Assembly (NCBI GenBank): GCA_017526525.1 | Contig: JAFXRG010000062.1 | Coordinates: 53,766-117,765, forward strand | Direction: 5' to 3' | DNA: 64,000 nucleotides | From: Clostridia bacterium | GTDB lineage: Bacteria > Bacillota > Clostridia > Christensenellales > Aristaeellaceae | Shown here: positions 1 through 64,000 of the stretch, in pieces | Layout of the letters: each line of letters opens with the position of its first letter | Numbering within the stretch: position 1 is the first letter of the stretch | Position numbers and translations under genes: made by a program | The notes under the pieces: model-generated | What the model was told of the DNA's origin: nothing | The model's database searches: none | Seen by the model: only the letters and a program-made list of their open reading frames with translations

Positions 1-764
<764 letters not shown>

Positions 765-773
765 AAAGTGACA

Positions 774-804
774 GGCGGACGGGGAAAACCCGTTCGCCGG
801 TTTT
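774..804 (+). terminator. Rho-independent terminator of the atp operon
   Basis: A 10-bp stem (GGCGGACGGG at 774-783 with CCCGTTCGCC at 789-798, one G-T pair) with a GAAAA loop is followed by GG and four T residues. It sits 9 bases after the atpC stop. Confidence 0.75.
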
Positions 805-849
805 GATATGAAGGACTTTTGGCTTCCGGACGGAGAGGGAGGGAAAAAC

Positions 850-2109
850 ATGGATGTGATGGAAAAATTTCTGACGTTTGCGGAACAGTCCCCCACGGCA
901 TTCCATGCCGCGGCGAACCTGGAAAGCATGCTGCGCGGAAGCGGGTTTGCCCGTCTGGAGGAAACGGATCCGTGGCTGGTGGACGCAGGCGGAAAATATT
1001 ATGTGATGCGGAACGATTCCGCGGTGATCGCGTTTGAAATTCCGGAAACCGGCTTTTCCTCCTTCCGGATCGCGGCGGCCCACAGCGATTCCCCCGCTTT
1101 CAAACTGAAGGAAAACTTTGAGGATAAAACCGAGTTTTATGTGCGGCTGAATGTGGAAAAATACGGCGGCATGATTATGAGCACCTGGATGGACCGGCCC
1201 CTGTCCGTAGCGGGACGGCTGGCGGTCCGGGAAGGAGACGGCGTAGCCTCGAAGCTGGTGAACCTGGACCGGGACGCAGTGCTGATTCCGAATATGCCGA
1301 TTCATTTCAACCGGGAGATCAACAGCGGATTCAGCTATGATCCGCAGACGGACATGCTTCCGCTGTACGGAAACCAGGAGAGCTGCGGGGGACTGATGCG
1401 GGAGATCGCCGAAGCGGCGGGTACGGAGCCGGACCGGATCCTGAGCCATGACCTGTTCCTGTACGGTCGGCAGAGTGCCAGCATCTGGGGAGCGGGAGAT
1501 GCCTACTTCTCCTGCGGCCGGATTGACGACCTGGAGTGTGCCTGGGCCTGCATGGAAGCGCTGACCCGAAGCACTGCCCGTGACGCCGTCAACGTATGCG
1601 CCGTGTTTGACAACGAAGAAGTCGGATCCGGCAGCCGGCAGGGTGCGGATTCCGGGTTCCTGTACGATACGCTGACCCGGTTGGGGTTTGCCCTGGGCGC
1701 CTCCGACGGGGAGATCCGGGCGGCGATGGCAGGGAGCTTTCTGGTTTCGGCGGACAATGCCCATGCGGTGCACCCGAACCATCCGGAAAAATTTGACCGC
1801 CAGAACCGTCCGGTGATGAACGGCGGAATTGTGATCAAGCACAACGCCAACCTGAAATATACGACGGATGCCCTGTCCTCCGCACGGTTTACCCTGATCT
1901 GTGAAAGGGCGGGGGTGCCGGTGCAGCATTTTGCCAACCGGAGCGATATTGCCGGCGGGTCCACCCTGGGACATATCTCCACGGCCCATGTGAGCGTGGA
2001 AAGCGTGGATATCGGCCTGGCGCAGCTGGCGATGCATTCCCTGTACGAAACAGCCGGCACCAAAGACCTTCCCATGCTGGTGCGGGCGATGGAAGAAATG
2101 TGGAACTGA
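850..2109 (+). CDS. apeB: M18 family aminopeptidase (aspartyl aminopeptidase type)
   Basis: A cytoplasmic dinuclear metallo-aminopeptidase that removes N-terminal, often acidic, residues from peptides. The 419-residue product matches the family length of about 430. Visible metal and catalytic segments are AAHSDSPAFKLK near residue 80, VFDNEEVGSGSRQGADS, SADNAHAVHPNHPEKFD, and the C-terminal GGSTLGHISTAHVS. I chose ATG 850 because GGAGAGGGAGGG sits just upstream; an in-frame ATG at 808 lacks a good ribosome binding site and overlaps the atp terminator region. No signal peptide is present. The gene lies alone between the atp and dap operons. Confidence 0.93.
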   Translation: MDVMEKFLTFAEQSPTAFHAAANLESMLRGSGFARLEETDPWLVDAGGKYYVMRNDSAVIAFEIPETGFSSFRIAAAHSDSPAFKLKENFEDKTEFYVRLNVEKYGGMIMSTWMDRPLSVAGRLAVREGDGVASKLVNLDRDAVLIPNMPIHFNREINSGFSYDPQTDMLPLYGNQESCGGLMREIAEAAGTEPDRILSHDLFLYGRQSASIWGAGDAYFSCGRIDDLECAWACMEALTRSTARDAVNVCAVFDNEEVGSGSRQGADSGFLYDTLTRLGFALGASDGEIRAAMAGSFLVSADNAHAVHPNHPEKFDRQNRPVMNGGIVIKHNANLKYTTDALSSARFTLICERAGVPVQHFANRSDIAGGSTLGHISTAHVSVESVDIGLAQLAMHSLYETAGTKDLPMLVRAMEEMWN

Positions 2110-2150
2110 GGCAGCAGGTACATCCGAAAAACACTCAGATCCGGCAGAAT

Positions 2151-2160
2151 ATGGTACAAT
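2151..2160 (+). promoter_or_regulatory. Probable extended -10 promoter for dapA
   Basis: ATGGTACAAT holds a TGG-extended TACAAT hexamer 37 bases before dapA. No convincing -35 hexamer is seen at 17 bases upstream, so the assignment rests on the extended -10 and the position. Confidence 0.4.
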
Positions 2161-2196
2161 AGGCCATCAAACGGAGATGGCAGAAGGGTGAGCAGG

Positions 2197-3090
2197 ATGA
2201 GGAACACAGTATTTACCGGAGCGGGTACCGCGATTGTAACGCCTATGAACGAAACCGGGGTGGACTTTGAAACCCTGGGAAGGCTGATTGATTTCCAGCT
2301 GGAGAAAGGAATCGACGCCATCATTGCCGCCGGCACCACCGGGGAGGGAAGCACTCTCACGGACCGGGAGCATGAGGAGCTGATTGCTTTCTGCGTGAAG
2401 CGGATTGCGGGACGGGTTCCCGTGATTGCCGGAACGGGCTCCAACAATACGGCTCACGCTATCGAACGGACGCAGACGGCCTGCAGGGCCGGCGCTGACG
2501 CGGTGCTGCTGGTGACCCCCTATTACAACAAAACCTCCCAGCGCGGGCTGATTGCCAGCTTCAGCGCTATTGCCGACGCCAGTACGGTTCCCTGCATCCT
2601 GTACAACGTTCCGTCCAGGACCGGGCTGAACATGCTGCCGGAGACGCTGAACATCCTGGCGGATCATGAGCGGGTGGCCGCCCTGAAGGAAGCCTGCGGA
2701 AGCATCAGCCAGGTGGCGAAGGAACTGGAAATGTGCGGCGACCGGGTGGACATCTATTCCGGAAACGATGACCAGACGGTTCCGATCCTGAGCCTGGGCG
2801 GCAAGGGCGTGATTTCTACCGTGAGCAACATCGTACCCGGAGAGATGGCGGAAATGTGCCGGCGCTTCTTCGCGGGAGATGTGAAGGGTGCGGCGGAGCT
2901 GCAGCTGCGCCTGCTGCGGCTGATGAACCAGACCATGATTGAAACCAATCCCATTCCGGTGAAGGCGGCGGTAGCCGCCATGGGCTTCGGGAAGTATATC
3001 CTGAGACTGCCCCTGGTGGAAATGGAAGAGGGGAACCGGCAGAAGCTGCTGGAGCTGATGCGGGAACAGGGACTGGAGGTTCGGGCATGA
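2197..3090 (+). CDS. dapA: 4-hydroxy-tetrahydrodipicolinate synthase
   Basis: Condenses pyruvate with aspartate semialdehyde, the first step of the lysine/diaminopimelate branch. The product is 297 residues, a TIM-barrel class I aldolase. Signatures are AAGTTGEGSTLTDREH (residues 44-59), the catalytic tyrosine in YNVPSRTG (Y136), and the Schiff-base lysine in AALKEACGS (K164). ATG 2197 is favoured because AAGGGTGA lies at the right distance; an in-frame GTG at 2188 is possible. The stop overlaps the dapB start by 4 bases (ATGA), so the two genes are translationally coupled. Confidence 0.96.
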   Translation: MRNTVFTGAGTAIVTPMNETGVDFETLGRLIDFQLEKGIDAIIAAGTTGEGSTLTDREHEELIAFCVKRIAGRVPVIAGTGSNNTAHAIERTQTACRAGADAVLLVTPYYNKTSQRGLIASFSAIADASTVPCILYNVPSRTGLNMLPETLNILADHERVAALKEACGSISQVAKELEMCGDRVDIYSGNDDQTVPILSLGGKGVISTVSNIVPGEMAEMCRRFFAGDVKGAAELQLRLLRLMNQTMIETNPIPVKAAVAAMGFGKYILRLPLVEMEEGNRQKLLELMREQGLEVRA

Positions 3091-3830
3091 GAATTATTCT
3101 GACAGGATATACGGGACACATGGGCCGGGAAGTACGGGCCTGCGCGGAAGCGGCGGAAGGCTGCGAAATCGTGGCCGGCGTGGATCCCATGGTTCCCGCT
3201 TCCGACGGCATTTGCCTGAAAACCTTCGGGGAATGCACGGCGGAGGCGGATGTGATCATTGATTTCAGCCACCACAGCATGACAAAGGAGCTGCTGGACT
3301 TCGCGGAAGCCCGGAAGCTGCCGGTGGTGCTGGCCACCACGGGACAGACGGCGGAGGAAAAGGAACGGATCGTCGAAGCGGCCGGGAAAATTCCGGTTTT
3401 CCTGGCGGCCAACTATTCCCTGGGCATCGCGACGCTGACGGACCTGGTCAGGCGGGCGGCGGCGCTGTATCCGGACGCGGAAATTGAGATTGTGGAGCAG
3501 CATCACGACCGGAAGCTGGACGCTCCCAGCGGAACCGCACTGGCCCTGTTCAATGCCGTAAAGGAGGTCCGGCCGGAGGCTGAGGCCAACTGCGGACGCA
3601 GCGGGCAGGGAAAACGGACGAAGAATGAAATCGGCATTCACGCGATCCGCATGGGAAATATCGTAGGCGTGCATGAAGTGATGATCGGTACGCAGAACGA
3701 ACGGATCAGCCTGAAGCACGAAGCGTTCAGCCGGGGCGTTTTCGCGGAAGGCAGCCTGAAGGCTGCCGCATTCCTGATGGGAAAGGCACCGGGCATTTAT
3801 GATATGAAGGACCTGCTCCGGGGTGTGTAA
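3087..3830 (+). CDS. dapB: 4-hydroxy-tetrahydrodipicolinate reductase
   Basis: NAD(P)H-dependent reduction to tetrahydrodipicolinate, the second dedicated step of DAP synthesis. The 247-residue product has the Rossmann glycine motif GYTGHMG (7-13) and the catalytic block EQHHDRKLDAPSGTA (residues 137-151), with the conserved histidine pair and lysine. It overlaps dapA by 4 bases. With ddh downstream it covers the route from aspartate semialdehyde to meso-DAP in three enzymes. Confidence 0.96.
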   Translation: MRIILTGYTGHMGREVRACAEAAEGCEIVAGVDPMVPASDGICLKTFGECTAEADVIIDFSHHSMTKELLDFAEARKLPVVLATTGQTAEEKERIVEAAGKIPVFLAANYSLGIATLTDLVRRAAALYPDAEIEIVEQHHDRKLDAPSGTALALFNAVKEVRPEAEANCGRSGQGKRTKNEIGIHAIRMGNIVGVHEVMIGTQNERISLKHEAFSRGVFAEGSLKAAAFLMGKAPGIYDMKDLLRGV

Positions 3831-3887
3831 CTCCCGGGCAGCCGACTGATTCTGATAAAAAATTGAAAAAACCGGAGGATTGTGAAA

Positions 3888-4865
3888 ATGAAGATCGGGA
3901 TTTACGGATACGGCAACCTGGGGCGCGGCGTGGAAGCGGCGCTCCGGCAGAATCCGGACATGGAAATTGTCGGCGTGTTTACCCGGAGGGATCCCGCGGC
4001 GGTAAAAACCGTTACGGGAATTCCGGTTTATGCGGCAAGCCTCGTGGAAGACTTTGCTGCGGAGATTGACGTGATGATTATCTGCGGCGGCAGCGCCTCA
4101 GACCTGCCGGAGATGACACCGATGCTGGCACGTTGCTTCAACGTGGTGGACTCCTTTGATACCCACGCCAGGGTTCCGGAGCATTTCGCCAATGTGGAAA
4201 AGGCGGCCATGAGCACGGCGCATACCGCGCTGATCAGCGCCGGATGGGATCCCGGCCTGTTCTCCCTGGCACGGCTGTATATGAGCACCGTGCTGCCGGA
4301 AGGCAGGGACTATACCTTCTGGGGCCGGGGCGTCAGCCAGGGACACAGCGACGCCATCCGCCGGATTCCCGGGGTGAAGGACGCACGGCAGTATACGGTG
4401 CCGGTGCCGGAAGCGCTGGAGAAGGTACGCAACGGGGAAAACCCGGACCTGAGCATCCGGCAGAAGCACACCCGGGAATGCTACGTGGTGGCGGAGGAAG
4501 GCGCGGACCGGGAGAAGATCACGGCACAAATCCGGGAAATGCCGAACTATTTTGCGGATTACGACACAACGGTAACCTTCATCACTGAGGAGGAAATGAA
4601 GGCGAATCATTCGGAACTGCCCCACGGCGGACAGGTGATCCGCAGCGGATCCACCGGCGAGGGAGGAAAGCACAAGCATGTGATGGAGTTCTCCCTGAAG
4701 CTGGATTCCAATCCCGAGTTTACGGCATCTGTGCTGGTAGCCTGCGCAAGGGCTGTGTGCCGGATGAATACCCGGGAAATTTTCGGCTGCAAGACGCTGT
4801 TTGACGTGGCGCCGGCGGATCTTTCGCCGCTGACGCCGGAGGAAATGAGAAAGAAGCTGCTGTGA
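3888..4865 (+). CDS. ddh: meso-diaminopimelate D-dehydrogenase
   Basis: NADPH-dependent reductive amination of tetrahydrodipicolinate directly to meso-DAP, bypassing the succinylated or acetylated intermediates. The 325-residue product begins MKIGIYGYGNLGRGVE (dinucleotide fold). It also contains the family segments SAGWDPGLFSLARLY, WGRGVSQGHSDAIRRI and HGGQVIRSG. ATG 3888 is 9 bases after GGAGG and is preferred over the in-frame GTG at 3882. Position after dapA-dapB supports one biosynthetic operon. The nrdG start follows after 7 bases, so nrdG may be co-transcribed. Confidence 0.95.
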   Translation: MKIGIYGYGNLGRGVEAALRQNPDMEIVGVFTRRDPAAVKTVTGIPVYAASLVEDFAAEIDVMIICGGSASDLPEMTPMLARCFNVVDSFDTHARVPEHFANVEKAAMSTAHTALISAGWDPGLFSLARLYMSTVLPEGRDYTFWGRGVSQGHSDAIRRIPGVKDARQYTVPVPEALEKVRNGENPDLSIRQKHTRECYVVAEEGADREKITAQIREMPNYFADYDTTVTFITEEEMKANHSELPHGGQVIRSGSTGEGGKHKHVMEFSLKLDSNPEFTASVLVACARAVCRMNTREIFGCKTLFDVAPADLSPLTPEEMRKKLL

Positions 4866-4872
4866 CGTTAAA

Positions 4873-5568
4873 ATGAAGATTCACGGACTGCAGAAAATGA
4901 CGCTGCTGGACTTTCCCGGGAAGGTGGCGTGCACGGTGTTTCTGGGCGGATGCGACCTGCGGTGTCCCTTCTGCCACAACGCGGAGCTCCTGGACGGAAG
5001 CGCCCCGGCAGTGATGGAAGAGGAAGAGCTGCTTGGCTTCCTGAAGAAACGGCAGGGACTGCTGGAAGGCGTGGCGGTCACGGGCGGGGAACCGCTGCTG
5101 CGGGGAGCGGACCTGCTTCGCCTGGCGGAGGAAATCCGCGATCTGGGATATCCGCTGAAACTGGATACAAACGGAACCCATCCGGAGTTGCTTCGGGACA
5201 TTACGGAGCGGGGACTGGTTTCCTACGTGGCCATGGATATCAAGAATTCCCCGGAACGCTACGCGGAAACCTCCGGACTGGAGAAAATGGACCTGGCCCC
5301 TGTACGGGAAAGCGTTTCCCTGCTGATGGAAGGAAAAACACCGTATGAATTCCGGACCACCACGGTGGCGGAGCTTCACGATGAAGAATCCTTCCGGAAG
5401 ATCGGGGAATGGATCCGGGGAGCCGCGCAGTACTTCCTGCAGAAATTCACGGACCGGGATACGGTTCCCTTTGAGGGATTCCATGCCCCGTCGGATGACC
5501 GGATGCGAAGCTACCTGGAGACGGTACGGGCCTTCGTTCCGACGGCGGAGCTGCGGGGCGTTGATTAA
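4873..5568 (+). CDS. nrdG: Anaerobic ribonucleoside-triphosphate reductase activating protein (radical SAM)
   Basis: A radical-SAM activase that installs the glycyl radical on NrdD. The product is 231 residues. The iron-sulfur motif is CDLRCPFC (C27, C31, C34, CxxxCxxC), preceded by MTLLDFPGKVACTVFLGG, typical of this activase type. GGEPLL and the radical-SAM barrel follow. It lies directly upstream of nrdD but before the NrdR-type sites, so it may be transcribed with the dap genes while nrdD has its own regulated promoter. A role with another glycyl-radical enzyme cannot be excluded, but the neighbour makes NrdD the obvious partner. Confidence 0.92.
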   Translation: MKIHGLQKMTLLDFPGKVACTVFLGGCDLRCPFCHNAELLDGSAPAVMEEEELLGFLKKRQGLLEGVAVTGGEPLLRGADLLRLAEEIRDLGYPLKLDTNGTHPELLRDITERGLVSYVAMDIKNSPERYAETSGLEKMDLAPVRESVSLLMEGKTPYEFRTTTVAELHDEESFRKIGEWIRGAAQYFLQKFTDRDTVPFEGFHAPSDDRMRSYLETVRAFVPTAELRGVD

Positions 5569-5588
5569 ACCGGTTTTTCAGGCTGGAT

Positions 5589-5632
5589 ACAAGATATAGT
5601 GTTAAAAATGTATTTTCACAAACTATATATTG
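5589..5632 (+). promoter_or_regulatory. Pair of NrdR-type boxes
   Basis: Two AT-rich near-palindromes, ACAAGATATAGTGTT (5589-5603) and ACAAACTATATATTG (5618-5632), match the general look of NrdR operators. Their centres are about 30 bp apart, close to three helical turns, as expected for paired NrdR sites. The second touches the -35 hexamer of the nrdD promoter. The nrdR gene itself is not in the window. Confidence 0.72.
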
Positions 5633-5659
5633 ACTTTCGCCCTCTCCGCATGCTATAGT
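5630..5659 (+). promoter_or_regulatory. nrdD promoter
   Basis: TTGACT (5630-5635), 18 bp spacer, TATAGT (5654-5659) with a TGC extension just before it. It is overlapped by the second NrdR-type box and lies 74 bases before the nrdD start. Confidence 0.75.
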
Positions 5660-5680
5660 AGACAAGCACGCGGAGAGGGC
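5639..5680. repeat. 11-bp perfect inverted repeat framing the nrdD -10 hexamer
   Basis: GCCCTCTCCGC (5639-5649) and GCGGAGAGGGC (5670-5680) are perfect inverted copies separated by 20 bases that contain the -10 hexamer. The left arm lies upstream of the expected transcription start, so this is not an RNA hairpin of the nrdD transcript. A DNA-level operator is the simpler reading. Confidence 0.6.
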
Positions 5681-5732
5681 AACGTGCGCTCTCCGGCACG
5701 AAAAACAAACAAGACAGGGAGAACGGAAAACA

Positions 5733-8141
5733 ATGTATCAGGTTGTAAAACGTGACGGCAAAGTTACGGATTTTGAAATCAAAAAAATCTCCAGCGCTAT
5801 CACCAAAGCGTTTGAGGCGCTGGAAAAGCAGTATCATCCCAGCGTCATTGATATGCTGACCCTCCGGGTGACGGCGGAGTATGAACCGCTGATCCACGAC
5901 GGAAAAATCACCGTGGAAAGCATCCAGGACTGTGTGGAAAAGGTGCTTTCGGAAGCCGGCTACGCCGATGTGGCCAAGGCTTATATCCTCTATCGCAAAC
6001 AACGTGAAAAAGTCCGCAATGTCAACTCCGCCCTGTTAAACTATAAAGATCTGGTGGACAACTATCTGCGCATCAACGACTGGCGCGTGAAGGAGAACTC
6101 CACGGTTACCTATTCCGTCGGCGGCCTGATCCTGTCCAATTCCGGCGCCATTACCGCCAACTACTGGCTGAGCGAGATCTACGACAACGAGATTGCCGAG
6201 GCCCACCGCAGCGCCGCGATTCATATTCACGACCTGTCCATGCTGACCGGCTACTGCGCAGGCTGGAGCCTGAAGCAGCTGATCAAGGAAGGCCTGGGCG
6301 GCGTTCCCGGGAAAATTACCAGCTCTCCGGCCGGCCACCTGTCCACCCTCTGCAACCAGATGGTGAATTTCCTGGGCATTATGCAGAACGAATGGGCCGG
6401 TGCACAGGCTTTCTCCAGCTTTGACACCTACCTGGCTCCCTTCGTGCGGATCGACAACCTGTCCCAGAAGGAAGTCAAGCAGTGCATCCAGAGCTTCATT
6501 TACGGCGTGAACACCCCCAGCCGCTGGGGAACCCAGGCGCCCTTCTCCAACATTACGCTGGACTGGACCTGCCCGAAGGACCTGCAGAACCTGCCGGCCA
6601 TTATCGGCGGCAAGGAAGTGGACTTTACCTACGGCGACTGCCAGAAGGAAATGGACATGGTGAACAAGGCCTTCATTGAGATTATGATCGAAGGCGATGC
6701 CAACGGACGCGGATTCCAGTATCCGATTCCCACCTATTCCATTACCCGGGATTTCGACTGGAGCGAAACGGAAAACAACAAGCTGCTGTTTGAAATGACC
6801 GCCAAATACGGAACGCCCTACTTCAGCAATTATATCAACAGCGACATGGAACCCAGCGACGTGCGCAGCATGTGCTGCCGCCTGCGGCTGGATCTGCGGG
6901 AACTGCGCAAAAAGAGCGGCGGCTTCTTCGGAAGCGGCGAATCCACCGGCAGCGTGGGCGTGGTAACCATCAATCTGCCCAGGCTGGCTTATGAATCCGC
7001 CAGCGAAACCGATTTCTACCGGCAGCTGGACCGCCTGATGGATATCGCGGCCCGGAGCCTGAAGACCAAGCGCACCGTGATTACCAAGCTGCTGGAGGGC
7101 GGCCTGTATCCCTATACCAAGCGGTACCTGGGCACCTTTGCCAACCACTTCAGCACCATCGGCCTGGTGGGCATGAACGAGGCGGCCCTGAACGCCCGCT
7201 GGCTGAAAAAGGACCTGACCACCCCCGAAGCCCAGAGCTTTGCCCGGGATGTGCTGAACCACATGCGCGAGAGGCTGAGCGACTACCAGGAACAGTACGG
7301 GGACCTGTACAACCTGGAAGCCACCCCGGCGGAATCCACCTCCTACCGTTTTGCCAAGCACGACAAGGCGCAGTATCCGGACATCATTACAGCCAATATG
7401 AACGGAACGCCCTACTACACCAATTCCAGCCATCTGCCGGTGGGCTTCAGCGAGGATATTTTCTCCGCGCTGGATATTCAGGATGACCTGCAGACCCTGT
7501 ACACCTCCGGCACGGTGTTCCATGCCTTCCTGGGAGAAAAGCTTCCGGACTGGAAGGCGGCGGCCAGCCTGGTCCGCAAAATCGCGGAGAACTACAAGCT
7601 GCCCTACTACACCATGAGTCCCACTTATTCCGTCTGCAAGGACCACGGTTACCTGACCGGTGAACAGTATGTATGTCCCTATTGCGGCGCGAAGACGGAG
7701 GTTTACAGCCGGATTACCGGATATTACCGCCCGGTGCAGAACTGGAACGACGGGAAGGCACAGGAATTCAAGGACCGCAAGGTTTACGACGTGGGACATT
7801 CCCACCTGACCCGCACGGCGGCGGTGGCAGCGGCCCCCGCTCCGGCAGCCCCTGCGCAGGAGGAAGCAAAACCGGAAAAGAAGACCGCGCCGATCAGCAC
7901 GGCCCGTGCCATCCTTTTCGTCAGCCAGACCTGCCCCAACTGCAAGATTGCCATCAGCATGCTGGAGAAGGAAGGCTTCCTGTTCAAGAAAGTCATCGCC
8001 ACGGAGAACGTTGAACTGACCAACAGGTACGGGGTGAAACAGGCTCCGACCCTGGTGGTGCTGGGCGCCGGGGACGAGTACACCAAGTACAGGGGAGTAT
8101 CCGAGATCAAGGGAATGCTGACCGCACGGCAGGTAGGCTGA
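5733..8141 (+). CDS. nrdD: Anaerobic (class III) ribonucleoside-triphosphate reductase with C-terminal thioredoxin-like domain
   Basis: Makes deoxyribonucleotides under anoxia by glycyl-radical chemistry. The product is 802 residues. In order: an N-terminal ATP-cone (YQVVKRDGKVTDFEIKKI), the catalytic barrel, a zinc site SVCKDHGYL...CPYCG, and the glycyl-radical loop RITGYYRPVQ (Gly 663). After this normal end an Ala/Pro/Glu-rich linker leads to an extra domain of about 80 residues with a CPNC redox motif (734-737), a cis-proline-like APTLVVLG and a thioredoxin-like pattern. NrdD usually stops soon after the radical loop. The tail could be a built-in electron donor, supported by trxB immediately downstream. 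NrdR-type boxes control the promoter. Confidence 0.95.
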   Translation: MYQVVKRDGKVTDFEIKKISSAITKAFEALEKQYHPSVIDMLTLRVTAEYEPLIHDGKITVESIQDCVEKVLSEAGYADVAKAYILYRKQREKVRNVNSALLNYKDLVDNYLRINDWRVKENSTVTYSVGGLILSNSGAITANYWLSEIYDNEIAEAHRSAAIHIHDLSMLTGYCAGWSLKQLIKEGLGGVPGKITSSPAGHLSTLCNQMVNFLGIMQNEWAGAQAFSSFDTYLAPFVRIDNLSQKEVKQCIQSFIYGVNTPSRWGTQAPFSNITLDWTCPKDLQNLPAIIGGKEVDFTYGDCQKEMDMVNKAFIEIMIEGDANGRGFQYPIPTYSITRDFDWSETENNKLLFEMTAKYGTPYFSNYINSDMEPSDVRSMCCRLRLDLRELRKKSGGFFGSGESTGSVGVVTINLPRLAYESASETDFYRQLDRLMDIAARSLKTKRTVITKLLEGGLYPYTKRYLGTFANHFSTIGLVGMNEAALNARWLKKDLTTPEAQSFARDVLNHMRERLSDYQEQYGDLYNLEATPAESTSYRFAKHDKAQYPDIITANMNGTPYYTNSSHLPVGFSEDIFSALDIQDDLQTLYTSGTVFHAFLGEKLPDWKAAASLVRKIAENYKLPYYTMSPTYSVCKDHGYLTGEQYVCPYCGAKTEVYSRITGYYRPVQNWNDGKAQEFKDRKVYDVGHSHLTRTAAVAAAPAPAAPAQEEAKPEKKTAPISTARAILFVSQTCPNCKIAISMLEKEGFLFKKVIATENVELTNRYGVKQAPTLVVLGAGDEYTKYRGVSEIKGMLTARQVG

Positions 8142-8174
8142 CAGCAGCCGCCCGACGGAAACCGGTAAAGAAAA

Positions 8175-8199
8175 GGGGACGCATCGCGTCCCCGTTTTT
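8175..8199 (+). terminator. Hairpin between nrdD and trxB
   Basis: GGGGACGC / GCGTCCCC (8175-8182, 8186-8193) with loop ATC, followed by GTTTTT. It ends just before the trxB ribosome binding site. No promoter is seen between it and trxB, so it may only partly terminate and act as a processing or attenuation point. Confidence 0.55.
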
Positions 8200-8210
8200 G
8201 GAGGATGAAC

Positions 8211-9125
8211 ATGACGGATATCATCGTGATCGGCGGAGGCCCGGCCGGAATGACGGCTGCCCTGTATGCCCTGCGGAATGGAAAATCGGCGCTGATCCTG
8301 GAAAAGCACGGGTTCGGCGGACAGATCACCTACAGCCCGAAGGTGGAAAACTGGCCCGGCACGGCCCAGATGAGCGGAAATGAGTTTGCCGATGCCCTGC
8401 TGGAGCAGGTGATGGCCCAGGGCGCGGAGGTGGACCTGGCGGAAGTGCTGCGGGTGGAAGACCGGGGCAGCGTGAAAGCGGTATACACCGATGACGGAAA
8501 GGTGCACGAGGCAAAGGCCCTGGTGATCGCCACCGGCGTGAAGCACCGGATGCTGGGCCTTCCGGGGGAAAACGAGCTGGTGGGCGAAGGCATCAGCTTC
8601 TGCGCGGTCTGTGACGGGGATTTTTATACCGGGCAGACGGTGTGCGTCGCGGGGGGCGGAAACTCCGCCCTTCAGGAAGCCATCCTGCTGAGCGGCAAGT
8701 GCGCGCAGGTGATTATGCTGCAGGACCTGCCGGAATTTACCGGGGAAAAGAAGCTGCAGGAAATCCTGTTTGCCCGGGACAACGTGAAAAAATACACCGG
8801 GGTAAAAATCACCGCGCTGGAGACGGAAGGCGGAGCGCTGCGGGGAGTGACCGTGGAGCCGCAATCCGGCGGGGAAAAGCAGATCATCGCCTGTGACGGC
8901 CTTTTTGTGGCCATCGGCCTGATTCCGGAAAACGAAGCTTTCCGGCCGCTGGCGGATCTGAACCCATGGGGATATTTTGACAGCGGGGAAAACTGCGAAA
9001 CAAAAACGCCCGGCATTTTTGTGGCGGGAGACTGCCGCAGCAAGGGCGTCCGTCAGCTGACCACCGCCGCCGGCGACGGAGCGACAGCAGCCCTGGCGGC
9101 CTGCCGGTATATTGACGCCCTGTAA
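8211..9125 (+). CDS. trxB: Thioredoxin reductase (FAD/NAD(P)H-dependent)
   Basis: Reduces thioredoxin-type disulfides with NADPH or another donor. The product is 304 residues: an FAD-binding start DIIVIGGGPAGMTAAL, the redox centre FCAVCDGDFY (C131, C134), an NAD(P)-binding CVAGGGNSALQEA, and the C-terminal FAD motif GIFVAGDC. The ATG at 8211 is 6 bases after GGAGG; the ATG at 8205 abuts the ribosome binding site and is unlikely. Its place directly after an NrdD carrying a CPNC domain suggests that it feeds electrons to that tail. The glycine-rich NAD(P) site alone does not show which pyridine nucleotide is used. Confidence 0.93.
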   Translation: MTDIIVIGGGPAGMTAALYALRNGKSALILEKHGFGGQITYSPKVENWPGTAQMSGNEFADALLEQVMAQGAEVDLAEVLRVEDRGSVKAVYTDDGKVHEAKALVIATGVKHRMLGLPGENELVGEGISFCAVCDGDFYTGQTVCVAGGGNSALQEAILLSGKCAQVIMLQDLPEFTGEKKLQEILFARDNVKKYTGVKITALETEGGALRGVTVEPQSGGEKQIIACDGLFVAIGLIPENEAFRPLADLNPWGYFDSGENCETKTPGIFVAGDCRSKGVRQLTTAAGDGATAALAACRYIDAL

Positions 9126-9151
9126 GCCGGAGGGTTTTCCCCTGGATATGC

Positions 9152-9186
9152 AAAAGGAACGCGGAGCTTTTCCGCGTTCCTTTTTT
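9152..9186. terminator. Bidirectional terminator between trxB and the ImmA/IrrE gene
   Basis: AAAAGGAACGCGGA (9152-9165) pairs with TCCGCGTTCCTTTT, followed by six T residues at 9181-9186. A-rich flanks on the left make it usable by the convergent minus-strand gene as well. Confidence 0.85.
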
Positions 9187-9866
9187 CACAGATCCCAGTC
9201 CGGCGCGGCTGCGCCGCAGAAGGGACAGGCGTCCGCCTGGGTTTCATCGATGAAGGTTTTGCCGCAGGCGGCACAACGGCGGCGGAGCAGGTAGTTGTGG
9301 AAGATGTAAATCAGCAGGTTGGCCGTTTCCTCATCCACAAAAGCCCGGTCCCGGTCCATGGTATCCAGGCGGCGCATCCAGGCGGAACGGCTGAGGCCGA
9401 AAACGGCAGCCCGGGCCTGCTGCGGCCGGTTGTAACGGATCACATCCACGATGGGAACAGGCGCCATGAGATTGAGGGCGAAGGCGTCGGCCTCGGCTTC
9501 CAGGGATGGATCGGTCATGCGGGCGGGGCTCATGGTTTCCGGGAAATCCCGGTAGTGGTTCATGAAAATATGCCCCAGCTCATGAAAAATGGCAAAGCGG
9601 AGACGGTCCGGTTCCACATCGGAATCCCTGAAAACAATACAGAAGGTCGGATAGGACAGGGTTACGGCAATGGTCATCCGCAGGGAATCCGCAATATCAT
9701 AGGGAACCCAGAGCGGATAGCTTTCCACCCGGGAAAGGGGAAGGAGCATGATGCCGGCCCGGGAGGCCAGATCGAAAGGATCCAGGGGAAGGGAGCAGGC
9801 GCCGCAGTCTGCCAGAACGGAACAGGCGTACCGGACATACCGGCCGTTCCGGAACGGAGCATCCAT
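9186..9866 (-). CDS. ImmA/IrrE family metallo-endopeptidase with C-terminal zinc ribbon
   Basis: A putative zinc protease of the ImmA/IrrE family, whose members cleave repressors in stress or mobile-element induction. The product is 226 residues. The zinc motif is FAIFHELGHIF (H95, E96, H99), with the downstream acidic helix EAEADAFALNLMAP. The C-terminus carries CAAC...CPFC, a four-cysteine zinc ribbon. ATG at 9866 follows a strong GGAGGGAGG site; longer in-frame extensions have no such site. No XRE-type repressor gene adjoins it, which is unusual for this family, so the target is unknown. It is divergent from the CNNM gene. Confidence 0.85.
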   Translation of the reverse strand: MDAPFRNGRYVRYACSVLADCGACSLPLDPFDLASRAGIMLLPLSRVESYPLWVPYDIADSLRMTIAVTLSYPTFCIVFRDSDVEPDRLRFAIFHELGHIFMNHYRDFPETMSPARMTDPSLEAEADAFALNLMAPVPIVDVIRYNRPQQARAAVFGLSRSAWMRRLDTMDRDRAFVDEETANLLIYIFHNYLLRRRCAACGKTFIDETQADACPFCGAAAPDWDL

Positions 9867-9929
9867 GGAATGCGCCTCCCTCCGATGTGTTCTTTTCAGC
9901 ACAGCAGGAAAATTCTTTTCAGCAGGAGT

Positions 9930-9958
9930 ATTGTACCATAGTCCGGAAGAATCCACAA
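9930..9958 (-). promoter_or_regulatory. Promoter of the ImmA/IrrE gene
   Basis: On the minus strand TTGTGG (9958-9953), 17 bp, TACAAT (9935-9930) with a TGG extension. It is back to back with the CNNM promoter. Confidence 0.6.
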
Positions 9959-9970
9959 CTGCCGGGAATG

Positions 9971-9999
9971 TTGCAAACAAAAGGCTTCCATGATATACT
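9971..9999 (+). promoter_or_regulatory. Promoter of the CNNM/CorC gene
   Basis: TTGCAA (9971-9976), 17 bp, TATACT (9994-9999), 66 bases before the start codon. Confidence 0.65.
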
Positions 10000-10065
10000 G
10001 CACTTGTTCCGCAGCCCGGAACGGGAAAATACCTTCACAAGACTGAAAGGAATGATCGTTTTTCT

Positions 10066-11343
10066 ATGGGCATATTATGGTTTGCCCTGATTCTTTGTAT
10101 CGCCCTGTCTGCTTTCTTTTCCGCCACGGAAACCGCGTTTTCAGCCTCCAACCGGGTACGGCTCAAAACGGTGGAAGGCCCCCGGAAGGCCAAAGCCCAG
10201 GCAGTGCTGGAACTGCTTGAAAAATACGATTCCCTGCTGACCACTGTGCTGATCGGCAACAACGTGGTGAATATTGCGGGCACCGCCATTGCGACGCTGC
10301 TCTTTACAGATTATCTGATGACAAAGTCTTCCCACGAGGCCGGTGCTACGGCGGCTTCCGTGGCGATGACGGTACTGGTGCTTTTCCTGGGTGAGGTGGG
10401 GCCGAAAACGCTGGCCAAGCAGCATCCGGAAAAGTTTGCCATGTCAGCCGCCCCTGTGATCCGGGTGCTGCTGATCCTGCTGAAGCCGCTGGACCTGCTG
10501 TTCAGCCTGTACCGGAAACTGCTGTCCCGGCTGGTGCGGCCGCAGGCGGAGGAGTCCCAGATTGAAGAGGAACTGATGACCATGATCGATGAAGCCCAGA
10601 CCGAAGGCGACATCGAGGAGGATGAAGGGGAACTGATCCGTTCCGCCATTGAATTCAACGACCAGAACGCCGGGGACATTATGACGCCCCGGGTGGACGT
10701 AACCGCCATCGAGGATACGGCAACCCTGGAGGAAGCGGCGGAGGTGTTCCGGAAAACATGGTATTCCCGGATCCCCGTGTACCACGAGGACCTGGATCAT
10801 ATTGTGGGAATTCTGAACGAAAAGGATTTCTACAAAATGACCCATGACGGATGCCGCAAAATTACCGATATCATGAAGGAGCCGGTCTTCTCCCCGGCCA
10901 GTCTTTCCATCAGCAACCTGCTGAAACAGTTCCGCACCGCCAAAACCCACCTGGTGATCCTGCTGGATGAATTCGGCGGCACCGAAGGCATTGTCACGAT
11001 GGAGGATGTGCTGGAGGAACTGGTGGGTGAGATTTACGACGAACACGATGAAGTGAATGAGGAGATTGTGGAACAGGAAGACGGAACCCTCATCGTGGAC
11101 GGGAACATGCAGTTGCAGGAACTGCTGGACAAATACGGCCTGGAAAACAAATACGATGCGGACACCGTAGGCGGGTGGGCCGGCGAGATGCTGGAAAAGG
11201 TGCCGGAGGAAGGAGATACATTCACGCTGGAAAACCATCAGTTTACCGTGACGGAAATGGACGGTTTCCGGGTGACCCGGATCCGGGTGATTCCGGCGAA
11301 GGAAGAAAAAGAAACAGCCGCGGAGGAGGAAACCCCCTCCTGA
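10066..11343 (+). CDS. CNNM/CorC-type membrane protein (DUF21 plus CBS pair plus CorC/HlyC domain)
   Basis: Probable divalent-cation (magnesium or cobalt) efflux or homeostasis protein of the family once called hemolysins. The product is 425 residues. The N-terminal DUF21 membrane domain starts with the helix WFALILCIALSAFFSATETAFS and covers about residues 1-180. A cytosolic CBS pair follows (DIMTPRVDVTAI, RIPVYHEDLDHIVGILNEKDF, THLVILLDEFGGTEGIVTMEDVLE around 200-330). The C-terminal CorC/HlyC domain ends the protein. The ATG at 10066 is the only plausible in-frame start; the AAAGGA ribosome binding site is about 14 bases away, longer than usual. Transport substrate cannot be read from sequence. 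Confidence 0.9.
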   Translation: MGILWFALILCIALSAFFSATETAFSASNRVRLKTVEGPRKAKAQAVLELLEKYDSLLTTVLIGNNVVNIAGTAIATLLFTDYLMTKSSHEAGATAASVAMTVLVLFLGEVGPKTLAKQHPEKFAMSAAPVIRVLLILLKPLDLLFSLYRKLLSRLVRPQAEESQIEEELMTMIDEAQTEGDIEEDEGELIRSAIEFNDQNAGDIMTPRVDVTAIEDTATLEEAAEVFRKTWYSRIPVYHEDLDHIVGILNEKDFYKMTHDGCRKITDIMKEPVFSPASLSISNLLKQFRTAKTHLVILLDEFGGTEGIVTMEDVLEELVGEIYDEHDEVNEEIVEQEDGTLIVDGNMQLQELLDKYGLENKYDADTVGGWAGEMLEKVPEEGDTFTLENHQFTVTEMDGFRVTRIRVIPAKEEKETAAEEETPS

Positions 11344-11357
11344 CGGCTGAAAGGAAA

Positions 11358-11888
11358 TCAGCAGCGGATCCTGCCTTCCGGCGGAAACGGAGGCCTGGGC
11401 CTGCGCACCGGACGGGGCGGCAGATCGGAGGCCAGCGATTCCAGGTGAACCCTCAGCTTATCACATAAGGCGCAGAACTGCGCCTTTTCCTGTTCTGTGA
11501 AACAGGCGCTTTTGCGGTCCAGGTCCTGCCGGCGGGCTGCTTCCATTTCGTCAACGAAGGCTTTGCCCTTCGGGGAAAGCTCCACCCGCTGGATCCGGCG
11601 GTCTTCCTCATCCACGGAGCGGAGGATCCAGCCCTCGCTTTCCGCACGGTTCAGGATTTCACTGAGCGACGAGGGACGAAGGTCCAGCAGTTCACACAGA
11701 TCCCGGGAGGAAACATTGGGGCTTTCATCGATACAGGCCAGGAGCCGCCCCACGGCCGGGGCACAGGGGCGTTCCGGCCTGCCGAAAGGTTCTGCGGGCG
11801 GCGGATCCATGGGAGGCGGCGGGCAGCGCCGCATGGCACGGAAAAGCTTCAGGGAAGCCAGAATCACATCATTTTCCGGATGATTCAT
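11358..11888 (-). CDS. MarR family transcriptional regulator
   Basis: A winged-helix repressor of 176 residues. The DNA-binding core is VGRLLACIDESPNVSSRDLCELLDLRPSSLSEILNRAESEGWI, followed by the wing DEEDRRIQRVELSPKGKAF. The N-terminal part is proline-rich (PPPPMDPPPAEP), and the C-terminus is Arg/Pro-rich. The ATG at 11888 is preferred over the overlapping TTG at 11891. The promoter carries a perfect palindromic operator, so autoregulation is likely. The adjacent same-strand MATE exporter ends just upstream of this promoter, a common pairing for drug-responsive MarR proteins. Confidence 0.88.
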   Translation of the reverse strand: MNHPENDVILASLKLFRAMRRCPPPPMDPPPAEPFGRPERPCAPAVGRLLACIDESPNVSSRDLCELLDLRPSSLSEILNRAESEGWILRSVDEEDRRIQRVELSPKGKAFVDEMEAARRQDLDRKSACFTEQEKAQFCALCDKLRVHLESLASDLPPRPVRRPRPPFPPEGRIRC

Positions 11889-11917
11889 CAAAACAACTCC
11901 TTTCCGGATACATAAAT

Positions 11918-11965
11918 TACGGTACCGAACAATTGCATTATAGTTCGGTACCGTATTATTGTCAA
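11918..11965 (-). promoter_or_regulatory. marR promoter with palindromic operator
   Basis: On the minus strand the promoter is a perfect consensus: TTGACA (11965-11960), 17 bp, TATAAT (11942-11937). Perfect 13-bp inverted arms TACGGTACCGAAC (11918-11930) and GTTCGGTACCGTA (11943-11955) flank the -10 hexamer, one lying in the spacer and one over the start region. Each arm has a CGGTACCG core that is itself palindromic, so two dimer sites are possible. Confidence 0.85.
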
Positions 11966-11987
11966 TCTTTTTTTTCGGAAAAGTTTT

Positions 11988-13394
11988 TTACAGGGGAGCA
12001 ATCATCTTGCGGTCACACCTGCGGTAGTAATACAGGGACAGCACCAGGGCGGCGATTTCGGCAATCGGGAAACACCACCAGACGGCGTAGACATCCCCGG
12101 TGAGACGGGCGATGATCCAGGCGGCGGGCAGTAGCACCAGGAGCTGCCGGCAGATGCTGACAATCATGCTGTAAACGCCTTTTCCCACGGCCTGGAAGAC
12201 GGTGGAAACCATGATGCCGATGGCGGCGCAGATAAAGCTGGAGGAAATAATCCGCATGGCGACCACGCCGATACTGGTCATCTGGGCGGTGAGCTCCGGT
12301 TCCGCATCCGACTCAAAGATGGACATCATGGCGCCGGGGAACAGCATGAAGACCAGGGTGCCGATCACCATGATAACAATGGCCCAGATCAGGGCGATCC
12401 GGATGCAGCTGTAGATGCGGTCCTTCAGGCGGGCCCCGTAGTTATAGGCCAGAACGGCGATAATTCCGGTGGACAGGCCGAAGACCGGCATAAAGATGAA
12501 GGACTGCAGCTTGAAATACACGGACATGACGTTCAGGGCGGCATTGGACTGCTCAAACCCGGAAAGAATGGAGTTCATTCCCACATTCATGACGGAGCCG
12601 ATGGCCTGCATGACGGTGCTGGGGAGCCCCACGGACAGGATGCCCCGCAGGTCCTGGCGGAGGATCCTGAAGTCCCGGAGGGCCAGGCGCAGCTCCGGGT
12701 TTTTCCGCTGATTGAAGAAGAAACCCAGCAGGGCGGAAATCCACTGGCCAATGACGGTGGCCACGGCGGCGCCCAGGACGCCCATGGGCCGGAAGCCCAG
12801 ATAGCCGAAGATCAGGATCGGGTCAAGAATGATATTGGTGATGGCGCCGGCCATCTGCGTGGTCATGGACAGGACGGTGTTGCCCGTCGCCTGCAGCATC
12901 CGCTCGAAATAGATCGCCAGGAACAGCCCGGAGGAGAACAGCGTGACGATGGTGAGGTATCCGGTGCCCATGTCCAGGATCCTGGAGGCATTGTTCAGGT
13001 TTTCGGATACCACCAGGCGCATGACGGTACCGGCCAGAAGCAGGCCGAAAAGGATAAACAGCAGGCTGCCGCCGCCTTCCACCAGGAGACCGGTCCAGCC
13101 GGCCTGCCGGGCTTCGGTTTCCCGGTGTTCTCCCAGCCGACGGCTGACCAGGCTGTTGATACCGGTTCCCATACCGGTTGAAAGGGCAATCATCAGCATC
13201 TGGAAGGGGAAAGCCAGGGACACGGCGGTCAGGGCATTGGGATCGAAGCGGGAGACAAAAATGCTGTCCACAATATTGTAAAGCGCCTGGATCAGCATGG
13301 AAACCATGATCGGGATGCTGACCTTCGGAACCAGCCGGGACATTTTCATGGTGCCCAGCATGGAGGAACGGTCGGTTTTCTGCACAGGGGTCAT
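11988..13394 (-). CDS. MATE family efflux transporter
   Basis: A multidrug/toxin extrusion-type exporter driven by a cation gradient. The product is 468 residues with about 12 hydrophobic segments. The start PIMVSMLIQALYNIVDSIFV is the typical MATE first helix, and the second half repeats the pattern (GLPSTVMQAIGSVMNVGMN). ATG 13394 has an AAAGGAAAGG site. The MarR gene lies directly downstream on the same strand with its own promoter, which suggests that this exporter may belong to the MarR regulon although its own promoter lacks the marR palindrome. Confidence 0.92.
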   Translation of the reverse strand: MTPVQKTDRSSMLGTMKMSRLVPKVSIPIMVSMLIQALYNIVDSIFVSRFDPNALTAVSLAFPFQMLMIALSTGMGTGINSLVSRRLGEHRETEARQAGWTGLLVEGGGSLLFILFGLLLAGTVMRLVVSENLNNASRILDMGTGYLTIVTLFSSGLFLAIYFERMLQATGNTVLSMTTQMAGAITNIILDPILIFGYLGFRPMGVLGAAVATVIGQWISALLGFFFNQRKNPELRLALRDFRILRQDLRGILSVGLPSTVMQAIGSVMNVGMNSILSGFEQSNAALNVMSVYFKLQSFIFMPVFGLSTGIIAVLAYNYGARLKDRIYSCIRIALIWAIVIMVIGTLVFMLFPGAMMSIFESDAEPELTAQMTSIGVVAMRIISSSFICAAIGIMVSTVFQAVGKGVYSMIVSICRQLLVLLPAAWIIARLTGDVYAVWWCFPIAEIAALVLSLYYYRRCDRKMIAPL

Positions 13395-13442
13395 CCTTTC
13401 CTTTCGGTTCAGCGGCGGACCGGGGCCCGGACGCTATGAGTT

Positions 13443-13471
13443 ACTGTAGCAGAAGAGTTATGGATCGTCAA
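13443..13471 (-). promoter_or_regulatory. Promoter of the MATE gene
   Basis: Minus strand TTGACG (13471-13466), 17 bp, TACAGT (13448-13443), about 50 bases from the start codon. Confidence 0.65.
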
Positions 13472-13491
13472 GGAGAAAGCGCGCATTTATG

Positions 13492-13521
13492 TTGACAAGG
13501 AAGGCGGTTGATTTGTAAAAT
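13492..13521 (+). promoter_or_regulatory. Promoter of the O-acylation cassette
   Basis: TTGACA (13492-13497), 18 bp, TAAAAT (13516-13521), 35 bases before the SGNH gene and divergent from the MATE promoter. Confidence 0.7.
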
Positions 13522-13556
13522 ATAAAGATGAAGTGCTGCTGATTTGAGGGGGAAAC

Positions 13557-14408
13557 ATGAAGAAACTGACAGCGGTTCTGCTGATTCTGGCCTGTGCCGC
13601 GGCACTGCTTTTCGGAGCGGCCGGCGGGGAAAACGCGGAGATCACGGAGATCGGGAAGCTTCCGGACGAAGTGCTGGTAACTTTCTTTGACGATACGGTT
13701 TTTGCAGGGGATTCCCTGGTGGCCATGTTCCAGAGCTACGCCGGCGGCCGGCAGAAGGAAACCCCCTGGTTTTTCAGTAATATTACCTTCAAGTCCGCCA
13801 ACAGCTACAAGCTTCGTTTCGCTTCCTACAAAACGATTCCGTCGGAAGAAATGAAATACGCGCACCTGGTTGAGAAAGGGAAGAAGGTGACCCTTTACCA
13901 GATCGTGAAAAACAGGCAGCCGGCCCGGGTCTTCCTGCTGGCGGGAGTCAACGACGCGCTGACGACGGATTACACCAAAAAACGGCAGGGCAGGGACGAA
14001 ACCGGCGTGGAACGCGCGGTGCGGTATATCCGGACCACCGCGGAAATCCTTCGGGAAGCGTCTCCGGAGACGGTGCTTTATGTGGTTTCCCAGATGCCGG
14101 TAACCCGGAGCTTTGTACAGGGAACCAACAAGGCCAAAGCCTGCCAGGAACGATGGGATGAAATCAACGAAACCCTGAAGGCACTGAGCGAGGAAATCGG
14201 GTTCCGGTACGTGGCGCTGGATTCCGGGGTCCGGGGAGAGGACGGGCTGCTTCCCATGGCGCTGTCCTATGACGGGAAGTATCACCTGAACGATGACGGA
14301 AACGGGATCATCGCCCGGGAACTGCTGGATTACGCCCAGGCGGAGTATGAAGCCGGAAGATGGAAGCCGGCGGCGGAGGCCGGAGCAAAGGAAGAAGGAT
14401 TGGAATGA
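13557..14408 (+). CDS. Secreted SGNH/GDSL-type hydrolase
   Basis: A probable extracytoplasmic esterase or acyl-transfer partner of the SGNH fold. The product is 283 residues with a signal peptide (MKKLTAVLLILACAAALLFG). Block I is TVFAGDSLVAM (Ser 53). The GxND block is LLAGVNDAL, and the Asp/His block is YDGKYHLNDDGNGI near residue 245. It opens a five-gene cassette with a DUF4358 lipoprotein, an MBOAT acyltransferase and a DHHW protein. That context points to O-acetylation or deacetylation of an envelope glycan. It overlaps the next gene by 4 bases. Confidence 0.85.
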   Translation: MKKLTAVLLILACAAALLFGAAGGENAEITEIGKLPDEVLVTFFDDTVFAGDSLVAMFQSYAGGRQKETPWFFSNITFKSANSYKLRFASYKTIPSEEMKYAHLVEKGKKVTLYQIVKNRQPARVFLLAGVNDALTTDYTKKRQGRDETGVERAVRYIRTTAEILREASPETVLYVVSQMPVTRSFVQGTNKAKACQERWDEINETLKALSEEIGFRYVALDSGVRGEDGLLPMALSYDGKYHLNDDGNGIIARELLDYAQAEYEAGRWKPAAEAGAKEEGLE

Positions 14409-14965
14409 AAAACATGAAAAGGCTGACGGTGATCCTGGCGTTGCTCCTGGCTGCGGTGCTGCTGACTGCCTGCGGAAACAGCGGAGCGAAGGAGACGCCC
14501 GCGGCGACACAGCCGGCTGCTGCCAATACGTCGGCCCCCACCGCGGAACCCATGGCAAAGGAGACGGAGAACCCCGGAAAGGAGACCGGCGCCGGGACGC
14601 TGCAGAGCCGGGTGGAAGCGGTCGTGCAGGATGCGGCCGGGCTGGCTTCCTATACAAAGGAAGACCTGGAAGATATGACCGGGATCGAACCGGCGGATTG
14701 TTCGGAATTCGTTTTCCTGCAGGGAAACGGGATGGACGGCCGGGAGGTCCTGGCGGTGCTGGCGGCGGACGACGCGGCTGCGGAACGGGTGTTCACGCAG
14801 ATGGAAAGCTACCTGGAACGCCGCCGGGAGGAAAACAAGAACTACGCGCCGGCAGCCTATCAGCTGCTGAGCGAAGCCGGCGTTGCCCGGAAGGGGCTGC
14901 TGCTGGTGCTGATTTCCGGTCCGGACGGCGCGGCGGAGACCGGAAAACTGCTGGCGGGAGAATGA
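14405..14965 (+). CDS. DUF4358 domain lipoprotein
   Basis: A predicted lipoprotein of 186 residues anchored to the outer face of the membrane. The signal peptide ends in the lipobox LLTACGN. A Thr/Pro/Ala/Glu-rich spacer follows, then a DUF4358-like domain (VEAVVQDAAGLASYTKEDLEDMTGIE onward, ending with VLISGPDGAAETGKLL). The ATG at 14405 overlaps the upstream stop (ATGA) and has AGAAGGA in front. DUF4358 proteins of Clostridia often occur beside MBOAT and DHHW genes, as here. Molecular function is unknown. Confidence 0.82.
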   Translation: MKNMKRLTVILALLLAAVLLTACGNSGAKETPAATQPAAANTSAPTAEPMAKETENPGKETGAGTLQSRVEAVVQDAAGLASYTKEDLEDMTGIEPADCSEFVFLQGNGMDGREVLAVLAADDAAAERVFTQMESYLERRREENKNYAPAAYQLLSEAGVARKGLLLVLISGPDGAAETGKLLAGE

Positions 14966-14966
14966 T

Positions 14967-16316
14967 ATGATCTTTTCGTCCTTTACTTTTCTGCTCCTGT
15001 TCATGCCCTGCGTCCTTCTGCTTTACAGGGTGATGCCGGGCAAGGCGCGGATGCCGTTTCTGCTGACGGCATCCCTGCTTTTTTATGGATGGGGGAATCC
15101 GGCATGGCTGCTGCTGATCCTGTTTTCCATGGTGCTGAACTGGATCGGCGTGCTGTGGATGACGCGAAAAGGAAAGCCTTCCCGGAGCAGGCTGATCTGC
15201 CTGATCGTGCTGAACCTGATGCCGCTTCTGTGGTTCAAATATGCGGGCTTCCTGGCGGACACATGGAAGGCGCTGACCGGAATCCGGCTGAGCTTTGACG
15301 CTCCGATGCTGCCGGCGGGAATCTCCTTTTTTACCTTCCAGGCCATGAGCTATGTGATGGACGTGTACCGGGGAGAGGCGAAACCCCAGAAAAACCTGAT
15401 TACGTTCAGCGTCTATCTGTCCCTGTTTCCCCAGCTGGTGGCCGGTCCCATTGTCCGGTATACCGACCTGGAGGCCCAGCTGATCGCGCACCCGAAGCCG
15501 GAGTATCCGGAAATGCGGGAGGGAATGCGCCGGTTCTGTACGGGGCTGGCCAAAAAGGTCCTGCTGGCGGACGCCATGGGGCGCCTGTGGGGCAGCATGA
15601 ACAGCAGCTTTCCGGAAGCGGGGGCCCTGGGAGCCTGGGTCGGCCTGCTGGCGTTTTCCTTCCAGATCTTCTTCGACTTTTCCGGATATTCCGACATGGC
15701 GATCGGCCTGTGCCGGGGAATGGGCTTTACGATTCCCGAAAACTTTGACCGGCCGTACCGGGCCAGGAGCCTCACGGATTTCTGGCGGAAATGGCATATG
15801 ACGCTGACGGACTGGTTCAAGGCCTATGTATATATTCCTCTGGGAGGAAGCCGGCGCGGGAAGATCCGGCGGGACCTGAACGTTCTTATTGTGTGGGCGC
15901 TGACAGGACTGTGGCACGGGGCCGGCTGGAACTTTGTGCTGTGGGGGCTGTATTTCGCGGTCCTTCTGGTTTTTGAAAAGCGTTTCCTGCTGCGAAACGC
16001 CCGCTGGGAAAAGGTGCCCGGATGGATCCGGCAGGGACTGACATTCTTTGCGGTGATGCTGGGTTGGGGACTGTTTTCCGGGTTCGGAGGCGAACTGCTG
16101 AAGGCCATGCTGGGCGGATACGGCGGCGCATCCGCCCGGACGCTTCTCACATGCGCAGCGTATGCGCCGATGCTGTTGATCTGCGCGGCGGTGAGCTTTC
16201 TTCCGGCACCGAAAAAGATTCCGCTGAAGCGTTTTGCCGCGCCGGTGCTGATGATTCTCTGCCTGGCGGCCCTGGCCGCGCAGGGCTACGCGCCGTTTGT
16301 ATATTTCCAGTTCTGA
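14967..16316 (+). CDS. MBOAT family O-acyltransferase (AlgI-like)
   Basis: A membrane-bound O-acyltransferase expected to move acyl (usually acetyl) groups across the membrane onto a surface polymer. The product is 449 residues with about 10-12 membrane segments. The family core is visible in PAGISFFTFQAMSYVMDVYRG, FPQLVAGPIVRY, FFDFSGYSDMAIG, and the catalytic histidine in GLWHGAGWNFVLWG. It begins 1 base after the lipoprotein stop and is followed after 12 bases by the DHHW gene, which in this type of cassette supplies the extracytoplasmic transfer step. Confidence 0.93.
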   Translation: MIFSSFTFLLLFMPCVLLLYRVMPGKARMPFLLTASLLFYGWGNPAWLLLILFSMVLNWIGVLWMTRKGKPSRSRLICLIVLNLMPLLWFKYAGFLADTWKALTGIRLSFDAPMLPAGISFFTFQAMSYVMDVYRGEAKPQKNLITFSVYLSLFPQLVAGPIVRYTDLEAQLIAHPKPEYPEMREGMRRFCTGLAKKVLLADAMGRLWGSMNSSFPEAGALGAWVGLLAFSFQIFFDFSGYSDMAIGLCRGMGFTIPENFDRPYRARSLTDFWRKWHMTLTDWFKAYVYIPLGGSRRGKIRRDLNVLIVWALTGLWHGAGWNFVLWGLYFAVLLVFEKRFLLRNARWEKVPGWIRQGLTFFAVMLGWGLFSGFGGELLKAMLGGYGGASARTLLTCAAYAPMLLICAAVSFLPAPKKIPLKRFAAPVLMILCLAALAAQGYAPFVYFQF

Positions 16317-16328
16317 CGGGAGGAAACC

Positions 16329-17441
16329 ATGAAAGAAAAAAGGTGGCTGGGAGACCGGGCGGCGGTGCTGGCCGGATTGCTGCTTCTGCTGGGAGCAGGC
16401 CTGTTTGCGCTTTTCTGGCCCCAGAAGGATTTTTCGGATGCGGAACGGCGGTACCTGGCTTCCGTACCGGGAACGCTGTCCCTGACCAACTGGAAGACAG
16501 ACAAGGAAACGGAAAGCTTTCTTGCGGACCGGGTTCCCCTGCGGAATGTGCTGGTGGGAACGGACGCGTGCATGCAGGTTGCCACGGGACGGCGAACCCA
16601 GCTGGAAGCCTGGCCGGCGGCCGGGGCCTTCCTGGAACGGCCGGTCAGCGGCAGCGCGGAAAAGGCGGAACGGCGGCTGAAGCAGTTTGCCGCCCTGGCG
16701 GAAAAGACCGGGACGGACTGGCTGGCGGCGGTGCCCCGGACCCATGGGTTCCTGCTTCGGGGGCGGATGAACGGTCTGCTGCGCATGCAGTATGAGCAGG
16801 AGAACGGAATCTACGGAGCGCTGGAGGCGAACCCGCACTTCCTGGATGTGCTGCCGGAGGGTACGAAGGCGGAGGATGTATATTACCGCACGGATCACCA
16901 CTGGAACCTGCAGGGCGCTTACAGGGCCTACGAAGCCTGCTGCCGTGCGGATGGCCTGCCGGTATACCCGCTGGAGGACTTTGAGATCACCCGGTTCGGC
17001 GGGTTCCTGGGGACCACCCGCAGCCGGAGCGGACTGCCGGCATTCCAAAGCGACACGCTGGTCTGCGCGGCGCCCCGGGGAAGCGTGACCCTGCGGGTCA
17101 TGGAAAGCGGGGAGACCTTTGACCGCCTGATTTTCCCGGAATGGACGGAAACCTATGACGGCTATGCCGTCTACCTGAACGGCAATCACGGAATGCTGGA
17201 GATTACCAATCCGGACGCGCCGGGCGGCAGCCTGCTGGTGTACAAGGATTCCTTTGCCAATTGCCTGCTGCCGCTGCTGGCGGCGGATTACAGCCGGATT
17301 GTGGCAGTGGATGCCCGCTACTATTCCGGAAGCTTTTCCGAGGCGGCCGGAGCTGCCGGCAAGGTGGACAGAATCCTGTTTGTTTATTCTCCGGACAGCC
17401 TGGTGAACGACACGGCTGTGGCGGGAAAAGCGGGAAGATAA
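16329..17441 (+). CDS. DHHW family protein (AlgX/AlgJ-like, membrane-anchored)
   Basis: A probable extracytoplasmic O-acetyl transfer partner of the MBOAT protein. The product is 370 residues. One N-terminal membrane helix (AAVLAGLLLLLGAGLFALFW) is followed by FSDAERRYLASVP and the outer domain with YYRTDHHWNLQGAYRAYE near residue 185, which gives the family its name. A later segment LLVYKDSFANCLLPLL resembles the SGNH-like serine block. Spacing of 12 bases from the MBOAT gene indicates co-expression. Confidence 0.88.
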   Translation: MKEKRWLGDRAAVLAGLLLLLGAGLFALFWPQKDFSDAERRYLASVPGTLSLTNWKTDKETESFLADRVPLRNVLVGTDACMQVATGRRTQLEAWPAAGAFLERPVSGSAEKAERRLKQFAALAEKTGTDWLAAVPRTHGFLLRGRMNGLLRMQYEQENGIYGALEANPHFLDVLPEGTKAEDVYYRTDHHWNLQGAYRAYEACCRADGLPVYPLEDFEITRFGGFLGTTRSRSGLPAFQSDTLVCAAPRGSVTLRVMESGETFDRLIFPEWTETYDGYAVYLNGNHGMLEITNPDAPGGSLLVYKDSFANCLLPLLAADYSRIVAVDARYYSGSFSEAAGAAGKVDRILFVYSPDSLVNDTAVAGKAGR

Positions 17442-17475
17442 AAAGATGCCAGATCAAAAAAGGAGGATAAGGAAA

Positions 17476-18252
17476 ATGAAGAGATGGATGAGTTTGCTGG
17501 TAGCGCTGCTGCTGGCCTGGACGGTGGGATGCGCCGCACAGGCGGAAGACGCGGCGGAGGAGGAAGCGATGAACCGCTTCTGCAGCGTATGGGTCGGCGC
17601 CGGGAACCGCATTGAGATTTATGCTCCCGCGCCCACCTGGCTGGCGGTGGTTTACAGCGCAAACGGAACGGATACCTGGGAGTACGAATGCGTTTATGAC
17701 GCGGAGCAGAACGCCCTGGTTTCCGACGGAAGCGCCGGCAATATCAAATACGCCGTGACCCGGGACGACGAAGGCTCCGAAACGGGACGCACCGCCGTTT
17801 ATGAAAACGGGGAAGCGGTTTTCAGCGTAAACGCGGAAGGCAAGCTGGTATGGGACGACCGGCGGGAAGGCGCAGGGGAAGGAATTCTCTTCGATAAAAT
17901 CGGCCTGTTTGAGGGAAGATGGGTCTGTGATGACCACACCGCCGCGGAAATCTGCTGGGACGAGGAAGAAACCGAGGACGGCGAACGGTTTTCCGGCTAC
18001 AAGGTGGAAGTGCAGATCCTGGAAGGCGAGGAACTGTTCTGCTGGTACTACGCCTGCGCCTACGATCCGGCGGACAATACGCTGAAGGGAATCGGCACCA
18101 AGGAATACCAGAAAGAGGAAGGTACGCCGATTGAGACGATTTACGACGACGGAACCGTGGTGTTTTCCTTTGACGAGGAAGGCTACCTGATCTGGAATGA
18201 CGAGGTGGAAAACGCCGGAGCCGGAATGCGGTTCGGCGGAACCAACGGGTAA
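17476..18252 (+). CDS. Secreted two-repeat protein of unknown function
   Basis: A 258-residue exported protein with signal peptide MKRWMSLLVALLLAWTVG. Cleavage may be at AQA or at a weak lipobox TVGC, so lipidation is uncertain. The mature part holds two related halves of about 110 residues. Each starts with a W-containing strand and shares patterns such as WEYECVYDAEQNALV and WYYACAYDPADNTLK, then a KLVWDD / YLIWND strand. It is very acidic. AGGAGGATAAGGA precedes ATG 17476. Its place after the DHHW gene, 34 bases away, suggests the same operon, perhaps a surface accessory. I do not recognise a named family. Confidence 0.75.
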   Translation: MKRWMSLLVALLLAWTVGCAAQAEDAAEEEAMNRFCSVWVGAGNRIEIYAPAPTWLAVVYSANGTDTWEYECVYDAEQNALVSDGSAGNIKYAVTRDDEGSETGRTAVYENGEAVFSVNAEGKLVWDDRREGAGEGILFDKIGLFEGRWVCDDHTAAEICWDEEETEDGERFSGYKVEVQILEGEELFCWYYACAYDPADNTLKGIGTKEYQKEEGTPIETIYDDGTVVFSFDEEGYLIWNDEVENAGAGMRFGGTNG

Positions 18253-18268
18253 CTGGTTTTTTTCGGGG

Positions 18269-18297
18269 TTGACAAACCGGTCCGGGAAAGCTATTTT
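18269..18297 (+). promoter_or_regulatory. Promoter of the ABC-F leader transcript
   Basis: TTGACA (18269-18274), 17 bp, TATTTT (18292-18297). It gives a leader of roughly 190 bases before the ABC-F start. Confidence 0.65.
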
Positions 18298-18324
18298 ATA
18301 TTTATCAGGAAGAAAGGACGGTAT

Positions 18325-18351
18325 TTGCGACTGATGAAAATCCGCAACTGA
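18325..18351 (+). CDS. Possible 8-residue leader peptide of the ABC-F attenuator
   Basis: TTG 18325 opens the frame MRLMKIRN, ending at TGA 18349-18351; an internal ATG at 18334 gives MKIRN. AGAAAGGACG sits 5-8 bases before the TTG. The N-terminal Met-Arg-Leu is of note because MRL is a known macrolide-dependent stalling motif in ErmD-type leaders. Such uORFs commonly precede ABC-F resistance genes. The unusual TTG start makes translation uncertain. Confidence 0.45.
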   Translation: MRLMKIRN

Positions 18352-18353
18352 CA

Positions 18354-18459
18354 TTCGGCTGCCGAAGACTTCCGGGAAAGCGAGTCCGGAAGATGTTTGA
18401 GTGCTGCCGTCTGGAGGTTGCGTGATGCAAAGCCGGACGCTTTTGCGTATCTGTTTTTT
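18354..18459 (+). promoter_or_regulatory. Transcription attenuator upstream of the ABC-F gene
   Basis: A hairpin CTTCCGG / CCGGAAG (18369-18375, 18386-18392) precedes a terminator-like stem built on AAAGC / GCTTT with GC-pair extension (18424-18451) and six T residues (18454-18459). GTCCGG (18384-18389) can alternatively pair with CCGGAC (18433-18438), which would open both. This is the expected switch: a ribosome held on the short uORF would alter hairpin choice and release termination. Confidence 0.62.
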
Positions 18460-18462
18460 CCG

Positions 18463-18488
18463 CGCTCCTCCACGGCATGGGAGGAGCG
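18463..18488 (+). promoter_or_regulatory. Hairpin hiding the ABC-F ribosome binding site
   Basis: CGCTCCTCC (18463-18471) pairs perfectly with GGAGGAGCG (18480-18488), which contains the Shine-Dalgarno sequence of the ABC-F gene; the start codon lies 9 bases on. TGTTTTAT after it gives weak terminator character too. It forms a second possible control layer. Confidence 0.6.
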
Positions 18489-18496
18489 TGTTTTAT

Positions 18497-20194
18497 ATGG
18501 CGAAATTACTTCTGAAGACGGAAAATATACAGAAATCCTACGGAGACCGACAGCTGCTGCATCCGGAAAACCTGGAGGTATGGGACGGGGACCGGATCGG
18601 CCTGATCGGGGAAAACGGCGCGGGAAAAACCACCCTGCTGAAAATCCTTTCCGGCGAGGAGGAAGCGGAGGCGGGCATTGTGCACCGGTATGGATCCGTG
18701 GCGATGATTCACCAGCAGGGAAACGAAGACGGGGGCGGGGATGAAAGGATCCGCGCGCTGTTCCGGGCCGGCGAAAGCCGGGAAGAGCTTTCCGGCGGTG
18801 AAATGACCCGGAACAGGATCTCCGCAGCTCTTTCCGGAAAAGCGCAGCTGCTTTTTGCGGATGAACCCACTACGGACCTGGACGAGGAAGGACTGCGGCT
18901 GCTGCGGGAACAGCTGGCCGGATACGCCGGGGCGCTGGTGCTGGTTTCCCATGACCGGGCGCTTCTGCGAAAGATCTGCCGGAAGATCTGGTATCTCGAG
19001 GACGGAAAGGTGACGGTTTTTCCGGGCGGATGGGATGCCTACATGGCGGAAAGGCAAAGACAGCGGGAGCGGCAGCAGTTTGAATGGGAACAGTACCGGG
19101 GAGAACAGAAAAGGCTGCAGGAATCCGCCCGGATCCTTGCGGAACGCGCGGAGCATGTAAAAAAGGCTCCGTCCCGCATGGGAAACGGCGAAGCGCGGCT
19201 TCACAAAAGGGAATGGACCGACGCGGTGCTTCGGATCAGCCACGCGAAACGCACGCTGCAGAACCGGATGGAGCAGATGGAGGTGCGGGAAAAGCCCCGG
19301 GCGATGCCGGAAATCAGGATGAAGCTGGGAATCTCCCGGCCGGTGGAAGCGAAAACCGTGCTGGGGGTCCGGTGCGAAATGCTGAAGGCCGGCGGGACCG
19401 TGCTGCTGCAGGATACAGGATTTCAGCTGCCCACGGGAAGCCGGACGGCGCTGATCGGAAGAAACGGATGCGGGAAAACCACCCTGCTTCGGGTGCTTTC
19501 CGGGCAGGAAGGAGAAGGCGTGGAATTCCGGGGCACGGTGCGGATGAATCCCCAGGCGCGGCCTGCCTGGTTTGACCAGCACCATGAGAAAACCCTGAAG
19601 CCGGAGCGGACCGTTCTGGAAAACATCATGGAGCTTTCGGTGCATCCGGAAAGCGAAGCCCGGAAGGTGCTTTCCCGCCTGAACTTCCGGCGGGAGGACG
19701 CCTTCAGGACGGTATCCGTCCTTTCCGGCGGGGAACGGGCGAAGGTTGCGCTGGCCCGGATCCTGCTGACGGACTGCAACCTGCTGGTGCTGGATGAACC
19801 CACCAACCATCTGGACCTGTTTACCATGGCGGAACTGGAACGATTGCTGACGGAATACGGCGGGACGGTGCTCTTTGTCAGCCATGACGAAGAGTTTATC
19901 CGGAAAACCGCCACCCGGATGATCCGGTTTGACGGGCAGCGGCTGGTTTCCCTGGAGGGAAGCCCGGAGGAAGGGGAAAGGCAGGCCCGGGAGAAAAACA
20001 GCGCGGAGGAGGAAAGAAAACGCCTGATGATCAGCAGCCTGGAGATGCGGCTGGCCGCCCTGGCTGCCAGGATGTCCGCGCCGAAAAAGGGAGACCGGCC
20101 GGAGAGCCTGCGGGAAGAGTACGACCGTACGGTGCAGGAACTGGCGGAACTGAAACGCGCCGTGGAGAAAGGGGGACAAGGAATTACCCATTGA
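18497..20194 (+). CDS. ABC-F family ATPase, ribosomal-protection type
   Basis: A soluble twin-ATPase of 565 residues with no membrane segment, of the kind that displaces antibiotics from the ribosome (Lsa/Vga/Msr-like) or acts as a translation factor. ATPase 1 has GENGAGKTT (K44), LSGGEMTRNRIS and FADEPTTDLD. A charged linker of about 70 residues (RQRQRERQQFEWEQY onward) follows. ATPase 2 has GRNGCGKTT, LSGGERAKVALA and LDEPTNHLD. A C-terminal coiled region ends the protein. MAKLLLKTENIQKSYG at ATG 18497 is the natural start; upstream in-frame codons belong to the leader. An inducible-looking leader supports an antibiotic-response role, but the drug class cannot be read from sequence. Confidence 0.9.
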   Translation: MAKLLLKTENIQKSYGDRQLLHPENLEVWDGDRIGLIGENGAGKTTLLKILSGEEEAEAGIVHRYGSVAMIHQQGNEDGGGDERIRALFRAGESREELSGGEMTRNRISAALSGKAQLLFADEPTTDLDEEGLRLLREQLAGYAGALVLVSHDRALLRKICRKIWYLEDGKVTVFPGGWDAYMAERQRQRERQQFEWEQYRGEQKRLQESARILAERAEHVKKAPSRMGNGEARLHKREWTDAVLRISHAKRTLQNRMEQMEVREKPRAMPEIRMKLGISRPVEAKTVLGVRCEMLKAGGTVLLQDTGFQLPTGSRTALIGRNGCGKTTLLRVLSGQEGEGVEFRGTVRMNPQARPAWFDQHHEKTLKPERTVLENIMELSVHPESEARKVLSRLNFRREDAFRTVSVLSGGERAKVALARILLTDCNLLVLDEPTNHLDLFTMAELERLLTEYGGTVLFVSHDEEFIRKTATRMIRFDGQRLVSLEGSPEEGERQAREKNSAEEERKRLMISSLEMRLAALAARMSAPKKGDRPESLREEYDRTVQELAELKRAVEKGGQGITH

Positions 20195-20219
20195 CACAGT
20201 AGGTAAAAGGAAGTATAAT
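20191..20219 (+). promoter_or_regulatory. Consensus promoter of the Fe-S gene pair
   Basis: TTGACA (20191-20196), 17 bp, TATAAT (20214-20219), a perfect match in both hexamers. The -35 overlaps the ABC-F stop codon. The transcript would start near 20226 and include a GC-rich hairpin (GCGGG 20229-20233 with CCCGC 20256-20260) before the ribosome binding site CAGGAG. No Rrf2/IscR gene is nearby. Confidence 0.85.
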
Positions 20220-20280
20220 GCTCCTGCAGCGGGAACCGGTCCCGGAACCGGCCAGCCCGCGGCAGAACAGGAGTGAATAC

Positions 20281-21465
20281 ATGATTTACGCGGACAACGC
20301 AGCAACGACAAAAATCAGCGCAACGGCGGAGAAAACCCTGGTGGCTGTTCTCCGGGATTTCTGGGGAAATCCCTCGAGCCTGTATACGCTGGGACAGCAG
20401 GCCAAAGAAAAACTGGAGGAAGCCCGGAAAACGGTGGCGGAAGTGATCGGGGCGGATCCCAGGGAAATCATCTTTACCTCCGGCGGCAGCGAAGCGGACA
20501 ACCAGGCGATCCGCTCCGCGGCAGAGGCCGGGAAACTGAAAGGGAAAAAGCATATTGTTTCTTCCGCCTTTGAACATCACGCGGTGCTGCATACCCTGGA
20601 AAGACTGAAAAAAGAAGGCTTTGAGGTTACGCTGCTTCCGGTGCACGAAGACGGGCGGGTCCGGCCGGAGGAGGTGCGCGGCGCGCTGCGGGAAGATACC
20701 TGCCTGGTAACCGTTATGTATGCCAACAATGAAATCGGCACCGTGCAGCCCGTTCGGGAGATTGCCGACATCTGCCGGGAAAAGGGAATCCTTTTCCATA
20801 CGGATGCCGTTCAGGCGGTGGGGCATCTTCCCGTGAATGCCGGGGAGGATCATTTTGACATGCTTTCCGCTTCCGCCCACAAATTTCACGGGCCCAAGGG
20901 CGTAGGTTTCCTTTATGTGCGCAAGGGAATCCGGCTGGTTCCGCTGATTGAAGGCGGCGCGCAGGAAATGGGAAAGCGTGCGGGCACGGAAAACCTGGCA
21001 TCCGTGGCGGCCATGGCGGCGGCCCTGAAGGAAGCGGCGGAGGGAATGCAGGAAAATGCACAGCGGCTGACCGCCCTTCGGAACCGGCTGATGGACGGCC
21101 TGTCCGCCATTCCCCACAGCGCGCTGAACGGGGATGCGGAACACCGGCTGCCCGGAAACGTGAATTTCTGTTTCGAAGGCATAGAAGGGGAATCCCTCCT
21201 GCTGCTGCTGGATGACCGCGGCATTGCGGCATCCTCCGGCAGCGCCTGCACTTCCGGGTCCCTGGAACCCAGTCATGTGCTGCTGGCTATCGGACGGCCC
21301 CATGACGTTGCGCACGGTTCCCTCCGGTTATCCATCGGCGAAGATCTTACGGAAGAGGACGCGGATTATATCATCCGTTCCGTTTCGGAAGTTGTGGCAT
21401 ACCTTCGCAGTTTCTCCCCCATCTGGCGGGATCTTGAAGCGGGCAAAAAACCGCATTTGCTCTGA
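20281..21465 (+). CDS. Cysteine desulfurase (NifS/IscS type)
   Basis: A PLP enzyme that takes sulfur from cysteine for Fe-S clusters, giving alanine. The product is 394 residues. The PLP lysine is in SASAHKFHGPKGVGF (K201), and the catalytic cysteine loop is SSGSACTSGSLEPSHVL (C323). MIYADNAATT at ATG 20281 after CAGGAG is the standard N-terminus. The iscU-type scaffold gene starts 18 bases downstream. The combination indicates a minimal NifS-IscU assembly unit; nifS and iscS naming cannot be separated on sequence alone. Confidence 0.94.
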   Translation: MIYADNAATTKISATAEKTLVAVLRDFWGNPSSLYTLGQQAKEKLEEARKTVAEVIGADPREIIFTSGGSEADNQAIRSAAEAGKLKGKKHIVSSAFEHHAVLHTLERLKKEGFEVTLLPVHEDGRVRPEEVRGALREDTCLVTVMYANNEIGTVQPVREIADICREKGILFHTDAVQAVGHLPVNAGEDHFDMLSASAHKFHGPKGVGFLYVRKGIRLVPLIEGGAQEMGKRAGTENLASVAAMAAALKEAAEGMQENAQRLTALRNRLMDGLSAIPHSALNGDAEHRLPGNVNFCFEGIEGESLLLLLDDRGIAASSGSACTSGSLEPSHVLLAIGRPHDVAHGSLRLSIGEDLTEEDADYIIRSVSEVVAYLRSFSPIWRDLEAGKKPHLL

Positions 21466-21483
21466 TGCAAAGGAGGCAGCAGT

Positions 21484-21867
21484 ATGGCTCTTTACAGTGA
21501 AAAAGTGATGGATCATTTCCGCAATCCGCGCAATGTGGGCGTCCTGGAGGATGCCAACGCCATCGGCGAGGTGGGGAACGCCCGCTGCGGGGATATTATG
21601 AAAATGTACCTGAAGATTGAAAACGATGTGATTCAGGATGTGAAATTTGAAACCTTCGGCTGCGGAAGCGCGATTGCTTCCAGTTCCATGGCCACGGAAA
21701 TGATCAAGGGGAAGCCGGTGTCGGAGGCCGCGGGGCTGACCAACCAGGCCGTGACGGAGGCGCTGGACGGCCTGCCGGCCCATAAGCTTCATTGCTCCGT
21801 GCTGGCGGAAGAGGCCATTCAGGCGGCCCTGAAGGACTACCGCCGGCGGCAGGAAGAAAAAAATTAA
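21484..21867 (+). CDS. iscU: Fe-S cluster scaffold protein (IscU/NifU N-terminal type)
   Basis: The 127-residue scaffold on which iron and sulfur are assembled before transfer. The three ligand cysteines are in NARCGDIM (C35, with the conserved D37), ETFGCGSAIASSS (C60) and KLHCSVLAEEAI (C104). The length matches the scaffold-only form without an Nfu domain. It is preceded by an AAAGGAGG site and pairs with the cysteine desulfurase just upstream. Confidence 0.95.
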   Translation: MALYSEKVMDHFRNPRNVGVLEDANAIGEVGNARCGDIMKMYLKIENDVIQDVKFETFGCGSAIASSSMATEMIKGKPVSEAAGLTNQAVTEALDGLPAHKLHCSVLAEEAIQAALKDYRRRQEEKN

Positions 21868-21887
21868 AGAAATATTCTAAAAACCTA

Positions 21888-21916
21888 TTGACATGCTGGG
21901 TTAATGGTGATATGCT
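21888..21916 (+). promoter_or_regulatory. Promoter of the metY-cysK leader
   Basis: TTGACA (21888-21893), 17 bp, TATGCT (21911-21916). It drives a leader of about 235 bases carrying the Met/Cys-rich peptide and attenuator. Confidence 0.75.
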
Positions 21917-21947
21917 GGCTTCAGCAAAACGAAAGGAGGCGCCGCAG

Positions 21948-22040
21948 ATGTTCGGAAAGATGTGGATGTGTTGTCGAATGCTTATCTCCCGGACAGACTG
22001 TATGGCAGGGGTGGATCCTGTGCGCCTCCGGATGATGTGA
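21948..22040 (+). CDS. Met/Cys-rich leader peptide of the metY-cysK operon
   Basis: A 30-codon ORF opened by ATG 21948 after a perfect AAAGGAGG, ending at TGA 22038-22040. The peptide starts MFGKMWMCCRMLISR and ends RLRMM. It has seven Met (positions 1, 5, 7, 11, 19, 29, 30) and three Cys (8, 9, 18). The cluster Met5-Trp6-Met7-Cys8-Cys9-Arg10-Met11 lies just before the antiterminator arm. The genes downstream make homocysteine/methionine and cysteine, so ribosome stalling for lack of charged tRNA-Met or tRNA-Cys is the obvious sensor. The peptide itself probably has no other job. Confidence 0.85.
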   Translation: MFGKMWMCCRMLISRTDCMAGVDPVRLRMM

Positions 22041-22110
22041 AGCTGCCTGAGCTTCGTTTAATCCGAACGCAATTCTGTCCGGGAGCATGAAATAAGGCCC
22101 CCGGTTTTTT
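21986..22110 (+). promoter_or_regulatory. Terminator/antiterminator attenuator of metY-cysK
   Basis: CTCCCGGACAGA (21986-21997, inside leader codons 13-17) is perfectly complementary over 12 bases to TCTGTCCGGGAG (22074-22085). The latter contains the left arm of a terminator: CCGGGAGC (22079-22086) with GCCCCCGG (22097-22104), then six T residues (22105-22110). The two pairings exclude each other. A small hairpin GAAGCT / AGCTTC follows the leader stop. A ribosome stalled at codons 5-11 would leave the first arm free and favour read-through. Confidence 0.82.
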
Positions 22111-22158
22111 GCTGCATCAGGCAGAAAAAACAGAAAGATAAAAAGGAGAATCAGAATT

Positions 22159-23451
22159 ATGAGTAATTATCGTTTTGAAACCCTGCAGCTTCACGTCGGC
22201 CAGGAACAGCCCGATCCCGCAACAGATGCCCGTGCGGTGCCGATTTACCAGACCACTTCCTACGTATTCCGCAACAGCCGCCATGCAGCCGACCGTTTCG
22301 GCCTGGCGGATGCCGGAAACATTTACGGACGGCTGACCAACTCCACCCAGGATGTGCTGGAAAAGCGCGTGGCGGCGCTGGAAGGGGGAACGGCCGCGCT
22401 GGCGGTGGCTTCCGGAGCGGCGGCCATTACCTACGCGATCCAGGCGCTGGCAGCCTCCGGCGGACACATCGTTGCGCAGAAAACCATTTACGGAGGAAGC
22501 TTCAACCTTCTTTCCCATACGCTTCCGCAATACGGCATTGAAACCACCTTTGTGGACGCCCACAACCTGAAGGAAGTGGAAGACGCCATCCAGGACAACA
22601 CCCGGGCCATTTACCTGGAGACGCTGGGAAACCCGAACAGCGATATTCCGGATCTGGACGCCATCGCGGCCATTGCCCACCGTCACGGCCTTCCGCTGGT
22701 GGTGGACAACACCTTCGGCACGCCTTACCTGATCCGTCCATTTGAACACGGCGCCGACATCGTGGTCCATTCCGCCACCAAGTTCCTGGGCGGCCACGGA
22801 ACGACCCTGGGCGGCATCATTGTGGAGGCCGGGAAATTTGACTGGAAAAAGAGCGGAAAGTATCCGAACATCGCCGATGCCAATCCGAGCTATCACGGCG
22901 TTTCCTTCCAGGAAGCGGCGGGCCCCGCGGCGTTTGTGACCTTTATCCGGGCGATCCTGCTGCGGGATACCGGCGCCTGTATTTCTCCCTTTAACGCCTT
23001 CCTGCTGCTGCAGGGCGTGGAAACGCTCTCCCTGCGGCTGGACCGGCACGCCGAAAATACCCGGAAGGTCGTTGAATACCTGTCGAAGCATCCGCTGGTG
23101 GAGAAGGTCAATCATCCTTCCCTGCCGGATCATCCGGATCATGAGCTGTATCAGAAGTACTTCCCCCGGGGCGGCGCTTCCATCTTTACCTTTGAAATTG
23201 CCGGCGGCCAGAAGGAAGCCTGGGAGTTCATCGACCACCTGGAGATTTTCTCCCTGCTGGCCAATGTGGCGGATGTCAAGAGCCTGGTGATTCATCCGGC
23301 TTCCACGACCCATTCCCAGCTTTCCCCGGAGGAACTTCTGGAGCAGGGAATCAAGCCCAACACGATCCGGCTGTCCATCGGTACGGAACATATTGACGAT
23401 ATTATTGCGGACCTGGAAAAAGGATTTGCCGCAGCCGGGGCGAATAAGTGA
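22159..23451 (+). CDS. metY: O-acetylhomoserine sulfhydrylase (aminocarboxypropyltransferase)
   Basis: A PLP enzyme of the Cys/Met gamma-family that joins sulfide (or methanethiol) to O-acetylhomoserine to give homocysteine. The product is 430 residues, the usual MetY length (longer than MetB/MetC at about 390). The start [22 protein letters not shown] and the PLP-lysine block [15 protein letters not shown] (K208) are typical. It is the first structural gene after the Met/Cys leader and is followed by cysK after 66 bases. GGAGAATCAGAATT precedes the start. Confidence 0.93.
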
Positions 23452-23517
23452 CAAAGACGTCCGTTCCGGATCCGGAACGGAAATGAATACGCGAGAAAAA
23501 AACGGGAGGTTTGGACA

Positions 23518-24450
23518 ATGGCGAACATTTACAGGGGGACCCTGGGGCTGATCGGCAATACGCCTCTGGTGGAGGTTGTGAATATTGAAAAGGAACTGAA
23601 CCTGAAAGCGACCGTTCTGGTCAAGCTGGAATACTTCAATCCCGCCGGCAGCGTGAAGGACCGGATTGCCAAGGCGATGATTGAGGACGCGGAGGAACGC
23701 GGACTGCTGAAGGAAGGATCCGTGATCATTGAGCCGACCAGCGGAAACACGGGCATCGGCCTGGCCGCCATTGCCGCAGCCAAGGGCTACCGGATTATCC
23801 TGACCATGCCGGAAACCATGAGCGTGGAACGCCGGAACATCCTGAAAGCCTACGGGGCCGAGCTGGTGCTGACCGAAGGCGCCCGGGGCATGAAGGGCGC
23901 CATTGAAAAGGCGGATGAGCTGGCAAAGCAGATTCCCGGCGCGTTTATTCCCGGACAGTTTGTCAATCCGGCGAATCCCGCGGTGCACAAGGCAACCACC
24001 GGCCCTGAAATCTGGCGGGACACGGACGGAAAAGTGGATGTGTTCATTGCCGGCGTCGGTACCGGCGGTACGGTGACCGGCACCGGGGAATACCTGAAGT
24101 CACAGAATCCTAATGTGAAAGTCGTGGCGCTGGAGCCCGCGGATTCTCCCGTGCTTTCGGAAGGCCATGCTGGTCCCCACAAGATTCAGGGAATCGGCGC
24201 CGGGTTTGTACCGGAAGTGCTGAACACAAAGGTCTACGATGAGGTGTTCCGTGCCACGTCGGCGGATGCGTTTGCCACGGCGAAGCTGCTGGCCCGCAAG
24301 GAAGGGATTTCCGTCGGGATTTCCTCCGGCGCCGCGCTGTTCGCTGCGATCGAATTTGCCAAAAAGGAAGAAAACGCCGGCAAGGTGATTGTGGCGCTGC
24401 TGCCCGACAGCGGAGACCGTTACTATTCCACGCCGCTGTTTACCGAGTAA
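23518..24450 (+). CDS. cysK: Cysteine synthase (O-acetylserine sulfhydrylase)
   Basis: A PLP enzyme that makes cysteine from O-acetylserine and sulfide. The product is 310 residues. The PLP lysine is in FNPAGSVKDRI (K47). TSGNTGIGLA binds the substrate carboxylate, and GVGTGGTVTGTGEYL contacts PLP phosphate. The C-terminal PDSGDRYYSTPLF is diagnostic for the family. GGGAGG lies upstream. With metY it forms a sulfide-assimilation operon under the Met/Cys attenuator. No serine acetyltransferase gene is in the window. Confidence 0.95.
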   Translation: MANIYRGTLGLIGNTPLVEVVNIEKELNLKATVLVKLEYFNPAGSVKDRIAKAMIEDAEERGLLKEGSVIIEPTSGNTGIGLAAIAAAKGYRIILTMPETMSVERRNILKAYGAELVLTEGARGMKGAIEKADELAKQIPGAFIPGQFVNPANPAVHKATTGPEIWRDTDGKVDVFIAGVGTGGTVTGTGEYLKSQNPNVKVVALEPADSPVLSEGHAGPHKIQGIGAGFVPEVLNTKVYDEVFRATSADAFATAKLLARKEGISVGISSGAALFAAIEFAKKEENAGKVIVALLPDSGDRYYSTPLFTE

Positions 24451-24465
24451 GGAGAAAAACCTTCG

Positions 24466-24502
24466 AAAAAAGAACGCGTCCTGCGCAGACGCGTTCTTTT
24501 TG
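24466..24502. terminator. Terminator after cysK
   Basis: AAAAGAACGCGTC pairs with GACGCGTTCTTTTT around a CTGCGCA loop (24468-24501), 15 bases after the cysK stop. A-rich and T-rich flanks make it usable by the convergent hydrolase gene. Confidence 0.88.
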
Positions 24503-24547
24503 CTGCTTTACGGAGAAGGGGCCGGAAGGATGTTCCGGCCTTTCGGT

Positions 24548-26140
24548 CTACCTGGTGAAGCGGGAGATAAATTTCCAGGCGTTTTCACAGCTGTGCTGCC
24601 TGCATTCGTGAATCTGGCCGCTGACGCTGGCGAAAGCGGTCCGGCATACTCCGTCCTCGCTGTCGTAATAGCGGATGGTCAAGGTGCTGCCCCGGGACGG
24701 ATCGGGAACCTGTTCCACCCGGTCCCCCGGAATGCCCCAGTAAGGATCTTCCCAGTTCTCTTTGTTTTCCAGGGACAGGGAATCAAAATGCTTTTTCAGC
24801 CGGTTCACTTCCGCCACATAGGCCGCCCGCTCCAGCGCGGATTCCGAATGGCAGGGGAGCTCGGGCAGGTGGGAGTTTTCGCCGCCGGAATAGAAGACCG
24901 GCACCGGTACGGTTTTATTGAGGTTTTCGCTGGCCGGCGTTCCGTAAAAGGTGGTGTAAACCGGGAAGAGGGCGCTGGCCGGCATCAGGCCGGCAAAGAC
25001 CTGCGGGAATTCCTGGAAGCAGTCCCATGTTTTTCCGCTTCCCATGGAGAAACCGGTGGCGTAAATCCGGTGCGTATCAATGCTGTATCTTTTTTTCAGC
25101 CCCTCAATCAGTTCAACGGCTTCCGTTGCCGTGACGTTCTGGTGGTTTTCCACGGAAACGAACAGGAAATCATATTTATGGGCAATTTCCCACCAGCCGG
25201 CCACATAGGTCAGGTACATGGAGCTGTCTCCGCCGCCGTGGAACCCGATGACCAGGGGCATCGGTCCCCGTGCGGGAAGATCCTTGTTGTAGTAGGCAAA
25301 ATAGCCGACCTTGTGGTGCTCCCGGTCCCGGATGTTGCGGTTGTCCGGAGAGGTGGCGACGGTCACGCTGCCCACGTCCTCGGTCATGCCCAGGGCGTCA
25401 AAGTCCGGTTCCAGCTCCATTTTTCCGCACCACATTTTGAATTTCCATACAAAGGAGCGGTAATCCGCCGCATAGTCTGCCCGGTCCTTCACCAGCAGGT
25501 TTTCGCAGCCCTCGAAAGCCCGGTTGATTTCGCTGCTGTTGCCGACGCTGAGGATGGCAATATCCCGGCGCGTTACCTCCGGAACAACGCTCAGCCGTTC
25601 CATGGAGCACATGGCGGGGGTGATTTCCCCGGGACCCCAGAGGTATTCGCCCTGCAGCGTGGTCAGCAGGTTTCTGGCCACATAATCCGCTGATTTGCCG
25701 AAGCTGTAAATATCCGCCCGGAAAATAGCGCCCCGGACGAAATATCCTTTGAATTCCCGGGCAAAGAAATCATAGTTTTCAACAATTCCGTCCCGGTATA
25801 CGGTGATCATTTTGATTTCTGAGATCAGGTCCCTGTAGAGGCCGGCATCCGCGCCGGCCCAACCGTCCTTTGCGGTGGGATAAACGAACAGGACGCTGGC
25901 GTCTGTGCCGGCGGCGATCCCTGCCAGGCCGCTTTCCCGGGCAAAACGGACCGCGCTTTCCATGGACTGCGCTTCTTCTTCAAAAACCAGCAGCAGCGGA
26001 GCGCGGAACGTGTAGTTGTTGGTCTGTCCGTCCAGGTTGTTTTCCGGAACAAACACCTTCAGGTGAAACTTTTCAAACAGATGCTCCCAGCATTTTCCGC
26101 CGGGGATTTCGCGGACCTCCGGTCTTTCCTTCATCGCCAT
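24548..26140 (-). CDS. Alpha/beta-hydrolase (esterase/depolymerase-like) with long N-terminal region
   Basis: A 530-residue protein. Residues 1 to about 250 form an unfamiliar N-terminal part starting EVREIPGGKCWEHLFEKF. The C-terminal half is an alpha/beta-hydrolase of the esterase/PHB-depolymerase type, with oxyanion segment LVIGFHGGGDSSMYL, nucleophile elbow ATGFSMGSGKTW, and a probable catalytic aspartate/histidine further on. No signal peptide is seen, so it would act in the cytoplasm. ATG 26140 has GGAAGG 8 bases upstream; the GTG at 26149 is too close to it. Substrate is unknown. It sits alone, convergent to cysK and divergent from larC. Confidence 0.78.
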   Translation of the reverse strand: MAMKERPEVREIPGGKCWEHLFEKFHLKVFVPENNLDGQTNNYTFRAPLLLVFEEEAQSMESAVRFARESGLAGIAAGTDASVLFVYPTAKDGWAGADAGLYRDLISEIKMITVYRDGIVENYDFFAREFKGYFVRGAIFRADIYSFGKSADYVARNLLTTLQGEYLWGPGEITPAMCSMERLSVVPEVTRRDIAILSVGNSSEINRAFEGCENLLVKDRADYAADYRSFVWKFKMWCGKMELEPDFDALGMTEDVGSVTVATSPDNRNIRDREHHKVGYFAYYNKDLPARGPMPLVIGFHGGGDSSMYLTYVAGWWEIAHKYDFLFVSVENHQNVTATEAVELIEGLKKRYSIDTHRIYATGFSMGSGKTWDCFQEFPQVFAGLMPASALFPVYTTFYGTPASENLNKTVPVPVFYSGGENSHLPELPCHSESALERAAYVAEVNRLKKHFDSLSLENKENWEDPYWGIPGDRVEQVPDPSRGSTLTIRYYDSEDGVCRTAFASVSGQIHECRQHSCENAWKFISRFTR

Positions 26141-26211
26141 ATCCGGCACCTTCCTTCTTTCATGATCCGGGCGGTTTTGCTTCTCCTTTTCCGGGAGTTC
26201 ACATTTCTTTT

Positions 26212-26240
26212 ATTTTACTCCTGCGGGGATCAGACGGCAA
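26212..26240 (-). promoter_or_regulatory. Promoter of the alpha/beta-hydrolase gene
   Basis: Minus strand TTGCCG (26240-26235), 17 bp, TAAAAT (26217-26212), 71 bases before the start codon. Confidence 0.55.
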
Positions 26241-26273
26241 TCATTTTGTCTCCGGCGGAACGGCGGTTTTGCC

Positions 26274-26304
26274 TTGACTTAGAGTAAGCTTTAGGATTTA
26301 AAAT
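26274..26304 (+). promoter_or_regulatory. larC promoter with long spacer and imperfect dyad (MerR-like)
   Basis: TTGACT (26274-26279) is followed by TAAAAT (26299-26304) at a 19-bp spacing. The spacer holds the imperfect dyad CTTAGAG / CTTTAGG. A 19-bp spacer with a central dyad is the hallmark of promoters twisted by MerR-family activators. A TTTAAA at 17 bp is an alternative -10 that would remove this reading. No MerR gene is in the window. Confidence 0.45.
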
Positions 26305-26333
26305 GGATCTCAAACGGGAGGGAAGAACAGAAA

Positions 26334-27581
26334 ATGAAAACACTGTATCTTGAATGCTCCATGGGAGCCGCGGGAGATATGCTGACAGCAGCGCTGCTGG
26401 AGCTGACCGGGGATCGGAAGGCCTTTGTGGATCAGATGAATGCCATCGGGCTTCCGGGGGTCCGGGTGGAAGCCGGGGACGCGGTTAAATGCGGCATTAC
26501 CGGCACCCACATGAAGGTCACGGTGAACGGGGAGGAAGAAGAGTCTGTCGATGCGGACCATCATCACGACCACGATCATCCGCACGACCACGATCATGAC
26601 CATGATCACGGTCATGAACATCATCATCACCATGCTTCCATGGCGGATATCCAGGCGCTGATCAGCGGCCTGGAGGTTTCCGAACGGGTGCGGCAGGATG
26701 CGCTGGCGGTTTATTCCCTGATTGCGGAAGCGGAGAGCAAGGTGCACGGCCGCCCGGTGAGCGACATTCATTTTCACGAAGTCGGCACCATGGATGCGGT
26801 GGCGGACGTGGTGGGCGTATGCCTGCTGATGGAAAAGATCGCGCCGGATCAGATCATCGCCTCCCCGGTGCATACGGGCAGCGGCTATGTACGCTGTGCC
26901 CACGGGGTTCTTCCGGTTCCGGCGCCGGCAACCGCGCTGATTCTCCAGGGAATTCCTTCCTACGGCGGGGAGGTCAGGGGCGAACTGTGCACGCCTACGG
27001 GGGCCGCGCTGCTGAAGCACTTTGTTTCCCGCTTCGGGGACCGGCCGGTGATGACCGTTGAAGCCATAGGTTACGGCATGGGGAAAAAGGATTTTGAGCG
27101 GGCCAACTGCGTTCGCGCGTTCCTGGGGGAAAACGAAGGAGAGCGGGAAAGCGTTGTACGGCTTGAATGCAACCTGGACGACATGACCGGGGAAGATATC
27201 GGTTTTGCCATGGAACAGCTTTTCGCGGCCGGAGCCATGGAAGTGTTCACGCAGGCGGTGGGCATGAAAAAAAACCGGCCCGGCGTGCTGCTGACGGTTC
27301 TTTGTGCCGCGCAGGATGCGGACAGGCTGGCGGAAGTGATGATGCAGCATACGACCACGCTGGGCATCCGGCGCCAGGAGATGAGCCGGTACTGCCTGCA
27401 CCGGGAAATCAAAACGGTGGATACGGCCTACGGCAAGGTGCGGGTCAAATATGCTTCGGGCATGGGCGTTACCCGATCCAAGCCGGAATTTGACGACCTG
27501 GCCGCCCTGGCCCGGGAAAAAGGCGTTTCACTGCAAAAGATCCGGGCGGATCTTCAGGGATCGGCCGGTTGTGAAAAGTAA
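26334..27581 (+). CDS. larC: Nickel-pincer cofactor cyclometallase LarC
   Basis: Inserts nickel into the pyridinium dithiocarboxylate precursor to complete the NPN cofactor used by lactate racemase-type enzymes. The product is 415 residues, one uninterrupted ORF. The N-terminus is LYLECSMGAAGDMLTAAL. A histidine-rich, probably nickel-binding segment covers residues 75-100 (more than 15 His among Asp). HFHEVGTMDAVADVVG and the C-terminal half CNLDDMTGEDIGFAMEQL follow. In Lactobacillus plantarum larC is split and joined by a programmed frameshift; here no shift is needed. larB, larE and the racemase are not in the window. Confidence 0.92.
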   Translation: MKTLYLECSMGAAGDMLTAALLELTGDRKAFVDQMNAIGLPGVRVEAGDAVKCGITGTHMKVTVNGEEEESVDADHHHDHDHPHDHDHDHDHGHEHHHHHASMADIQALISGLEVSERVRQDALAVYSLIAEAESKVHGRPVSDIHFHEVGTMDAVADVVGVCLLMEKIAPDQIIASPVHTGSGYVRCAHGVLPVPAPATALILQGIPSYGGEVRGELCTPTGAALLKHFVSRFGDRPVMTVEAIGYGMGKKDFERANCVRAFLGENEGERESVVRLECNLDDMTGEDIGFAMEQLFAAGAMEVFTQAVGMKKNRPGVLLTVLCAAQDADRLAEVMMQHTTTLGIRRQEMSRYCLHREIKTVDTAYGKVRVKYASGMGVTRSKPEFDDLAALAREKGVSLQKIRADLQGSAGCEK

Positions 27582-27612
27582 GCTGCACAAAGAGAAAGAC
27601 GGAGAGCTGAAA

Positions 27613-28035
27613 ATGAGCCAGTACCTGCACAAGGTTCAGTACTACGAAACGGACCGGATGGGCGTTGTTCATCACGCCAATTACCTTCACTGGATGGAGG
27701 AAGCCAGGATCGACTTCATGGACCGGATCGGATTCCCCTATGCGGAAATGGAAGCCAGGGGGATTATTTCACCGGTGAAAACGCTGCAATGCGAATACAG
27801 GCAGAGCTGCACCTTCGGGGATGAAATCTCCGTTTCTGTGGCTGTGGAATCCTTTAACGGCGTGGTGCTGAAAATCGGTTATGAAATGAAAAAACAGACG
27901 GGAGAGACGGTATGCATCGCCGGTTCAGAGCACGTGTTCCTGAACCGGGAGGGGCACTTTGTACGGCTGAAGCGGGACCTTCCCGCGTTTTATGCGGCGC
28001 TTGAGGCGCAGATAGAGACGGGAAAAACAGAATAA
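27613..28035 (+). CDS. Acyl-CoA thioesterase, hot-dog fold (YbgC/4HBT type)
   Basis: A 140-residue hot-dog thioesterase that hydrolyses acyl-CoA. The active-site segment is YYETDRMGVVHHANYLHWMEEAR, with the catalytic aspartate at about residue 14 of the protein. The conserved central helix RIDFMDRIGFPYAEME and later strands match the 4HBT domain. ATG 27613 follows GGAGAGCTGAAA; longer in-frame extensions run back into larC and have no ribosome binding site. It lies 31 bases after larC and may be co-transcribed. Confidence 0.9.
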   Translation: MSQYLHKVQYYETDRMGVVHHANYLHWMEEARIDFMDRIGFPYAEMEARGIISPVKTLQCEYRQSCTFGDEISVSVAVESFNGVVLKIGYEMKKQTGETVCIAGSEHVFLNREGHFVRLKRDLPAFYAALEAQIETGKTE

Positions 28036-28064
28036 ACGGGAATCTGTTCCGGAGGGAGAAAGGA

Positions 28065-28121
28065 ATGGCTCCCGGAGAGTACCGCGTCCTCATGATGGAG
28101 GATTCCGGGCAGCCGCTGTGA
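28065..28121 (+). CDS. Possible 18-residue small ORF
   Basis: ATG 28065 after GGAGGGAGAAAGGA opens a frame for MAPGEYRVLMMEDSGQPL, ending at TGA 28119-28121. The ribosome binding site is good, but there is no sign of conservation to judge. It lies in the 136-base gap between the thioesterase and the HD-domain gene and could be a leader or chance. Confidence 0.3.
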   Translation: MAPGEYRVLMMEDSGQPL

Positions 28122-28171
28122 GCGCCCGGAGAATATATTCCGAAAAAAACAGGAAAGAAGCAGGTGAAACC

Positions 28172-28756
28172 ATGCCACAGGATCCGGTGATCGAAGATGC
28201 CATTGAATATGTCCGGACTCTTTTTCAGGGAAACAGCGACGGCCACGGCGCAGACCATACCCTGCGGGTTTATCGCACGGCCATGCGGATTGCGGACAGC
28301 GAACCGGGCTGCGACCGGAGGGTTGTGGCGCTGGCGGCCCTTCTGCATGACGCGGACGATGAAAAGCTTTTCCAAACGGAAAACAACGCAAACGCCCGGG
28401 CATTCCTGGCGTCCCGGCAGGTGGATGAAACGCTGGCGGACCGGATCTGCGAAGCGGTGAATGCGGTTTCCTTCCGGAAAAACCGGGGGAAGCGGCCGGA
28501 AACGCCGGAGGGAAGGATTGTGCAGGACGCGGACCGGCTGGACGCTATCGGAGCCGTAGGCATTGCCCGGACCTTTGCCTACGGGGGCAGGCACGGCAGA
28601 ACGCCGGAGGATTCCCTGGATCATTTCCGCGAGAAGCTTCTTTTGCTGAAGGACCTGATGAACACGCCCCGGGGCAGGGAAATGGCGGAAGAGAGGCATC
28701 GCTTCATGGAGGAGTTCCTTCGGGAATGGAAGGCGGAAACGGGGGAGAACTCCTGA
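28172..28756 (+). CDS. HD-domain phosphohydrolase
   Basis: A 194-residue metal-dependent HD hydrolase of the single-domain (YedJ/YpgQ-like) type, probably acting on nucleotides. Motifs are the first histidine in HGADHTLRVYRTA, the HD pair in ALLHDADDEKLF, and DADRLDAIGAVGIART for the last aspartate. ATG 28172 follows AGGTGAAAC; the GTG at 28118 has no ribosome binding site. Its stop is 38 bases before the MATE start. Substrate is unknown. Confidence 0.87.
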   Translation: MPQDPVIEDAIEYVRTLFQGNSDGHGADHTLRVYRTAMRIADSEPGCDRRVVALAALLHDADDEKLFQTENNANARAFLASRQVDETLADRICEAVNAVSFRKNRGKRPETPEGRIVQDADRLDAIGAVGIARTFAYGGRHGRTPEDSLDHFREKLLLLKDLMNTPRGREMAEERHRFMEEFLREWKAETGENS

Positions 28757-28794
28757 AAACCGCGCCGGAAAAGGAGAAAAAGGAGAAACCGGAC

Positions 28795-30132
28795 ATGGAA
28801 ACGGAACAGAAAGCGGCCGTCCTGGACACGGAACAGCTGATTCCCACCTACTTTCACCTGGCACTGCCGGTGGTGGTGGGATCCATTATTACCATTGTAT
28901 ACAATCTGGCGGATACCTATTTTATTGCCCGGACAAACAACGCGATGCTGGTGGCCGGTGTGTCGGTCTGTTCTCCGCTGTTTATGATCCTGATGGCTTT
29001 CGGCAATATTTTCGGACAGGGCGGGAGCTCATTGATTTCCCGGCTGCTCGGAAAGAAAGCGGAAGAGGAGGCCGGAAGGGTCAGCTCCTTCTGCTTTTAT
29101 GCGGCGCTGGCCGTCGGAGCGGCGGCAGGCGCGCTGATGTTTCTGCTGCGGGATCCCCTGCTGAATCTGCTGGGGGCCAGCCCCGAAACCCTGCCGTATG
29201 CAAGGGAATACGGAACCGTGCTGATGCTCGGCGGACCGCTGATTGTGGTTAATTTCATCCATATGAACCTGCTGCGGTGCGAAGGCATGTCCGGACTGTC
29301 CATGGCCGGAACCCTCATCGGAGCGGCCGTCAACGTAATCCTGGATCCCCTGATGATTCCGGAAATGGGCGCGGCAGGGGCTGCCGCGGCCACGGTGATC
29401 GGATATCTGTGCAGTGATCTTTTCCTGCTGGCGATTGTTCTCCTGAAAAGCAGGGTGCTCACGGTTCGTCCGCTTTTCCGGGTTTCCGGAGCCGGCATCC
29501 GGAACATCCTCGCCATCGGCACCACCGCGGCGGTTACAAACCTGGCCTCCAGCGTGTGTATCATGATGACCAACCAGCAGCTCCTTTCCTTCGGGAACGA
29601 TAAGATTGCAGCCATGGGTATCGTGCTGAAGGTGGCCATGATTGTGAATATGATCATGGTGGGCTTTGCCTTCGGCGGAATTCCGCTTTTCGGTTTTCTG
29701 ATCGGAAGCGGGCAAAAGGAAAAGCTCAGGCATCTGCTTCGTTTCTGCCTGAGCTTTATCTGCCTGCTGGCGGGTATTGTCAGCACGGCAGTGATTCTTG
29801 CCGCCGGGCCGTTGGTTTCGCTGATTACGCCGAATGCCGGACTGACGGCGCTGGCTGTTCCCATGCTGCGCTGGCAGGCCGCCGGATGCGTTTTCGCCGG
29901 GATGGTCATGCTGCTGACCTGTCTGTTCCAGGCTTCCGGAAAGGCCGGCCCCGCCATGATCCTTTCCCTGAGCCGCCAGGGCTTTGTCTTTATCCTGGTG
30001 CTGCTGACCGCGGTCCGCATTGCCGGATATCAGGGAATCCTGGTCAGCCAGTTCTGCGCGGATTTTCTCAGCGCCGCCCTGGCGCTGATCCTGTATGTTT
30101 TTACTGTTTCGCGCCGGGAGCGGGAGCCGTGA
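28795..30132 (+). CDS. MATE family efflux transporter
   Basis: A 445-residue exporter. Its first helices are YFHLALPVVVGSIITIVYNLADTYFIAR and PLFMILMAFGNIFGQGGSSLISRLLG, typical MATE signatures, with the second repeat at GTTAAVTNLASSVCIMMTN. AAGGAGAAA lies before ATG 28795. A longer ORF reading from 28726 overlaps the HD gene and lacks a ribosome binding site. The 3' end overlaps the convergent GNAT gene by 32 bases. Substrate is unknown. Confidence 0.9.
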   Translation: METEQKAAVLDTEQLIPTYFHLALPVVVGSIITIVYNLADTYFIARTNNAMLVAGVSVCSPLFMILMAFGNIFGQGGSSLISRLLGKKAEEEAGRVSSFCFYAALAVGAAAGALMFLLRDPLLNLLGASPETLPYAREYGTVLMLGGPLIVVNFIHMNLLRCEGMSGLSMAGTLIGAAVNVILDPLMIPEMGAAGAAAATVIGYLCSDLFLLAIVLLKSRVLTVRPLFRVSGAGIRNILAIGTTAAVTNLASSVCIMMTNQQLLSFGNDKIAAMGIVLKVAMIVNMIMVGFAFGGIPLFGFLIGSGQKEKLRHLLRFCLSFICLLAGIVSTAVILAAGPLVSLITPNAGLTALAVPMLRWQAAGCVFAGMVMLLTCLFQASGKAGPAMILSLSRQGFVFILVLLTAVRIAGYQGILVSQFCADFLSAALALILYVFTVSRREREP

Positions 30133-30616
30133 GGGCTTTTTCATAACAGAGAAAATGCTGGTCGTACATAAAGCATTCGCCTGCCTGGCGGAATCCGATG
30201 TGCGCGTAGGAACGGATAGCCTTGATGTTGTCCCGGTTCACCAGGATGTGCACGCTCCGGAACCCCCGCTGTTTCATGACGTCCAGCACATGGGCCACCA
30301 TTTTCCGGGCCAGTCCCCGGTTCTGGCAGGAGGGCGTAACCGCCAGCCGCGCATACTCACCGGCAGGCTGCAGGGAAGGAGTCCAGCAGTCCAGGCGGTC
30401 CACCGCCTCGTCCTCCTCCAGGGAGATGGCGGCAATCACTGCCCCGCTTTCATCCTTCATCACAAAGAGCGCGTCCCGGGACAGGTCAAATTCGACGGTT
30501 TCCGGTCCGGGATAATCTTCGGTCCAGAAACAGTATTCCCGGCCGAGCTGCTCCCGATAGAGGGCCAGCACCGCGTCGGTATCTGATGCGCCGGCTGTCA
30601 TGATCCGATACTCCAT
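30101..30616 (-). CDS. GNAT family N-acetyltransferase
   Basis: A 171-residue acetyl-CoA dependent acetyltransferase. The acetyl-CoA motif is CQNRGLARKMVAHVL, preceded by YARLAVTPS and followed by VHILVNRDNIKAIRSYAHIGFRQAGE. ATG 30616 has GGAGG 10 bases upstream; start codons further out (30655, 30670) do not. It overlaps the convergent MATE gene tail to tail by 32 bases. The acceptor is unknown. Confidence 0.87.
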   Translation of the reverse strand: MEYRIMTAGASDTDAVLALYREQLGREYCFWTEDYPGPETVEFDLSRDALFVMKDESGAVIAAISLEEDEAVDRLDCWTPSLQPAGEYARLAVTPSCQNRGLARKMVAHVLDVMKQRGFRSVHILVNRDNIKAIRSYAHIGFRQAGECFMYDQHFLCYEKALTAPAPGAKQ

Positions 30617-30659
30617 CCGAATGATTCCTCCCGGTTCTTCTGCAGTATGATTCATCATC

Positions 30660-31007
30660 TTACGAACCAAGTTTTCCCTGCCGGATATGGATATTTGTCA
30701 GCGCGCACTGGTCGCCGGTCAGGTACATGTTGAAACAGTAGATGACGAGCAGGGTAAGGAAAAAAACCAGGAAGTTGCTGATTCGAACCATCCACCAGGC
30801 CAGGGTGCTGGGATCGCCCCGGTAAATATAGGCCCGGCGGTCGGCAATCAGCAGGAACATGGCGCTCAGTTCCAGCGTGATCAGGATTTTTTCCCTTTTT
30901 CGGGACATGGTATCCGTCATGCAGACAAACAAAGCAATAATGCCGCAGATTCCGCCCAGAACCAGCATGACATCCGCCTGGTTTTCCTTGAAAAAAAGCC
31001 TTCGCAA
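30660..31007 (-). pseudogene. Remnant of a membrane sensor-type protein (possibly still a small membrane protein)
   Basis: The 115-codon frame holds three hydrophobic helices: ADVMLVLGGICGIIALFVCM, ILITLELSAMFLLIADRRAYIYRG and WMVRISNFLVFFLTLLVIYCF. The style is that of the membrane domain found at the N-terminus of larger Clostridial sensor or GGDEF-type proteins, but no cytosolic output domain follows. The only full-length start is TTG 31007 without a ribosome binding site; ATG 30968 is an alternative. Truncation at both ends suggests a decaying gene. It stops 43 bases from the GNAT start. Confidence 0.45.
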
Positions 31008-31080
31008 CTTGATGAGGGAAGCAGGAATGATCGGTTAATTTGGCTATTCCTGCAAAAGAGCAGTGACATAAGCTGAAAAT

Positions 31081-31109
31081 ATTATAATCTGCGGGATAAA
31101 AAAACTCAA
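31081..31109 (-). promoter_or_regulatory. Minus-strand promoter before the membrane-protein remnant
   Basis: TTGAGT (31109-31104), 17 bp, TATAAT (31086-31081). The TATAAT-like AT block also reads on the plus strand (31083-31088), but without a good -35. Confidence 0.4.
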
Positions 31110-31229
31110 TAAAAGTTTTTTCCCGGAACCCGTGGAAATGAACCGGAAAAACCTTGGGACGGTGCGAAGGGACATGATCATCGCCGGCGAAAGCGCGGCA
31201 TTCCCGGGCTGTTCCGGAAACGGAATTCA

Positions 31230-31238
31230 TGGTATAAT
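31230..31238 (+). promoter_or_regulatory. Extended -10 of the SDR promoter
   Basis: TGGTATAAT is a TGn-extended consensus -10, 91 bases before the SDR start; no clear -35 at the expected distance. Confidence 0.45.
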
Positions 31239-31328
31239 CGACTCTGAACATAAAAAACAGGCTGAAAAGCCGCAAACAGAAACCGGCGGCAGGCAGGAAA
31301 CTGCCGGACACGGTCAGGAGGGAATTGA

Positions 31329-32081
31329 ATGTATCAGGTAAGGGGGAAATGGGCGCTGATTACCGGCTCCGCCAGAGGAATCGGATACCTGACGGCCAGA
31401 TTCATGGCGGAACAGGGATGCAACCTGATTCTTCACAGCCGGAGTCTGCGGCATACCGAAAAAGTACTGGATGAGGTCCGCTCTGCCGGAGTTTCAGCCC
31501 TGGCGGTGGAAGCGGATCTGGGAGACCCGGAAGCGGTTGAACGGATGCTGGCGGAGATTGACGGCCTGGGCGTGGATGTGGATATTGTGCTGAATAACGC
31601 AGGGCTGCAGATTGCTTACCGGACGGATTATTTCAGTACGCCGGTGTCGGATTTTGAAACCAGCTTCCGGGTGAACACCATTGCCCCGGCGATGATCTGC
31701 TATCATTTCCTGCCGAAAATGATAGCCCGCGGAACCGGACGGATCCTGAACACAACCAGCGGGATTGCCCTGGATGTCTGCCAGGCCGGGTATTCCGCCA
31801 GCAAGGCGGCGCTGGATAAAATCACCATCGACCTGGGTTCCCGGGTCGAAGGTACGGATGTGATGATCAACCTGACGGATCCCGGCTGGTGCCGGACGGA
31901 TCTCGGCGGAAGCCAGGCCCCGAACGCTCCCGAAAGCGCCATTCCGGGGATTGTTGTCGGCGTGTTTGCGGAGGACGGAAAATCCGGGCGTTATCTGGGA
32001 GCCCAGAATTTTGCGGGCATGACACTGGAAGCCGCCGTGGAAAAAGCCGAAAGGGAATTCGACAGCCCGTACAAACGCTGA
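31329..32081 (+). CDS. Short-chain dehydrogenase/reductase (SDR)
   Basis: A 250-residue NAD(P)-dependent oxidoreductase. The cofactor motif is LITGSARGIG (T12-G19), then NNAG near residue 89. The catalytic set is Ser144, YSASK (Tyr155, Lys159), and DPGWCRTDLGG follows. CAGGAGG precedes ATG 31329. The substrate cannot be read; it resembles general ketoacyl- or sugar-type SDRs. A MATE-family gene starts 86 bases downstream. Confidence 0.9.
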   Translation: MYQVRGKWALITGSARGIGYLTARFMAEQGCNLILHSRSLRHTEKVLDEVRSAGVSALAVEADLGDPEAVERMLAEIDGLGVDVDIVLNNAGLQIAYRTDYFSTPVSDFETSFRVNTIAPAMICYHFLPKMIARGTGRILNTTSGIALDVCQAGYSASKAALDKITIDLGSRVEGTDVMINLTDPGWCRTDLGGSQAPNAPESAIPGIVVGVFAEDGKSGRYLGAQNFAGMTLEAAVEKAEREFDSPYKR

Positions 32082-32166
32082 AAAGGCCGTAAACCTGCTG
32101 CACGCGTGACTGCGGACAATCCGTTCAGGCCCGGCAGGAATATCAGGAAGGACAATCGAAAAAAGT

Positions 32167-33807
32167 ATGAACAAAGCGGAAACAAATGCAGAGCACCGTG
32201 AACGGGAAAGGAAAAAACGGCAGGAGCTTCTGACCATGGAACCGGCCAGGCTCCTGCTGAAAACAGCCCTGCCGCTGCTGATGTATTCCTGCATCCAGAT
32301 CGCTTTTCAGTTTTTCGATGTGCTGACCGTGGCAAACATCAGCCGGAATATGGTTTCAACCGTATTGCTGGCCGGTGATTTGCAGATGATTTTCAACATG
32401 ATTTTCATCTCGGCATCCGTAGCCGTCGGGATCCGTATTTCCCACGCCTTCGGTGCAGGGGATATGAAACAGATCCGCCGTGATATCAGCACCGTTTTCT
32501 TCCTGACGCTGTTTATTGTGTCTCTTGTCCTGGGAATCACCCTGCCGGCCAGCCCGGTGCTCCTGCGCCTGTGCGCGTTTCCGGAGGAACTGATTTCGTC
32601 TGGCTCCGTCTATTTCAGCATCAGCATGGTCAGCCTGTTTTTCACTTCGATCAATCAGGTCTACTTTGCAACGGAGAAGGCACGGGGAAATACGCGGCTG
32701 GTTTCAAGGTGCAATATAATTTCCCTGATCGTCAAGGTACTGCTGAACGCCGTGATCCTTTACCTGGTCCGGCATTCCCTGGTGGATCTTTCCGTGGTGG
32801 CGTACCTGCTGCCCGCGGCATCCTGTGCTGCCCAGGCTGCTGTCTCCGCGGTGTCCTTCCATGGCTTTTTCAGCAGGAAAAGCATGTTCCGGGTGCACTG
32901 GAAGGATACGACCTTTACCCGCACCTTCTTTAAGGATTTTGCAAAGCTGTCGTTGCCCCTGATCGCGGAACGCGTGCTGATCAGCTCCGCCAAGACGATC
33001 TGCAACGGCTTTTATGCGGTATTCGGAAGCCCCGGGCTTGCGGCATTTGCATGCTCCGGGCGCATTGCGTCACTGATCACCATGCCCCTTACGTCCTTTC
33101 AGGATGCGGAAACCACTGTGACCGCGGTAAACCTCGGAAACCGCCGCTATGACCGGGTGGAAGTCATTTTCCGGAAAACCGCGCTGATCATCTTTGCAGT
33201 TGCCGCGACGCTTTTTACTGCGGTCTGGCTGGCCAGCGGCCACCTCATTGCCTATTTTGCCAAAGGGGATGCGCAGCTGGCGGAAAACATCGCGCGGATT
33301 TATTCGATTCAGCGATGGGATTTTGTGTTTGTTGCCATTGACTCCATCTGCTGCGGATGCCTGTATGCGATGAAAAAAACAAAACTGCCCACGATTGTGA
33401 ATTTCATCAAACTCTTTGTTGTCCGCATTCCCTTGTTTCTTCTTATGACCCGGATCCTTGGAATGGGGATCGAAGCCATTGCCTGGGCAATCCTGCTTTC
33501 CAACATGTTTGATGCTGTCATGTCCGTTTTTTTCCTGATCCGCGGCAGGCGATCCTTCGCGAAGGCCGTCCGGCAGGAGGAAAGCGCAAATTCCCGGCTG
33601 CGGAGCGCCATACAGGCCCTCGGACGCCTGGATGCTTTCGACTGGCAGCCCGGAAAAGGAACAGCCGGCGTTCCGGGCGACCTGATGCTGACGATGCGGG
33701 AAAGCATGGGCGGTACGCTGACAGAGCAGGAGATGACAGAGGCCTACCGGTACGCTCTGGTGGAAGCAAGAATCGACGAGCTGGAGAAAACGGAAAGAAT
33801 GGAATAA
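32167..33807 (+). CDS. MATE-like transporter with extended C-terminal tail
   Basis: A 546-residue membrane protein, about 100 residues longer than typical MATE proteins. A charged N-terminus (HRERERKKRQELLTMEPARL) precedes LLKTALPLLMYSCIQIAFQFFDVLTVANI and about 12 helices with the MATE two-repeat layout (DFAKLSLPLIAERVLISSAK opens the second half). After the last helix a soluble tail of roughly 90 residues (RRSFAKAVRQEESANSRLR onward to the stop) has no recognisable domain. This makes three MATE-type exporters within 22 kb. No closely matched ribosome binding site stands out (GGAAGG is 16 bases upstream). Confidence 0.82.
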   Translation: MNKAETNAEHRERERKKRQELLTMEPARLLLKTALPLLMYSCIQIAFQFFDVLTVANISRNMVSTVLLAGDLQMIFNMIFISASVAVGIRISHAFGAGDMKQIRRDISTVFFLTLFIVSLVLGITLPASPVLLRLCAFPEELISSGSVYFSISMVSLFFTSINQVYFATEKARGNTRLVSRCNIISLIVKVLLNAVILYLVRHSLVDLSVVAYLLPAASCAAQAAVSAVSFHGFFSRKSMFRVHWKDTTFTRTFFKDFAKLSLPLIAERVLISSAKTICNGFYAVFGSPGLAAFACSGRIASLITMPLTSFQDAETTVTAVNLGNRRYDRVEVIFRKTALIIFAVAATLFTAVWLASGHLIAYFAKGDAQLAENIARIYSIQRWDFVFVAIDSICCGCLYAMKKTKLPTIVNFIKLFVVRIPLFLLMTRILGMGIEAIAWAILLSNMFDAVMSVFFLIRGRRSFAKAVRQEESANSRLRSAIQALGRLDAFDWQPGKGTAGVPGDLMLTMRESMGGTLTEQEMTEAYRYALVEARIDELEKTERME

Positions 33808-33826
33808 GCGCTTTCACGGCTTATGC

Positions 33827-33855
33827 TTGACACCGGATGGCAGGAAATGTATATT
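33827..33855 (+). promoter_or_regulatory. Promoter of the second GNAT gene
   Basis: TTGACA (33827-33832), 17 bp, TATATT (33850-33855). Confidence 0.7.
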
Positions 33856-33937
33856 CAGCATATAAAACAACTTCATGGAGGCCCGGCTTCGTGCGCGAAA
33901 TGACGGGACGGTTTACCGCGGGGAGGTGTCCGGGAAA

Positions 33938-34441
33938 ATGATTCGGGAAGCAGCCGTCCGGGATGCGGACAGAATTGCTGAAATTGATGTGACCAGCAGC
34001 CGGTACGCTTACCGGAACATTCTTTCGGACGAATGCCTGTATAAGGATTTAACGGTTGAGAACCGGATCCCGGTCCACCGGAGATGGATTGCCGAAAAAC
34101 GATTCGGAATCTATGTATACGAAGATTCCGGGACAGGAATCATTCAGGGAATGATGGGAATCGGCCCGAGTGAAGACGAGGATAAAAAAGGTGCTTATGA
34201 ACTTCATTTCCTGTATGTTGATCCGGATTGTGTGAGAAGGGGAATCGGTTCTGAAATGCTGCGGTTCTTTGAACAAAAGGGCAGGGAAGCGGGCTGCGGC
34301 GGGTTTGTTGTCTGGGCTTTGGAGGAAAACGAAATGGGAAGAAAGTTTTATGAGAAAAACGGCTTCTTTCCGGATGGAAAAGAAAAAATATTCAAACGAT
34401 GGAATAAGCGGGAAATCAGGTATGTAAAAAGCTGCGGATGA
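33938..34441 (+). CDS. GNAT family N-acetyltransferase
   Basis: A 167-residue acetyltransferase. The acetyl-CoA pocket is LHFLYVDPDCVRRGIGSEMLRF, and the C-terminal NEMGRKFYEKNGFFPDG is typical of the fold. IREAAVRDADRIAEID is the usual GNAT start. ATG 33938 lies after GGGAGGTG; the longer frame from 33875 lacks a site. It ends the GC-rich core part of the window. Confidence 0.88.
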   Translation: MIREAAVRDADRIAEIDVTSSRYAYRNILSDECLYKDLTVENRIPVHRRWIAEKRFGIYVYEDSGTGIIQGMMGIGPSEDEDKKGAYELHFLYVDPDCVRRGIGSEMLRFFEQKGREAGCGGFVVWALEENEMGRKFYEKNGFFPDGKEKIFKRWNKREIRYVKSCG

Positions 34442-34884
34442 TCCGCTTGTTTTCTGCAATCCGGAACAAATTACGGGAGCATCTGAAATGCCTGTTCAGA
34501 AAGGAAACACTGTATGAAACACATGAAACGCTGGATTCTGCATTTCGGTCTTGCAAAAAACACACCAGAACTAATTCAATTGACAAACATGGAAAAAACA
34601 AGTAAAATTGGCCCTGCATGACGTACCGGGAACGCTTGCAGAGTAAGCGTCTGTACATCAGTCGGAGCCCGCTTCCTGAGATATTGGCCGTCAAAAGGCA
34701 TTTGATGGAAAATGGAAATTGTCAGGCGGCCGGATGCGGAGGGAAAAACTTCTGAATTCGCCAAGACAGATTCGGAAAGGCTCCGAGAAATGTCCGATCC
34801 AATGCGGACAACCTGCAAACATACGATAAAAAGCCTGCAAGAGCGCTCAGCGCAAAACGCCGGAAGCCTTGAAAATCATACTAT
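34442..34884 (+). other. Gene-free stretch leading into the tRNA-Arg repeat array
   Basis: No convincing protein gene. A 60-codon frame at 34712-34894 lacks a ribosome binding site and runs into the first tRNA-like copy. Contains the promoter at 34580-34608 and a 6-bp/7-base-loop hairpin (ACGCTT / AAGCGT, 34638-34656 approximately). Confidence 0.5.
34580..34608 (+). promoter_or_regulatory. Promoter upstream of the tRNA-Arg array
   Basis: TTGACA (34580-34585), 17 bp, TAAAAT (34603-34608). The first plus-strand feature downstream is the tRNA-Arg-like array about 275 bases on, so this probably makes the precursor RNA. Confidence 0.65.
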
Positions 34885-34924
34885 GCACCCGTAGCTCAGT
34901 AGGATAGAGCGGCCGCCTCCTAAG
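34885..34924 (+). pseudogene. tRNA-Arg 5'-half copy 1 (degenerate)
   Basis: Forty bases match the 5' half of the intact tRNA-Arg at 35402 except one base (GCACCCG instead of GCACCTG), through the D-arm and the anticodon loop CTCCTAA to CTAAG. After that the sequence departs: no matching anticodon 3' stem, T-arm or acceptor 3' strand. It cannot fold as a full tRNA. Confidence 0.75.
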
Positions 34925-35008
34925 AGGACTGCCGACGGTAGCCTGAGGAGCGAAAACGATTCTTGCCCGGAGCAGGAATCCGTCCGGAAATTGATTTTTT
35001 CGGGCAAA

Positions 35009-35086
35009 TTTGCTAACATTGGCCCCGGATCAAAAAAACGGCGGTAGCCGTGTGTTGACGGAAAAGTGTTAGCAGATGTTAGCAAA
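35009..35086. repeat. Three TGTTAGCA sites between tRNA-like copies 1 and 2
   Basis: TGCTAACA (35011-35018, inverted) and TGTTAGCA twice (35067-35074 and 35077-35084, exactly 10 bp apart). TTTGCTAACAT (35009-35019) and ATGTTAGCAAA (35076-35086) form a perfect 11-bp inverted pair. The arrangement resembles protein-binding sites on one face of the helix. Confidence 0.5.
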
Positions 35087-35141
35087 ATCGGCTCAGTGAA
35101 CGATTCAAAAAAATCGCTGAACTCCTTGTAAATCAAGGCGT

Positions 35142-35249
35142 GCACCCGTAGCTCAGTAGGATAGAGCGATCGCCTCCTAAGTGGATGGTGACCTAACACC
35201 TTGGGGCTAAAGAAAAATCAGGTTCAGAGTTCGATCTGATTCGGGTGGC
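35142..35249 (+). pseudogene. tRNA-Arg-like copy 2 (degenerate, enlarged variable region)
   Basis: The 5' half repeats GCACCCGTAGCTCAGTAGGA and the anticodon loop CTCCTAA. The anticodon stem ATCGC / GTGGA keeps four of five pairs. Further on, TCAGA-GTTCGA-TCTGA (35224-35239) resembles a T-arm with a 6-base loop, and CGGGTG (35242-35247) can pair with the CACCCG acceptor strand. Between anticodon stem and T-arm lie about 35 extra bases. It is a decayed or odd tRNA. Confidence 0.6.
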
Positions 35250-35401
35250 TGCAAAATCCCTCTTGAAAATGAGTCGGATTTGTAGAAAATGGTATTTAAG
35301 AACTCGGAGGATTTGCCAGAAGATCCGGAGAAGAAATTCTCAAATTCTGGAAGCCGATGTCGAAAGACAAAACGGCTGTAACCGTTGAAAATCAACGGCA
35401 T

Positions 35402-35475
35402 GCACCTGTAGCTCAGTAGGATAGAGCGGCCGCCTCCTAAGCGGCAGGCCGTGGGTTCGAATCCCGCCAGGTGTG
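35402..35475 (+). tRNA. tRNA-Arg (anticodon CCT, reads AGG)
   Basis: A complete 74-base cloverleaf: acceptor GCACCTG / CAGGTGT (G1-U72 wobble), D-arm AGCTCAGTAGGATAGAGC, anticodon stem GCCGC / GCGGC with loop CTCCTAA (anticodon 35436-35438), T-arm GTGGGTTCGAATCCCGC, discriminator G. CCA is not encoded (GCTTT follows). It is the last of three tandem 5'-half copies at 257 and 260 base spacing and marks the change from GC-rich core to AT-richer accessory DNA. Confidence 0.93.
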
Positions 35476-35485
35476 CTTTCAGGGG

Positions 35486-35544
35486 CCGACCAGTTAGGAC
35501 ATCTCCAAAATATTTAAGAGAGATGCAGCTGGGCGGTTCTTTTT
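35486..35544 (+). terminator. Terminator after tRNA-Arg
   Basis: A long imperfect hairpin: CCGACCAG pairs with CTGGGCGG (one mismatch) and CATCTC with GAGATG, closing on an AT-rich loop, then TTCTTTTTG. Confidence 0.6.
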
Positions 35545-35705
35545 GTCTGTTCGTCTAAACCGACGGCCAACGATTAGACAGTATCAAAAAATGTACCCTT
35601 TTTTCTAATCGACTGCACATGCATCCTTTTTGTGACGATCTAAAAAATGTGCAAGGCAAATGTATTGTCAGAGATTGTCACAGATAGCAGGAGTAGAGGC
35701 ACAAC
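35545..35705. other. AT-rich spacer at the start of the accessory region
   Basis: No gene is seen. It holds short repeated blocks such as AAAAAATGTACCC and AAAAAATGTGCA and the pair GATTAGA / TCTAATC. These could be remnants of a mobile-element end, but no inverted terminal repeat or transposase can be shown. Confidence 0.35.
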
Positions 35706-35738
35706 AAAAAAGTCATGATCGTAATCCTCGATCATGAC
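35706..35738 (-). terminator. Terminator of the HU-YbjQ-regulator operon
   Basis: Perfect 10-bp stem GTCATGATCG (35712-35721) / CGATCATGAC (35729-35738); read on the minus strand it is followed by six T residues (35711-35706). It lies 32 bases after the stop of the regulator gene. Confidence 0.88.
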
Positions 35739-35770
35739 CTAATGCTTCTGAAAGATCTATTAAGAAGTTT

Positions 35771-36376
35771 TTACCAGATATCAACTGATCCGGTTTCTTC
35801 TCCCTTGATCCACCAGAGTTTGTTCTGGTCGACCCGAACGAACACGGTATCAGCACCGGCGGGGATTTTTTCCGCGATTTCAGTAGCAGTGATGTTTCCA
35901 CCATAGGGGCTTTGCACAACGATGGTAAGCTTTGCTTCCTTGGCTTTTGCGGTAGTCTTCTTTGCTGCGGTTTCAACCTTTTTAGCAGTTTCCTTCACAG
36001 CGGTCTTCGCTTTCCGCGTTGCCTTTGCTGCGGTTTTCTTCACTTCGATCTCATCAGCAACAACCTTGTCCTCTACCTTCTTGGCAGCAGCCTTTGCTTT
36101 CGCAGGAGCTTTCTTAACTGCCTTTTCAGCTTTCTGGGCGGCAGTCTTGGTCTTTTTCGCTACAGTCTTTGCGGTCTTTTCGACCTTGGATTCGGCAGCC
36201 TTAACGTTTTCTTTGATGTCCACGCCGAATTCCTCCTTCACTTTTGCCGCAATCTTATCGCTAACTTTCATCCGTCCGTTCTCCATATGTCCGATAGCGG
36301 ATGTATTGATCCCGAGCCTTTTTGCCAGAGCAGATTGGGACAGACCTTCTTTGGTGCGCAGTTCTTTGATATTCAT
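35771..36376 (-). CDS. XRE-type HTH protein with histone H1-like Lys/Ala tail and DUF6465-like C-terminus
   Basis: A 201-residue three-part protein. Residues 1-55 are a Cro/CI helix-turn-helix (MNIKELRTKEGLSQSALAKRLGINTSAIGHMENGR). Residues about 60-150 are Lys/Ala/Thr-rich repeats (KKTAAKATRKAKTAVK type) like eukaryote-style histone H1 tails in bacteria. Residues about 152-201 (LTIVVQSPYGGNITATEIAE to the end) match the small domain annotated DUF6465 in Clostridia. ATG 36376 is the natural start; longer frames read back into the ybjQ gene. Likely a nucleoid-associated or sequence-targeted DNA-compacting protein. It is co-directional with HU. Confidence 0.8.
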   Translation of the reverse strand: MNIKELRTKEGLSQSALAKRLGINTSAIGHMENGRMKVSDKIAAKVKEEFGVDIKENVKAAESKVEKTAKTVAKKTKTAAQKAEKAVKKAPAKAKAAAKKVEDKVVADEIEVKKTAAKATRKAKTAVKETAKKVETAAKKTTAKAKEAKLTIVVQSPYGGNITATEIAEKIPAGADTVFVRVDQNKLWWIKGEETGSVDIW

Positions 36377-36392
36377 ATTCGATGCCTCCAGA

Positions 36393-36704
36393 TTACTTGA
36401 ATTTGACAGCTGTGCCATAAGCCATAATTTCAGCGGCACTCTGCATAATAGACGATGTAGAATAACGGAAGCAGACAACTGCATCTGCGCCAAGACGCTC
36501 CGCCTCTTGAATCATACGATCTGTGGCGATCTGACGCGCCTTATCCATCATCTCATTATATTTTGTTAGTTCTCCGCCAATCAGCGTCTTCAGTCCGGCA
36601 CCGATATCCTTGAAAGCATTCACTGTCTGAATCGTAGAGCCTTTCACAAGCCCTAACATCTCTGTTTCCTTACCAGAAACATATTCAGTGGTAACGATAA
36701 GCAT
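36393..36704 (-). CDS. YbjQ family (UPF0145) protein
   Basis: A 103-residue protein of the YbjQ heavy-metal-binding-like family. Typical segments are LGLVKGSTIQTVNAFKDIGAG, GGELTKYNEMMDKARQIATDRM, and GADAVVCFRYSTSSIMQSAAEIMAYGTAV. Its start lies 1 base after the HU stop, so translation is coupled. Function is not established; the family forms oligomeric rings in known members. One cysteine (GADAVVCFR) is present. Confidence 0.9.
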   Translation of the reverse strand: MLIVTTEYVSGKETEMLGLVKGSTIQTVNAFKDIGAGLKTLIGGELTKYNEMMDKARQIATDRMIQEAERLGADAVVCFRYSTSSIMQSAAEIMAYGTAVKFK

Positions 36705-36705
36705 C

Positions 36706-36975
36706 TCAGTTCGCCTTGTCCTTCAGTGCCTTGCCAGCTTTGAAAGCCGGAGTCTTGGCAGCCTTGATTTTCACAACTTCACCGGTGCGGGGATTGCGGC
36801 CTTCACGGGCAGCGCGCTCCTTCACACTAAAGGTGCCAAAGCCAACCAGCTGTACAGAGTCACCCTTGGCAAGAGCGTCTCCAATTTCGCCAAAAACAGC
36901 ATTTACAGCAGTTTCAGCGTCCTTCTTGGTCAGGCCTTTCGCGGCCACAGCATTGATCAGTTCTCCCTTGTTCAT
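36706..36975 (-). CDS. HU family DNA-binding protein
   Basis: An 89-residue histone-like protein that bends and packages DNA. It shows [21 protein letters not shown], the beta-arm [26 protein letters not shown], and the C-terminal [28 protein letters not shown] precedes the start. It is the first of three genes (HU, YbjQ, HTH-H1 protein) with 1- and 16-base gaps. A second chromosomal HU may exist outside the window; this one sits in the accessory region. Confidence 0.95.
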
Positions 36976-37030
36976 AGGTTTTATCCTTTCTGCCCCACGG
37001 GCAATGATTTACAGAATGAAACTGCTGATA

Positions 37031-37501
37031 TTAGAAGCCTTCTGCCCAAGCTTTCAGCTCTGATGCATCTACATTCGCTGGGAACCTCTTGGCGGCAAGA
37101 ACACTTGTACCGCTAATCTCAGCAACCCGTTTAGGAGCTTCTTCCCCAATATCACTGCTTCCCGATGTTGCAAACAATACTATCTTCTTACCAGTGAAAT
37201 CATAAGCATCCAGGAAACTATCAATAATGGAAGGCTCGCGATACCACCAGACAGGGTATCCAATGAAAATAATATCTGCTTTTGCTACAGGAGCATCTAA
37301 ATCAGAAAGCTTGGGGCGACAACTTTTGTTCTGCATCTCAATTGAAGAACGTGATTGTCCATTTCTCCAGTCCAGATCATCCTGTGAATAAGCAAGTGCT
37401 GGCCTGATTTCGTATAATTCAGCTTTAATCTCATCTGATAGTTTTTTCGCCACTCCAGCAGTTACTCCACTGGCCGAAAAATAGGCTACAAGTGCTCTCA
37501 T
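37031..37501 (-). CDS. Flavodoxin
   Basis: A 156-residue FMN-binding electron carrier. The phosphate-binding loop is YFSASGVTAGVAKKL (9-23). The isoalloxazine loops include GYPVWWYREPSIIDSFLD and FATSGSSDIGEE. AGGAGGTTAAAC precedes ATG 37501. It lies 55 bases upstream of HU on the same strand. The redox partner is unknown. Confidence 0.92.
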   Translation of the reverse strand: MRALVAYFSASGVTAGVAKKLSDEIKAELYEIRPALAYSQDDLDWRNGQSRSSIEMQNKSCRPKLSDLDAPVAKADIIFIGYPVWWYREPSIIDSFLDAYDFTGKKIVLFATSGSSDIGEEAPKRVAEISGTSVLAAKRFPANVDASELKAWAEGF

Positions 37502-37800
37502 GTTTAACCTCCTACGCTAATTTCATTTCATCTAAAGTATATATGATAATCTCATCGATTATATCATTATGTGCCGTTTTCACTCTCAATTGCCAAAGTT
37601 GATTACTGTTCAGCCATTTATAATATTTCAACAGTATCCTGATTCATAGGTTCGGGCTCTTTTTTACGGAACACTATAGATTGTAGTCGCACTTTAGCAA
37701 AAACACAATATGCAATTCAGTCTATTGACGATCAAAATCATAGAATATCAACTTCTCTGTTTACGGTGGTTTATGTGTATCTATTTTTCCGTTTCAATAG
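37502..37800. other. AT-rich divergent intergenic region
   Basis: No gene is seen. It must hold the flavodoxin promoter; a minus-strand TATAAT lies near 37558-37563, but its -35 is not clear. Confidence 0.4.
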
Positions 37801-37829
37801 TTGTCCCCTAGTATAGGGTCAGCTATAAT
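37801..37829 (+). promoter_or_regulatory. Promoter with CCCTA-GTA-TAGGG dyad
   Basis: TTGTCC (37801-37806), 17 bp, TATAAT (37824-37829), 43 bases before the next gene. The dyad CCCTA (37806-37810) / TAGGG (37814-37818) in the spacer suggests an operator, in the style of MerR-family sites but with a normal 17-bp spacer. Confidence 0.6.
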
Positions 37830-37871
37830 GGTTCCAGAATACGGAAGCATCACCAACAAGGAGGGAGTTTC

Positions 37872-38969
37872 ATGGCATCGAAGAAAGATGATTTCATGGG
37901 CGGTCTCTTTGACTTTAACGGTGACGGAAAAACTGATCTTGGTGAAGAATTCATAGCATATCAGATTTTCGAAGATATGACTAATAATCAGAAATCCTCA
38001 GAGCATAAGACAAACTATGTGAGTACTCTACCAACAAATGATTCAGGAATAGACAATGCTATACCAAACCAATATGATGTCAATGCCAAACCTGACACTA
38101 TTGACATCGGACACAATAAAAAACCGGAGCACAAGAAGAACGCTAGAAAAATGCTTTTAGCATGTGTCGTTTTATCTTTCCTTGTTATAGCAATTATCAT
38201 AACAGTCAACAAGATCAATGACAGGCCATATCAGGAAGCATTAAAACTGTTTGGTGAAGATAAGTATCAGGAATCACTGGTTGCTCTTCAAAATTTGTGG
38301 GTAAATGGCTCAAAAGATGTTATTCCGCTTACGGATGCAATACGGGCTTTTAGAGAATACGATGCTGGAAACGTTGAGGAAGCTTACCGATACCTGAACC
38401 AATGGTCAACCGCTTACAAGAGAAACGCAGCACGCTATCTTCCGGCTCAATACAAAGAAAAAATAGATGCCTTTCAGACCCAGGTGAAAAAAGAATACGA
38501 TGCAATAAAAGAAGAACAACAAAAGGAGCAGGCTTACCAGGCATATCTCCAGAGAAAGCAGTTTGAACAGGAAATGGCGGAAGCAAAAGAAAAACTAAAG
38601 GATCAGTTTCCATATATCGGGATGGATGAAAGATTTGTTTCGCTGACCGCGTTGGGAGACTACTCGTATTATTCCATTATCGATAAAAATGATCATCCTT
38701 ACCATGTTTATATCTTCAAGGATAGCAAGGGCAGAGAAACATATGCAGTAACATGTAAGAATAATGTTGTTACCAGTGTATGGGACAAGCTGAACGACCG
38801 CAAGCTGACAGAAAACAATCGCTGGAAAACGAGACCAAAAAGCAACACAGTTTCTCCCGATCCTTACAATGCAAAGGATTATTCGAATGAGGAAGATTTC
38901 TATGATGACCATTGGGCTGACTTCTTTGATTATTTTGAAGCAGAAGAGTATTGGCAGGAGCATCAATAA
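37872..38969 (+). CDS. Membrane protein with N-terminal EF-hand-like loop and coiled coil
   Basis: A 365-residue protein of unknown function. The N-terminus FDFNGDGKTDLGEEFIAYQIF contains a DxNxDGxTD calcium-type loop. A low-complexity spacer, one membrane helix (MLLACVVLSFLVIAIIITV, about residues 93-112), helical repeats with a TPR-like feel (YQEALKLFGEDKYQESLVAL), and a Gln/Glu/Lys coiled coil (about 200-245) follow. A C-terminal domain ends in an acidic aromatic tail (DDHWADFFDYFEAEEYW). No signal peptide, so the N-terminus is likely cytosolic. GGAGGGAG precedes the start. I know this EF-hand-like start from other Clostridial proteins, but not a function. Confidence 0.75.
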   Translation: MASKKDDFMGGLFDFNGDGKTDLGEEFIAYQIFEDMTNNQKSSEHKTNYVSTLPTNDSGIDNAIPNQYDVNAKPDTIDIGHNKKPEHKKNARKMLLACVVLSFLVIAIIITVNKINDRPYQEALKLFGEDKYQESLVALQNLWVNGSKDVIPLTDAIRAFREYDAGNVEEAYRYLNQWSTAYKRNAARYLPAQYKEKIDAFQTQVKKEYDAIKEEQQKEQAYQAYLQRKQFEQEMAEAKEKLKDQFPYIGMDERFVSLTALGDYSYYSIIDKNDHPYHVYIFKDSKGRETYAVTCKNNVVTSVWDKLNDRKLTENNRWKTRPKSNTVSPDPYNAKDYSNEEDFYDDHWADFFDYFEAEEYWQEHQ

Positions 38970-39171
38970 GATTCTGCGTTCTATGAGCTTTTTGGCTCTG
39001 GGTGTCCTGTACGCCTTTACAGCAGTTCTCCTTCCGGCGAAGCACTTCTATGCCATTTTCCCAGATTGCCGTCAACGTATCATCAGATATTAATGCTCTT
39101 GCTGGTACAAAAGAAAAAAAGTGGCCGTTTGTCATGAGACTGCGACAAATCAAACCACTTCTAATCCGGTC
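38970..39171. other. Convergent intergenic region
   Basis: No gene is supported. Overlapping short frames on both strands lack ribosome binding sites. It contains the terminator at 39113-39160. Confidence 0.45.
39113..39160 (-). terminator. Terminator of the small-gene cluster
   Basis: Read on the minus strand, AAGTGG-TTTG (39160-39151) pairs with CAAA-CGG-CCACTT (39131 to about 39119, small internal asymmetry), followed by a run of T (39120-39114). It lies just past the stop at 39172. Confidence 0.65.
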
Positions 39172-39894
39172 TCATAAAAGAACGAAATGGTTGCTCCATG
39201 GGCCATTGAGCATTCTATACAATGCAGATTTAATCAATGTATAATGTTCGGGTTGTATGACAAAGCAATAGTATCTTTGAGATGTTGTAGAAAACTTTAA
39301 CACCTGACCAAATGCACCACCAAAAGTAGAATTTCTCAAAAGAGCTTGGTGTTGCAAGATGTAAAACGAATCCGGTTTTCTTGCTTTATGCTGATAATAA
39401 ATTACACTCGAACCTTGCTGGTAATAGTCCTGAATTTCTTCAGGCAAAATGTATTTATTCTCTCTGCTCGTTCCTTGGGCTGAGGGTACAATAAGTCCGT
39501 TATCGGGGTCCGTGCAGATGATACCTGCTTGAGCCAATTGTCTTAATGCCTGTCTGTGCCAACCAACTCTCACCATATCTCTTTCATTTCTTTTTTTGCC
39601 AGAGAAGTCCAAGACCTCTGAATAGTGGACTGCTGTAAGAATACTTTTGTTTTGCAGTGAATGAACAGTACGCTTTTCGTTATGAACAACTTTTCTTAAT
39701 TCATGCCACAGTACTTCATCACATTGTCTGAATTCGTCTTTCTCCAGATAACTCACATGGCATCCATCGCTGTTATGCGTCTCATCAGGCACAAGATACC
39801 AGTTAATGCCAATAGGAATATTGCATACCTGTAACGCTCTGAGCAGTCCAAGTTTGCTGAAATCGCCTATATCCCCGGAATATCTGTTCTGCAT
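39172..39894 (-). CDS. Conserved protein of unknown function (DPDNG-motif family)
   Basis: A 240-residue protein beginning MQNRYSGDIGDFSKLGLLRAL. I recall this start and the later TDPDNGLIVPS ... NKYILPEEIQDYYQQGSSVIYYQHKAR block from a widespread uncharacterised family found near mobile elements. The DPDNG loop after a hydrophobic strand looks like a Rossmann-type nucleotide or SAM site, but that is inference. GGTGG precedes ATG 39894. It is the last gene of a four-ORF minus-strand cluster, 15 bases after its neighbour. Confidence 0.72.
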   Translation of the reverse strand: MQNRYSGDIGDFSKLGLLRALQVCNIPIGINWYLVPDETHNSDGCHVSYLEKDEFRQCDEVLWHELRKVVHNEKRTVHSLQNKSILTAVHYSEVLDFSGKKRNERDMVRVGWHRQALRQLAQAGIICTDPDNGLIVPSAQGTSRENKYILPEEIQDYYQQGSSVIYYQHKARKPDSFYILQHQALLRNSTFGGAFGQVLKFSTTSQRYYCFVIQPEHYTLIKSALYRMLNGPWSNHFVLL

Positions 39895-39909
39895 AGATCC
39901 ACCATCATT

Positions 39910-40314
39910 CTATTTCATCACTTTTTCTATAAGGCTTGTAGCAGATAATCCATCGTGCCGGGCAATATAATCAATAACTTCTTCACAAGTTAGCCGCCTA
40001 TTTCGAAACTGATTATGCATTGCCGCATAATCGCCAGTCTCAAAGTTGATTTTTACTGTGCTTTCATGCCAAAGCGTTTTTAACCTGTCATGATAAGCAA
40101 ATTGCCACTTTGCGACCGGCGAACAGACAATAACTGACTCCAGATAAAACTTGCAGGACATCCCATAGAGAATGCATCTCTTTCGGATACCCTCCTTCAG
40201 TCTTTCCTCCTCTGCTTCTCGTCTGAGTTTTGCTTTCATTTTTCGAGTCAAAACAGGAGGTTCATCCGTTCCTGACACTTCATTTTTCTTTTCGTCAAGC
40301 ATCTTATAATCCAT
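39910..40314 (-). CDS. Hypothetical protein, basic N-terminal helix
   Basis: About 134 residues from ATG 40314. It has a Lys/Arg/Glu-rich helix (TRKMKAKLRREAEEERLKEGIRKR) and a C-terminal half ending RRLTCEEVIDYIARHDGLSATSLIEKVMK. Between them CILYGMSCKFYLESVIVCSPVAKWQFAYHD may be a small globular core. Starts at GTG 40338 or ATG 40302 are also possible because ribosome binding sites are weak. No family recognised. It lies between two other cluster genes with 15- and 36-base gaps. Confidence 0.6.
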   Translation of the reverse strand: MDYKMLDEKKNEVSGTDEPPVLTRKMKAKLRREAEEERLKEGIRKRCILYGMSCKFYLESVIVCSPVAKWQFAYHDRLKTLWHESTVKINFETGDYAAMHNQFRNRRLTCEEVIDYIARHDGLSATSLIEKVMK

Positions 40315-40350
40315 ACCTATAAATGGAATAAAGAACACCTTTTTTCTTTA

Positions 40351-40620
40351 TCATTGTTTCTCAATTTCCCCTTGTAGTTTTACAAGATCTGTATAGGCAA
40401 AACCTTTCAATCTTTCTTTATCGGTTACTCTACCGGAAGCTCTTTCCACGCTTGAAATAAGGCTGTGAAGTACGGTGTTTGCATAACCATTCAGATCCAT
40501 GCAAACATATCTTATTTGTGAAATGTATTTTTGGGCTTCAGCTTTATTGTTTGCAGATAATGCACAATTAACTAATTCTTCAATCTTATCAAATTCAGCT
40601 TGAGATATTTTAACTTTCAT
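40351..40620 (-). CDS. Hypothetical small helical protein
   Basis: An 89-residue, mainly helical protein (ISQAEFDKIEELVNCALSANNKAEAQKYISQIRYVC). GGAAGAAATA precedes ATG 40620. No domain recognised. It directly follows the 13-residue ORF (21-base gap). Confidence 0.65.
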   Translation of the reverse strand: MKVKISQAEFDKIEELVNCALSANNKAEAQKYISQIRYVCMDLNGYANTVLHSLISSVERASGRVTDKERLKGFAYTDLVKLQGEIEKQ

Positions 40621-40641
40621 TATTTCTTCCTTCTTTGCATA

Positions 40642-40683
40642 TTATTTAACGAGGGCAATAAAGGCGGAAATAAACTTTTTCAT
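40642..40683 (-). CDS. 13-residue hydrophobic peptide MKKFISAFIALVK
   Basis: ATG 40683 lies 7 bases after a perfect GAGGAGG; stop TAA at 40644-40642. The peptide has basic ends and the hydrophobic core FISAFIALV, like very small membrane-active peptides. It could also be a translated leader for the genes below. Strength of the ribosome binding site is the main evidence. Confidence 0.5.
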   Translation of the reverse strand: MKKFISAFIALVK

Positions 40684-40742
40684 TTTGCAACCTCCTCATT
40701 AAAATGAAATCAAACCCAGCAAAAACTGGTCAAGATTTATTA

Positions 40743-43064
40743 TCAGTTATCCCACTCGCAGATATAACCCGTGATATGTTCAAGGTTGTTCTCATGATAA
40801 TCATTCCAATCAGGACGAATAGCAACAGAGTTCTCTCCTGGGAATGCTTCTAACCAGTAATTATTCGGTTCGCCATTGCCCCAGTTGGCGTAGCCAAGCG
40901 CTTCACCAGTTATCCAAGCGAAATTGTCATCATCGATTCTGCGAAGGCCGATCCAGAATTCGCCTTTGTCCTTAATCAGCTTTTCGAGAAAAGTCTGCTC
41001 TTCTTGGGATGTGATTGTTGCCAGATGCCCACCGAGAGATTCACACTTCTCCTTCGCCTTATTCCAAGACACCGATTCTTTATATACCTTGTAGGAATGA
41101 CCATTAAACTGTTCTGCATCGGAAGGTTTATCTGATGACTCTATGTCGTCAACAGGCATAGGTTCGTTAAAACCATCTGGTTCACTCGGTTCGTCCAAAT
41201 CCATGGGACCATCTGGTTCATCAGGTCCTAACATCTCATCTGGATCATCTGGTACATAGAAAGGTTTCTTCTCGGTTTCAGGTATTATGGGAGTCTCCAT
41301 TTTGTTGGCGGCATCGTTTATTCTTTCCTGATCAACTGTAATCTCATCCCATTCACAAATAAATCCCCCAATATCAGCAGTATTCTTTTCGTGGATGTCG
41401 TTCCAGGTAGGATTCATGGCAACAACGTTCTCATAGGTAAATTCTTTAGTCCAGTAATTGTTTGGTTCGCCTTCGTTCCACACAGTAATAACCAAGGGCT
41501 CACCTGTGACCCAGTTCCAGGTATCATCGTTGCCCCTGCGCAGACCAATCCAGAGTGTTTTGCTGGACTTGTTTAACCGTTTCAGAAAGCGCTGTTCATC
41601 TGGAGAAGTGATTGTAGCAAGATGACCGCCCATTTCTTCGCACTTTGCTTTAGCTTCTTTCCAGGTAAACTTTCCCTCAATAATCTGATAGGTATGTTCA
41701 TTATGGACTCCAAGTGAATCAGGCTCTATAACGGTTCCCTCAACTTCAACCGCTTCAACTTTTGTGGTATATTCATCCCACTCGCAGATATATCCATAGA
41801 TATCGGCTGTGTTGTTTTCATGGTAGTCGTTCCATTCAGGTCTGATAGCGCCGACATTTTCATAGGGATATTCTCTTGTGCCATAGTCATTGGGTTCACC
41901 GTTTGCCCAATTAGTATAACTGAATTCTTCTTTGGTTACCCATTTCCAAACATCTGCATTGCCCTTACGCAAACCAATCCATAGAGTTTTGTTATCATAA
42001 TTCAATAATTCGATGTACTTTTGTTCCTCGGGAGAAGTGATAGTAACCAGGTGACCGCCGGCATCTTCACATTTCTTTTTTGCTTCTGTCCAAGTACATT
42101 TATCTCTGATTATCTGGTAAGAATGTCCTTCAAACAAACCAAATTCACCGGGCGTAACAATAGCACCATAACCGCATCCAAGATCCTGCATTTTAAACGC
42201 GTCTGGGTGAACAAAAATCTCGAAATTGAGTTTCTTTCCACCTTCCATCTTTAGTGTGACGGTATCAGTACCGGCTTTTAAAGGCGTGACATTGAAATAA
42301 TCATCGCTATGATTGCTTGAGCCGGATATATCTCTGTCAACATTTGAAATGCTGACATTTCCCTTCTTTACGCCGCCTCTTATTGATATATATCCCCAAA
42401 ACGAGTACCAATATTCTGCTGACTGGGTAAAAGGTGTAGTGAAAACCAGATGATATTCATCAACTTTAACATTAATGGTGGTTTTCGCATTACTGCCATC
42501 TACTGACGACACTGTAATTTTTGCTGAGCCTTTTGACATGCCGGAAATTACACCATCTGAACTTACCATAGCGACCTTTTCGTTTGAAGAAGACCATACG
42601 AGATTCTTGTTTGTCGCGTCTTCCGGATCAACTGTGGCTTTCAGCCGCCAGGTAGTTCCAACCGCCATGGAAACAGTCTTGTCAGATAAAGTAATCTTTT
42701 TGACAGGATTAACTACTTTCATCACACAAGATGCGCTGATTCCGGGATTATCCACAGCCTTAACTGTGATTATTGTTTCTCCAACCGAAACGCCCTTAAC
42801 CGCACCATTTTTTGCAACGGTTGCCACATTTTCATCAGAGGAAGACCATTCCAGTTTTAAGTTACCTTTCGGGGTTATGATAGCTTTCAGAGTAATACTT
42901 TTCCCGACAGGAACAGAATACTCTTCTGATTCAAAGGATATAGTAGTAGTCTCTTCTGCAATGCATAAAGAACATACTGTTATCAACAAGACTGCTGTCA
43001 GTATTAATGCCAGCCGTTTCAGTATCACAATGATTCTTTCAGAGACTTTAAACTTCTTTCCCAT
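40743..43064 (-). CDS. Secreted protein with two Ig-like (BIG2) and three C-type-lectin domains
   Basis: A 773-residue exported protein. Signal/anchor helix ILKRLALILTAVLLITVCSLCIA. BIG2 domains at about 40-115 and 118-195 (EWSSSDENVATVAKNGAVKGVS; VWSSSNEKVAMVSSDGVISGMS). A beta-rich region of about 110 residues follows. C-type lectin-like domains lie at about 310-430, 445-560 and 655-773; each has the WIGLR, WxNGEPN(D/N)Y and GYICEWD/GFICEWD signatures and the two core cysteines (AKKKCEDAGGHL ... YICEW). An Asp/Glu/Pro-rich linker separates the second and third. ATG 43064 has GGAG at 7 bases. Likely a surface or secreted carbohydrate- or protein-binding adhesin. It is downstream of, but probably separate from, the defence operon. 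Confidence 0.87.
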   Translation of the reverse strand: MGKKFKVSERIIVILKRLALILTAVLLITVCSLCIAEETTTISFESEEYSVPVGKSITLKAIITPKGNLKLEWSSSDENVATVAKNGAVKGVSVGETIITVKAVDNPGISASCVMKVVNPVKKITLSDKTVSMAVGTTWRLKATVDPEDATNKNLVWSSSNEKVAMVSSDGVISGMSKGSAKITVSSVDGSNAKTTINVKVDEYHLVFTTPFTQSAEYWYSFWGYISIRGGVKKGNVSISNVDRDISGSSNHSDDYFNVTPLKAGTDTVTLKMEGGKKLNFEIFVHPDAFKMQDLGCGYGAIVTPGEFGLFEGHSYQIIRDKCTWTEAKKKCEDAGGHLVTITSPEEQKYIELLNYDNKTLWIGLRKGNADVWKWVTKEEFSYTNWANGEPNDYGTREYPYENVGAIRPEWNDYHENNTADIYGYICEWDEYTTKVEAVEVEGTVIEPDSLGVHNEHTYQIIEGKFTWKEAKAKCEEMGGHLATITSPDEQRFLKRLNKSSKTLWIGLRRGNDDTWNWVTGEPLVITVWNEGEPNNYWTKEFTYENVVAMNPTWNDIHEKNTADIGGFICEWDEITVDQERINDAANKMETPIIPETEKKPFYVPDDPDEMLGPDEPDGPMDLDEPSEPDGFNEPMPVDDIESSDKPSDAEQFNGHSYKVYKESVSWNKAKEKCESLGGHLATITSQEEQTFLEKLIKDKGEFWIGLRRIDDDNFAWITGEALGYANWGNGEPNNYWLEAFPGENSVAIRPDWNDYHENNLEHITGYICEWDN

Positions 43065-43186
43065 GTTCTTCTCCAATCCGGCTTAATGAAATAAAACTCC
43101 TAGTTTTTCAGCCCAAACTCTGCTTGTTGATTACCAGCCACATATTTTGCCATCTGCCTATGTGAGTTAACAGTTTAAGAAGATCA

Positions 43187-43501
43187 TTACTCGTTCTCTA
43201 GATATCTAACAAGTTTACCTTGCGACAAAGCATACTCTATTTCAGTTCGTGTACTTTCACCAATATACTCGCCGACATTAATCACAAAGATCTCATCGGA
43301 CATATCTATCTTCCGCTTGTGCATATCGTCCAGCATCTCCTTGGTTCCTGGCTTCCAGACTTCCTCATCCCCAGAGTGCCCGAACAGCCCAACACTGATC
43401 ACAATGTTTCCATCCAGTGTCAAGCGTTTCTGCGTCTCCATGAAAGCATCCTTAAAGCGTGTACTGCCACAGAGAGTGATCACCTTATACTTTTCAACCA
43501 T
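43187..43501 (-). CDS. Nucleoside 2-deoxyribosyltransferase-like protein
   Basis: A 104-residue protein of the nucleoside 2-deoxyribosyltransferase-like fold. It has the loop TLCGSTRFKDAF (11-20), the middle MSDEIFVINVGEYIGE and the helix ESTRTEIEYALSQGK, where Glu87 or Glu89 fits the nucleophile. Members cleave or exchange N-glycosidic bonds of nucleosides or nucleotides. The start codon overlaps the Res stop by one base (TAATG), so it is translated with the restriction operon. This short form is also known as a stand-alone conserved protein, so a household role is possible; coupling to Res argues for a defence role. Confidence 0.75.
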   Translation of the reverse strand: MVEKYKVITLCGSTRFKDAFMETQKRLTLDGNIVISVGLFGHSGDEEVWKPGTKEMLDDMHKRKIDMSDEIFVINVGEYIGESTRTEIEYALSQGKLVRYLENE

Positions 43502-46500
43502 TACATCACCTTATTCAACAGCTGCTGGAAGCTATCCACATGATCATATGTCACCACACCATTTGACAGACGATTGAAAAGCTTTTTAGCACAATCAATC
43601 TTCGCTTTTTCAATCGGTCTCAGCTCAAGGCTCTCCATTGTTCCCTTTGTCTCTGCTACAAAATAAACATGTTTTACAGTTCCTTCGTGGAATACAATGG
43701 CCCAGTCTGGAGAATAATGGCCTACAGGCGTAGGAATGGCAAACCCGCGAGGAAGTTTCGCATAAATATATACTTCCTGAGCGGCATCCATCTCCTCCGC
43801 AAACTTCCGTTCTACGCTCTTCTCTGCATTACCATCAGTATAAACATAATCCTGAATTGCTTTCTGAGCCTTGAACGCCTGATCAACTGTGCGGCCATTT
43901 TTCTCAGCGGTGAAAATGCTGCTGTCATATTCGCCCTCAATCTTATCATAGGTAATATGATCGACAATCATGGTAGCTTTCTGTTCATTGATCAGACGAA
44001 CCACTTTCCCGATAAACTCTTCCGGATTCAGCTTGAACATGTCAAATTTGTTCTGGCTAATTCCTTGCAGTATAGCCGCCGCACTTCTTCGGGTCAACAG
44101 TGAACCCGAGGCTATTTTTTCTATCAAATCATATTTGACCTGACTTCCGGCACCGCGCTTTAATGTACTCGTTTTCGTCGTCACATTACCAAACGCTTCA
44201 TTGTCGCGCATCTGATTACCCGAGATATTATCGCGCTGACTTCCTGTTGTAACCGTATACTGCAAACGAGATACAAACAATTCATTATCAATTGCTGTAA
44301 CAGCTTTACGGATCAACTCTTCTGAATCAAAATCAACAGTATACGCATACTTATGATTGATCGCCTTCCACAATGTCTGGAATGCCTCTTTATAGAACCT
44401 GTCATTCAGTGGGTTGTCCGGTGCCGGTGTCTTCTTATTACCATCGGCAAACATAGCAGCAAGCATCTTATCATCATAAACCGCCTGTACAAGTTTATGA
44501 ACCCCTTCCGCAACCGGCTGCAAACTATCTGGCATAGCAGCTAATGTATTATTTTCTACAGCATCCCGATATTCCTGAGTTATATGATCTTTATCATCAA
44601 CATAATCATTTTTAATCAGATACTTATAAATCGCACGTGCCTGCTCTGAAGATATCTTTACCTGTTCTCCCTGTTCAGTAAAAATATTCTTGCCTTCAAA
44701 ATAATCAATAGATGCGGTACGTGGGCGATCATACAAAACTTCTTTCGTCTGTTTCTGCAGATCATCCACAAAGGATGCATAGCCTTCGCTTGCAATAACA
44801 GTCAGCGTATTCAGGACTTGCACCTTTGAACCAACCATATCCGAATCCATACGATCGCCTGATTGATTCACACATAGACGTAGGCCACGGCCAACCTCCT
44901 GCCGTTTTTGAGTGGAACTATCACCGCCATGTTTCAGCGTACAAATCTGGAACACATTGGGATTATCCCAGCCTTCTCGCAATGCCGAATGCGAGAAGAT
45001 GAAGCGCGTCGGTTCATCAAAGCTGAGCAATCTTTCCTTGTTTTTCAAAATCAGATCATAAGCAGATATATCATCACTGAATTCACTGCCCCGTTTCAGC
45101 TCTGAATTCACCGCTCTGCCCGTTTTCTTATCAATACTGAAATATCCGCGATGTGTATCATGTGCCGAGATTTTATCAAGATACGCCAAATAGACTGGAT
45201 CCAATATGTTCCTGTATTCAGCCAATATAGACATGTATTCTTCCTCAAAGACACGCCCGTATTCACCATTGACTTCCAGTCCTTCATCATCATACTGTCT
45301 GTACTTCGCCACCTCATCGATAAAGAACAGAGACAACGTTTTGATACCACGATTATAATTTAATGCTTCCTTCTGCATATGAGAGATTATTGTCTCACGA
45401 ATCTGAACCCGTCTCATATCTGATTCAGACACATCACCAATCACATCGCCTTTATGAATCACAATACCATTGGCAAAAGTCACCTTTGCATTTACAGGAT
45501 CAATATCCGCAATGGTATAGTTATTCTTGTACTGCTCCATCTCATCAGAAGTACGATAAAGATCATCGCCTACTCCCAATTTGAACAGTTTTCTCTTGAT
45601 ACTGCCCCCGACCTGTCGTGCCTCTATCTCCATCCGAACCATTGGTGGATGGTTGGGAGACAAGATGAATGCCTCCAGATACATATAACCATGTGTACCT
45701 TGGAGATTCTTCACTTCAAAGCCTTTAACCTCAATCCGTTTTACCAGCTTTTTGTTATATGCATCCAAAGCATCCAACACATAAACCAGATTGTGCTGTT
45801 TTGCGTGTGTCGCAGAATAATTCAAAATGAACAATGGCTTGAACATGGCCAAAGCTTTCTGTGTCACATCGCCACCCATCTTCTGGGGCTCATCCATGAT
45901 GATGATCGGATTATTGGCAGCGATGACATCAATCGGGCGTCGGCTTCCAAACTCATCCCGTTTTGAATAAATGATTCTAGATTCCTTGCTTCTCCCATCT
46001 TCCTTCAGAGAAGCAGCGAAATTCTGGACATTAATGATCATCACATTGATTCCACTGTCTGATGAAAAACTATCGAGCTGATTCAGATTATCACTGGAAT
46101 AGATAAAGAATCGAGCCTTCTTCCCATACTGCTCCATGAAATGATCCGCAGTTATTTCAAAGGATTTTTTAACACCTTCACGGATCGCAACAGACGGAAC
46201 CACAACAATAAACTTGCTCCAGCCATAACGCTTGTTTAGCTCGAACATAGTTTTAATATATACATATGTTTTGCCAGTGCCTGTTTCCATCTCCACATCC
46301 AGGTTGCAACGTCCATGCGTTTTAATCAGAGAATCAGAGAGCCGGATATTATTCTCCGTCTGAATTGTTTGTATGTTTTTCAGCAAATCATTCTCTGACA
46401 GATGGATTCTTTCATTCAGAAAGCCTGTCTCATCGACCACATCATCATCAAAATTGATCTGATCAGACGGCAAAAAGGACAACTGTTTCTCAGAAGGTTG

Positions 46501-46641
46501 TAGTATCTTCGGCTGCTCACCGATATCACGTCTATATGATGTATCAGACACCTTCGGTTGACCTTCAAATACCCGAACCACACTATTCACTGCATCTGTC
46601 TGGAATTGCTGGATTTTAAAACGAAACTTCATTTCAGCCAT
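43501..46641 (-). CDS. Type III restriction enzyme Res-like subunit (DEAD/DEAH helicase plus nuclease)
   Basis: A 1046-residue DNA translocase-nuclease. Walker A EMETGTGKTYVYIKTM, motif II IIMDEPQKMGGD, motif III NYSATHAKQ, motif VI QKRQEVGRGLRLCVN. The C-terminal endonuclease region has a PD-(D/E)xK pattern: HYSPDWAIVF ... VYFVAETKGTME. It needs the Mod subunits for target recognition. MAEMKFRFKIQQFQ at ATG 46641 lies 1 base after the Mod stop with AAGGAAGG upstream; a longer frame from 46695 overlaps Mod and is less likely. It is followed by the deoxyribosyltransferase-like gene with a 1-base overlap. Confidence 0.9.
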   Translation of the reverse strand: MAEMKFRFKIQQFQTDAVNSVVRVFEGQPKVSDTSYRRDIGEQPKILQPSEKQLSFLPSDQINFDDDVVDETGFLNERIHLSENDLLKNIQTIQTENNIRLSDSLIKTHGRCNLDVEMETGTGKTYVYIKTMFELNKRYGWSKFIVVVPSVAIREGVKKSFEITADHFMEQYGKKARFFIYSSDNLNQLDSFSSDSGINVMIINVQNFAASLKEDGRSKESRIIYSKRDEFGSRRPIDVIAANNPIIIMDEPQKMGGDVTQKALAMFKPLFILNYSATHAKQHNLVYVLDALDAYNKKLVKRIEVKGFEVKNLQGTHGYMYLEAFILSPNHPPMVRMEIEARQVGGSIKRKLFKLGVGDDLYRTSDEMEQYKNNYTIADIDPVNAKVTFANGIVIHKGDVIGDVSESDMRRVQIRETIISHMQKEALNYNRGIKTLSLFFIDEVAKYRQYDDEGLEVNGEYGRVFEEEYMSILAEYRNILDPVYLAYLDKISAHDTHRGYFSIDKKTGRAVNSELKRGSEFSDDISAYDLILKNKERLLSFDEPTRFIFSHSALREGWDNPNVFQICTLKHGGDSSTQKRQEVGRGLRLCVNQSGDRMDSDMVGSKVQVLNTLTVIASEGYASFVDDLQKQTKEVLYDRPRTASIDYFEGKNIFTEQGEQVKISSEQARAIYKYLIKNDYVDDKDHITQEYRDAVENNTLAAMPDSLQPVAEGVHKLVQAVYDDKMLAAMFADGNKKTPAPDNPLNDRFYKEAFQTLWKAINHKYAYTVDFDSEELIRKAVTAIDNELFVSRLQYTVTTGSQRDNISGNQMRDNEAFGNVTTKTSTLKRGAGSQVKYDLIEKIASGSLLTRRSAAAILQGISQNKFDMFKLNPEEFIGKVVRLINEQKATMIVDHITYDKIEGEYDSSIFTAEKNGRTVDQAFKAQKAIQDYVYTDGNAEKSVERKFAEEMDAAQEVYIYAKLPRGFAIPTPVGHYSPDWAIVFHEGTVKHVYFVAETKGTMESLELRPIEKAKIDCAKKLFNRLSNGVVTYDHVDSFQQLLNKVM

Positions 46642-46642
46642 C

Positions 46643-48643
46643 TCACAGCACCTTCCTTTCCGTCTGAGGCGAATATGTCCTGAAGATTTGATCAAAATTT
46701 GTTACCACACTATCGCTAGCCATACCACTATCCCGGAACACAGCATAATACGGTTTCATTTTTGCAATTTCAGTAACTGTCTCCGCGGTAACACCCTCAT
46801 CAAAACAGACTACTAAATAGGCAGCATCCACATCAGCCGGTTTAACAATAAACACTTTTTTCCCCGCTATAATCCGTTCCTCAATTGCGCTTGACAAATC
46901 CACACCCAAATCCAACATTACCTGGAAAAGCAGATCTTCCGATGTGCGATCTAGTTTAATATTGTCAACAGTTCTACCCAGGAGATCCCTGCTCAATTCA
47001 TCCGGATTATAATACACGTCTTCCATGTTGCTGGAATCCAACCTCAGAACGCGGAACCCAATATCCAGATCTGGCGCTGTCAAACCAGCTTCTTCTTTAA
47101 TCTTTTTCCCTGCACGACGGATTCGTTCTTTACCTATTTCACAAATATTTTTGAAACCTTCTTTGTAAGCATCTGAATCCTCACTGCATTTTTCTGGAAT
47201 TTGCACTAAGATATAATGACACTTAATCCCTTTTTCAAATTGTAGTTGCATAACAGAGTCAGCAGTTGATGCAGACCCCGAGAAAAAGTCCAAAATAATA
47301 TCTCCATCCTCAATCCTGCATATTTCAGCTAAATACTTCATTAATGAAGAGGGTTTTGCAAAGGGAAAAGGTATTTTGAGTTTGGACAATTCATGTGTAG
47401 CATTTTGATTAATGTGATCCTCAATAAAGCTGTTAGGAGTCGCTGTTGATTTATTTATCACATCTTTAAGATATGTTTTTGTATAAGCATTCCAAGTTGT
47501 TTCTGCGCCATTAACACCAACAACATTTGATGACCTTCCTTGTTTCAAAACTATCTGATCTCTTTTCTCTAGATAAGACTGATATGACCACCTCCATATT
47601 TTATCTTTTCCGCTCTGAGGAGCAACGAACGCACCATCTTTTATTTCATTAGGATAGGTTTCTCCTGGTGGTATGATGAAAGATCCATCTGGGCACTCGA
47701 TGTAATACCTTTGATTTGTACAGCCTCGCATTGGATCGAGATTTGACATATAGAGACGCACTAACTGATATTTTTCACCCTTACGAGGGCCGTCTTGTTC
47801 AATCTGATTATATGATTTTTCATTCATTCCACCGAGAAAAGGAGGACATAGCAATTTGTTTCGTGCATAAGTCAATAAATAATCAAAATTGGGTGCCCAA
47901 TAATCTCCTTGATTATTTGCTTTCTTTGTTATTCTACCAGCGCATCCAAGGAAGTTGCTTTCCCCATATATTTCACTGCATATTTTTTTAAGATCATCAA
48001 CCTCGTTATCATCAATACTAATGAATATTACACCATCATCTGTTAGAAGGTTTTTTGCTAGTTTTAACCTGGAATACATCATATTAAGCCAATTCGTATG
48101 AAAGCGACCATTTCTTTCTGTATTTTGCTCTAAACGATTTCCTAGATCGTCAAACTGTCCACTGCGACATAAGTATTCTTCTGTATTCTCAGCAAAGTCA
48201 TCTTCATACACAAAATCATTCCCTGTATTATACGGGGGATCTATGTATATCATCTTGACCTTTCCTAGATATGTTTCCTGTAACAGCTTTAATACATCTA
48301 GATTGTCACCCTCGATATACAGGTTCTGACTGTCCCAACCGCCAGGTGTACCATCTTTCCCAACGCTCTCTTCTCTTACCGGCCTAAGCGTTGCTGCAAT
48401 TGGTGCATTTGCTGTCAAAACAGCCTTTTTCTTATCTGGCCAGGTAAACTGATACCGTTCTTCCCGGCCTTCTACGACACGAGTAGAAATCTCTTGCATC
48501 AGAACATCTTTATCAATTGCTCGAACAACCTCACCGGTTGCCGGATCAATCGATTCAGTAATAGCATTCGGAAATAAAGCTGCTAGTTTTTTGAAGTTAA
48601 TATCCGCTTGATTCGTAGTATGCATTTTCATCATATCCATCAT
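46643..48643 (-). CDS. Type III DNA methyltransferase Mod-like, copy 2
   Basis: A 666-residue adenine-N6 methyltransferase of beta type: motif IV IYIDPPYNTGNDFVYEDDF (D135-Y138) before motif I ILDFFSGSASTADSV. The N-terminal about 220 and C-terminal about 170 residues closely match copy 1 (GWDSQNLYIEGDNLDVLKLL; the identical end FDQIFRTYSPQTERKVL). The middle, which in type III enzymes recognises the DNA target, differs strongly (ITKKANNQGDYWAPNFDYLL onward). The start overlaps the copy 1 stop by 4 bases. One Res serves both. Confidence 0.9.
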   Translation of the reverse strand: MMDMMKMHTTNQADINFKKLAALFPNAITESIDPATGEVVRAIDKDVLMQEISTRVVEGREERYQFTWPDKKKAVLTANAPIAATLRPVREESVGKDGTPGGWDSQNLYIEGDNLDVLKLLQETYLGKVKMIYIDPPYNTGNDFVYEDDFAENTEEYLCRSGQFDDLGNRLEQNTERNGRFHTNWLNMMYSRLKLAKNLLTDDGVIFISIDDNEVDDLKKICSEIYGESNFLGCAGRITKKANNQGDYWAPNFDYLLTYARNKLLCPPFLGGMNEKSYNQIEQDGPRKGEKYQLVRLYMSNLDPMRGCTNQRYYIECPDGSFIIPPGETYPNEIKDGAFVAPQSGKDKIWRWSYQSYLEKRDQIVLKQGRSSNVVGVNGAETTWNAYTKTYLKDVINKSTATPNSFIEDHINQNATHELSKLKIPFPFAKPSSLMKYLAEICRIEDGDIILDFFSGSASTADSVMQLQFEKGIKCHYILVQIPEKCSEDSDAYKEGFKNICEIGKERIRRAGKKIKEEAGLTAPDLDIGFRVLRLDSSNMEDVYYNPDELSRDLLGRTVDNIKLDRTSEDLLFQVMLDLGVDLSSAIEERIIAGKKVFIVKPADVDAAYLVVCFDEGVTAETVTEIAKMKPYYAVFRDSGMASDSVVTNFDQIFRTYSPQTERKVL

Positions 48644-50540
48644 AATACCTTCCTTTCTGTCTGCGGAGAATATGTCCTAAAAATCTGATCGAAATTAGTT
48701 GCCACACTATCGCTAGCCATACCACTATCCCGGAACACTGCATAATATGGCTGCATCTTTGCAATTGCTGTCACCGTCTCACTTGTGACGCCCTTGTCAA
48801 AGCAAGCAATCAAATATTCTCTATCAACACCTTCTGGTTTGACCATAAACACAGTTTTTCCATCAATAACCTGTTCTACAATAGAACTTGACAGATCTAC
48901 TCCCAGATCCAGCATTACCTGGAACAACAGATCTTCAGGAGTACGATCAATCTTTATATTGTCCACTGTTCTTCCCAACAGATCCCTACTCAACTCATCC
49001 GGACAATAATATACATCTTGCATATTGCTTGAATCCAAATGCAACACACGGAAGCCGATATCAATAATTGGTTCAATCAGACCATTCTCTTTTTTCAACT
49101 CCTGCCCAGCTCGACGAATGCGTTCTTTTCCTATCTCGCACAAATCTCTAAATCCAGCCTTATAAATGGTAGTACCTTCTTTTATAGCCTGATTAATCTG
49201 CACCAAGATAAAACGCCTACAACTATTGGTTTTTATGTTTGATTGCATTACAGCATGAGCAGTTGTTGCGGATCCTGAAAAGAAGTCAAGAATAATATCA
49301 TCCTTTGTCGTTATCCATTCAATTATTCTTGTCATAATATCCAAGCTTTTTTCCGTATCAAATATTGTATATGAACCCGTCATCATTATGTCCATCCAAT
49401 TATCGCTAAGCAACTTTCCTGTTTGCGGCGGGACATAATACTGTATTTTGCCCTCATATTCTCTAAGAAAATCAGGCTTGTTTCCTGTTGTCATATACAT
49501 GAAAGAAAAGTAATCATCTATATCATTATATTCATTTTGATTCAAATAATCCTTGTAGTTTTGTATTGCTCTATCGGCTCTCCCTTTTTCCCATCTCCAT
49601 TGACCTGTTTCTGGTGTTTTTCCAAAAAGCTGATATCTCATAGTTGGTCGATCAGTTCCACGCCAAAAAGTATCCCATTTCCCTTGCTTTGTTTCCGCAA
49701 ACTCATTTGATAATTTTGGCAATCTACTATCAGTACGCTTTGCATAGAATAATAAATATTCATGTCCTTGTGACAACGATGAAACGGTTTCGAATTGTGC
49801 TTGTACATTCTTTATGCCACGTCGAACAGCGATGATATTCCTTTGGTTTTCTTCACCAAATACTTCGTTGCATATTTTTATCATGTTATCAACTTCATTT
49901 TCATCGATACTAATGAAAATAAAGCCATCATCTGACAGTAGATTTTTTGCGATCTTTATTCTTGGATATATCATATTTAACCAGTCTGTATGGAATCGTC
50001 CGTTGCTCTCCTTGTTTTGAACCAATCGATTACCCGCTTTATCATATTGACCACTATGAGATGAATAATCAGTCATTCTTTCGGAGAAATCATCTTCATA
50101 TACAAAATCATTTCCTGTATTATATGGTGGATCTATATAGATTAGCTTTATTTTTCCCAGATATGCTTCCTGTAGCAATTTCAAGACATCCAAGTTATCG
50201 CCTTCAATATAGAGATTATGACTATCCCACCCCCCTGGCGTTCCGTCCTTCCCAACGCTCTCTTCTTGGACTGGCCTTAACGTCGCCGCAATTGGTGCAT
50301 TTGCTGCCAGTACTGCCTTCCTCTTATCCGGCCAGGTGAATTGATACCGTTCCTCCCGACCTTCTATTACATTTGCAGAAATCTCCTGCATTAGAATGTC
50401 TTTATCAATAGAACGTTCCACTATTGCTTTGCCATTTTCATCATAACCAGTAATAGACTCAGTAACGGCATTGGGGAACAATTCCGATAGTTTACGGAAG
50501 TTTTCATCGGCTTGATTTGGCGTGTGCATTTTCATCTTTT
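46650..50540. repeat. Tandem paralogous gene pair: conserved ends, divergent centres
   Basis: The first about 660 and last about 500 bases of the two mod genes are clearly alike at DNA and protein level, while the middle 700-800 bases are not. The pattern indicates duplication of one mod gene and replacement of the target-recognition region in one copy. Confidence 0.8.
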
Positions 50541-50544
50541 CCAC
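48640..50544 (-). CDS. Type III DNA methyltransferase Mod-like, copy 1
   Basis: A 634-residue adenine-N6 methyltransferase. Motif IV is IYIDPPYNTGNDFVYEDDF (D138-Y141), motif I ILDFFSGSATTAHAVM. The central target-recognition part (NIIAVRRGIKNVQAQFETVS to about residue 420) differs from copy 2. GTG 50544 sits after AGGAGG at a normal distance; ATG 50535 is too far. It lies 41 bases after the DUF4365-like gene and overlaps copy 2 by 4 bases (ATGA). Confidence 0.9.
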   Translation of the reverse strand: MEKMKMHTPNQADENFRKLSELFPNAVTESITGYDENGKAIVERSIDKDILMQEISANVIEGREERYQFTWPDKRKAVLAANAPIAATLRPVQEESVGKDGTPGGWDSHNLYIEGDNLDVLKLLQEAYLGKIKLIYIDPPYNTGNDFVYEDDFSERMTDYSSHSGQYDKAGNRLVQNKESNGRFHTDWLNMIYPRIKIAKNLLSDDGFIFISIDENEVDNMIKICNEVFGEENQRNIIAVRRGIKNVQAQFETVSSLSQGHEYLLFYAKRTDSRLPKLSNEFAETKQGKWDTFWRGTDRPTMRYQLFGKTPETGQWRWEKGRADRAIQNYKDYLNQNEYNDIDDYFSFMYMTTGNKPDFLREYEGKIQYYVPPQTGKLLSDNWMDIMMTGSYTIFDTEKSLDIMTRIIEWITTKDDIILDFFSGSATTAHAVMQSNIKTNSCRRFILVQINQAIKEGTTIYKAGFRDLCEIGKERIRRAGQELKKENGLIEPIIDIGFRVLHLDSSNMQDVYYCPDELSRDLLGRTVDNIKIDRTPEDLLFQVMLDLGVDLSSSIVEQVIDGKTVFMVKPEGVDREYLIACFDKGVTSETVTAIAKMQPYYAVFRDSGMASDSVATNFDQIFRTYSPQTERKVL

Positions 50545-50585
50545 GGGCGTATCCTCCTAACACTCTTTTTTAGGACGTCTGATTC

Positions 50586-52394
50586 CTAGGCAATAAAATG
50601 ATAAATTGGGTATTGCATTAACTCATCTTGGGTGGCTCTTGGGAAAGAATCAAAATGTTTTTTCGCAATCTCTTTCTTTCCGAGTAATGCATTAGCTGCA
50701 AACAATACATCTTTTCTTTCGGGTGAAGATGCGATCATTCCATAAAGTACTCCTCGCTCCTCGTCTGATAAAGTTCGCTGCCTTATGAGTATTTGGAGAC
50801 GGTTCAATGTCGCAATTCTTACATCCCAGACATCATCGGGTATAGTCATCAACCATTCTGCAATTTCCAAAGCGGTATTGAGTAAGATACTTCTCTTCTT
50901 TCCTTCCAGCTTGTCTGCTGCCATTATCATACGGAGCATTATGTCATTCGCAACGGCGTAAGTATGTTCATTCACAGGGAAGTTTTTTATTGTAGGAAGA
51001 ATTCTTTCATACTTAATATTTGAAAGCGCCACATAATCATCTGGTTTAAATATAGCACATATCGGGACCGGAAATACTTCACTATGATCGGGCGGAGAAA
51101 AAACTACATCTTGGCAATCTTGAATATGGCACAGATTATATACTCCATCTTCTCCATCAACCCGTGTTAATCCGACTCCAAATTTAAGCGAGCCAACACT
51201 CATTGCCATAGCAAAAGCCATATCGTTTTGTAAACCGTAAACTGGCTTCCCTTCAAGCGTAGCCTGTGCAAGACGTTCCATGTTTCTCCAGTCTTCATTA
51301 GAGAATGCTGAATAATCAACATCGTCTTGGCAACCTTGTATATCCATCATTTTCACATAGCGCTGGAGTAATTCATAATCTTTTATAAATGCTTCAAGAC
51401 TTATGTTACAAGACTCAAAATCATCCTGGGTAAAGTCAAGAAGCATATCATTGATTTTGAATTGTTTTGACCTGATAAAGGAAATCATGAATGGTGCATC
51501 ATCAACAAATTTACGAATCATATGTGAAGCTTTAAAGTTGACTTTACAGCCTGGAGTATCATTCCTTATTGTCATTGTAAATCCATGACCAATATGTACA
51601 ACACTCTCCTCAAGGCTTTCGACAACTTTATATTGTGTATAGAAAACAATCCCTTCGGAAGAAACCGTATTCGGTACAACAGTCGAAACAACTTTATGTA
51701 CCATCTCTCCTTCAAATTTGACAGGTTGAGGGATTGCTGCACCTTTAATGCGAACATATAAAGGTGTGTCAAGCTTTAGGAAACCGTGGATACTCTTATA
51801 TTCTTCACCATAACCAGATACAAAGAACTGAATTTCATCAATTAACCCCTTTTCTTCCAATTCTTTGATTGTGGGAAGCTCAATACCCGCAAAACTGGTT
51901 TGACGTTTACAATTATGGAAACAATTAAGAATCAAGGAGGCAAAGTCATCCGGATTGGACGGCAATGCTTTCAAATGTAAAGTTACACTCTGTTGTATTA
52001 CTGGACATTCGGAGATAAGAGCTGAAATACGGATGGGTGTCAATTCTGCGTAGTAGATTTTGTAATTAAAATCTGTGTGCTCTGCATTTGGAGAAAGATA
52101 CACTACAAACAGAATTGCACCAGCATCGTTCAGATAATTCCGAAGATGTGCAATTTCAATGCTATAAGAGATTTCATTTTTGCTAAAGTCATTTGTTTCA
52201 TGACCTTTAACTTGTGCTGGTAATCGACCGGTCAAGTTGTCTTTTGTTTTCTTTTCGTTGCTATAAATGTACACAAAACCATCCCAAGATGGAGTCTTAT
52301 CATTACTATCCAAATATGATGACAAATACTTTGTAAGATTGATTCGCGTCTGAACTTTGCTAATTGCTTCTCTTTCAATCTGAAGGCTGTCCAC
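50586..52394 (-). CDS. DUF4365-like protein (putative PD-(D/E)xK-type N-terminal domain)
   Basis: A 602-residue protein. The first about 150 residues look like DUF4365: EREAISKVQTRINLTKYL, PSWDGFVYIYSNE, and a strand RLPAQVKGHE that together resemble the D...(E/Q)xK pattern of nuclease folds; then SYSIEIAHLRNYLNDAGAILFVVYL. The remaining 450 residues are unfamiliar. GTG 52394 follows AAGGAGG at a good distance and overlaps the DUF4391 gene by 20 bases. Suggested role is DNA recognition or cleavage inside the restriction operon, by context only. Confidence 0.65.
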   Translation of the reverse strand: MDSLQIEREAISKVQTRINLTKYLSSYLDSNDKTPSWDGFVYIYSNEKKTKDNLTGRLPAQVKGHETNDFSKNEISYSIEIAHLRNYLNDAGAILFVVYLSPNAEHTDFNYKIYYAELTPIRISALISECPVIQQSVTLHLKALPSNPDDFASLILNCFHNCKRQTSFAGIELPTIKELEEKGLIDEIQFFVSGYGEEYKSIHGFLKLDTPLYVRIKGAAIPQPVKFEGEMVHKVVSTVVPNTVSSEGIVFYTQYKVVESLEESVVHIGHGFTMTIRNDTPGCKVNFKASHMIRKFVDDAPFMISFIRSKQFKINDMLLDFTQDDFESCNISLEAFIKDYELLQRYVKMMDIQGCQDDVDYSAFSNEDWRNMERLAQATLEGKPVYGLQNDMAFAMAMSVGSLKFGVGLTRVDGEDGVYNLCHIQDCQDVVFSPPDHSEVFPVPICAIFKPDDYVALSNIKYERILPTIKNFPVNEHTYAVANDIMLRMIMAADKLEGKKRSILLNTALEIAEWLMTIPDDVWDVRIATLNRLQILIRQRTLSDEERGVLYGMIASSPERKDVLFAANALLGKKEIAKKHFDSFPRATQDELMQYPIYHFIA

Positions 52395-53049
52395 TTCTGC
52401 TTACCTCCTTCAGCTGTGCTTTTAGATCTGAGAGTTCTTGTAAAATCATCACTTTTCTTCTTGGCTGCTTTTCATTCCACGCTTTCTTCTCCAATGATGC
52501 AATCTGTTTTAGCAGTTTTTCTCGCTGCACGCTTCGCTCATATGATATATGGAGCGTTTCAGCGTTATCACTTCCCAACATATCTCCGGCAATCTGTCTG
52601 ACCAGATTCTCGTACACAGCATCCATATCTAGGCCATCTAGCTTCAAAAATTGTTCTTCCGGCTTTATCCAATCCGTATGATAATACCGGTTGACCTTAA
52701 ACGATGATGCACCTGACTCAGCTTCCTCTTTATACCCAATCCACGCCTGCACTTTGCCATTAAATTCCAGGATAAAGAGAATGTGATACGGGATATCTCG
52801 ATCTATTTGTTTCAAGACACTTTCGTCCAATGCATCACTGTTAAGGCGAATGCAAAAAACCTGTATCTCATCTACATAGCTTCCTGCAGCTAAATTAATT
52901 GTTGCTGGGGCTATTTTATTCTTCCAGATGATAGAATGAATCTGTTCGACAAAGCATTTACGCAACGCAGGACTGATTTGCAGATTCTCATAAAATTTTT
53001 GTTTTGGAATCCGCTTATTCAGTTCCGTTGATTTCGGAAGCTCCAGCAT
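52375..53049 (-). CDS. DUF4391 domain protein
   Basis: A 224-residue protein matching DUF4391: LELPKSTELNKRIPKQKFYENLQISPALR start, IHSIIWKNKIAPATINLAAG, IDRDIPYHILFILEFNGKVQAWIGYKE. A C-terminal coiled coil (QREKLLKQIASLEKKAWNEK) may bind partners. An AGGAGGTAAGG site precedes the start. DUF4391 genes are repeatedly found between SNF2-type helicase and type III Mod/Res genes, as here. Biochemical role is not known to me. Confidence 0.85.
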   Translation of the reverse strand: MLELPKSTELNKRIPKQKFYENLQISPALRKCFVEQIHSIIWKNKIAPATINLAAGSYVDEIQVFCIRLNSDALDESVLKQIDRDIPYHILFILEFNGKVQAWIGYKEEAESGASSFKVNRYYHTDWIKPEEQFLKLDGLDMDAVYENLVRQIAGDMLGSDNAETLHISYERSVQREKLLKQIASLEKKAWNEKQPRRKVMILQELSDLKAQLKEVSRSGQPSD

Positions 53050-53116
53050 CCTTACCTCCTGTTTTTCTTACTCCTGTCTTGGACCTTTTCTGTAATTAAT
53101 GGTTCTTTTCTGGTTG

Positions 53117-53896
53117 TTATATCGTATCTTCTTCAAACCAGAAGTCTTCTTCCATTGTTGGCAAATCAGTATCAAAGAGAGCTACTCCATCATCATATAT
53201 CTGCTCTATTCTCTTACTCCTCGAAATAATACTTCCGATGATTGAATCAGAGTTTGTATATTCATCAGACATGTGGTAGAAATAGGACCATTGAGCGCGA
53301 TCCTGGCGAAACAACGCATGCCATTCCAACATAATGCTGGATATGCTTTCACTATTAAATAGAATGCTGCATGTCTGCTTTTCAAGGTCTCTTGAAGTAC
53401 CAAAGTGTACCGTTTCCATCATGTAATAGTCCTCGGGTGGATCGTATCCCTTACGGTTATCATCGCTTATCCAGCCACTACCTTGAATCTTATCAGCTAC
53501 GTTTTTGCTTTGATTATGAGAATTGCTATGTGACACCGATGCAAAAAGGCAATACTCATCTTTGTAAGTGATAATCAGCAGCAACGGATACGTATATGCT
53601 TCAAATACCGCTTTTGCAAATTCATTTATGGGATACCAACCATCAGATCGAGTCTTTATTTCTATTTCCATAACATGGATTTCGTTTTCAGACTGATCCT
53701 TCTCCGTAATCCTCGGCAGATCTCCTCTGGTGCTTCTTAACACATACGACAATGTAGCGTTTTCAAAATACAGCGAAAACCGATATTGTGCACTGGGTTT
53801 AATCCGACCATTTTTCAGAAAGGCATCCTTGGGAATGGAACGGTCAAGCTTACATGCATCCGGTAGATGCTGATACAAAACAATCGACGATTTCAT
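53117..53896 (-). CDS. Second DUF4391-like protein
   Basis: A 259-residue protein, distantly like its neighbour: DACKLDRSIPKDAFLKNGRIKPSAQYRF parallels TELNKRIPKQKFYENLQISPAL, and TYPLLLIITYKDEYCLFASVSH parallels the HILFILEFNGKVQAWIG strands. The C-terminus is acidic (MEEDFWFEEDTI). ATG 53896 lies 2 bases after the helicase stop; a longer frame to 53920 overlaps it. Probably a duplicated and diverged subunit. Confidence 0.65.
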   Translation of the reverse strand: MKSSIVLYQHLPDACKLDRSIPKDAFLKNGRIKPSAQYRFSLYFENATLSYVLRSTRGDLPRITEKDQSENEIHVMEIEIKTRSDGWYPINEFAKAVFEAYTYPLLLIITYKDEYCLFASVSHSNSHNQSKNVADKIQGSGWISDDNRKGYDPPEDYYMMETVHFGTSRDLEKQTCSILFNSESISSIMLEWHALFRQDRAQWSYFYHMSDEYTNSDSIIGSIISRSKRIEQIYDDGVALFDTDLPTMEEDFWFEEDTI

Positions 53897-53898
53897 CT

Positions 53899-56800
53899 TT
53901 ATTTCACCACCAAGAAGCAAATCAGTTCAAAATCATCCAACCCACTGATGGTGTTTAATCCTATTGTTGTCCCGCCTGGCTTGAACAGGCTGTCCAAGTC
54001 GCTTTCTTCTTTTGTGTCAATAATTGAATCGATTGCCTCCGAAAGCAATTGAGACATTCTATTCATCTTTCTTCCGTCTTCAGTTTCGTCGTTGAATAAT
54101 TGATAAACTTCCTTGATTGGCTTGCTTTTTCCACGGCAAAGGAGCCGCATATCATCCAACAGTTTCTTTGGATTCAAATAATCGCAGATTACTTCACCGC
54201 TATCCGAGATGTAGACCATATAGAATGGGTGGATACGGTTTAGGTTGTCAATATTAACTCCTTCATTGCGGTTCTTTAATACAAAGATTACTCCTCGCGG
54301 AAGATCATCGGTCGCAGGGACGACGGCATGCATACCGAAAGGCTTTTGGTCGAGATCGCCGTGATTCTTGATGTAATCCAATAAGTCTAACCTGAACTCA
54401 TTGAGACCCAGATCCATGATAGAAATGCCAGTAGACATTTCCTCAATATCTACGACTTCTTCCTGCAATTTCTGAAGCTGTTGCTTGCGATATTCCAGAT
54501 CTCCTTTTTCTTCCGCATTAATGAGATCATCATCACCGGTGGACGTCATTACTGAGATCTTCATTCGGGTTTCAACCCTTGATTTCAAATTAATGTAGTC
54601 ATCCAGGGTCATGTCCGGCCAGAAGTTGACAAGTTGAATAACGGCGTTTTTACTGCCGATACGATCAATTCGACCAAACCGCTGAATGATGCGTACTGGA
54701 TTCCAATGGATATCATAATTCACAAGGTAATCACAGTCCTGTAGGTTTTGCCCTTCAGAAATACAGTCGGTACCAATTAAGATATCAATCTCGTTCCGGC
54801 TTCCAGGCATCAATACATCACGGTTTTTAGAAATCGGCGAGAAACATGTCAGGATATTATTCAGGGTGCCCTTCAAACCCTTGATAGTGCTCTTTCCTTC
54901 AACAGCGCCGGATATCATTGCTGTATTCAGTCCATGCTTTTCTTTGGCATAGCGGCTGACATTCTCATATAGATAGTCAGCCGTATCAGCAAAGGCAGAA
55001 AAGATCAGTAGCTTTTTGTTGCCCGCATTTATTGGGTTTTCGATCTTTTCAGTTATCATCTTGAGCAGGGTCTGAAGTTTTGTATCATGCTCAGGAGTAA
55101 TATCAGCCACCATGGATATGAGTAAGGCCAATGTATCGGCATCGCGCTGAAGAACATTTCTCCATGACTTATAGTCCATATCGTTCAGGTCAATTTTTGA
55201 CTTGTTACCCACGGTGAAGAAATCTGTATTTTGATCTTCCAGATCATAATCGGAAGTGTCTGTGTTCAGCTCAATTGCATCTAGGATCCCCATGCCATTT
55301 TGCTCGAACTGATCAATGGTCTTTAGTGTTCCAAGGATCAAATCACGAATACGGCTTAAAGTCAATTTGAAAGAGTAAACAGAGCTTTCCAGGCGCTTTA
55401 AGAGATTCACGCTCATCAACCGCTGAATACCTCTTTCACGCCCTTCCCGGGAAAGGTTTTTATTCTTTGTCAGATCAACATATTTGTCGATTTTGCTCGG
55501 GAAGATAAATGCAGAAGGCGTGTAGATCTCCAATGTCAGAGACATCAGTTCTTCAAAGATTTCGTTATAGTTGATTGCGTTTGGAAGATCGGTAAGATTA
55601 GGACGAAGCGAGATGGGCTTGAGCCTATCTGGAAACTTGCCAATTTCTTCTGTATTGTAATAGCGTTCAATATGTTTCCTGGATCTCGCGATTGTTACGC
55701 TGTCCAGAAGCTCGAAGAAATCGAAGTCCAAACGATGCAGGAGGTTATCAGTTGTCCTTTCGGCTGCTTCCAGTTTGCTCCAGGCATTAAATGCGGTTTG
55801 TGCCTGCCTGAAGATCTCATCAATGGATTTTGTTGTATCCAGCTGCTTATCTATCAGATCAGTATCCCCTTCATAGGCTAGGGCAAGCTGATTGCGCAAA
55901 TCATAAAACCGATTATTTACAGGTGTCGCAGAGAGCATCAATACTTTCGTTTTTACGCCAGCTTTGATAACTTTCCGCATCAGGATCTCGTACCGGTTTT
56001 CACCTTCTCCTTTATGTGTACCAGCACCGCCTGCTCCATTGCGGAAATTATGTGATTCATCAATAACTATCAGATCATAATTACCCCAGTTAAGGCGATC
56101 AAGATCCAAGCCATTGGATTGACCTTGTGTGCGTGAAAGATCCGTATGAAAAAGGACATCGTAATTAAGCCGATCTGAGGCGATTGGATTGTTCACATAG
56201 TTGTCTTTATACGTGTTCCAGTTCTCGGATAGTTTTTTTGGGCACAGAACAAGCACTGATTTATTTCTGTTTTCATAGTACTTAATGACCGCCAAAGCTG
56301 TGAAGGTTTTACCAAGGCCTACGCTGTCTGCAAGAATGCATCCATTATATCGTTCTAGCTTATTGATAATTGCCAGGACAGCATCCCGCTGGAAATCATA
56401 CAGTAAAGACCATATCTTGCTTTGTTTAAATCCTGTGGCTTCGTTTGGCAGTACGTCCTCGGATATATCATCTAAGAATTCACTGAAAACATTGTATAAG
56501 GTGATGAAATAGATTAACTCTGGGGCATTCTCATTAAATGCAGTGGTTATATTCTCGATGATGGTATCTGTGACATCCTGCAATTTGTCTCGGTCGTTCC
56601 ATACGGTGTTAAAAAGCTGCAAGTAAGTGCTTGCTACAGGAGCATCATCGATCCGATTGACCATGTTGTAGACATTGTTTCCTCGTTCACATCCCAGATC
56701 AGCTGTGGTAAACCCAGTTATGGGCATATATACAACTTGTTCTTCTGCTCCCGATACGGTCATGAACGACCCCATATTATCTCCGGAAACATTTGATTTA

Positions 56801-57144
56801 AACCTGGCCTTTTTTCGAATCCACTCGGCACATTCTTTAGCGATTGCCCGTTGTGTCATTTCGTTGCGAAGCTTCACTTCGAATTCTGTTCCATAGAGAC
56901 TTTGTTCGCGTGTTCTTCTGGGAATATAAAACTCTCTGCGTTGCTTTGATTCTCTTTCAACAACAAACGTCGGCGATGTGAAGATAAATCGGAATTCATC
57001 AACGCTTTCTAGCTGCTTTTTCAGTTCCCTGTATGCGTACATAGAGAAAAAAGCCGCAGCAATAGAAACTTTATCCCCGCGTTTTACTGTTCTGGCAATG
57101 TCATCGCGAAGAATCGTTGTGACATTATCAATAACTTTAATCAT
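53899..57144 (-). CDS. SNF2-family helicase with N-terminal phospholipase-D-like region
   Basis: A 1081-residue ATP-dependent DNA translocase. Residues 1 to about 230 resemble PLD-type regions (VSIAAAFFSMYAYRELKKQL), but no HxK catalytic motif is visible there. Walker A LADSVGLGKTFTALA (273-280), motif II LIVIDESHNFRNG, motif III VLMLSATPVNNRF. Motifs V-VI are GTDCISEGQNLQDCDYLV and IQRFGRIDRIGS. It starts with an 8-base overlap to the upstream unknown gene. In the operon it may scan DNA or remodel the Mod/Res complex; the role is inferred from context. Confidence 0.88.
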   Translation of the reverse strand: MIKVIDNVTTILRDDIARTVKRGDKVSIAAAFFSMYAYRELKKQLESVDEFRFIFTSPTFVVERESKQRREFYIPRRTREQSLYGTEFEVKLRNEMTQRAIAKECAEWIRKKARFKSNVSGDNMGSFMTVSGAEEQVVYMPITGFTTADLGCERGNNVYNMVNRIDDAPVASTYLQLFNTVWNDRDKLQDVTDTIIENITTAFNENAPELIYFITLYNVFSEFLDDISEDVLPNEATGFKQSKIWSLLYDFQRDAVLAIINKLERYNGCILADSVGLGKTFTALAVIKYYENRNKSVLVLCPKKLSENWNTYKDNYVNNPIASDRLNYDVLFHTDLSRTQGQSNGLDLDRLNWGNYDLIVIDESHNFRNGAGGAGTHKGEGENRYEILMRKVIKAGVKTKVLMLSATPVNNRFYDLRNQLALAYEGDTDLIDKQLDTTKSIDEIFRQAQTAFNAWSKLEAAERTTDNLLHRLDFDFFELLDSVTIARSRKHIERYYNTEEIGKFPDRLKPISLRPNLTDLPNAINYNEIFEELMSLTLEIYTPSAFIFPSKIDKYVDLTKNKNLSREGRERGIQRLMSVNLLKRLESSVYSFKLTLSRIRDLILGTLKTIDQFEQNGMGILDAIELNTDTSDYDLEDQNTDFFTVGNKSKIDLNDMDYKSWRNVLQRDADTLALLISMVADITPEHDTKLQTLLKMITEKIENPINAGNKKLLIFSAFADTADYLYENVSRYAKEKHGLNTAMISGAVEGKSTIKGLKGTLNNILTCFSPISKNRDVLMPGSRNEIDILIGTDCISEGQNLQDCDYLVNYDIHWNPVRIIQRFGRIDRIGSKNAVIQLVNFWPDMTLDDYINLKSRVETRMKISVMTSTGDDDLINAEEKGDLEYRKQQLQKLQEEVVDIEEMSTGISIMDLGLNEFRLDLLDYIKNHGDLDQKPFGMHAVVPATDDLPRGVIFVLKNRNEGVNIDNLNRIHPFYMVYISDSGEVICDYLNPKKLLDDMRLLCRGKSKPIKEVYQLFNDETEDGRKMNRMSQLLSEAIDSIIDTKEESDLDSLFKPGGTTIGLNTISGLDDFELICFLVVK

Positions 57145-57934
57145 CTTCTGTTCCCTCGTCAGTTGTTATAAATGGAGACTCCTCGTCGTTTACTATGTAA
57201 TTTTGATTCCATTGGAGAGTCCAGGCTCTCTTTTTCTTGTTATTTTCTCGAAACTCATCTTCCGATACGAACACATTGGGAATCGAGAGCCGAATTTCAG
57301 TATACTCAGCTACGCTTGATATTTCGACTTCATTGCATCTTGACAAATGTTTCATTAATGAAGAAACATCATCGATCTGCCCAAGGAGGAGATGCTTCAA
57401 CTTAATGATCAGCTGAGCTGCTTTAACATCTTCACCAAAGAAATGTCCATCAATTGAAAGATTATATTTATCTTTGCGTTCGAAAAAGTATTTTAAGAAC
57501 ATCACATACTTGTGCATTTGGAAAGGAATTACAAGCAAGTTTTCTTCTTGATAAGCACGTTGGATGGAATTCCAAATATCCGGATAGTTTTCTTTAAGCC
57601 ATTTTTTATCAAAATAGGCCTTTTGTATCCGTTTGCGATATTTTGCAAGGCTGGCAACAGCCCATTCCAGTGGAAAGCTGCTATTCGAATCATCATAATG
57701 ACGCTCAACAATACCGTTTAGCAAATGGAGAATAGTCCCGTCGTTTATGTCTTTATTTGTGCTTCTAAGTTCATCTATTCCGGACACAAACTCTTCTATC
57801 TCAAGCCATTTAACGAGCTCTTGATTTTCCATGAACGTTTTTCCAAAGATGTAGCTTCGTCCTTTTCCATCAAAGATCACTTGTGCTCCCTCCTTTCCTT
57901 TGAAGTCAAACTTACGCAAAGCTGGCAAAATCAA
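57137..57934 (-). CDS. Unknown defence-operon protein A
   Basis: A 265-residue protein with no domain that I recognise. It starts at TTG 57934, overlapping the upstream stop as TTGA (coupled translation). The N-terminus LPALRKFDFKGKEGAQVIFDGKGRSYIFGKTF is beta-rich, then helical segments (EWAVASLAKYRKRIQKAYF, AAQLIIKLKHLLLGQIDDVSSLM). The end is acidic. It overlaps the SNF2 gene by 8 bases, so its product is likely made in equal amount with the helicase and may bind it. Confidence 0.6.
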   Translation of the reverse strand: MILPALRKFDFKGKEGAQVIFDGKGRSYIFGKTFMENQELVKWLEIEEFVSGIDELRSTNKDINDGTILHLLNGIVERHYDDSNSSFPLEWAVASLAKYRKRIQKAYFDKKWLKENYPDIWNSIQRAYQEENLLVIPFQMHKYVMFLKYFFERKDKYNLSIDGHFFGEDVKAAQLIIKLKHLLLGQIDDVSSLMKHLSRCNEVEISSVAEYTEIRLSIPNVFVSEDEFRENNKKKRAWTLQWNQNYIVNDEESPFITTDEGTEDD

Positions 57935-59040
57935 TATCTTGCCAGCTCGATATTCAACATTTTCTGCTCAGTGTTTACTTTCTGAAGCTTTTCTTGTAAT
58001 GAAGACTCGTTCTTATATCTTTCTGTTATCGCGGGATCATCTGGAATCAGGAATCCATTTGTAATACAACCGGGCAAAGCAAATTGTCTTTCTTTTCCAG
58101 CAGCTGAGAAGGTTAAATATTCTCCGTCCTGTTTGCTGATGGTCACTTCTCCGTAAAGCTTTGTTTTTATTGTTTTTCCTTCAAAGCGGTACTGTGGAAG
58201 CTCTGCGATTTCCTTTTCAAGAGCGTCCATCTCATCCTGAAGCTTTTCTAATCGGTCTTGAAGCTCCGAAGCTCTTTTTTCACGTTCTGCCTGGGACGAG
58301 TCTCCAGATTTTCCTGTTTTACGAGGCGCAGGCTCATAAAGCCCATCTCTCATAAACTTATAAACGCCAAAGCAATAGATCAGATCAGTTACCAGAATGT
58401 GATGACTTTCATCCTTCCAGTTTACTTTTCGTTCTGAATCCTTAGCCAGCAATTCAGGGCATGCTTCAACTTCTGCCAGCAATTCATCGCACATCTGATA
58501 GTAAAATTTCAGTTTAAAGTTCGCACCATATCCAATATCAGTATCAAAGTCCATATACCTGGCAAAATAATGAGCAGGAGTGGACTTAAACAAATAATTC
58601 CGAGACGGAATGATTAGAGCTAAATATGTGATAGCAACCCGCACATCATGGGTGTATTTCCATTTCCCCGGAAAATGCTTTTCAAGCAGACCGTTTATAT
58701 CATCAACAAAACGAAGAATATTATTCTGCTTTTCATCCAGATCTTCTGTCTCAGTTAGGAGACTCTCCAATGCTTTACGAACTGCTTCTGGCTCCTCTTT
58801 TGCAAGCAACGCCAATCCATTTCCGGGAGATACTATCCGGTTGTTGATCAGATTAAAAGTCTTTGAAAAGGAACGTCTAATCATTCCCGAAAGATCTGGC
58901 GCAGCCAAATCCCATTCTTTTTGAACCTGTTCAACAGCCTCCCACTTGTAGCTTTCATATCCATCCTGGTTGGGATTTTGAAAGTATCCAAAGTGATCAA
59001 TATAGTTCCGGAAAAGAAGATCAATGTTTTGCTTGTTCAT
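57931..59040 (-). CDS. Unknown defence-operon protein B with coiled coil
   Basis: A 369-residue protein. Helical N-terminal two thirds (NIDLLFRNYIDHFGYFQNPNQDGYESYKWEAVEQVQ; SRNYLFKSTPAHYFARYMDFD). A coiled coil lies at about 250-285 (SELQDRLEKLQDEMDALEKEI), and a small beta domain follows (KTKLYGEVTISKQDGEYLTFSA ... FALPGCITNGFL). ATG 59040 is 6-7 bases after GGAG; ATG 59043 is too close. No family recognised. It sits 12 bases after the DUF262 gene. Confidence 0.62.
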   Translation of the reverse strand: MNKQNIDLLFRNYIDHFGYFQNPNQDGYESYKWEAVEQVQKEWDLAAPDLSGMIRRSFSKTFNLINNRIVSPGNGLALLAKEEPEAVRKALESLLTETEDLDEKQNNILRFVDDINGLLEKHFPGKWKYTHDVRVAITYLALIIPSRNYLFKSTPAHYFARYMDFDTDIGYGANFKLKFYYQMCDELLAEVEACPELLAKDSERKVNWKDESHHILVTDLIYCFGVYKFMRDGLYEPAPRKTGKSGDSSQAEREKRASELQDRLEKLQDEMDALEKEIAELPQYRFEGKTIKTKLYGEVTISKQDGEYLTFSAAGKERQFALPGCITNGFLIPDDPAITERYKNESSLQEKLQKVNTEQKMLNIELARY

Positions 59041-59052
59041 CATGTTCTCCTT

Positions 59053-60795
59053 TTACTTTGCCAGGTCATTGTCACGAAGATAGTTGATAAAGGCATCCAG
59101 AATTATTTTTTGCCGGTTCAGAATGTCTTTTTCAGTAAAATCAGCATTTGTTTCCGCAAGTTCACGGAGTTCGACTACTTTTGTTCCTTCTTTTACCTGA
59201 CCGCGCTTGTTAATGTACCCCTTATAGTAATTTGCTTTGTCGGCAAACCGATAATCAGAGGCACGAATGTTTACCCGCTTTTCCAGAAGCGCTTTATTTC
59301 CCAGCTTCTCAACGTAGCGTGGATTTGAAAGCGGGTTAGTGGTCTCTTTTTCGTTGCGGTTTCTTGCATAAATGTGTTCAATCTCAAGAACGGTTTCCAT
59401 TGGGAAAAGTGGCTGCTCCGGCATGGTGTAAGCCCACCATGTCAGCATAGCCTTCGTAATAGGACGCATATTATAAAAATCGAAAAGTTCAAAGCGATTT
59501 CGGACAGCATCTAAATCAAACTTGTTTTCTTTGAACTCAACAGGGATGTTGTTCACAATATTAATCATTTCGGCGTATATCGGTGTACGGAGCATGTTAA
59601 CACCAGGATTGGTTACAGCGTATGTCCAAACGAAAGCGATTGTCTTATCTAGGAACTTCAGGAAGGCTTCATCCTCAAGCATTCCATCCGCATCCTTATT
59701 CTGCATGTAATATACTGAGACAAAATAAGTCCACATGCCGTTAGGAGCATAGTTCAGGACATAGAGCTTCCGGAGAATCTCATAGGAAAAACGTTCATTA
59801 TTCTGGTTTGAGACATCATTCCAAAAGTTTGCCAAACCAATCAAATTGTCGAAAACGCCATCGGTTTTTAACAGCTTATATGAATCTTTCTCATAAAATC
59901 GGCGCAAAGCTTCTGTTGTTGATGAGCTTATTCCTTGTTTAGCCCTCTCATAATACATGTATCTGGTAAACAGTTCGTCCATAGGCGTTCCACGGAGAGG
60001 ATGAAAAATCTTCTCAGCCAGGGCTTCAAGATCCTTCCATTTTTCAATGAACAGATCCTTCTCACCCTTGGCAGAATATATTTTATAAAACTGCGCTTTG
60101 AAAATATCAGAGTCCGAAAGAGGGAGTCCACGATCGTTGAGCGTGGAGAAAATACGTAGCGCGGTATCCTGTGTTTCTGCTTCAATTGGCAACAGGATAC
60201 AGTTGTTCATAATCCGTGCCGGGAGATATGCGGCATAGGACGGCCATTCACTGCAGAATTTTTCAATCTTTTCCACAAAGAATCTGAATACGCTGGCATA
60301 TTTGCTTTTGTATTCTTTTTTCACTTCTCCTGTGCGTAGGATTGTCATAAACTCTTCTTTATCATCGTCTGTAGAGACCTGAGAATCAATCTTCAATTGA
60401 TCCATTTTCAGGTTTCCGAATTCATCTGTTTTCCAGATACATTTTGAAATGGAATTCCTAATACCCTGTGAATTGTCATCTTTCATATTCAGGAATTTGG
60501 TATAAAACGCACGGAGCATAAGCATCAGCGTTGTTAATCTCTGCTGACCGTCGATGATTTCAAGCTTTCTTTCATTTTTATATGTGACGATAGGCCCCAG
60601 AAAATACTCGTCATCTGGGTTGAACTTGTCACAGGAATCATCAGGGAAAGAAAACGCAAAAATATCATCCCATAAAGTCTGACATTCTGTTTCGCCCCAG
60701 GCATAAGGCCGTTGATAATCCGGAATCAGGAAATCAGATTTCTTATCCGAAAAAAGCTGGTAGATCGTTTGCTGGTCGATGTTAAGCTTAGACAT
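59053..60795 (-). CDS. DUF262/DUF1524 nuclease (GmrSD-like)
   Basis: A 580-residue protein of the GmrS-GmrD fused type, associated with restriction of modified (for example glucosylated) DNA. DUF262: FLIPDYQRPYAWGETE (residues 23-36) and LEIIDGQQRLTTLMLML (D82, R85), the nucleotide-dependent part. The C-terminal DUF1524 HNH-type block is LEIEHIYARNRNE ... KLGNKALLEKRVN. ATG 60795 is chosen; the TTG at 60837 has no ribosome binding site. It is the first gene of the eleven-gene operon. Confidence 0.88.
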   Translation of the reverse strand: MSKLNIDQQTIYQLFSDKKSDFLIPDYQRPYAWGETECQTLWDDIFAFSFPDDSCDKFNPDDEYFLGPIVTYKNERKLEIIDGQQRLTTLMLMLRAFYTKFLNMKDDNSQGIRNSISKCIWKTDEFGNLKMDQLKIDSQVSTDDDKEEFMTILRTGEVKKEYKSKYASVFRFFVEKIEKFCSEWPSYAAYLPARIMNNCILLPIEAETQDTALRIFSTLNDRGLPLSDSDIFKAQFYKIYSAKGEKDLFIEKWKDLEALAEKIFHPLRGTPMDELFTRYMYYERAKQGISSSTTEALRRFYEKDSYKLLKTDGVFDNLIGLANFWNDVSNQNNERFSYEILRKLYVLNYAPNGMWTYFVSVYYMQNKDADGMLEDEAFLKFLDKTIAFVWTYAVTNPGVNMLRTPIYAEMINIVNNIPVEFKENKFDLDAVRNRFELFDFYNMRPITKAMLTWWAYTMPEQPLFPMETVLEIEHIYARNRNEKETTNPLSNPRYVEKLGNKALLEKRVNIRASDYRFADKANYYKGYINKRGQVKEGTKVVELRELAETNADFTEKDILNRQKIILDAFINYLRDNDLAK

Positions 60796-60886
60796 TGTGC
60801 CATCGTCCTTCCGCGTTTTAGTTGTCCGTGAATTCAATCCCGGTCATTTTTTTCTTGGCTTTTTATCCCTGCTGTAAAGAATCGTC

Positions 60887-60919
60887 GCGTTATTTGGCCC
60901 TCTCTTTCTTGTCAAATAA
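60887..60919 (-). promoter_or_regulatory. Possible promoter/operator of the defence operon
   Basis: TTATTTG (60890-60896) and CAAATAA (60913-60919) are perfect inverted arms. On the minus strand TTGACA (60915-60910) overlaps one arm, and 17 bp on lies TAACGC (60892-60887), a poor -10 that overlaps the other. It looks like a weak promoter held by an operator. Confidence 0.42.
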
Positions 60920-60927
60920 CAGCTTGT

Positions 60928-62856
60928 TCATATTCCTGCGTCTTCGATATCGGGGCCAACATAGTTCCTGATTCTTTCTTTCAAGGAATCTGAGGCCTCA
61001 GGATTAATAAACCACAATGAATATGCCATGCTTTGTGCATCTGTATAATAAACAAGCCGAGTTTTTTCTTTACTCCACAGGAAGGCACGAAGATTATCAC
61101 CCTCCTGCAGTTGTGGCTCTCCATATTTTTCTGTTAGCTTGTTCAGCAAATCATCACCGTTCTGATTTGTATCAAAATCAATTGTTGCAGCATAGGTGTG
61201 TGAATCCTGCTCATTCGCATGTCCGGACTCATCAACACCGTAATAACAATAAAGGTTAAATTCTCGGCATATCAGTCCGCCATATTTTTTTACTGGCGTT
61301 GTGATGCATTGTCCTGCCAAACCCTTTGATTCATATCTATATGTAGTTTCTGCTCTGGGGGCAAATGCGTTTAAGATTTCCTCATCACCCAGATAAATGC
61401 TTGCATAATCCAGCGGAGAGTCTGCGAAGAACTGATAGTGAAACTCATCCACAAAACCAAGGTTCAGAAGTGCTGTACAATAATCAACGTATGAACCACC
61501 CCAAGGAATATCCAGCACCATAATCCCGGAAGCATCATCGTGGCTGATGTCTGCTGTATTGCTTTCATCCATCATGGCGGCTTCGAAAGGAACCTCATCT
61601 GATTTTTCTTCTGCCGGATTATTACTGTATTCTTCTGGCAACGATGATAAGCTTGTGATTTCCATTCCCATGCCATCAATGAACATAACAAACACTTTGC
61701 ATCCGTCTCTGTTTACAGCTTCAGCGTGGATGTTGCTCCGATCCGTAATATCAAAGTCAAATTGTATCATCTGAGCTATATATGTATTGAGATCCGTAGC
61801 TTTCGCATTTGTTATAAAGGCATAAAACCCAGCCCTACTGTTTGAAAATGTATCATTACTGATCTGTGGCTCTTCTCCAGAATTAAGGATGGGTTTAGGC
61901 AACAACATACCAATCCCGTAGTCATACCACCCTTGAGTGTGCTCTTCAGATGGTTGCTCTGGTTTCGGCTTTTCACCTGTATCGGCTGCTCCCGCAATAG
62001 GAGCCATGCAGGAAACCTCAAGGCCAAGACTGTCATCATACATAATGAAGACTTTATATCCTTCAGGATTCGATGCTTCAGCATGAATATTGCTTCTGTC
62101 ATTTATTGTATAACCAAATCGCTTTATTGATCTGATATAGGTTTCAAGATCAACAACCTTAGCATTTAGCACAACAGCATAGAAGGCATCCCTGTTGTTC
62201 ATCATGTCTTCTTTAATCTGCAGTTCCTCGCCAGATTTCAATTGGGGCCTTGGTAGAAACATGCCAACACCATAATCATACCAAGCCTCATTATTTCCAT
62301 TTTTTCCAGCACTTGCTTCAGTGGGAGTAACAGTTTCAGAGGCGTCTCCATTTGTCTCATTTTCGGATTCCGGATATGAATAAGTCAGATTGTTTTGCTT
62401 GCAGAACTCTTCAGCATAACTTCCCTTAACGACAATGATGTTATTTATACGGCTGGCTGAGAATGCCTTTTTGTCAATCTTTTTTACACTGGCAGGAATG
62501 GTCAAAGTAGTAAGTGCCATACAGTTATTAAAAGCGCCTTCACCGATGGATATGATTGTTTCAGGCAGTGTCAGATTAGAAAGGGATCTCCAGTACGAGA
62601 AGGCATAATCATAGATTCCCGTAACAGTATGACCGTCAATTTTATCTGGAACAGAGAAAGATGTTAATGACATCCTTTTCTTATCAAAGGAGTCTTTTTC
62701 ATGGTAGCCGGCAAAAGAAACCGTTTTATCTTTGTTGATTATATATTCGTAAATGCCGCTCACCTCAACACGAGGCTTGGAACCAGCCCCGGCAGCATAA
62801 GAAATGCCTGAAAAAAGTAAAGCAACTGTTAAAACAAGACAGATTATCTTTCTCAT
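60928..62856 (-). CDS. Secreted BspA-like leucine-rich-repeat protein with duplicated unknown domain
   Basis: A 642-residue exported protein. Signal peptide MRKIICLVLTVALLFSGISYAAG. Residues about 30-165 are BspA/LRR_5 type repeats (LTLPETIISIGEGAFNNCMALTTLTIPASVKKIDKKAFSAS). Two copies of a domain of about 100 residues follow (WYDYGVGMFLPRPQL ... NDRSNIHAEASNPEGYKVF and WYDYGIGMLLPKPIL ... TDRSNIHAEAVNRDGCKVF). A C-terminal part of about 220 residues ends it. CGGAGG precedes the start. Probably surface-exposed. It lies upstream of the defence operon on the same strand with a 132-base gap. Confidence 0.82.
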   Translation of the reverse strand: MRKIICLVLTVALLFSGISYAAGAGSKPRVEVSGIYEYIINKDKTVSFAGYHEKDSFDKKRMSLTSFSVPDKIDGHTVTGIYDYAFSYWRSLSNLTLPETIISIGEGAFNNCMALTTLTIPASVKKIDKKAFSASRINNIIVVKGSYAEEFCKQNNLTYSYPESENETNGDASETVTPTEASAGKNGNNEAWYDYGVGMFLPRPQLKSGEELQIKEDMMNNRDAFYAVVLNAKVVDLETYIRSIKRFGYTINDRSNIHAEASNPEGYKVFIMYDDSLGLEVSCMAPIAGAADTGEKPKPEQPSEEHTQGWYDYGIGMLLPKPILNSGEEPQISNDTFSNSRAGFYAFITNAKATDLNTYIAQMIQFDFDITDRSNIHAEAVNRDGCKVFVMFIDGMGMEITSLSSLPEEYSNNPAEEKSDEVPFEAAMMDESNTADISHDDASGIMVLDIPWGGSYVDYCTALLNLGFVDEFHYQFFADSPLDYASIYLGDEEILNAFAPRAETTYRYESKGLAGQCITTPVKKYGGLICREFNLYCYYGVDESGHANEQDSHTYAATIDFDTNQNGDDLLNKLTEKYGEPQLQEGDNLRAFLWSKEKTRLVYYTDAQSMAYSLWFINPEASDSLKERIRNYVGPDIEDAGI

Positions 62857-62888
62857 CGTACATAAACCTCCGGATCTCTATCATAGAA

Positions 62889-62948
62889 TCATTCCCAAAA
62901 CCGGTTTGTAAAAGCTGTCAGATAATCAATGCGTTCTTCTTGATTCAT
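62889..62948 (-). CDS. Tiny ORF C (19 residues)
   Basis: MNQEERIDYLTAFTNRFWE, ATG overlapping the stop of ORF B (ATGA). Such coupling suggests real translation, or that B and C are halves of a frameshifted gene. No family recognised. Confidence 0.4.
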   Translation of the reverse strand: MNQEERIDYLTAFTNRFWE

Positions 62949-63007
62949 CTGACTACACGGTCTGTGAAATCTTCAAAATCCTTTTTCATGGCTTCATATG
63001 TCTCCAT
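62945..63007 (-). CDS. Tiny ORF B (20 residues)
   Basis: METYEAMKKDFEDFTDRVVR, after GGGGTGG. Stop overlaps ORF C. Acidic-basic helix. Function unknown. Confidence 0.42.
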   Translation of the reverse strand: METYEAMKKDFEDFTDRVVR

Positions 63008-63032
63008 GATAAACCACCCCTTGTGTTTGAAA

Positions 63033-63170
63033 TCACATCTGTTCCTGCTGTTCCATCAGCAGGTCATAAAAGTCATCAATACCGATCAGCGTAAGGCTAC
63101 TTTCGCCTTGTTCCGAGCTGTCAGCATTTGGCTCATCATTCAGGTGCCTGGAATTAGGCTCACAATCCAT
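63033..63170 (-). CDS. Small acidic protein ORF A (45 residues)
   Basis: Begins MDCEPNSRHLNDEPNADSS and ends FYDLLMEQQEQM; a strong AGGAGG site precedes ATG 63170. First of three small ORFs behind the promoter at 63233-63261. Similar small acidic proteins are common on integrated elements of Clostridia, but I cannot name the family. Confidence 0.5.
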   Translation of the reverse strand: MDCEPNSRHLNDEPNADSSEQGESSLTLIGIDDFYDLLMEQQEQM

Positions 63171-63232
63171 ATGTCAGCCTCCTGCTCACAACTCTGAGCA
63201 CACATAACAACGATCACAGCATAATATCCTAT

Positions 63233-63261
63233 ATTATAAGGGAAAATGCCTGTTTTGTCAT
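63233..63261 (-). promoter_or_regulatory. Minus-strand promoter for the small ORFs and BspA-like gene
   Basis: ATGACA (63261-63256), 17 bp, TATAAT (63238-63233). It may also feed the defence operon, since no strong terminator is seen on the way. Confidence 0.6.
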
Positions 63262-63331
63262 CTTTTTGAACTGTTTTTACAAAGCTTCCAGCTTGATTGT
63301 CAGCTTTTTTCATCAACCCCAAAAACATCAC

Positions 63332-63370
63332 CAAAACCCCCTTGCGCTCTCCGAAGGGGTTTTGTATAAT
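63332..63370 (+). promoter_or_regulatory. Promoter of the LexA-like gene overlapped by a palindrome
   Basis: TTGCGC (63342-63347), 17 bp, TATAAT (63365-63370). AAAACCCCCTT (about 63333-63343) and AAGGGGTTTT (about 63354-63363) form a long inverted repeat across the promoter; as RNA it would also resemble a bidirectional terminator for transcription crossing the region. Confidence 0.62.
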
Positions 63371-63382
63371 CAAGCCACATCG

Positions 63383-63396
63383 CGAACGGCTGTTCA
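63383..63396. promoter_or_regulatory. LexA/DinR-type SOS box
   Basis: CGAACGGCTGTTCA fits the Bacillota SOS consensus CGAAC-N4-GTTCG in all but the last base. It lies 13 bases after the -10 hexamer of the LexA-like gene, so binding would block that gene (autoregulation). Confidence 0.75.
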
Positions 63397-63417
63397 CGAT
63401 AGAAAGAAGGTGAGGCC

Positions 63418-64000
63418 ATGAGGCACAAGAACCCGGAGTACATGAAGGAAATCATTGACTTTGTTGATCGTTTTTACGAGAAACACCGTTGCTTTCCCTC
63501 ATGCGGACAGATCGCAGCGAACACCTCCCTGCAGCGCACTGCCGTTTACAACTACCTGGTAGCCATGAACGATTCCGGGATGATTGAGTATGACGGGCAG
63601 CACATCCTGACGCCATATATCAAGAGCCAGCACACAGATACCCGCCCGATCGGCATTGTTGGTTCCATCGCCTGTGGCTTACCTGTTGATTCTGAAGCCC
63701 AACTGGAGGGATACATGAATCTTCCAATCAGTCTGGTTGGCAACGATGAGATGTACATTCTTTATGCTTTTGGCCAATCAATGATTGGCGCAGGGATCGA
63801 CGGCGGCGATATGGTGCTGGTCAAAAGGCAGGAGACTGCTCGCGACGGCGACATCATCGTTGCTTATGTGGATGGCCTGGGTAATACTCTCAAGAGGCTC
63901 AAGCATGAAGGTAATCAGATCATCCTTCACCCGGAAAACCCGGATGAACAAGACATTTATGTGGATGATGTTAGAGTCCAGGGGGTTGCTGTGATGGTGA
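63418..64000 (+). CDS. LexA-like SOS repressor, truncated by the window end
   Basis: 194 codons are present with no stop. Residues 1-65 are a LexA-type winged helix (EIIDFVDRFYEKHRCFPSCGQIAANTSLQRTAVYNYL). The C-terminal S24 peptidase domain has the cleavage site IACGLP (Cys86-Gly87), the nucleophile in FGQSMIGAGI (Ser121) and the general base in NTLKRLKHEG (Lys159). Cleavage at Cys-Gly rather than Ala-Gly is seen in UmuD. AGAAGGTGAGG precedes the start. An SOS box lies just upstream. It may be the host LexA or an element-borne repressor; adjacency to a defence region favours the second. Confidence 0.9.
   Translation, partial: MRHKNPEYMKEIIDFVDRFYEKHRCFPSCGQIAANTSLQRTAVYNYLVAMNDSGMIEYDGQHILTPYIKSQHTDTRPIGIVGSIACGLPVDSEAQLEGYMNLPISLVGNDEMYILYAFGQSMIGAGIDGGDMVLVKRQETARDGDIIVAYVDGLGNTLKRLKHEGNQIILHPENPDEQDIYVDDVRVQGVAVMV

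Follow-up and report, generated by a model that had tools for sequence, protein, structure and literature searches.

Analysis of the window, the 64,000-nucleotide stretch of DNA studied here, by ORF calling revealed eleven ORFs between positions 43187 and 60837, all on the minus strand, in a stretch of lower GC content (0.40 vs 0.58). A first-pass annotation had described them as an eleven-gene coupled defence operon built around type III restriction; the common strand was confirmed, and the coupled, type III-centred defence character was borne out. Its upper limit, 60795, corresponds to the first ATG in the GmrSD gene; a TTG at 60837 opens the longest ORF of that gene. The largest spacing it reported, a 67-base gap, was recovered, while its 20-base overlap holds for shorter starts only, since the longest starts give a 53-base overlap between ModB and Res, which would nearly disappear if Res begins at an internal ATG. 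Most of its family names were found again in Pfam, with the exception of DUF4365 (just under the cut-off), the deoxyribosyltransferase-like label (no family) and the "PLD" half of the helicase, which is a degenerate PLD-like region. The eleven ORFs are real, but they are not one eleven-gene machine.

Four of the genes form a core. The first (53899..57144, minus strand) encodes an SNF2-family ATPase (1081 aa) whose N-terminal PLD-like region has lost the HKD motif. This protein matches the PADLOC profile C3a139 ("HKD+Snf2") over its full length with 419 bits, as well as Pfam SNF2-rel_dom and Helicase_C, and a fold search with a low-confidence model recovered the helicase core; against the anti-phage PLD-helicase family NF042964 of NCBIfam it reaches 125 bits, under the threshold of 1100. 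Alignment of the motifs of 136 SNF2s, including three paralogues (L020 to L022), indicated that the Walker A, DESH and QRFGR motifs are kept, with the helicase motifs near invariant. The HKD motif (HxK...GSxN) is lost in 100 of the 101 SNF2s of complete operons, that of the window included, and intact in one; the window SNF2 thus has no intact PLD/HKD nuclease motif fused to it. A further SNF2 with an intact HKD (L041) has no partner gene within the following 10 kb. As the protein has kept its motor but not its PLD nuclease motif, we read SNF2 as a putative double-stranded DNA translocase; it is probably the motor, and Res the nuclease.

The second core gene (52375..53049, minus strand) encodes a DUF4391 protein of 224 aa that covers the whole PF14335 model with 192 bits. 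Its AlphaFold2 model (mean pLDDT of 95) consists of an alpha/beta domain and a C-terminal helical hairpin; no PDB match was found at E <= 0.001, and the fold comparison yielded no function. The third, ModB (46643..48643, minus strand), is an N6/N4 methyltransferase Mod of 666 aa (PF01555; PADLOC MTase_III, 655 bits) with DPPY at 135 and DFFSGS at 452. The fourth, Res (43501..46695, minus strand), is a helicase-endonuclease of 1064 aa in its longest ORF, which contains PF04851 (ResIII) and PF19778 (RE_endonuc) with TGTGKT and DEPQ motifs, and scores 967 bits against PADLOC REase_III and 363 bits against the NCBIfam equivalog PRK15483, under the cut-off of 564.

The seven remaining genes are local additions, all likewise on the minus strand. 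Between DUF4391 and SNF2 lies a diverged second DUF4391 (53117..53920, 267 aa; PF14335 with 64 bits at positions 3-136), which is also present in the same-genus locus L013; more than one DUF4391 was called in 2 of 105 complete operons, one of which, L188, has broken genes. The second Mod, ModA (48640..50544, 634 aa), resembles ModB at its ends and differs in the middle, target-recognition part: 37 of 40 columns are identical at residues 80-119 and 5 of 40 at 277-300, with Pfam scores of 107 and 85 bits for the two Mods. Multiple Mods were called in 6/105 operons. A DUF4365-like protein (50586..52394, 602 aa) is located between DUF4391 and Mod; it matches phrog_9827 over its full length and PF14280 with 23.2 bits, against a cut-off of 24.3 bits. 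It contains a D...QVKG motif, which we take to be PD-(D/E)XK-nuclease-like, and a homologue with 39% identity occupies the same slot in L016. Upstream of SNF2, the orphan U265 (57137..57934, 265 aa) matches no family over cut-off in Pfam, PADLOC, NCBIfam or PHROGs, and searches of 298 other phylum genomes and of viral contigs gave no homologue. U370 (57931..59043, 370 aa) has an N-terminal 200 residues common to EVE and McrB-type AAA proteins. The outermost gene (59053..60837, 594 aa) encodes a single-chain GmrSD, a type IV-like nuclease with DUF262 and DUF1524/HNH parts (PF03235, GmrSD_N, 138 bits; PF07510, GmrSD_C, 37 bits) and the DGQQR and IEHI...LGN (HNH-type) motifs. At the opposite end, 43187..43501 encodes a protein of 104 aa, putatively deoxyribosyltransferase-like, which matched nothing in Pfam, PADLOC, NCBIfam or PHROGs; the gene probably lies outside the system.

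Survey of homologous loci revealed that SNF2, DUF4391, Mod and Res are complete in that order in 105 of 143 loci (111 of the 143 found via SNF2, with gene profiles that drew on some of these loci) and in another order in none; the order spans many phyla. With one locus per 95% SNF2-identity cluster, 102/134 are complete. These counts leave out L014, L018, L019, L020, L021, L022 and L050 (fragments, flank or paralogues) and the repeats L176, L181 and L192, while near-repeats stay among the 143. Of the 38 loci that are incomplete, 29 run up to a contig edge; L017 is a remnant with neither DUF4391 nor Mod, and Res is missing from L128. No core gene was on the opposite strand in the locus stretches examined. 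A survey starting from DUF4391, which 34 of the 398 phylum genomes sampled contain, gave SNF2, Mod and Res in 29 of 35 regions (3 of the 35 being systems already found via SNF2); the remaining 6 regions are cut off by the end of a contig. SNF2 relatives also occur on plasmids (123 records, in 97 of which the match spans 80% of the query), and 88 of 5426 E. coli genomes have an SNF2 DNA match, 23 of which cover 80%. The recurrence of DUF4391 beside SNF2 and Mod/Res noted in the first-pass annotation was borne out, whereas its eleven-gene unit shrinks to these four. In the ORFs of 118 loci, taken from a simple gene caller that missed some overlapping genes, searches by profile or single sequence detected U370 and DUF4365 in one locus each and GmrSD in 3 to 4 loci, and detected neither U265 nor the deoxyribosyltransferase-like protein; the outcome that the first-pass annotation had named as refuting its unit applies to the seven additions. 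The four genes constitute a bacterial defence unit that is widespread and almost uncharacterised, and for which no name or tested function was found in the open-access literature searched.

Comparison of protein distances over 91 operons indicated that the four proteins vary together (SNF2-Res r 0.81, SNF2-DUF4391 0.78, Mod-Res 0.79; each reached by 0 of 999 permutations); host kinship could account for part of these correlations. The spacing within the unit is uneven. The SNF2-DUF4391 gap has a median of 4 bases and exceeds 400 bases in 8/105 operons, compared with 46/105 for DUF4391-Mod and 36/105 for Mod-Res (8, 45 and 36 in 102 dereplicated complete operons); 59 of the 105 have gaps of this size. 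The cargo set of 241 proteins was reduced to 219 by dereplication and a 90 aa limit, and 116/116 internal and 81/103 outer proteins were scanned. The 116 internal proteins, among which L043 (its DUF4391) and two of L126 (between two SNF2 genes) are not true cargo, include RhuM (8), AlbA_2 (7), Abi_C (6) and Fic (6), each of which occurs at most once in 116 random neighbours; the control also carries some defence families (AAA_21 2, NACHT 2). In other loci the gaps beside Mod hold different cargo, in which toxin and abortive-infection families are abundant.

Comparison with known systems supported the earlier statement that the locus is not BREX, DISARM or plain type III. As in type III enzymes (EcoP15I, EcoPI), Mod has N6/N4 methylase motifs with DPPY and a middle that diverges between ModA and ModB, and Res combines an SF2 motor with a C-terminal endonuclease domain; what sets the present unit apart is the fixed presence of SNF2 and DUF4391 as two more genes, and the cargo gaps flanking Mod. 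DISARM (DrmD) and BREX (BrxH) also place an SNF2-type helicase beside a methylase, but the DrmD equivalog score is 146 against a cut-off of 610. Among the PADLOC matches listed for 10 of the 11 proteins, BrxC ATPase and PglZ are absent, and cross-matches concern only the SNF2 helicase (BrxH) and Mod (type II/III methylases); Pfam and NCBIfam name other families. Type-2 BR (BREX-related) systems share an HKD domain on the N-terminal side of a Swi2/Snf2 helicase, and their HKD nuclease is held to be the effector, with DUF499 and DUF3780 partners (PMC12839542); in the present unit SNF2 has lost HKD and is accompanied by DUF4391, Mod and Res. Toxin-type genes within a restriction operon are shared with EcoprrI and its nested PrrC, and RhuM and Doc are described as restriction-gene neighbours in PMC3710099 and PMC12707154. 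The DUF4365 gene between DUF4391 and Mod reproduces this nested layout, in a host system that is, unlike EcoprrI, type III-derived with a helicase and a predicted adaptor.

A related precedent is the Eco86II/BspHIV group, compared here through the Eco86II locus, BspHIV not having been located. An extra ATPase in Eco86II-type systems was noted in 2021; according to that report, Mod alone gives full methylation, and the ATPase, encoded ahead of mod and res, is dispensable for methylation and was not found in an active enzyme fraction (PMC8259958). The Eco86II locus corresponds to the SNF2-Mod-Res operon L220, which is found in three NCTC86 records at 98.9% and in B4103-1 and F9792, given in the same paper as hosts of GAGCC systems (PMC8259958). 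Its ATPase (963 aa) aligns with the window SNF2 in helicase-core stretches only (28-29%) and belongs to another lineage, grouping with L202 at 46%; it has no DUF4391 gene, and its Mod of 1040 aa shows 25% identity over about 400 residues. Rather than an ATPase of that lineage directly 5' of mod, the window has two DUF4391 genes and DUF4365 between SNF2 and the first Mod, and DUF4391 takes this place in 105/105 complete operons.

On balance, we favour a mobile four-subunit restriction system derived from type III, which has local defence genes both inside and next to it. We judge SNF2-DUF4391-Mod-Res to be a new form of type III restriction, for which we infer the roles of SNF2 and DUF4391 as follows. 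Judging from the protein families, Mod would mark own DNA and recognise unmarked sites, and Res would cut. SNF2 and DUF4391 would act as one tight pair, in which DUF4391 is probably an adaptor docking SNF2 onto Mod-Res and SNF2 most likely serves restriction by feeding, clearing or patrolling DNA; SNF2 may also be accessory, given the Eco86II ATPase. The gaps flanking Mod and the operon ends would take interchangeable effectors, here the candidate PD-(D/E)XK-like DUF4365 protein, a second Mod of predicted other specificity and the GmrSD type IV nuclease, which by analogy with PrrC in EcoprrI would most likely serve as a back-up when the core is blocked or phage DNA is modified. A bolder extension, which we regard as speculative, is a general guard platform, in which DUF4391 would sense the state of Mod-Res and SNF2 and release the gap effector (Fic, RhuM, Schlafen-like, Abi_C, DUF4365 or GmrSD) when phage blocks restriction; if true, a single four-gene chassis present in many phyla would be fitted with exchangeable effectors of the abortive type. 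Two questions become testable, namely for what reason a type III enzyme retains another motor, of the SNF2 type, and whether toxins within the operon guard the system; the operon gaps are also places where undescribed effectors may turn up.

A different role for the pair, unlikely in our view, is that SNF2-DUF4391 serves methylation, not cutting, by moving Mod or clearing proteins so that self-DNA is fully marked. Such a role is proposed for the DarB-like methylase and SWI2/SNF2 dyad of mobile elements (PMC5512222); the lost nuclease motif and the conservation of SNF2, highest of the four (median identity of 0.60 vs 0.45 for Mod), would suit it, but the Eco86II relative is fully methylated by Mod alone (PMC8259958), and SNF2 distances follow Res best (0.81), not Mod (0.64). 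Somewhat less probable still is an ordinary two-gene type III system in a defence island, where SNF2 and DUF4391 form a separate defence clustering with it. Mod and Res do score as ordinary type III proteins in PADLOC, Mod-Res pairs without SNF2 exist (L201 in E. coli), and Eco86II cuts without its ATPase (PMC8259958); against this, island clustering alone would shuffle the genes, whereas the order is fixed over many phyla without a reordered case, the four-protein distances correlate, and in the 35 DUF4391-first regions partners are missing only at contig ends. A single obligate machine made up of the eleven genes together, as the first-pass annotation proposed and as their close spacing on one strand might suggest, is very improbable, with seven of the eleven absent from nearly all homologous loci examined and the deoxyribosyltransferase-like gene common elsewhere in the family: it occurs in 24 of 150 family genomes including this one, which has a second copy on contig C44, and follows Res in L013 (tblastn).

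The operon described in the first-pass annotation is a run of eleven open reading frames in the window with short spacings, all on the minus strand (43187–60837). Pfam searches of this run yielded GmrSD_N/GmrSD_C, two DUF4391, ResIII/RE_endonuc, and two N6_N4_Mtase matches above the cut-off, with the DUF4365 match falling slightly under it; family searches with U265 (57137–57934), U370 (57931–59043), and the deoxyribosyltransferase-like protein gave nothing over the cut-off. The GC content of the operon stretch is 0.40, versus 0.58 across the window's first 34 kb and 0.52–0.60 in six other stretches of the same genome. It falls from 0.58 to about 0.41 near tRNA-Arg(CCT) (35402–35476) and remains low to the contig end, which is also the window end; a search for a second copy of the end of this tRNA, with the low-GC side seen as far as the contig end, found none. 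The operon adjoins a gene (40743–43076) whose 777 aa product carries C-type lectin stretches (three) and Big_2 stretches (two), and a sequence similar to part of this protein occurs elsewhere on the same contig (L232).

Comparison of related loci revealed a four-gene core consisting of SNF2 (53899–57144), DUF4391 (52375–53049), Mod (ModB, 46643–48643), and Res (43501–46695). Loci were collected among close relatives (matches in 12 of 300 family genomes, source genome included), from viral contigs (28 loci), and from the best 80 of 567 species-genome relatives, the record titles of these 80 pointing to Bacillota, Bacteroidota, Pseudomonadota, Actinomycetota, Verrucomicrobiota, Planctomycetota, Spirochaetota, Synergistota, and other phyla. 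Because 111 of the final loci had come via SNF2, the search was repeated from the Pfam DUF4391 model, which matched 34 of 398 phylum genomes (source genome included) and none of 14 control genomes. The 33 other matching genomes provided 35 regions, three of them repeating systems already found; SNF2, Mod, and Res were all present in 29 of the 35, and the remaining six stop at a contig edge. The final set comprised 143 loci (4 relatives, 27 viral, 80 species-genome, and 32 DUF4391-first), with seven loci and three repeats left out.

The order SNF2-DUF4391-Mod-Res on one strand was observed in 105 of the 143 loci, with no changed core order and no core gene on the opposite strand in the compared stretch of any of the 143. 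At 95% SNF2 identity, the loci fall into 134 clusters, of which 102 contain a complete operon. Among the 38 incomplete loci, the missing part is no more than 2 kb from a contig edge in 29; the nine with room are L041, L017, L128, L061, L043, L047, L049, L182, and L194. L017 retains only remnants of SNF2 and Res, and no Res was found in the 4.3 kb 3′ of Mod in L128. L061, from a Bacillota MAG, is complete, with one SNF2-DUF4391 pair followed by two consecutive Mod-Res pairs. The DUF4391 profile used for the core counts made no call in L043, L047, L049, L182, or L194; another DUF4391 profile called L043, while L182 and L194 derive from Pfam DUF4391 matches, that of L194 being a short remnant. 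The locus is a genuine and widespread variant of type III restriction, built of four genes and accompanied by local effectors. Of the eleven genes in the proposed defence operon, only these four are kept together, and the other seven are local. The restriction part is securely assigned by family; what SNF2, DUF4391, and the cargo do is inferred.

An internal gap of more than 400 bases is present in 59 of the 105 complete operons. By Pfam, the 116 internal cargo proteins include RhuM (8), AlbA_2 (7), Abi_C (6), Fic (6), AAA_21 (4), SMC_N (4), YhcG_C (3), PDDEXK_3 (3), GmrSD_N (2), Zeta_toxin (2), and SIR2_2 (2), and nine to ten of them match the PADLOC candidate-system models PDC-S05 or PDC-S23. 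The 81 outer cargo proteins include AAA_21 (9), AAA_13 (8), and GmrSD_N (6). Among 116 control neighbours drawn at random from 755 outside the operons, RhuM, AlbA_2, Abi_C, and Fic occurred at most once each and AAA_21 and NACHT twice each, the remainder being mostly unrelated families. The window's internal slot is occupied by a second Mod (ModA, 48640–50544) and by the DUF4365 protein, which bears a D...QVKG motif; the upstream group consists of GmrSD (59053–60837), U370, and the orphan U265. The N-terminal 200 residues of U370 are common to larger proteins, of which ten were scanned, with AAA_5 in eight and EVE in seven (one below cut-off). Nested toxins are a known theme, as parts of PMC3710099 and PMC12707154 place PrrC, RhuM, and Doc beside restriction operons.

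The SNF2-DUF4391 junction has a median gap of 4 bases and exceeds 400 bases in 8 of 105 operons, versus 46 for DUF4391-Mod and 36 for Mod-Res (Fisher p 1.4e-9 and 2.5e-6, respectively). This near-constant adjacency suggests that SNF2 and DUF4391 form a stoichiometric pair. An intact HKD motif was found in 1 of 101 SNF2s from complete operons, with the Walker A, DESH, and QRFGR motifs retained, and the window Res retains its RE_endonuc domain. Together, these features point to SNF2 as a motor, which would dock via DUF4391, and to Res as the probable nuclease of the system. DUF4391 is confidently predicted (mean pLDDT 95) to form an alpha/beta domain plus a helical hairpin, and comparison of the model with the PDB gave no clear structural match. 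ModA and ModB have common ends and different middles, as would fit a single Res serving two specificities. Pairwise distances were correlated for all six core gene pairs (r 0.64–0.81; 91 operons including the window, host kinship ignored), with none of 999 permutations as high. In these 91 operons, median identity was highest for SNF2 (0.60) and lowest for DUF4391 (0.27). Res identity scattered widely among SNF2 pairs at 0.6–0.8 identity, indicating that some Res exchange occurs.

Eco86II, BspHIV, and more than 500 genomes are reported to carry an additional gene, for an ATPase, 5′ of mod; this ATPase was dispensable for methylation and went undetected in the enzyme preparation (PMC8259958, in part). 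The Eco86II locus was located, whereas that of BspHIV was not: the SNF2-Mod-Res operon found in L220 also occurs, at 98.9%, in three NCTC86 records, B4103-1, and F9792; the portions of PMC8259958 consulted list the latter two as hosts with the same GAGCC specificity and one putative type III system in five of six strains, Acinetobacter being the exception. The Eco86II SNF2 matches the window SNF2 solely in helicase-core stretches (28–29%) and groups with the SNF2 of L202 from E. coli STEC309 (46%), which is 26% identical to the window SNF2. SNF2-assisted methylation was proposed in a different setting (PMC5512222, in part). The four-gene unit is not described in the sections consulted of PMC12839542, PMC10853773, PMC12458937, PMC2292703, and PMC11514479, and DUF4391 is merely a table entry in PMC7784981.

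Other SNF2 arrangements were also observed. The consecutive genes of L202 (3708–13617) run SNF2, DUF262/DUF1524, Mod, Res, and the GmrSD-type gene at the place of DUF4391 hints that other proteins can take the adaptor place. In L041 (52–8015), a core-family SNF2 with intact HKD precedes a protein of ~1560 aa, and none of the other three core genes was found in the 10 kb after SNF2. L221 of E. coli 214-4 (7513–18276) carries SNF2, AAA ATPase, S8 peptidase, methylase, and helicase genes in one run, in a stretch starting at tRNA-Phe with an integrase. L220 of E. coli NCTC8623 (7500–16917), with an SNF2 of 963 aa and a Mod of 1040 aa, adjoins satellite-phage-like genes. In L200 of E. coli NCTC11023, SNF2 is preceded by a small helix-turn-helix gene (9172–9336) that carries the annotation MAD1 (methylation-associated defence system), and in L199 a helix-turn-helix regulator is likewise located 5′ of SNF2.
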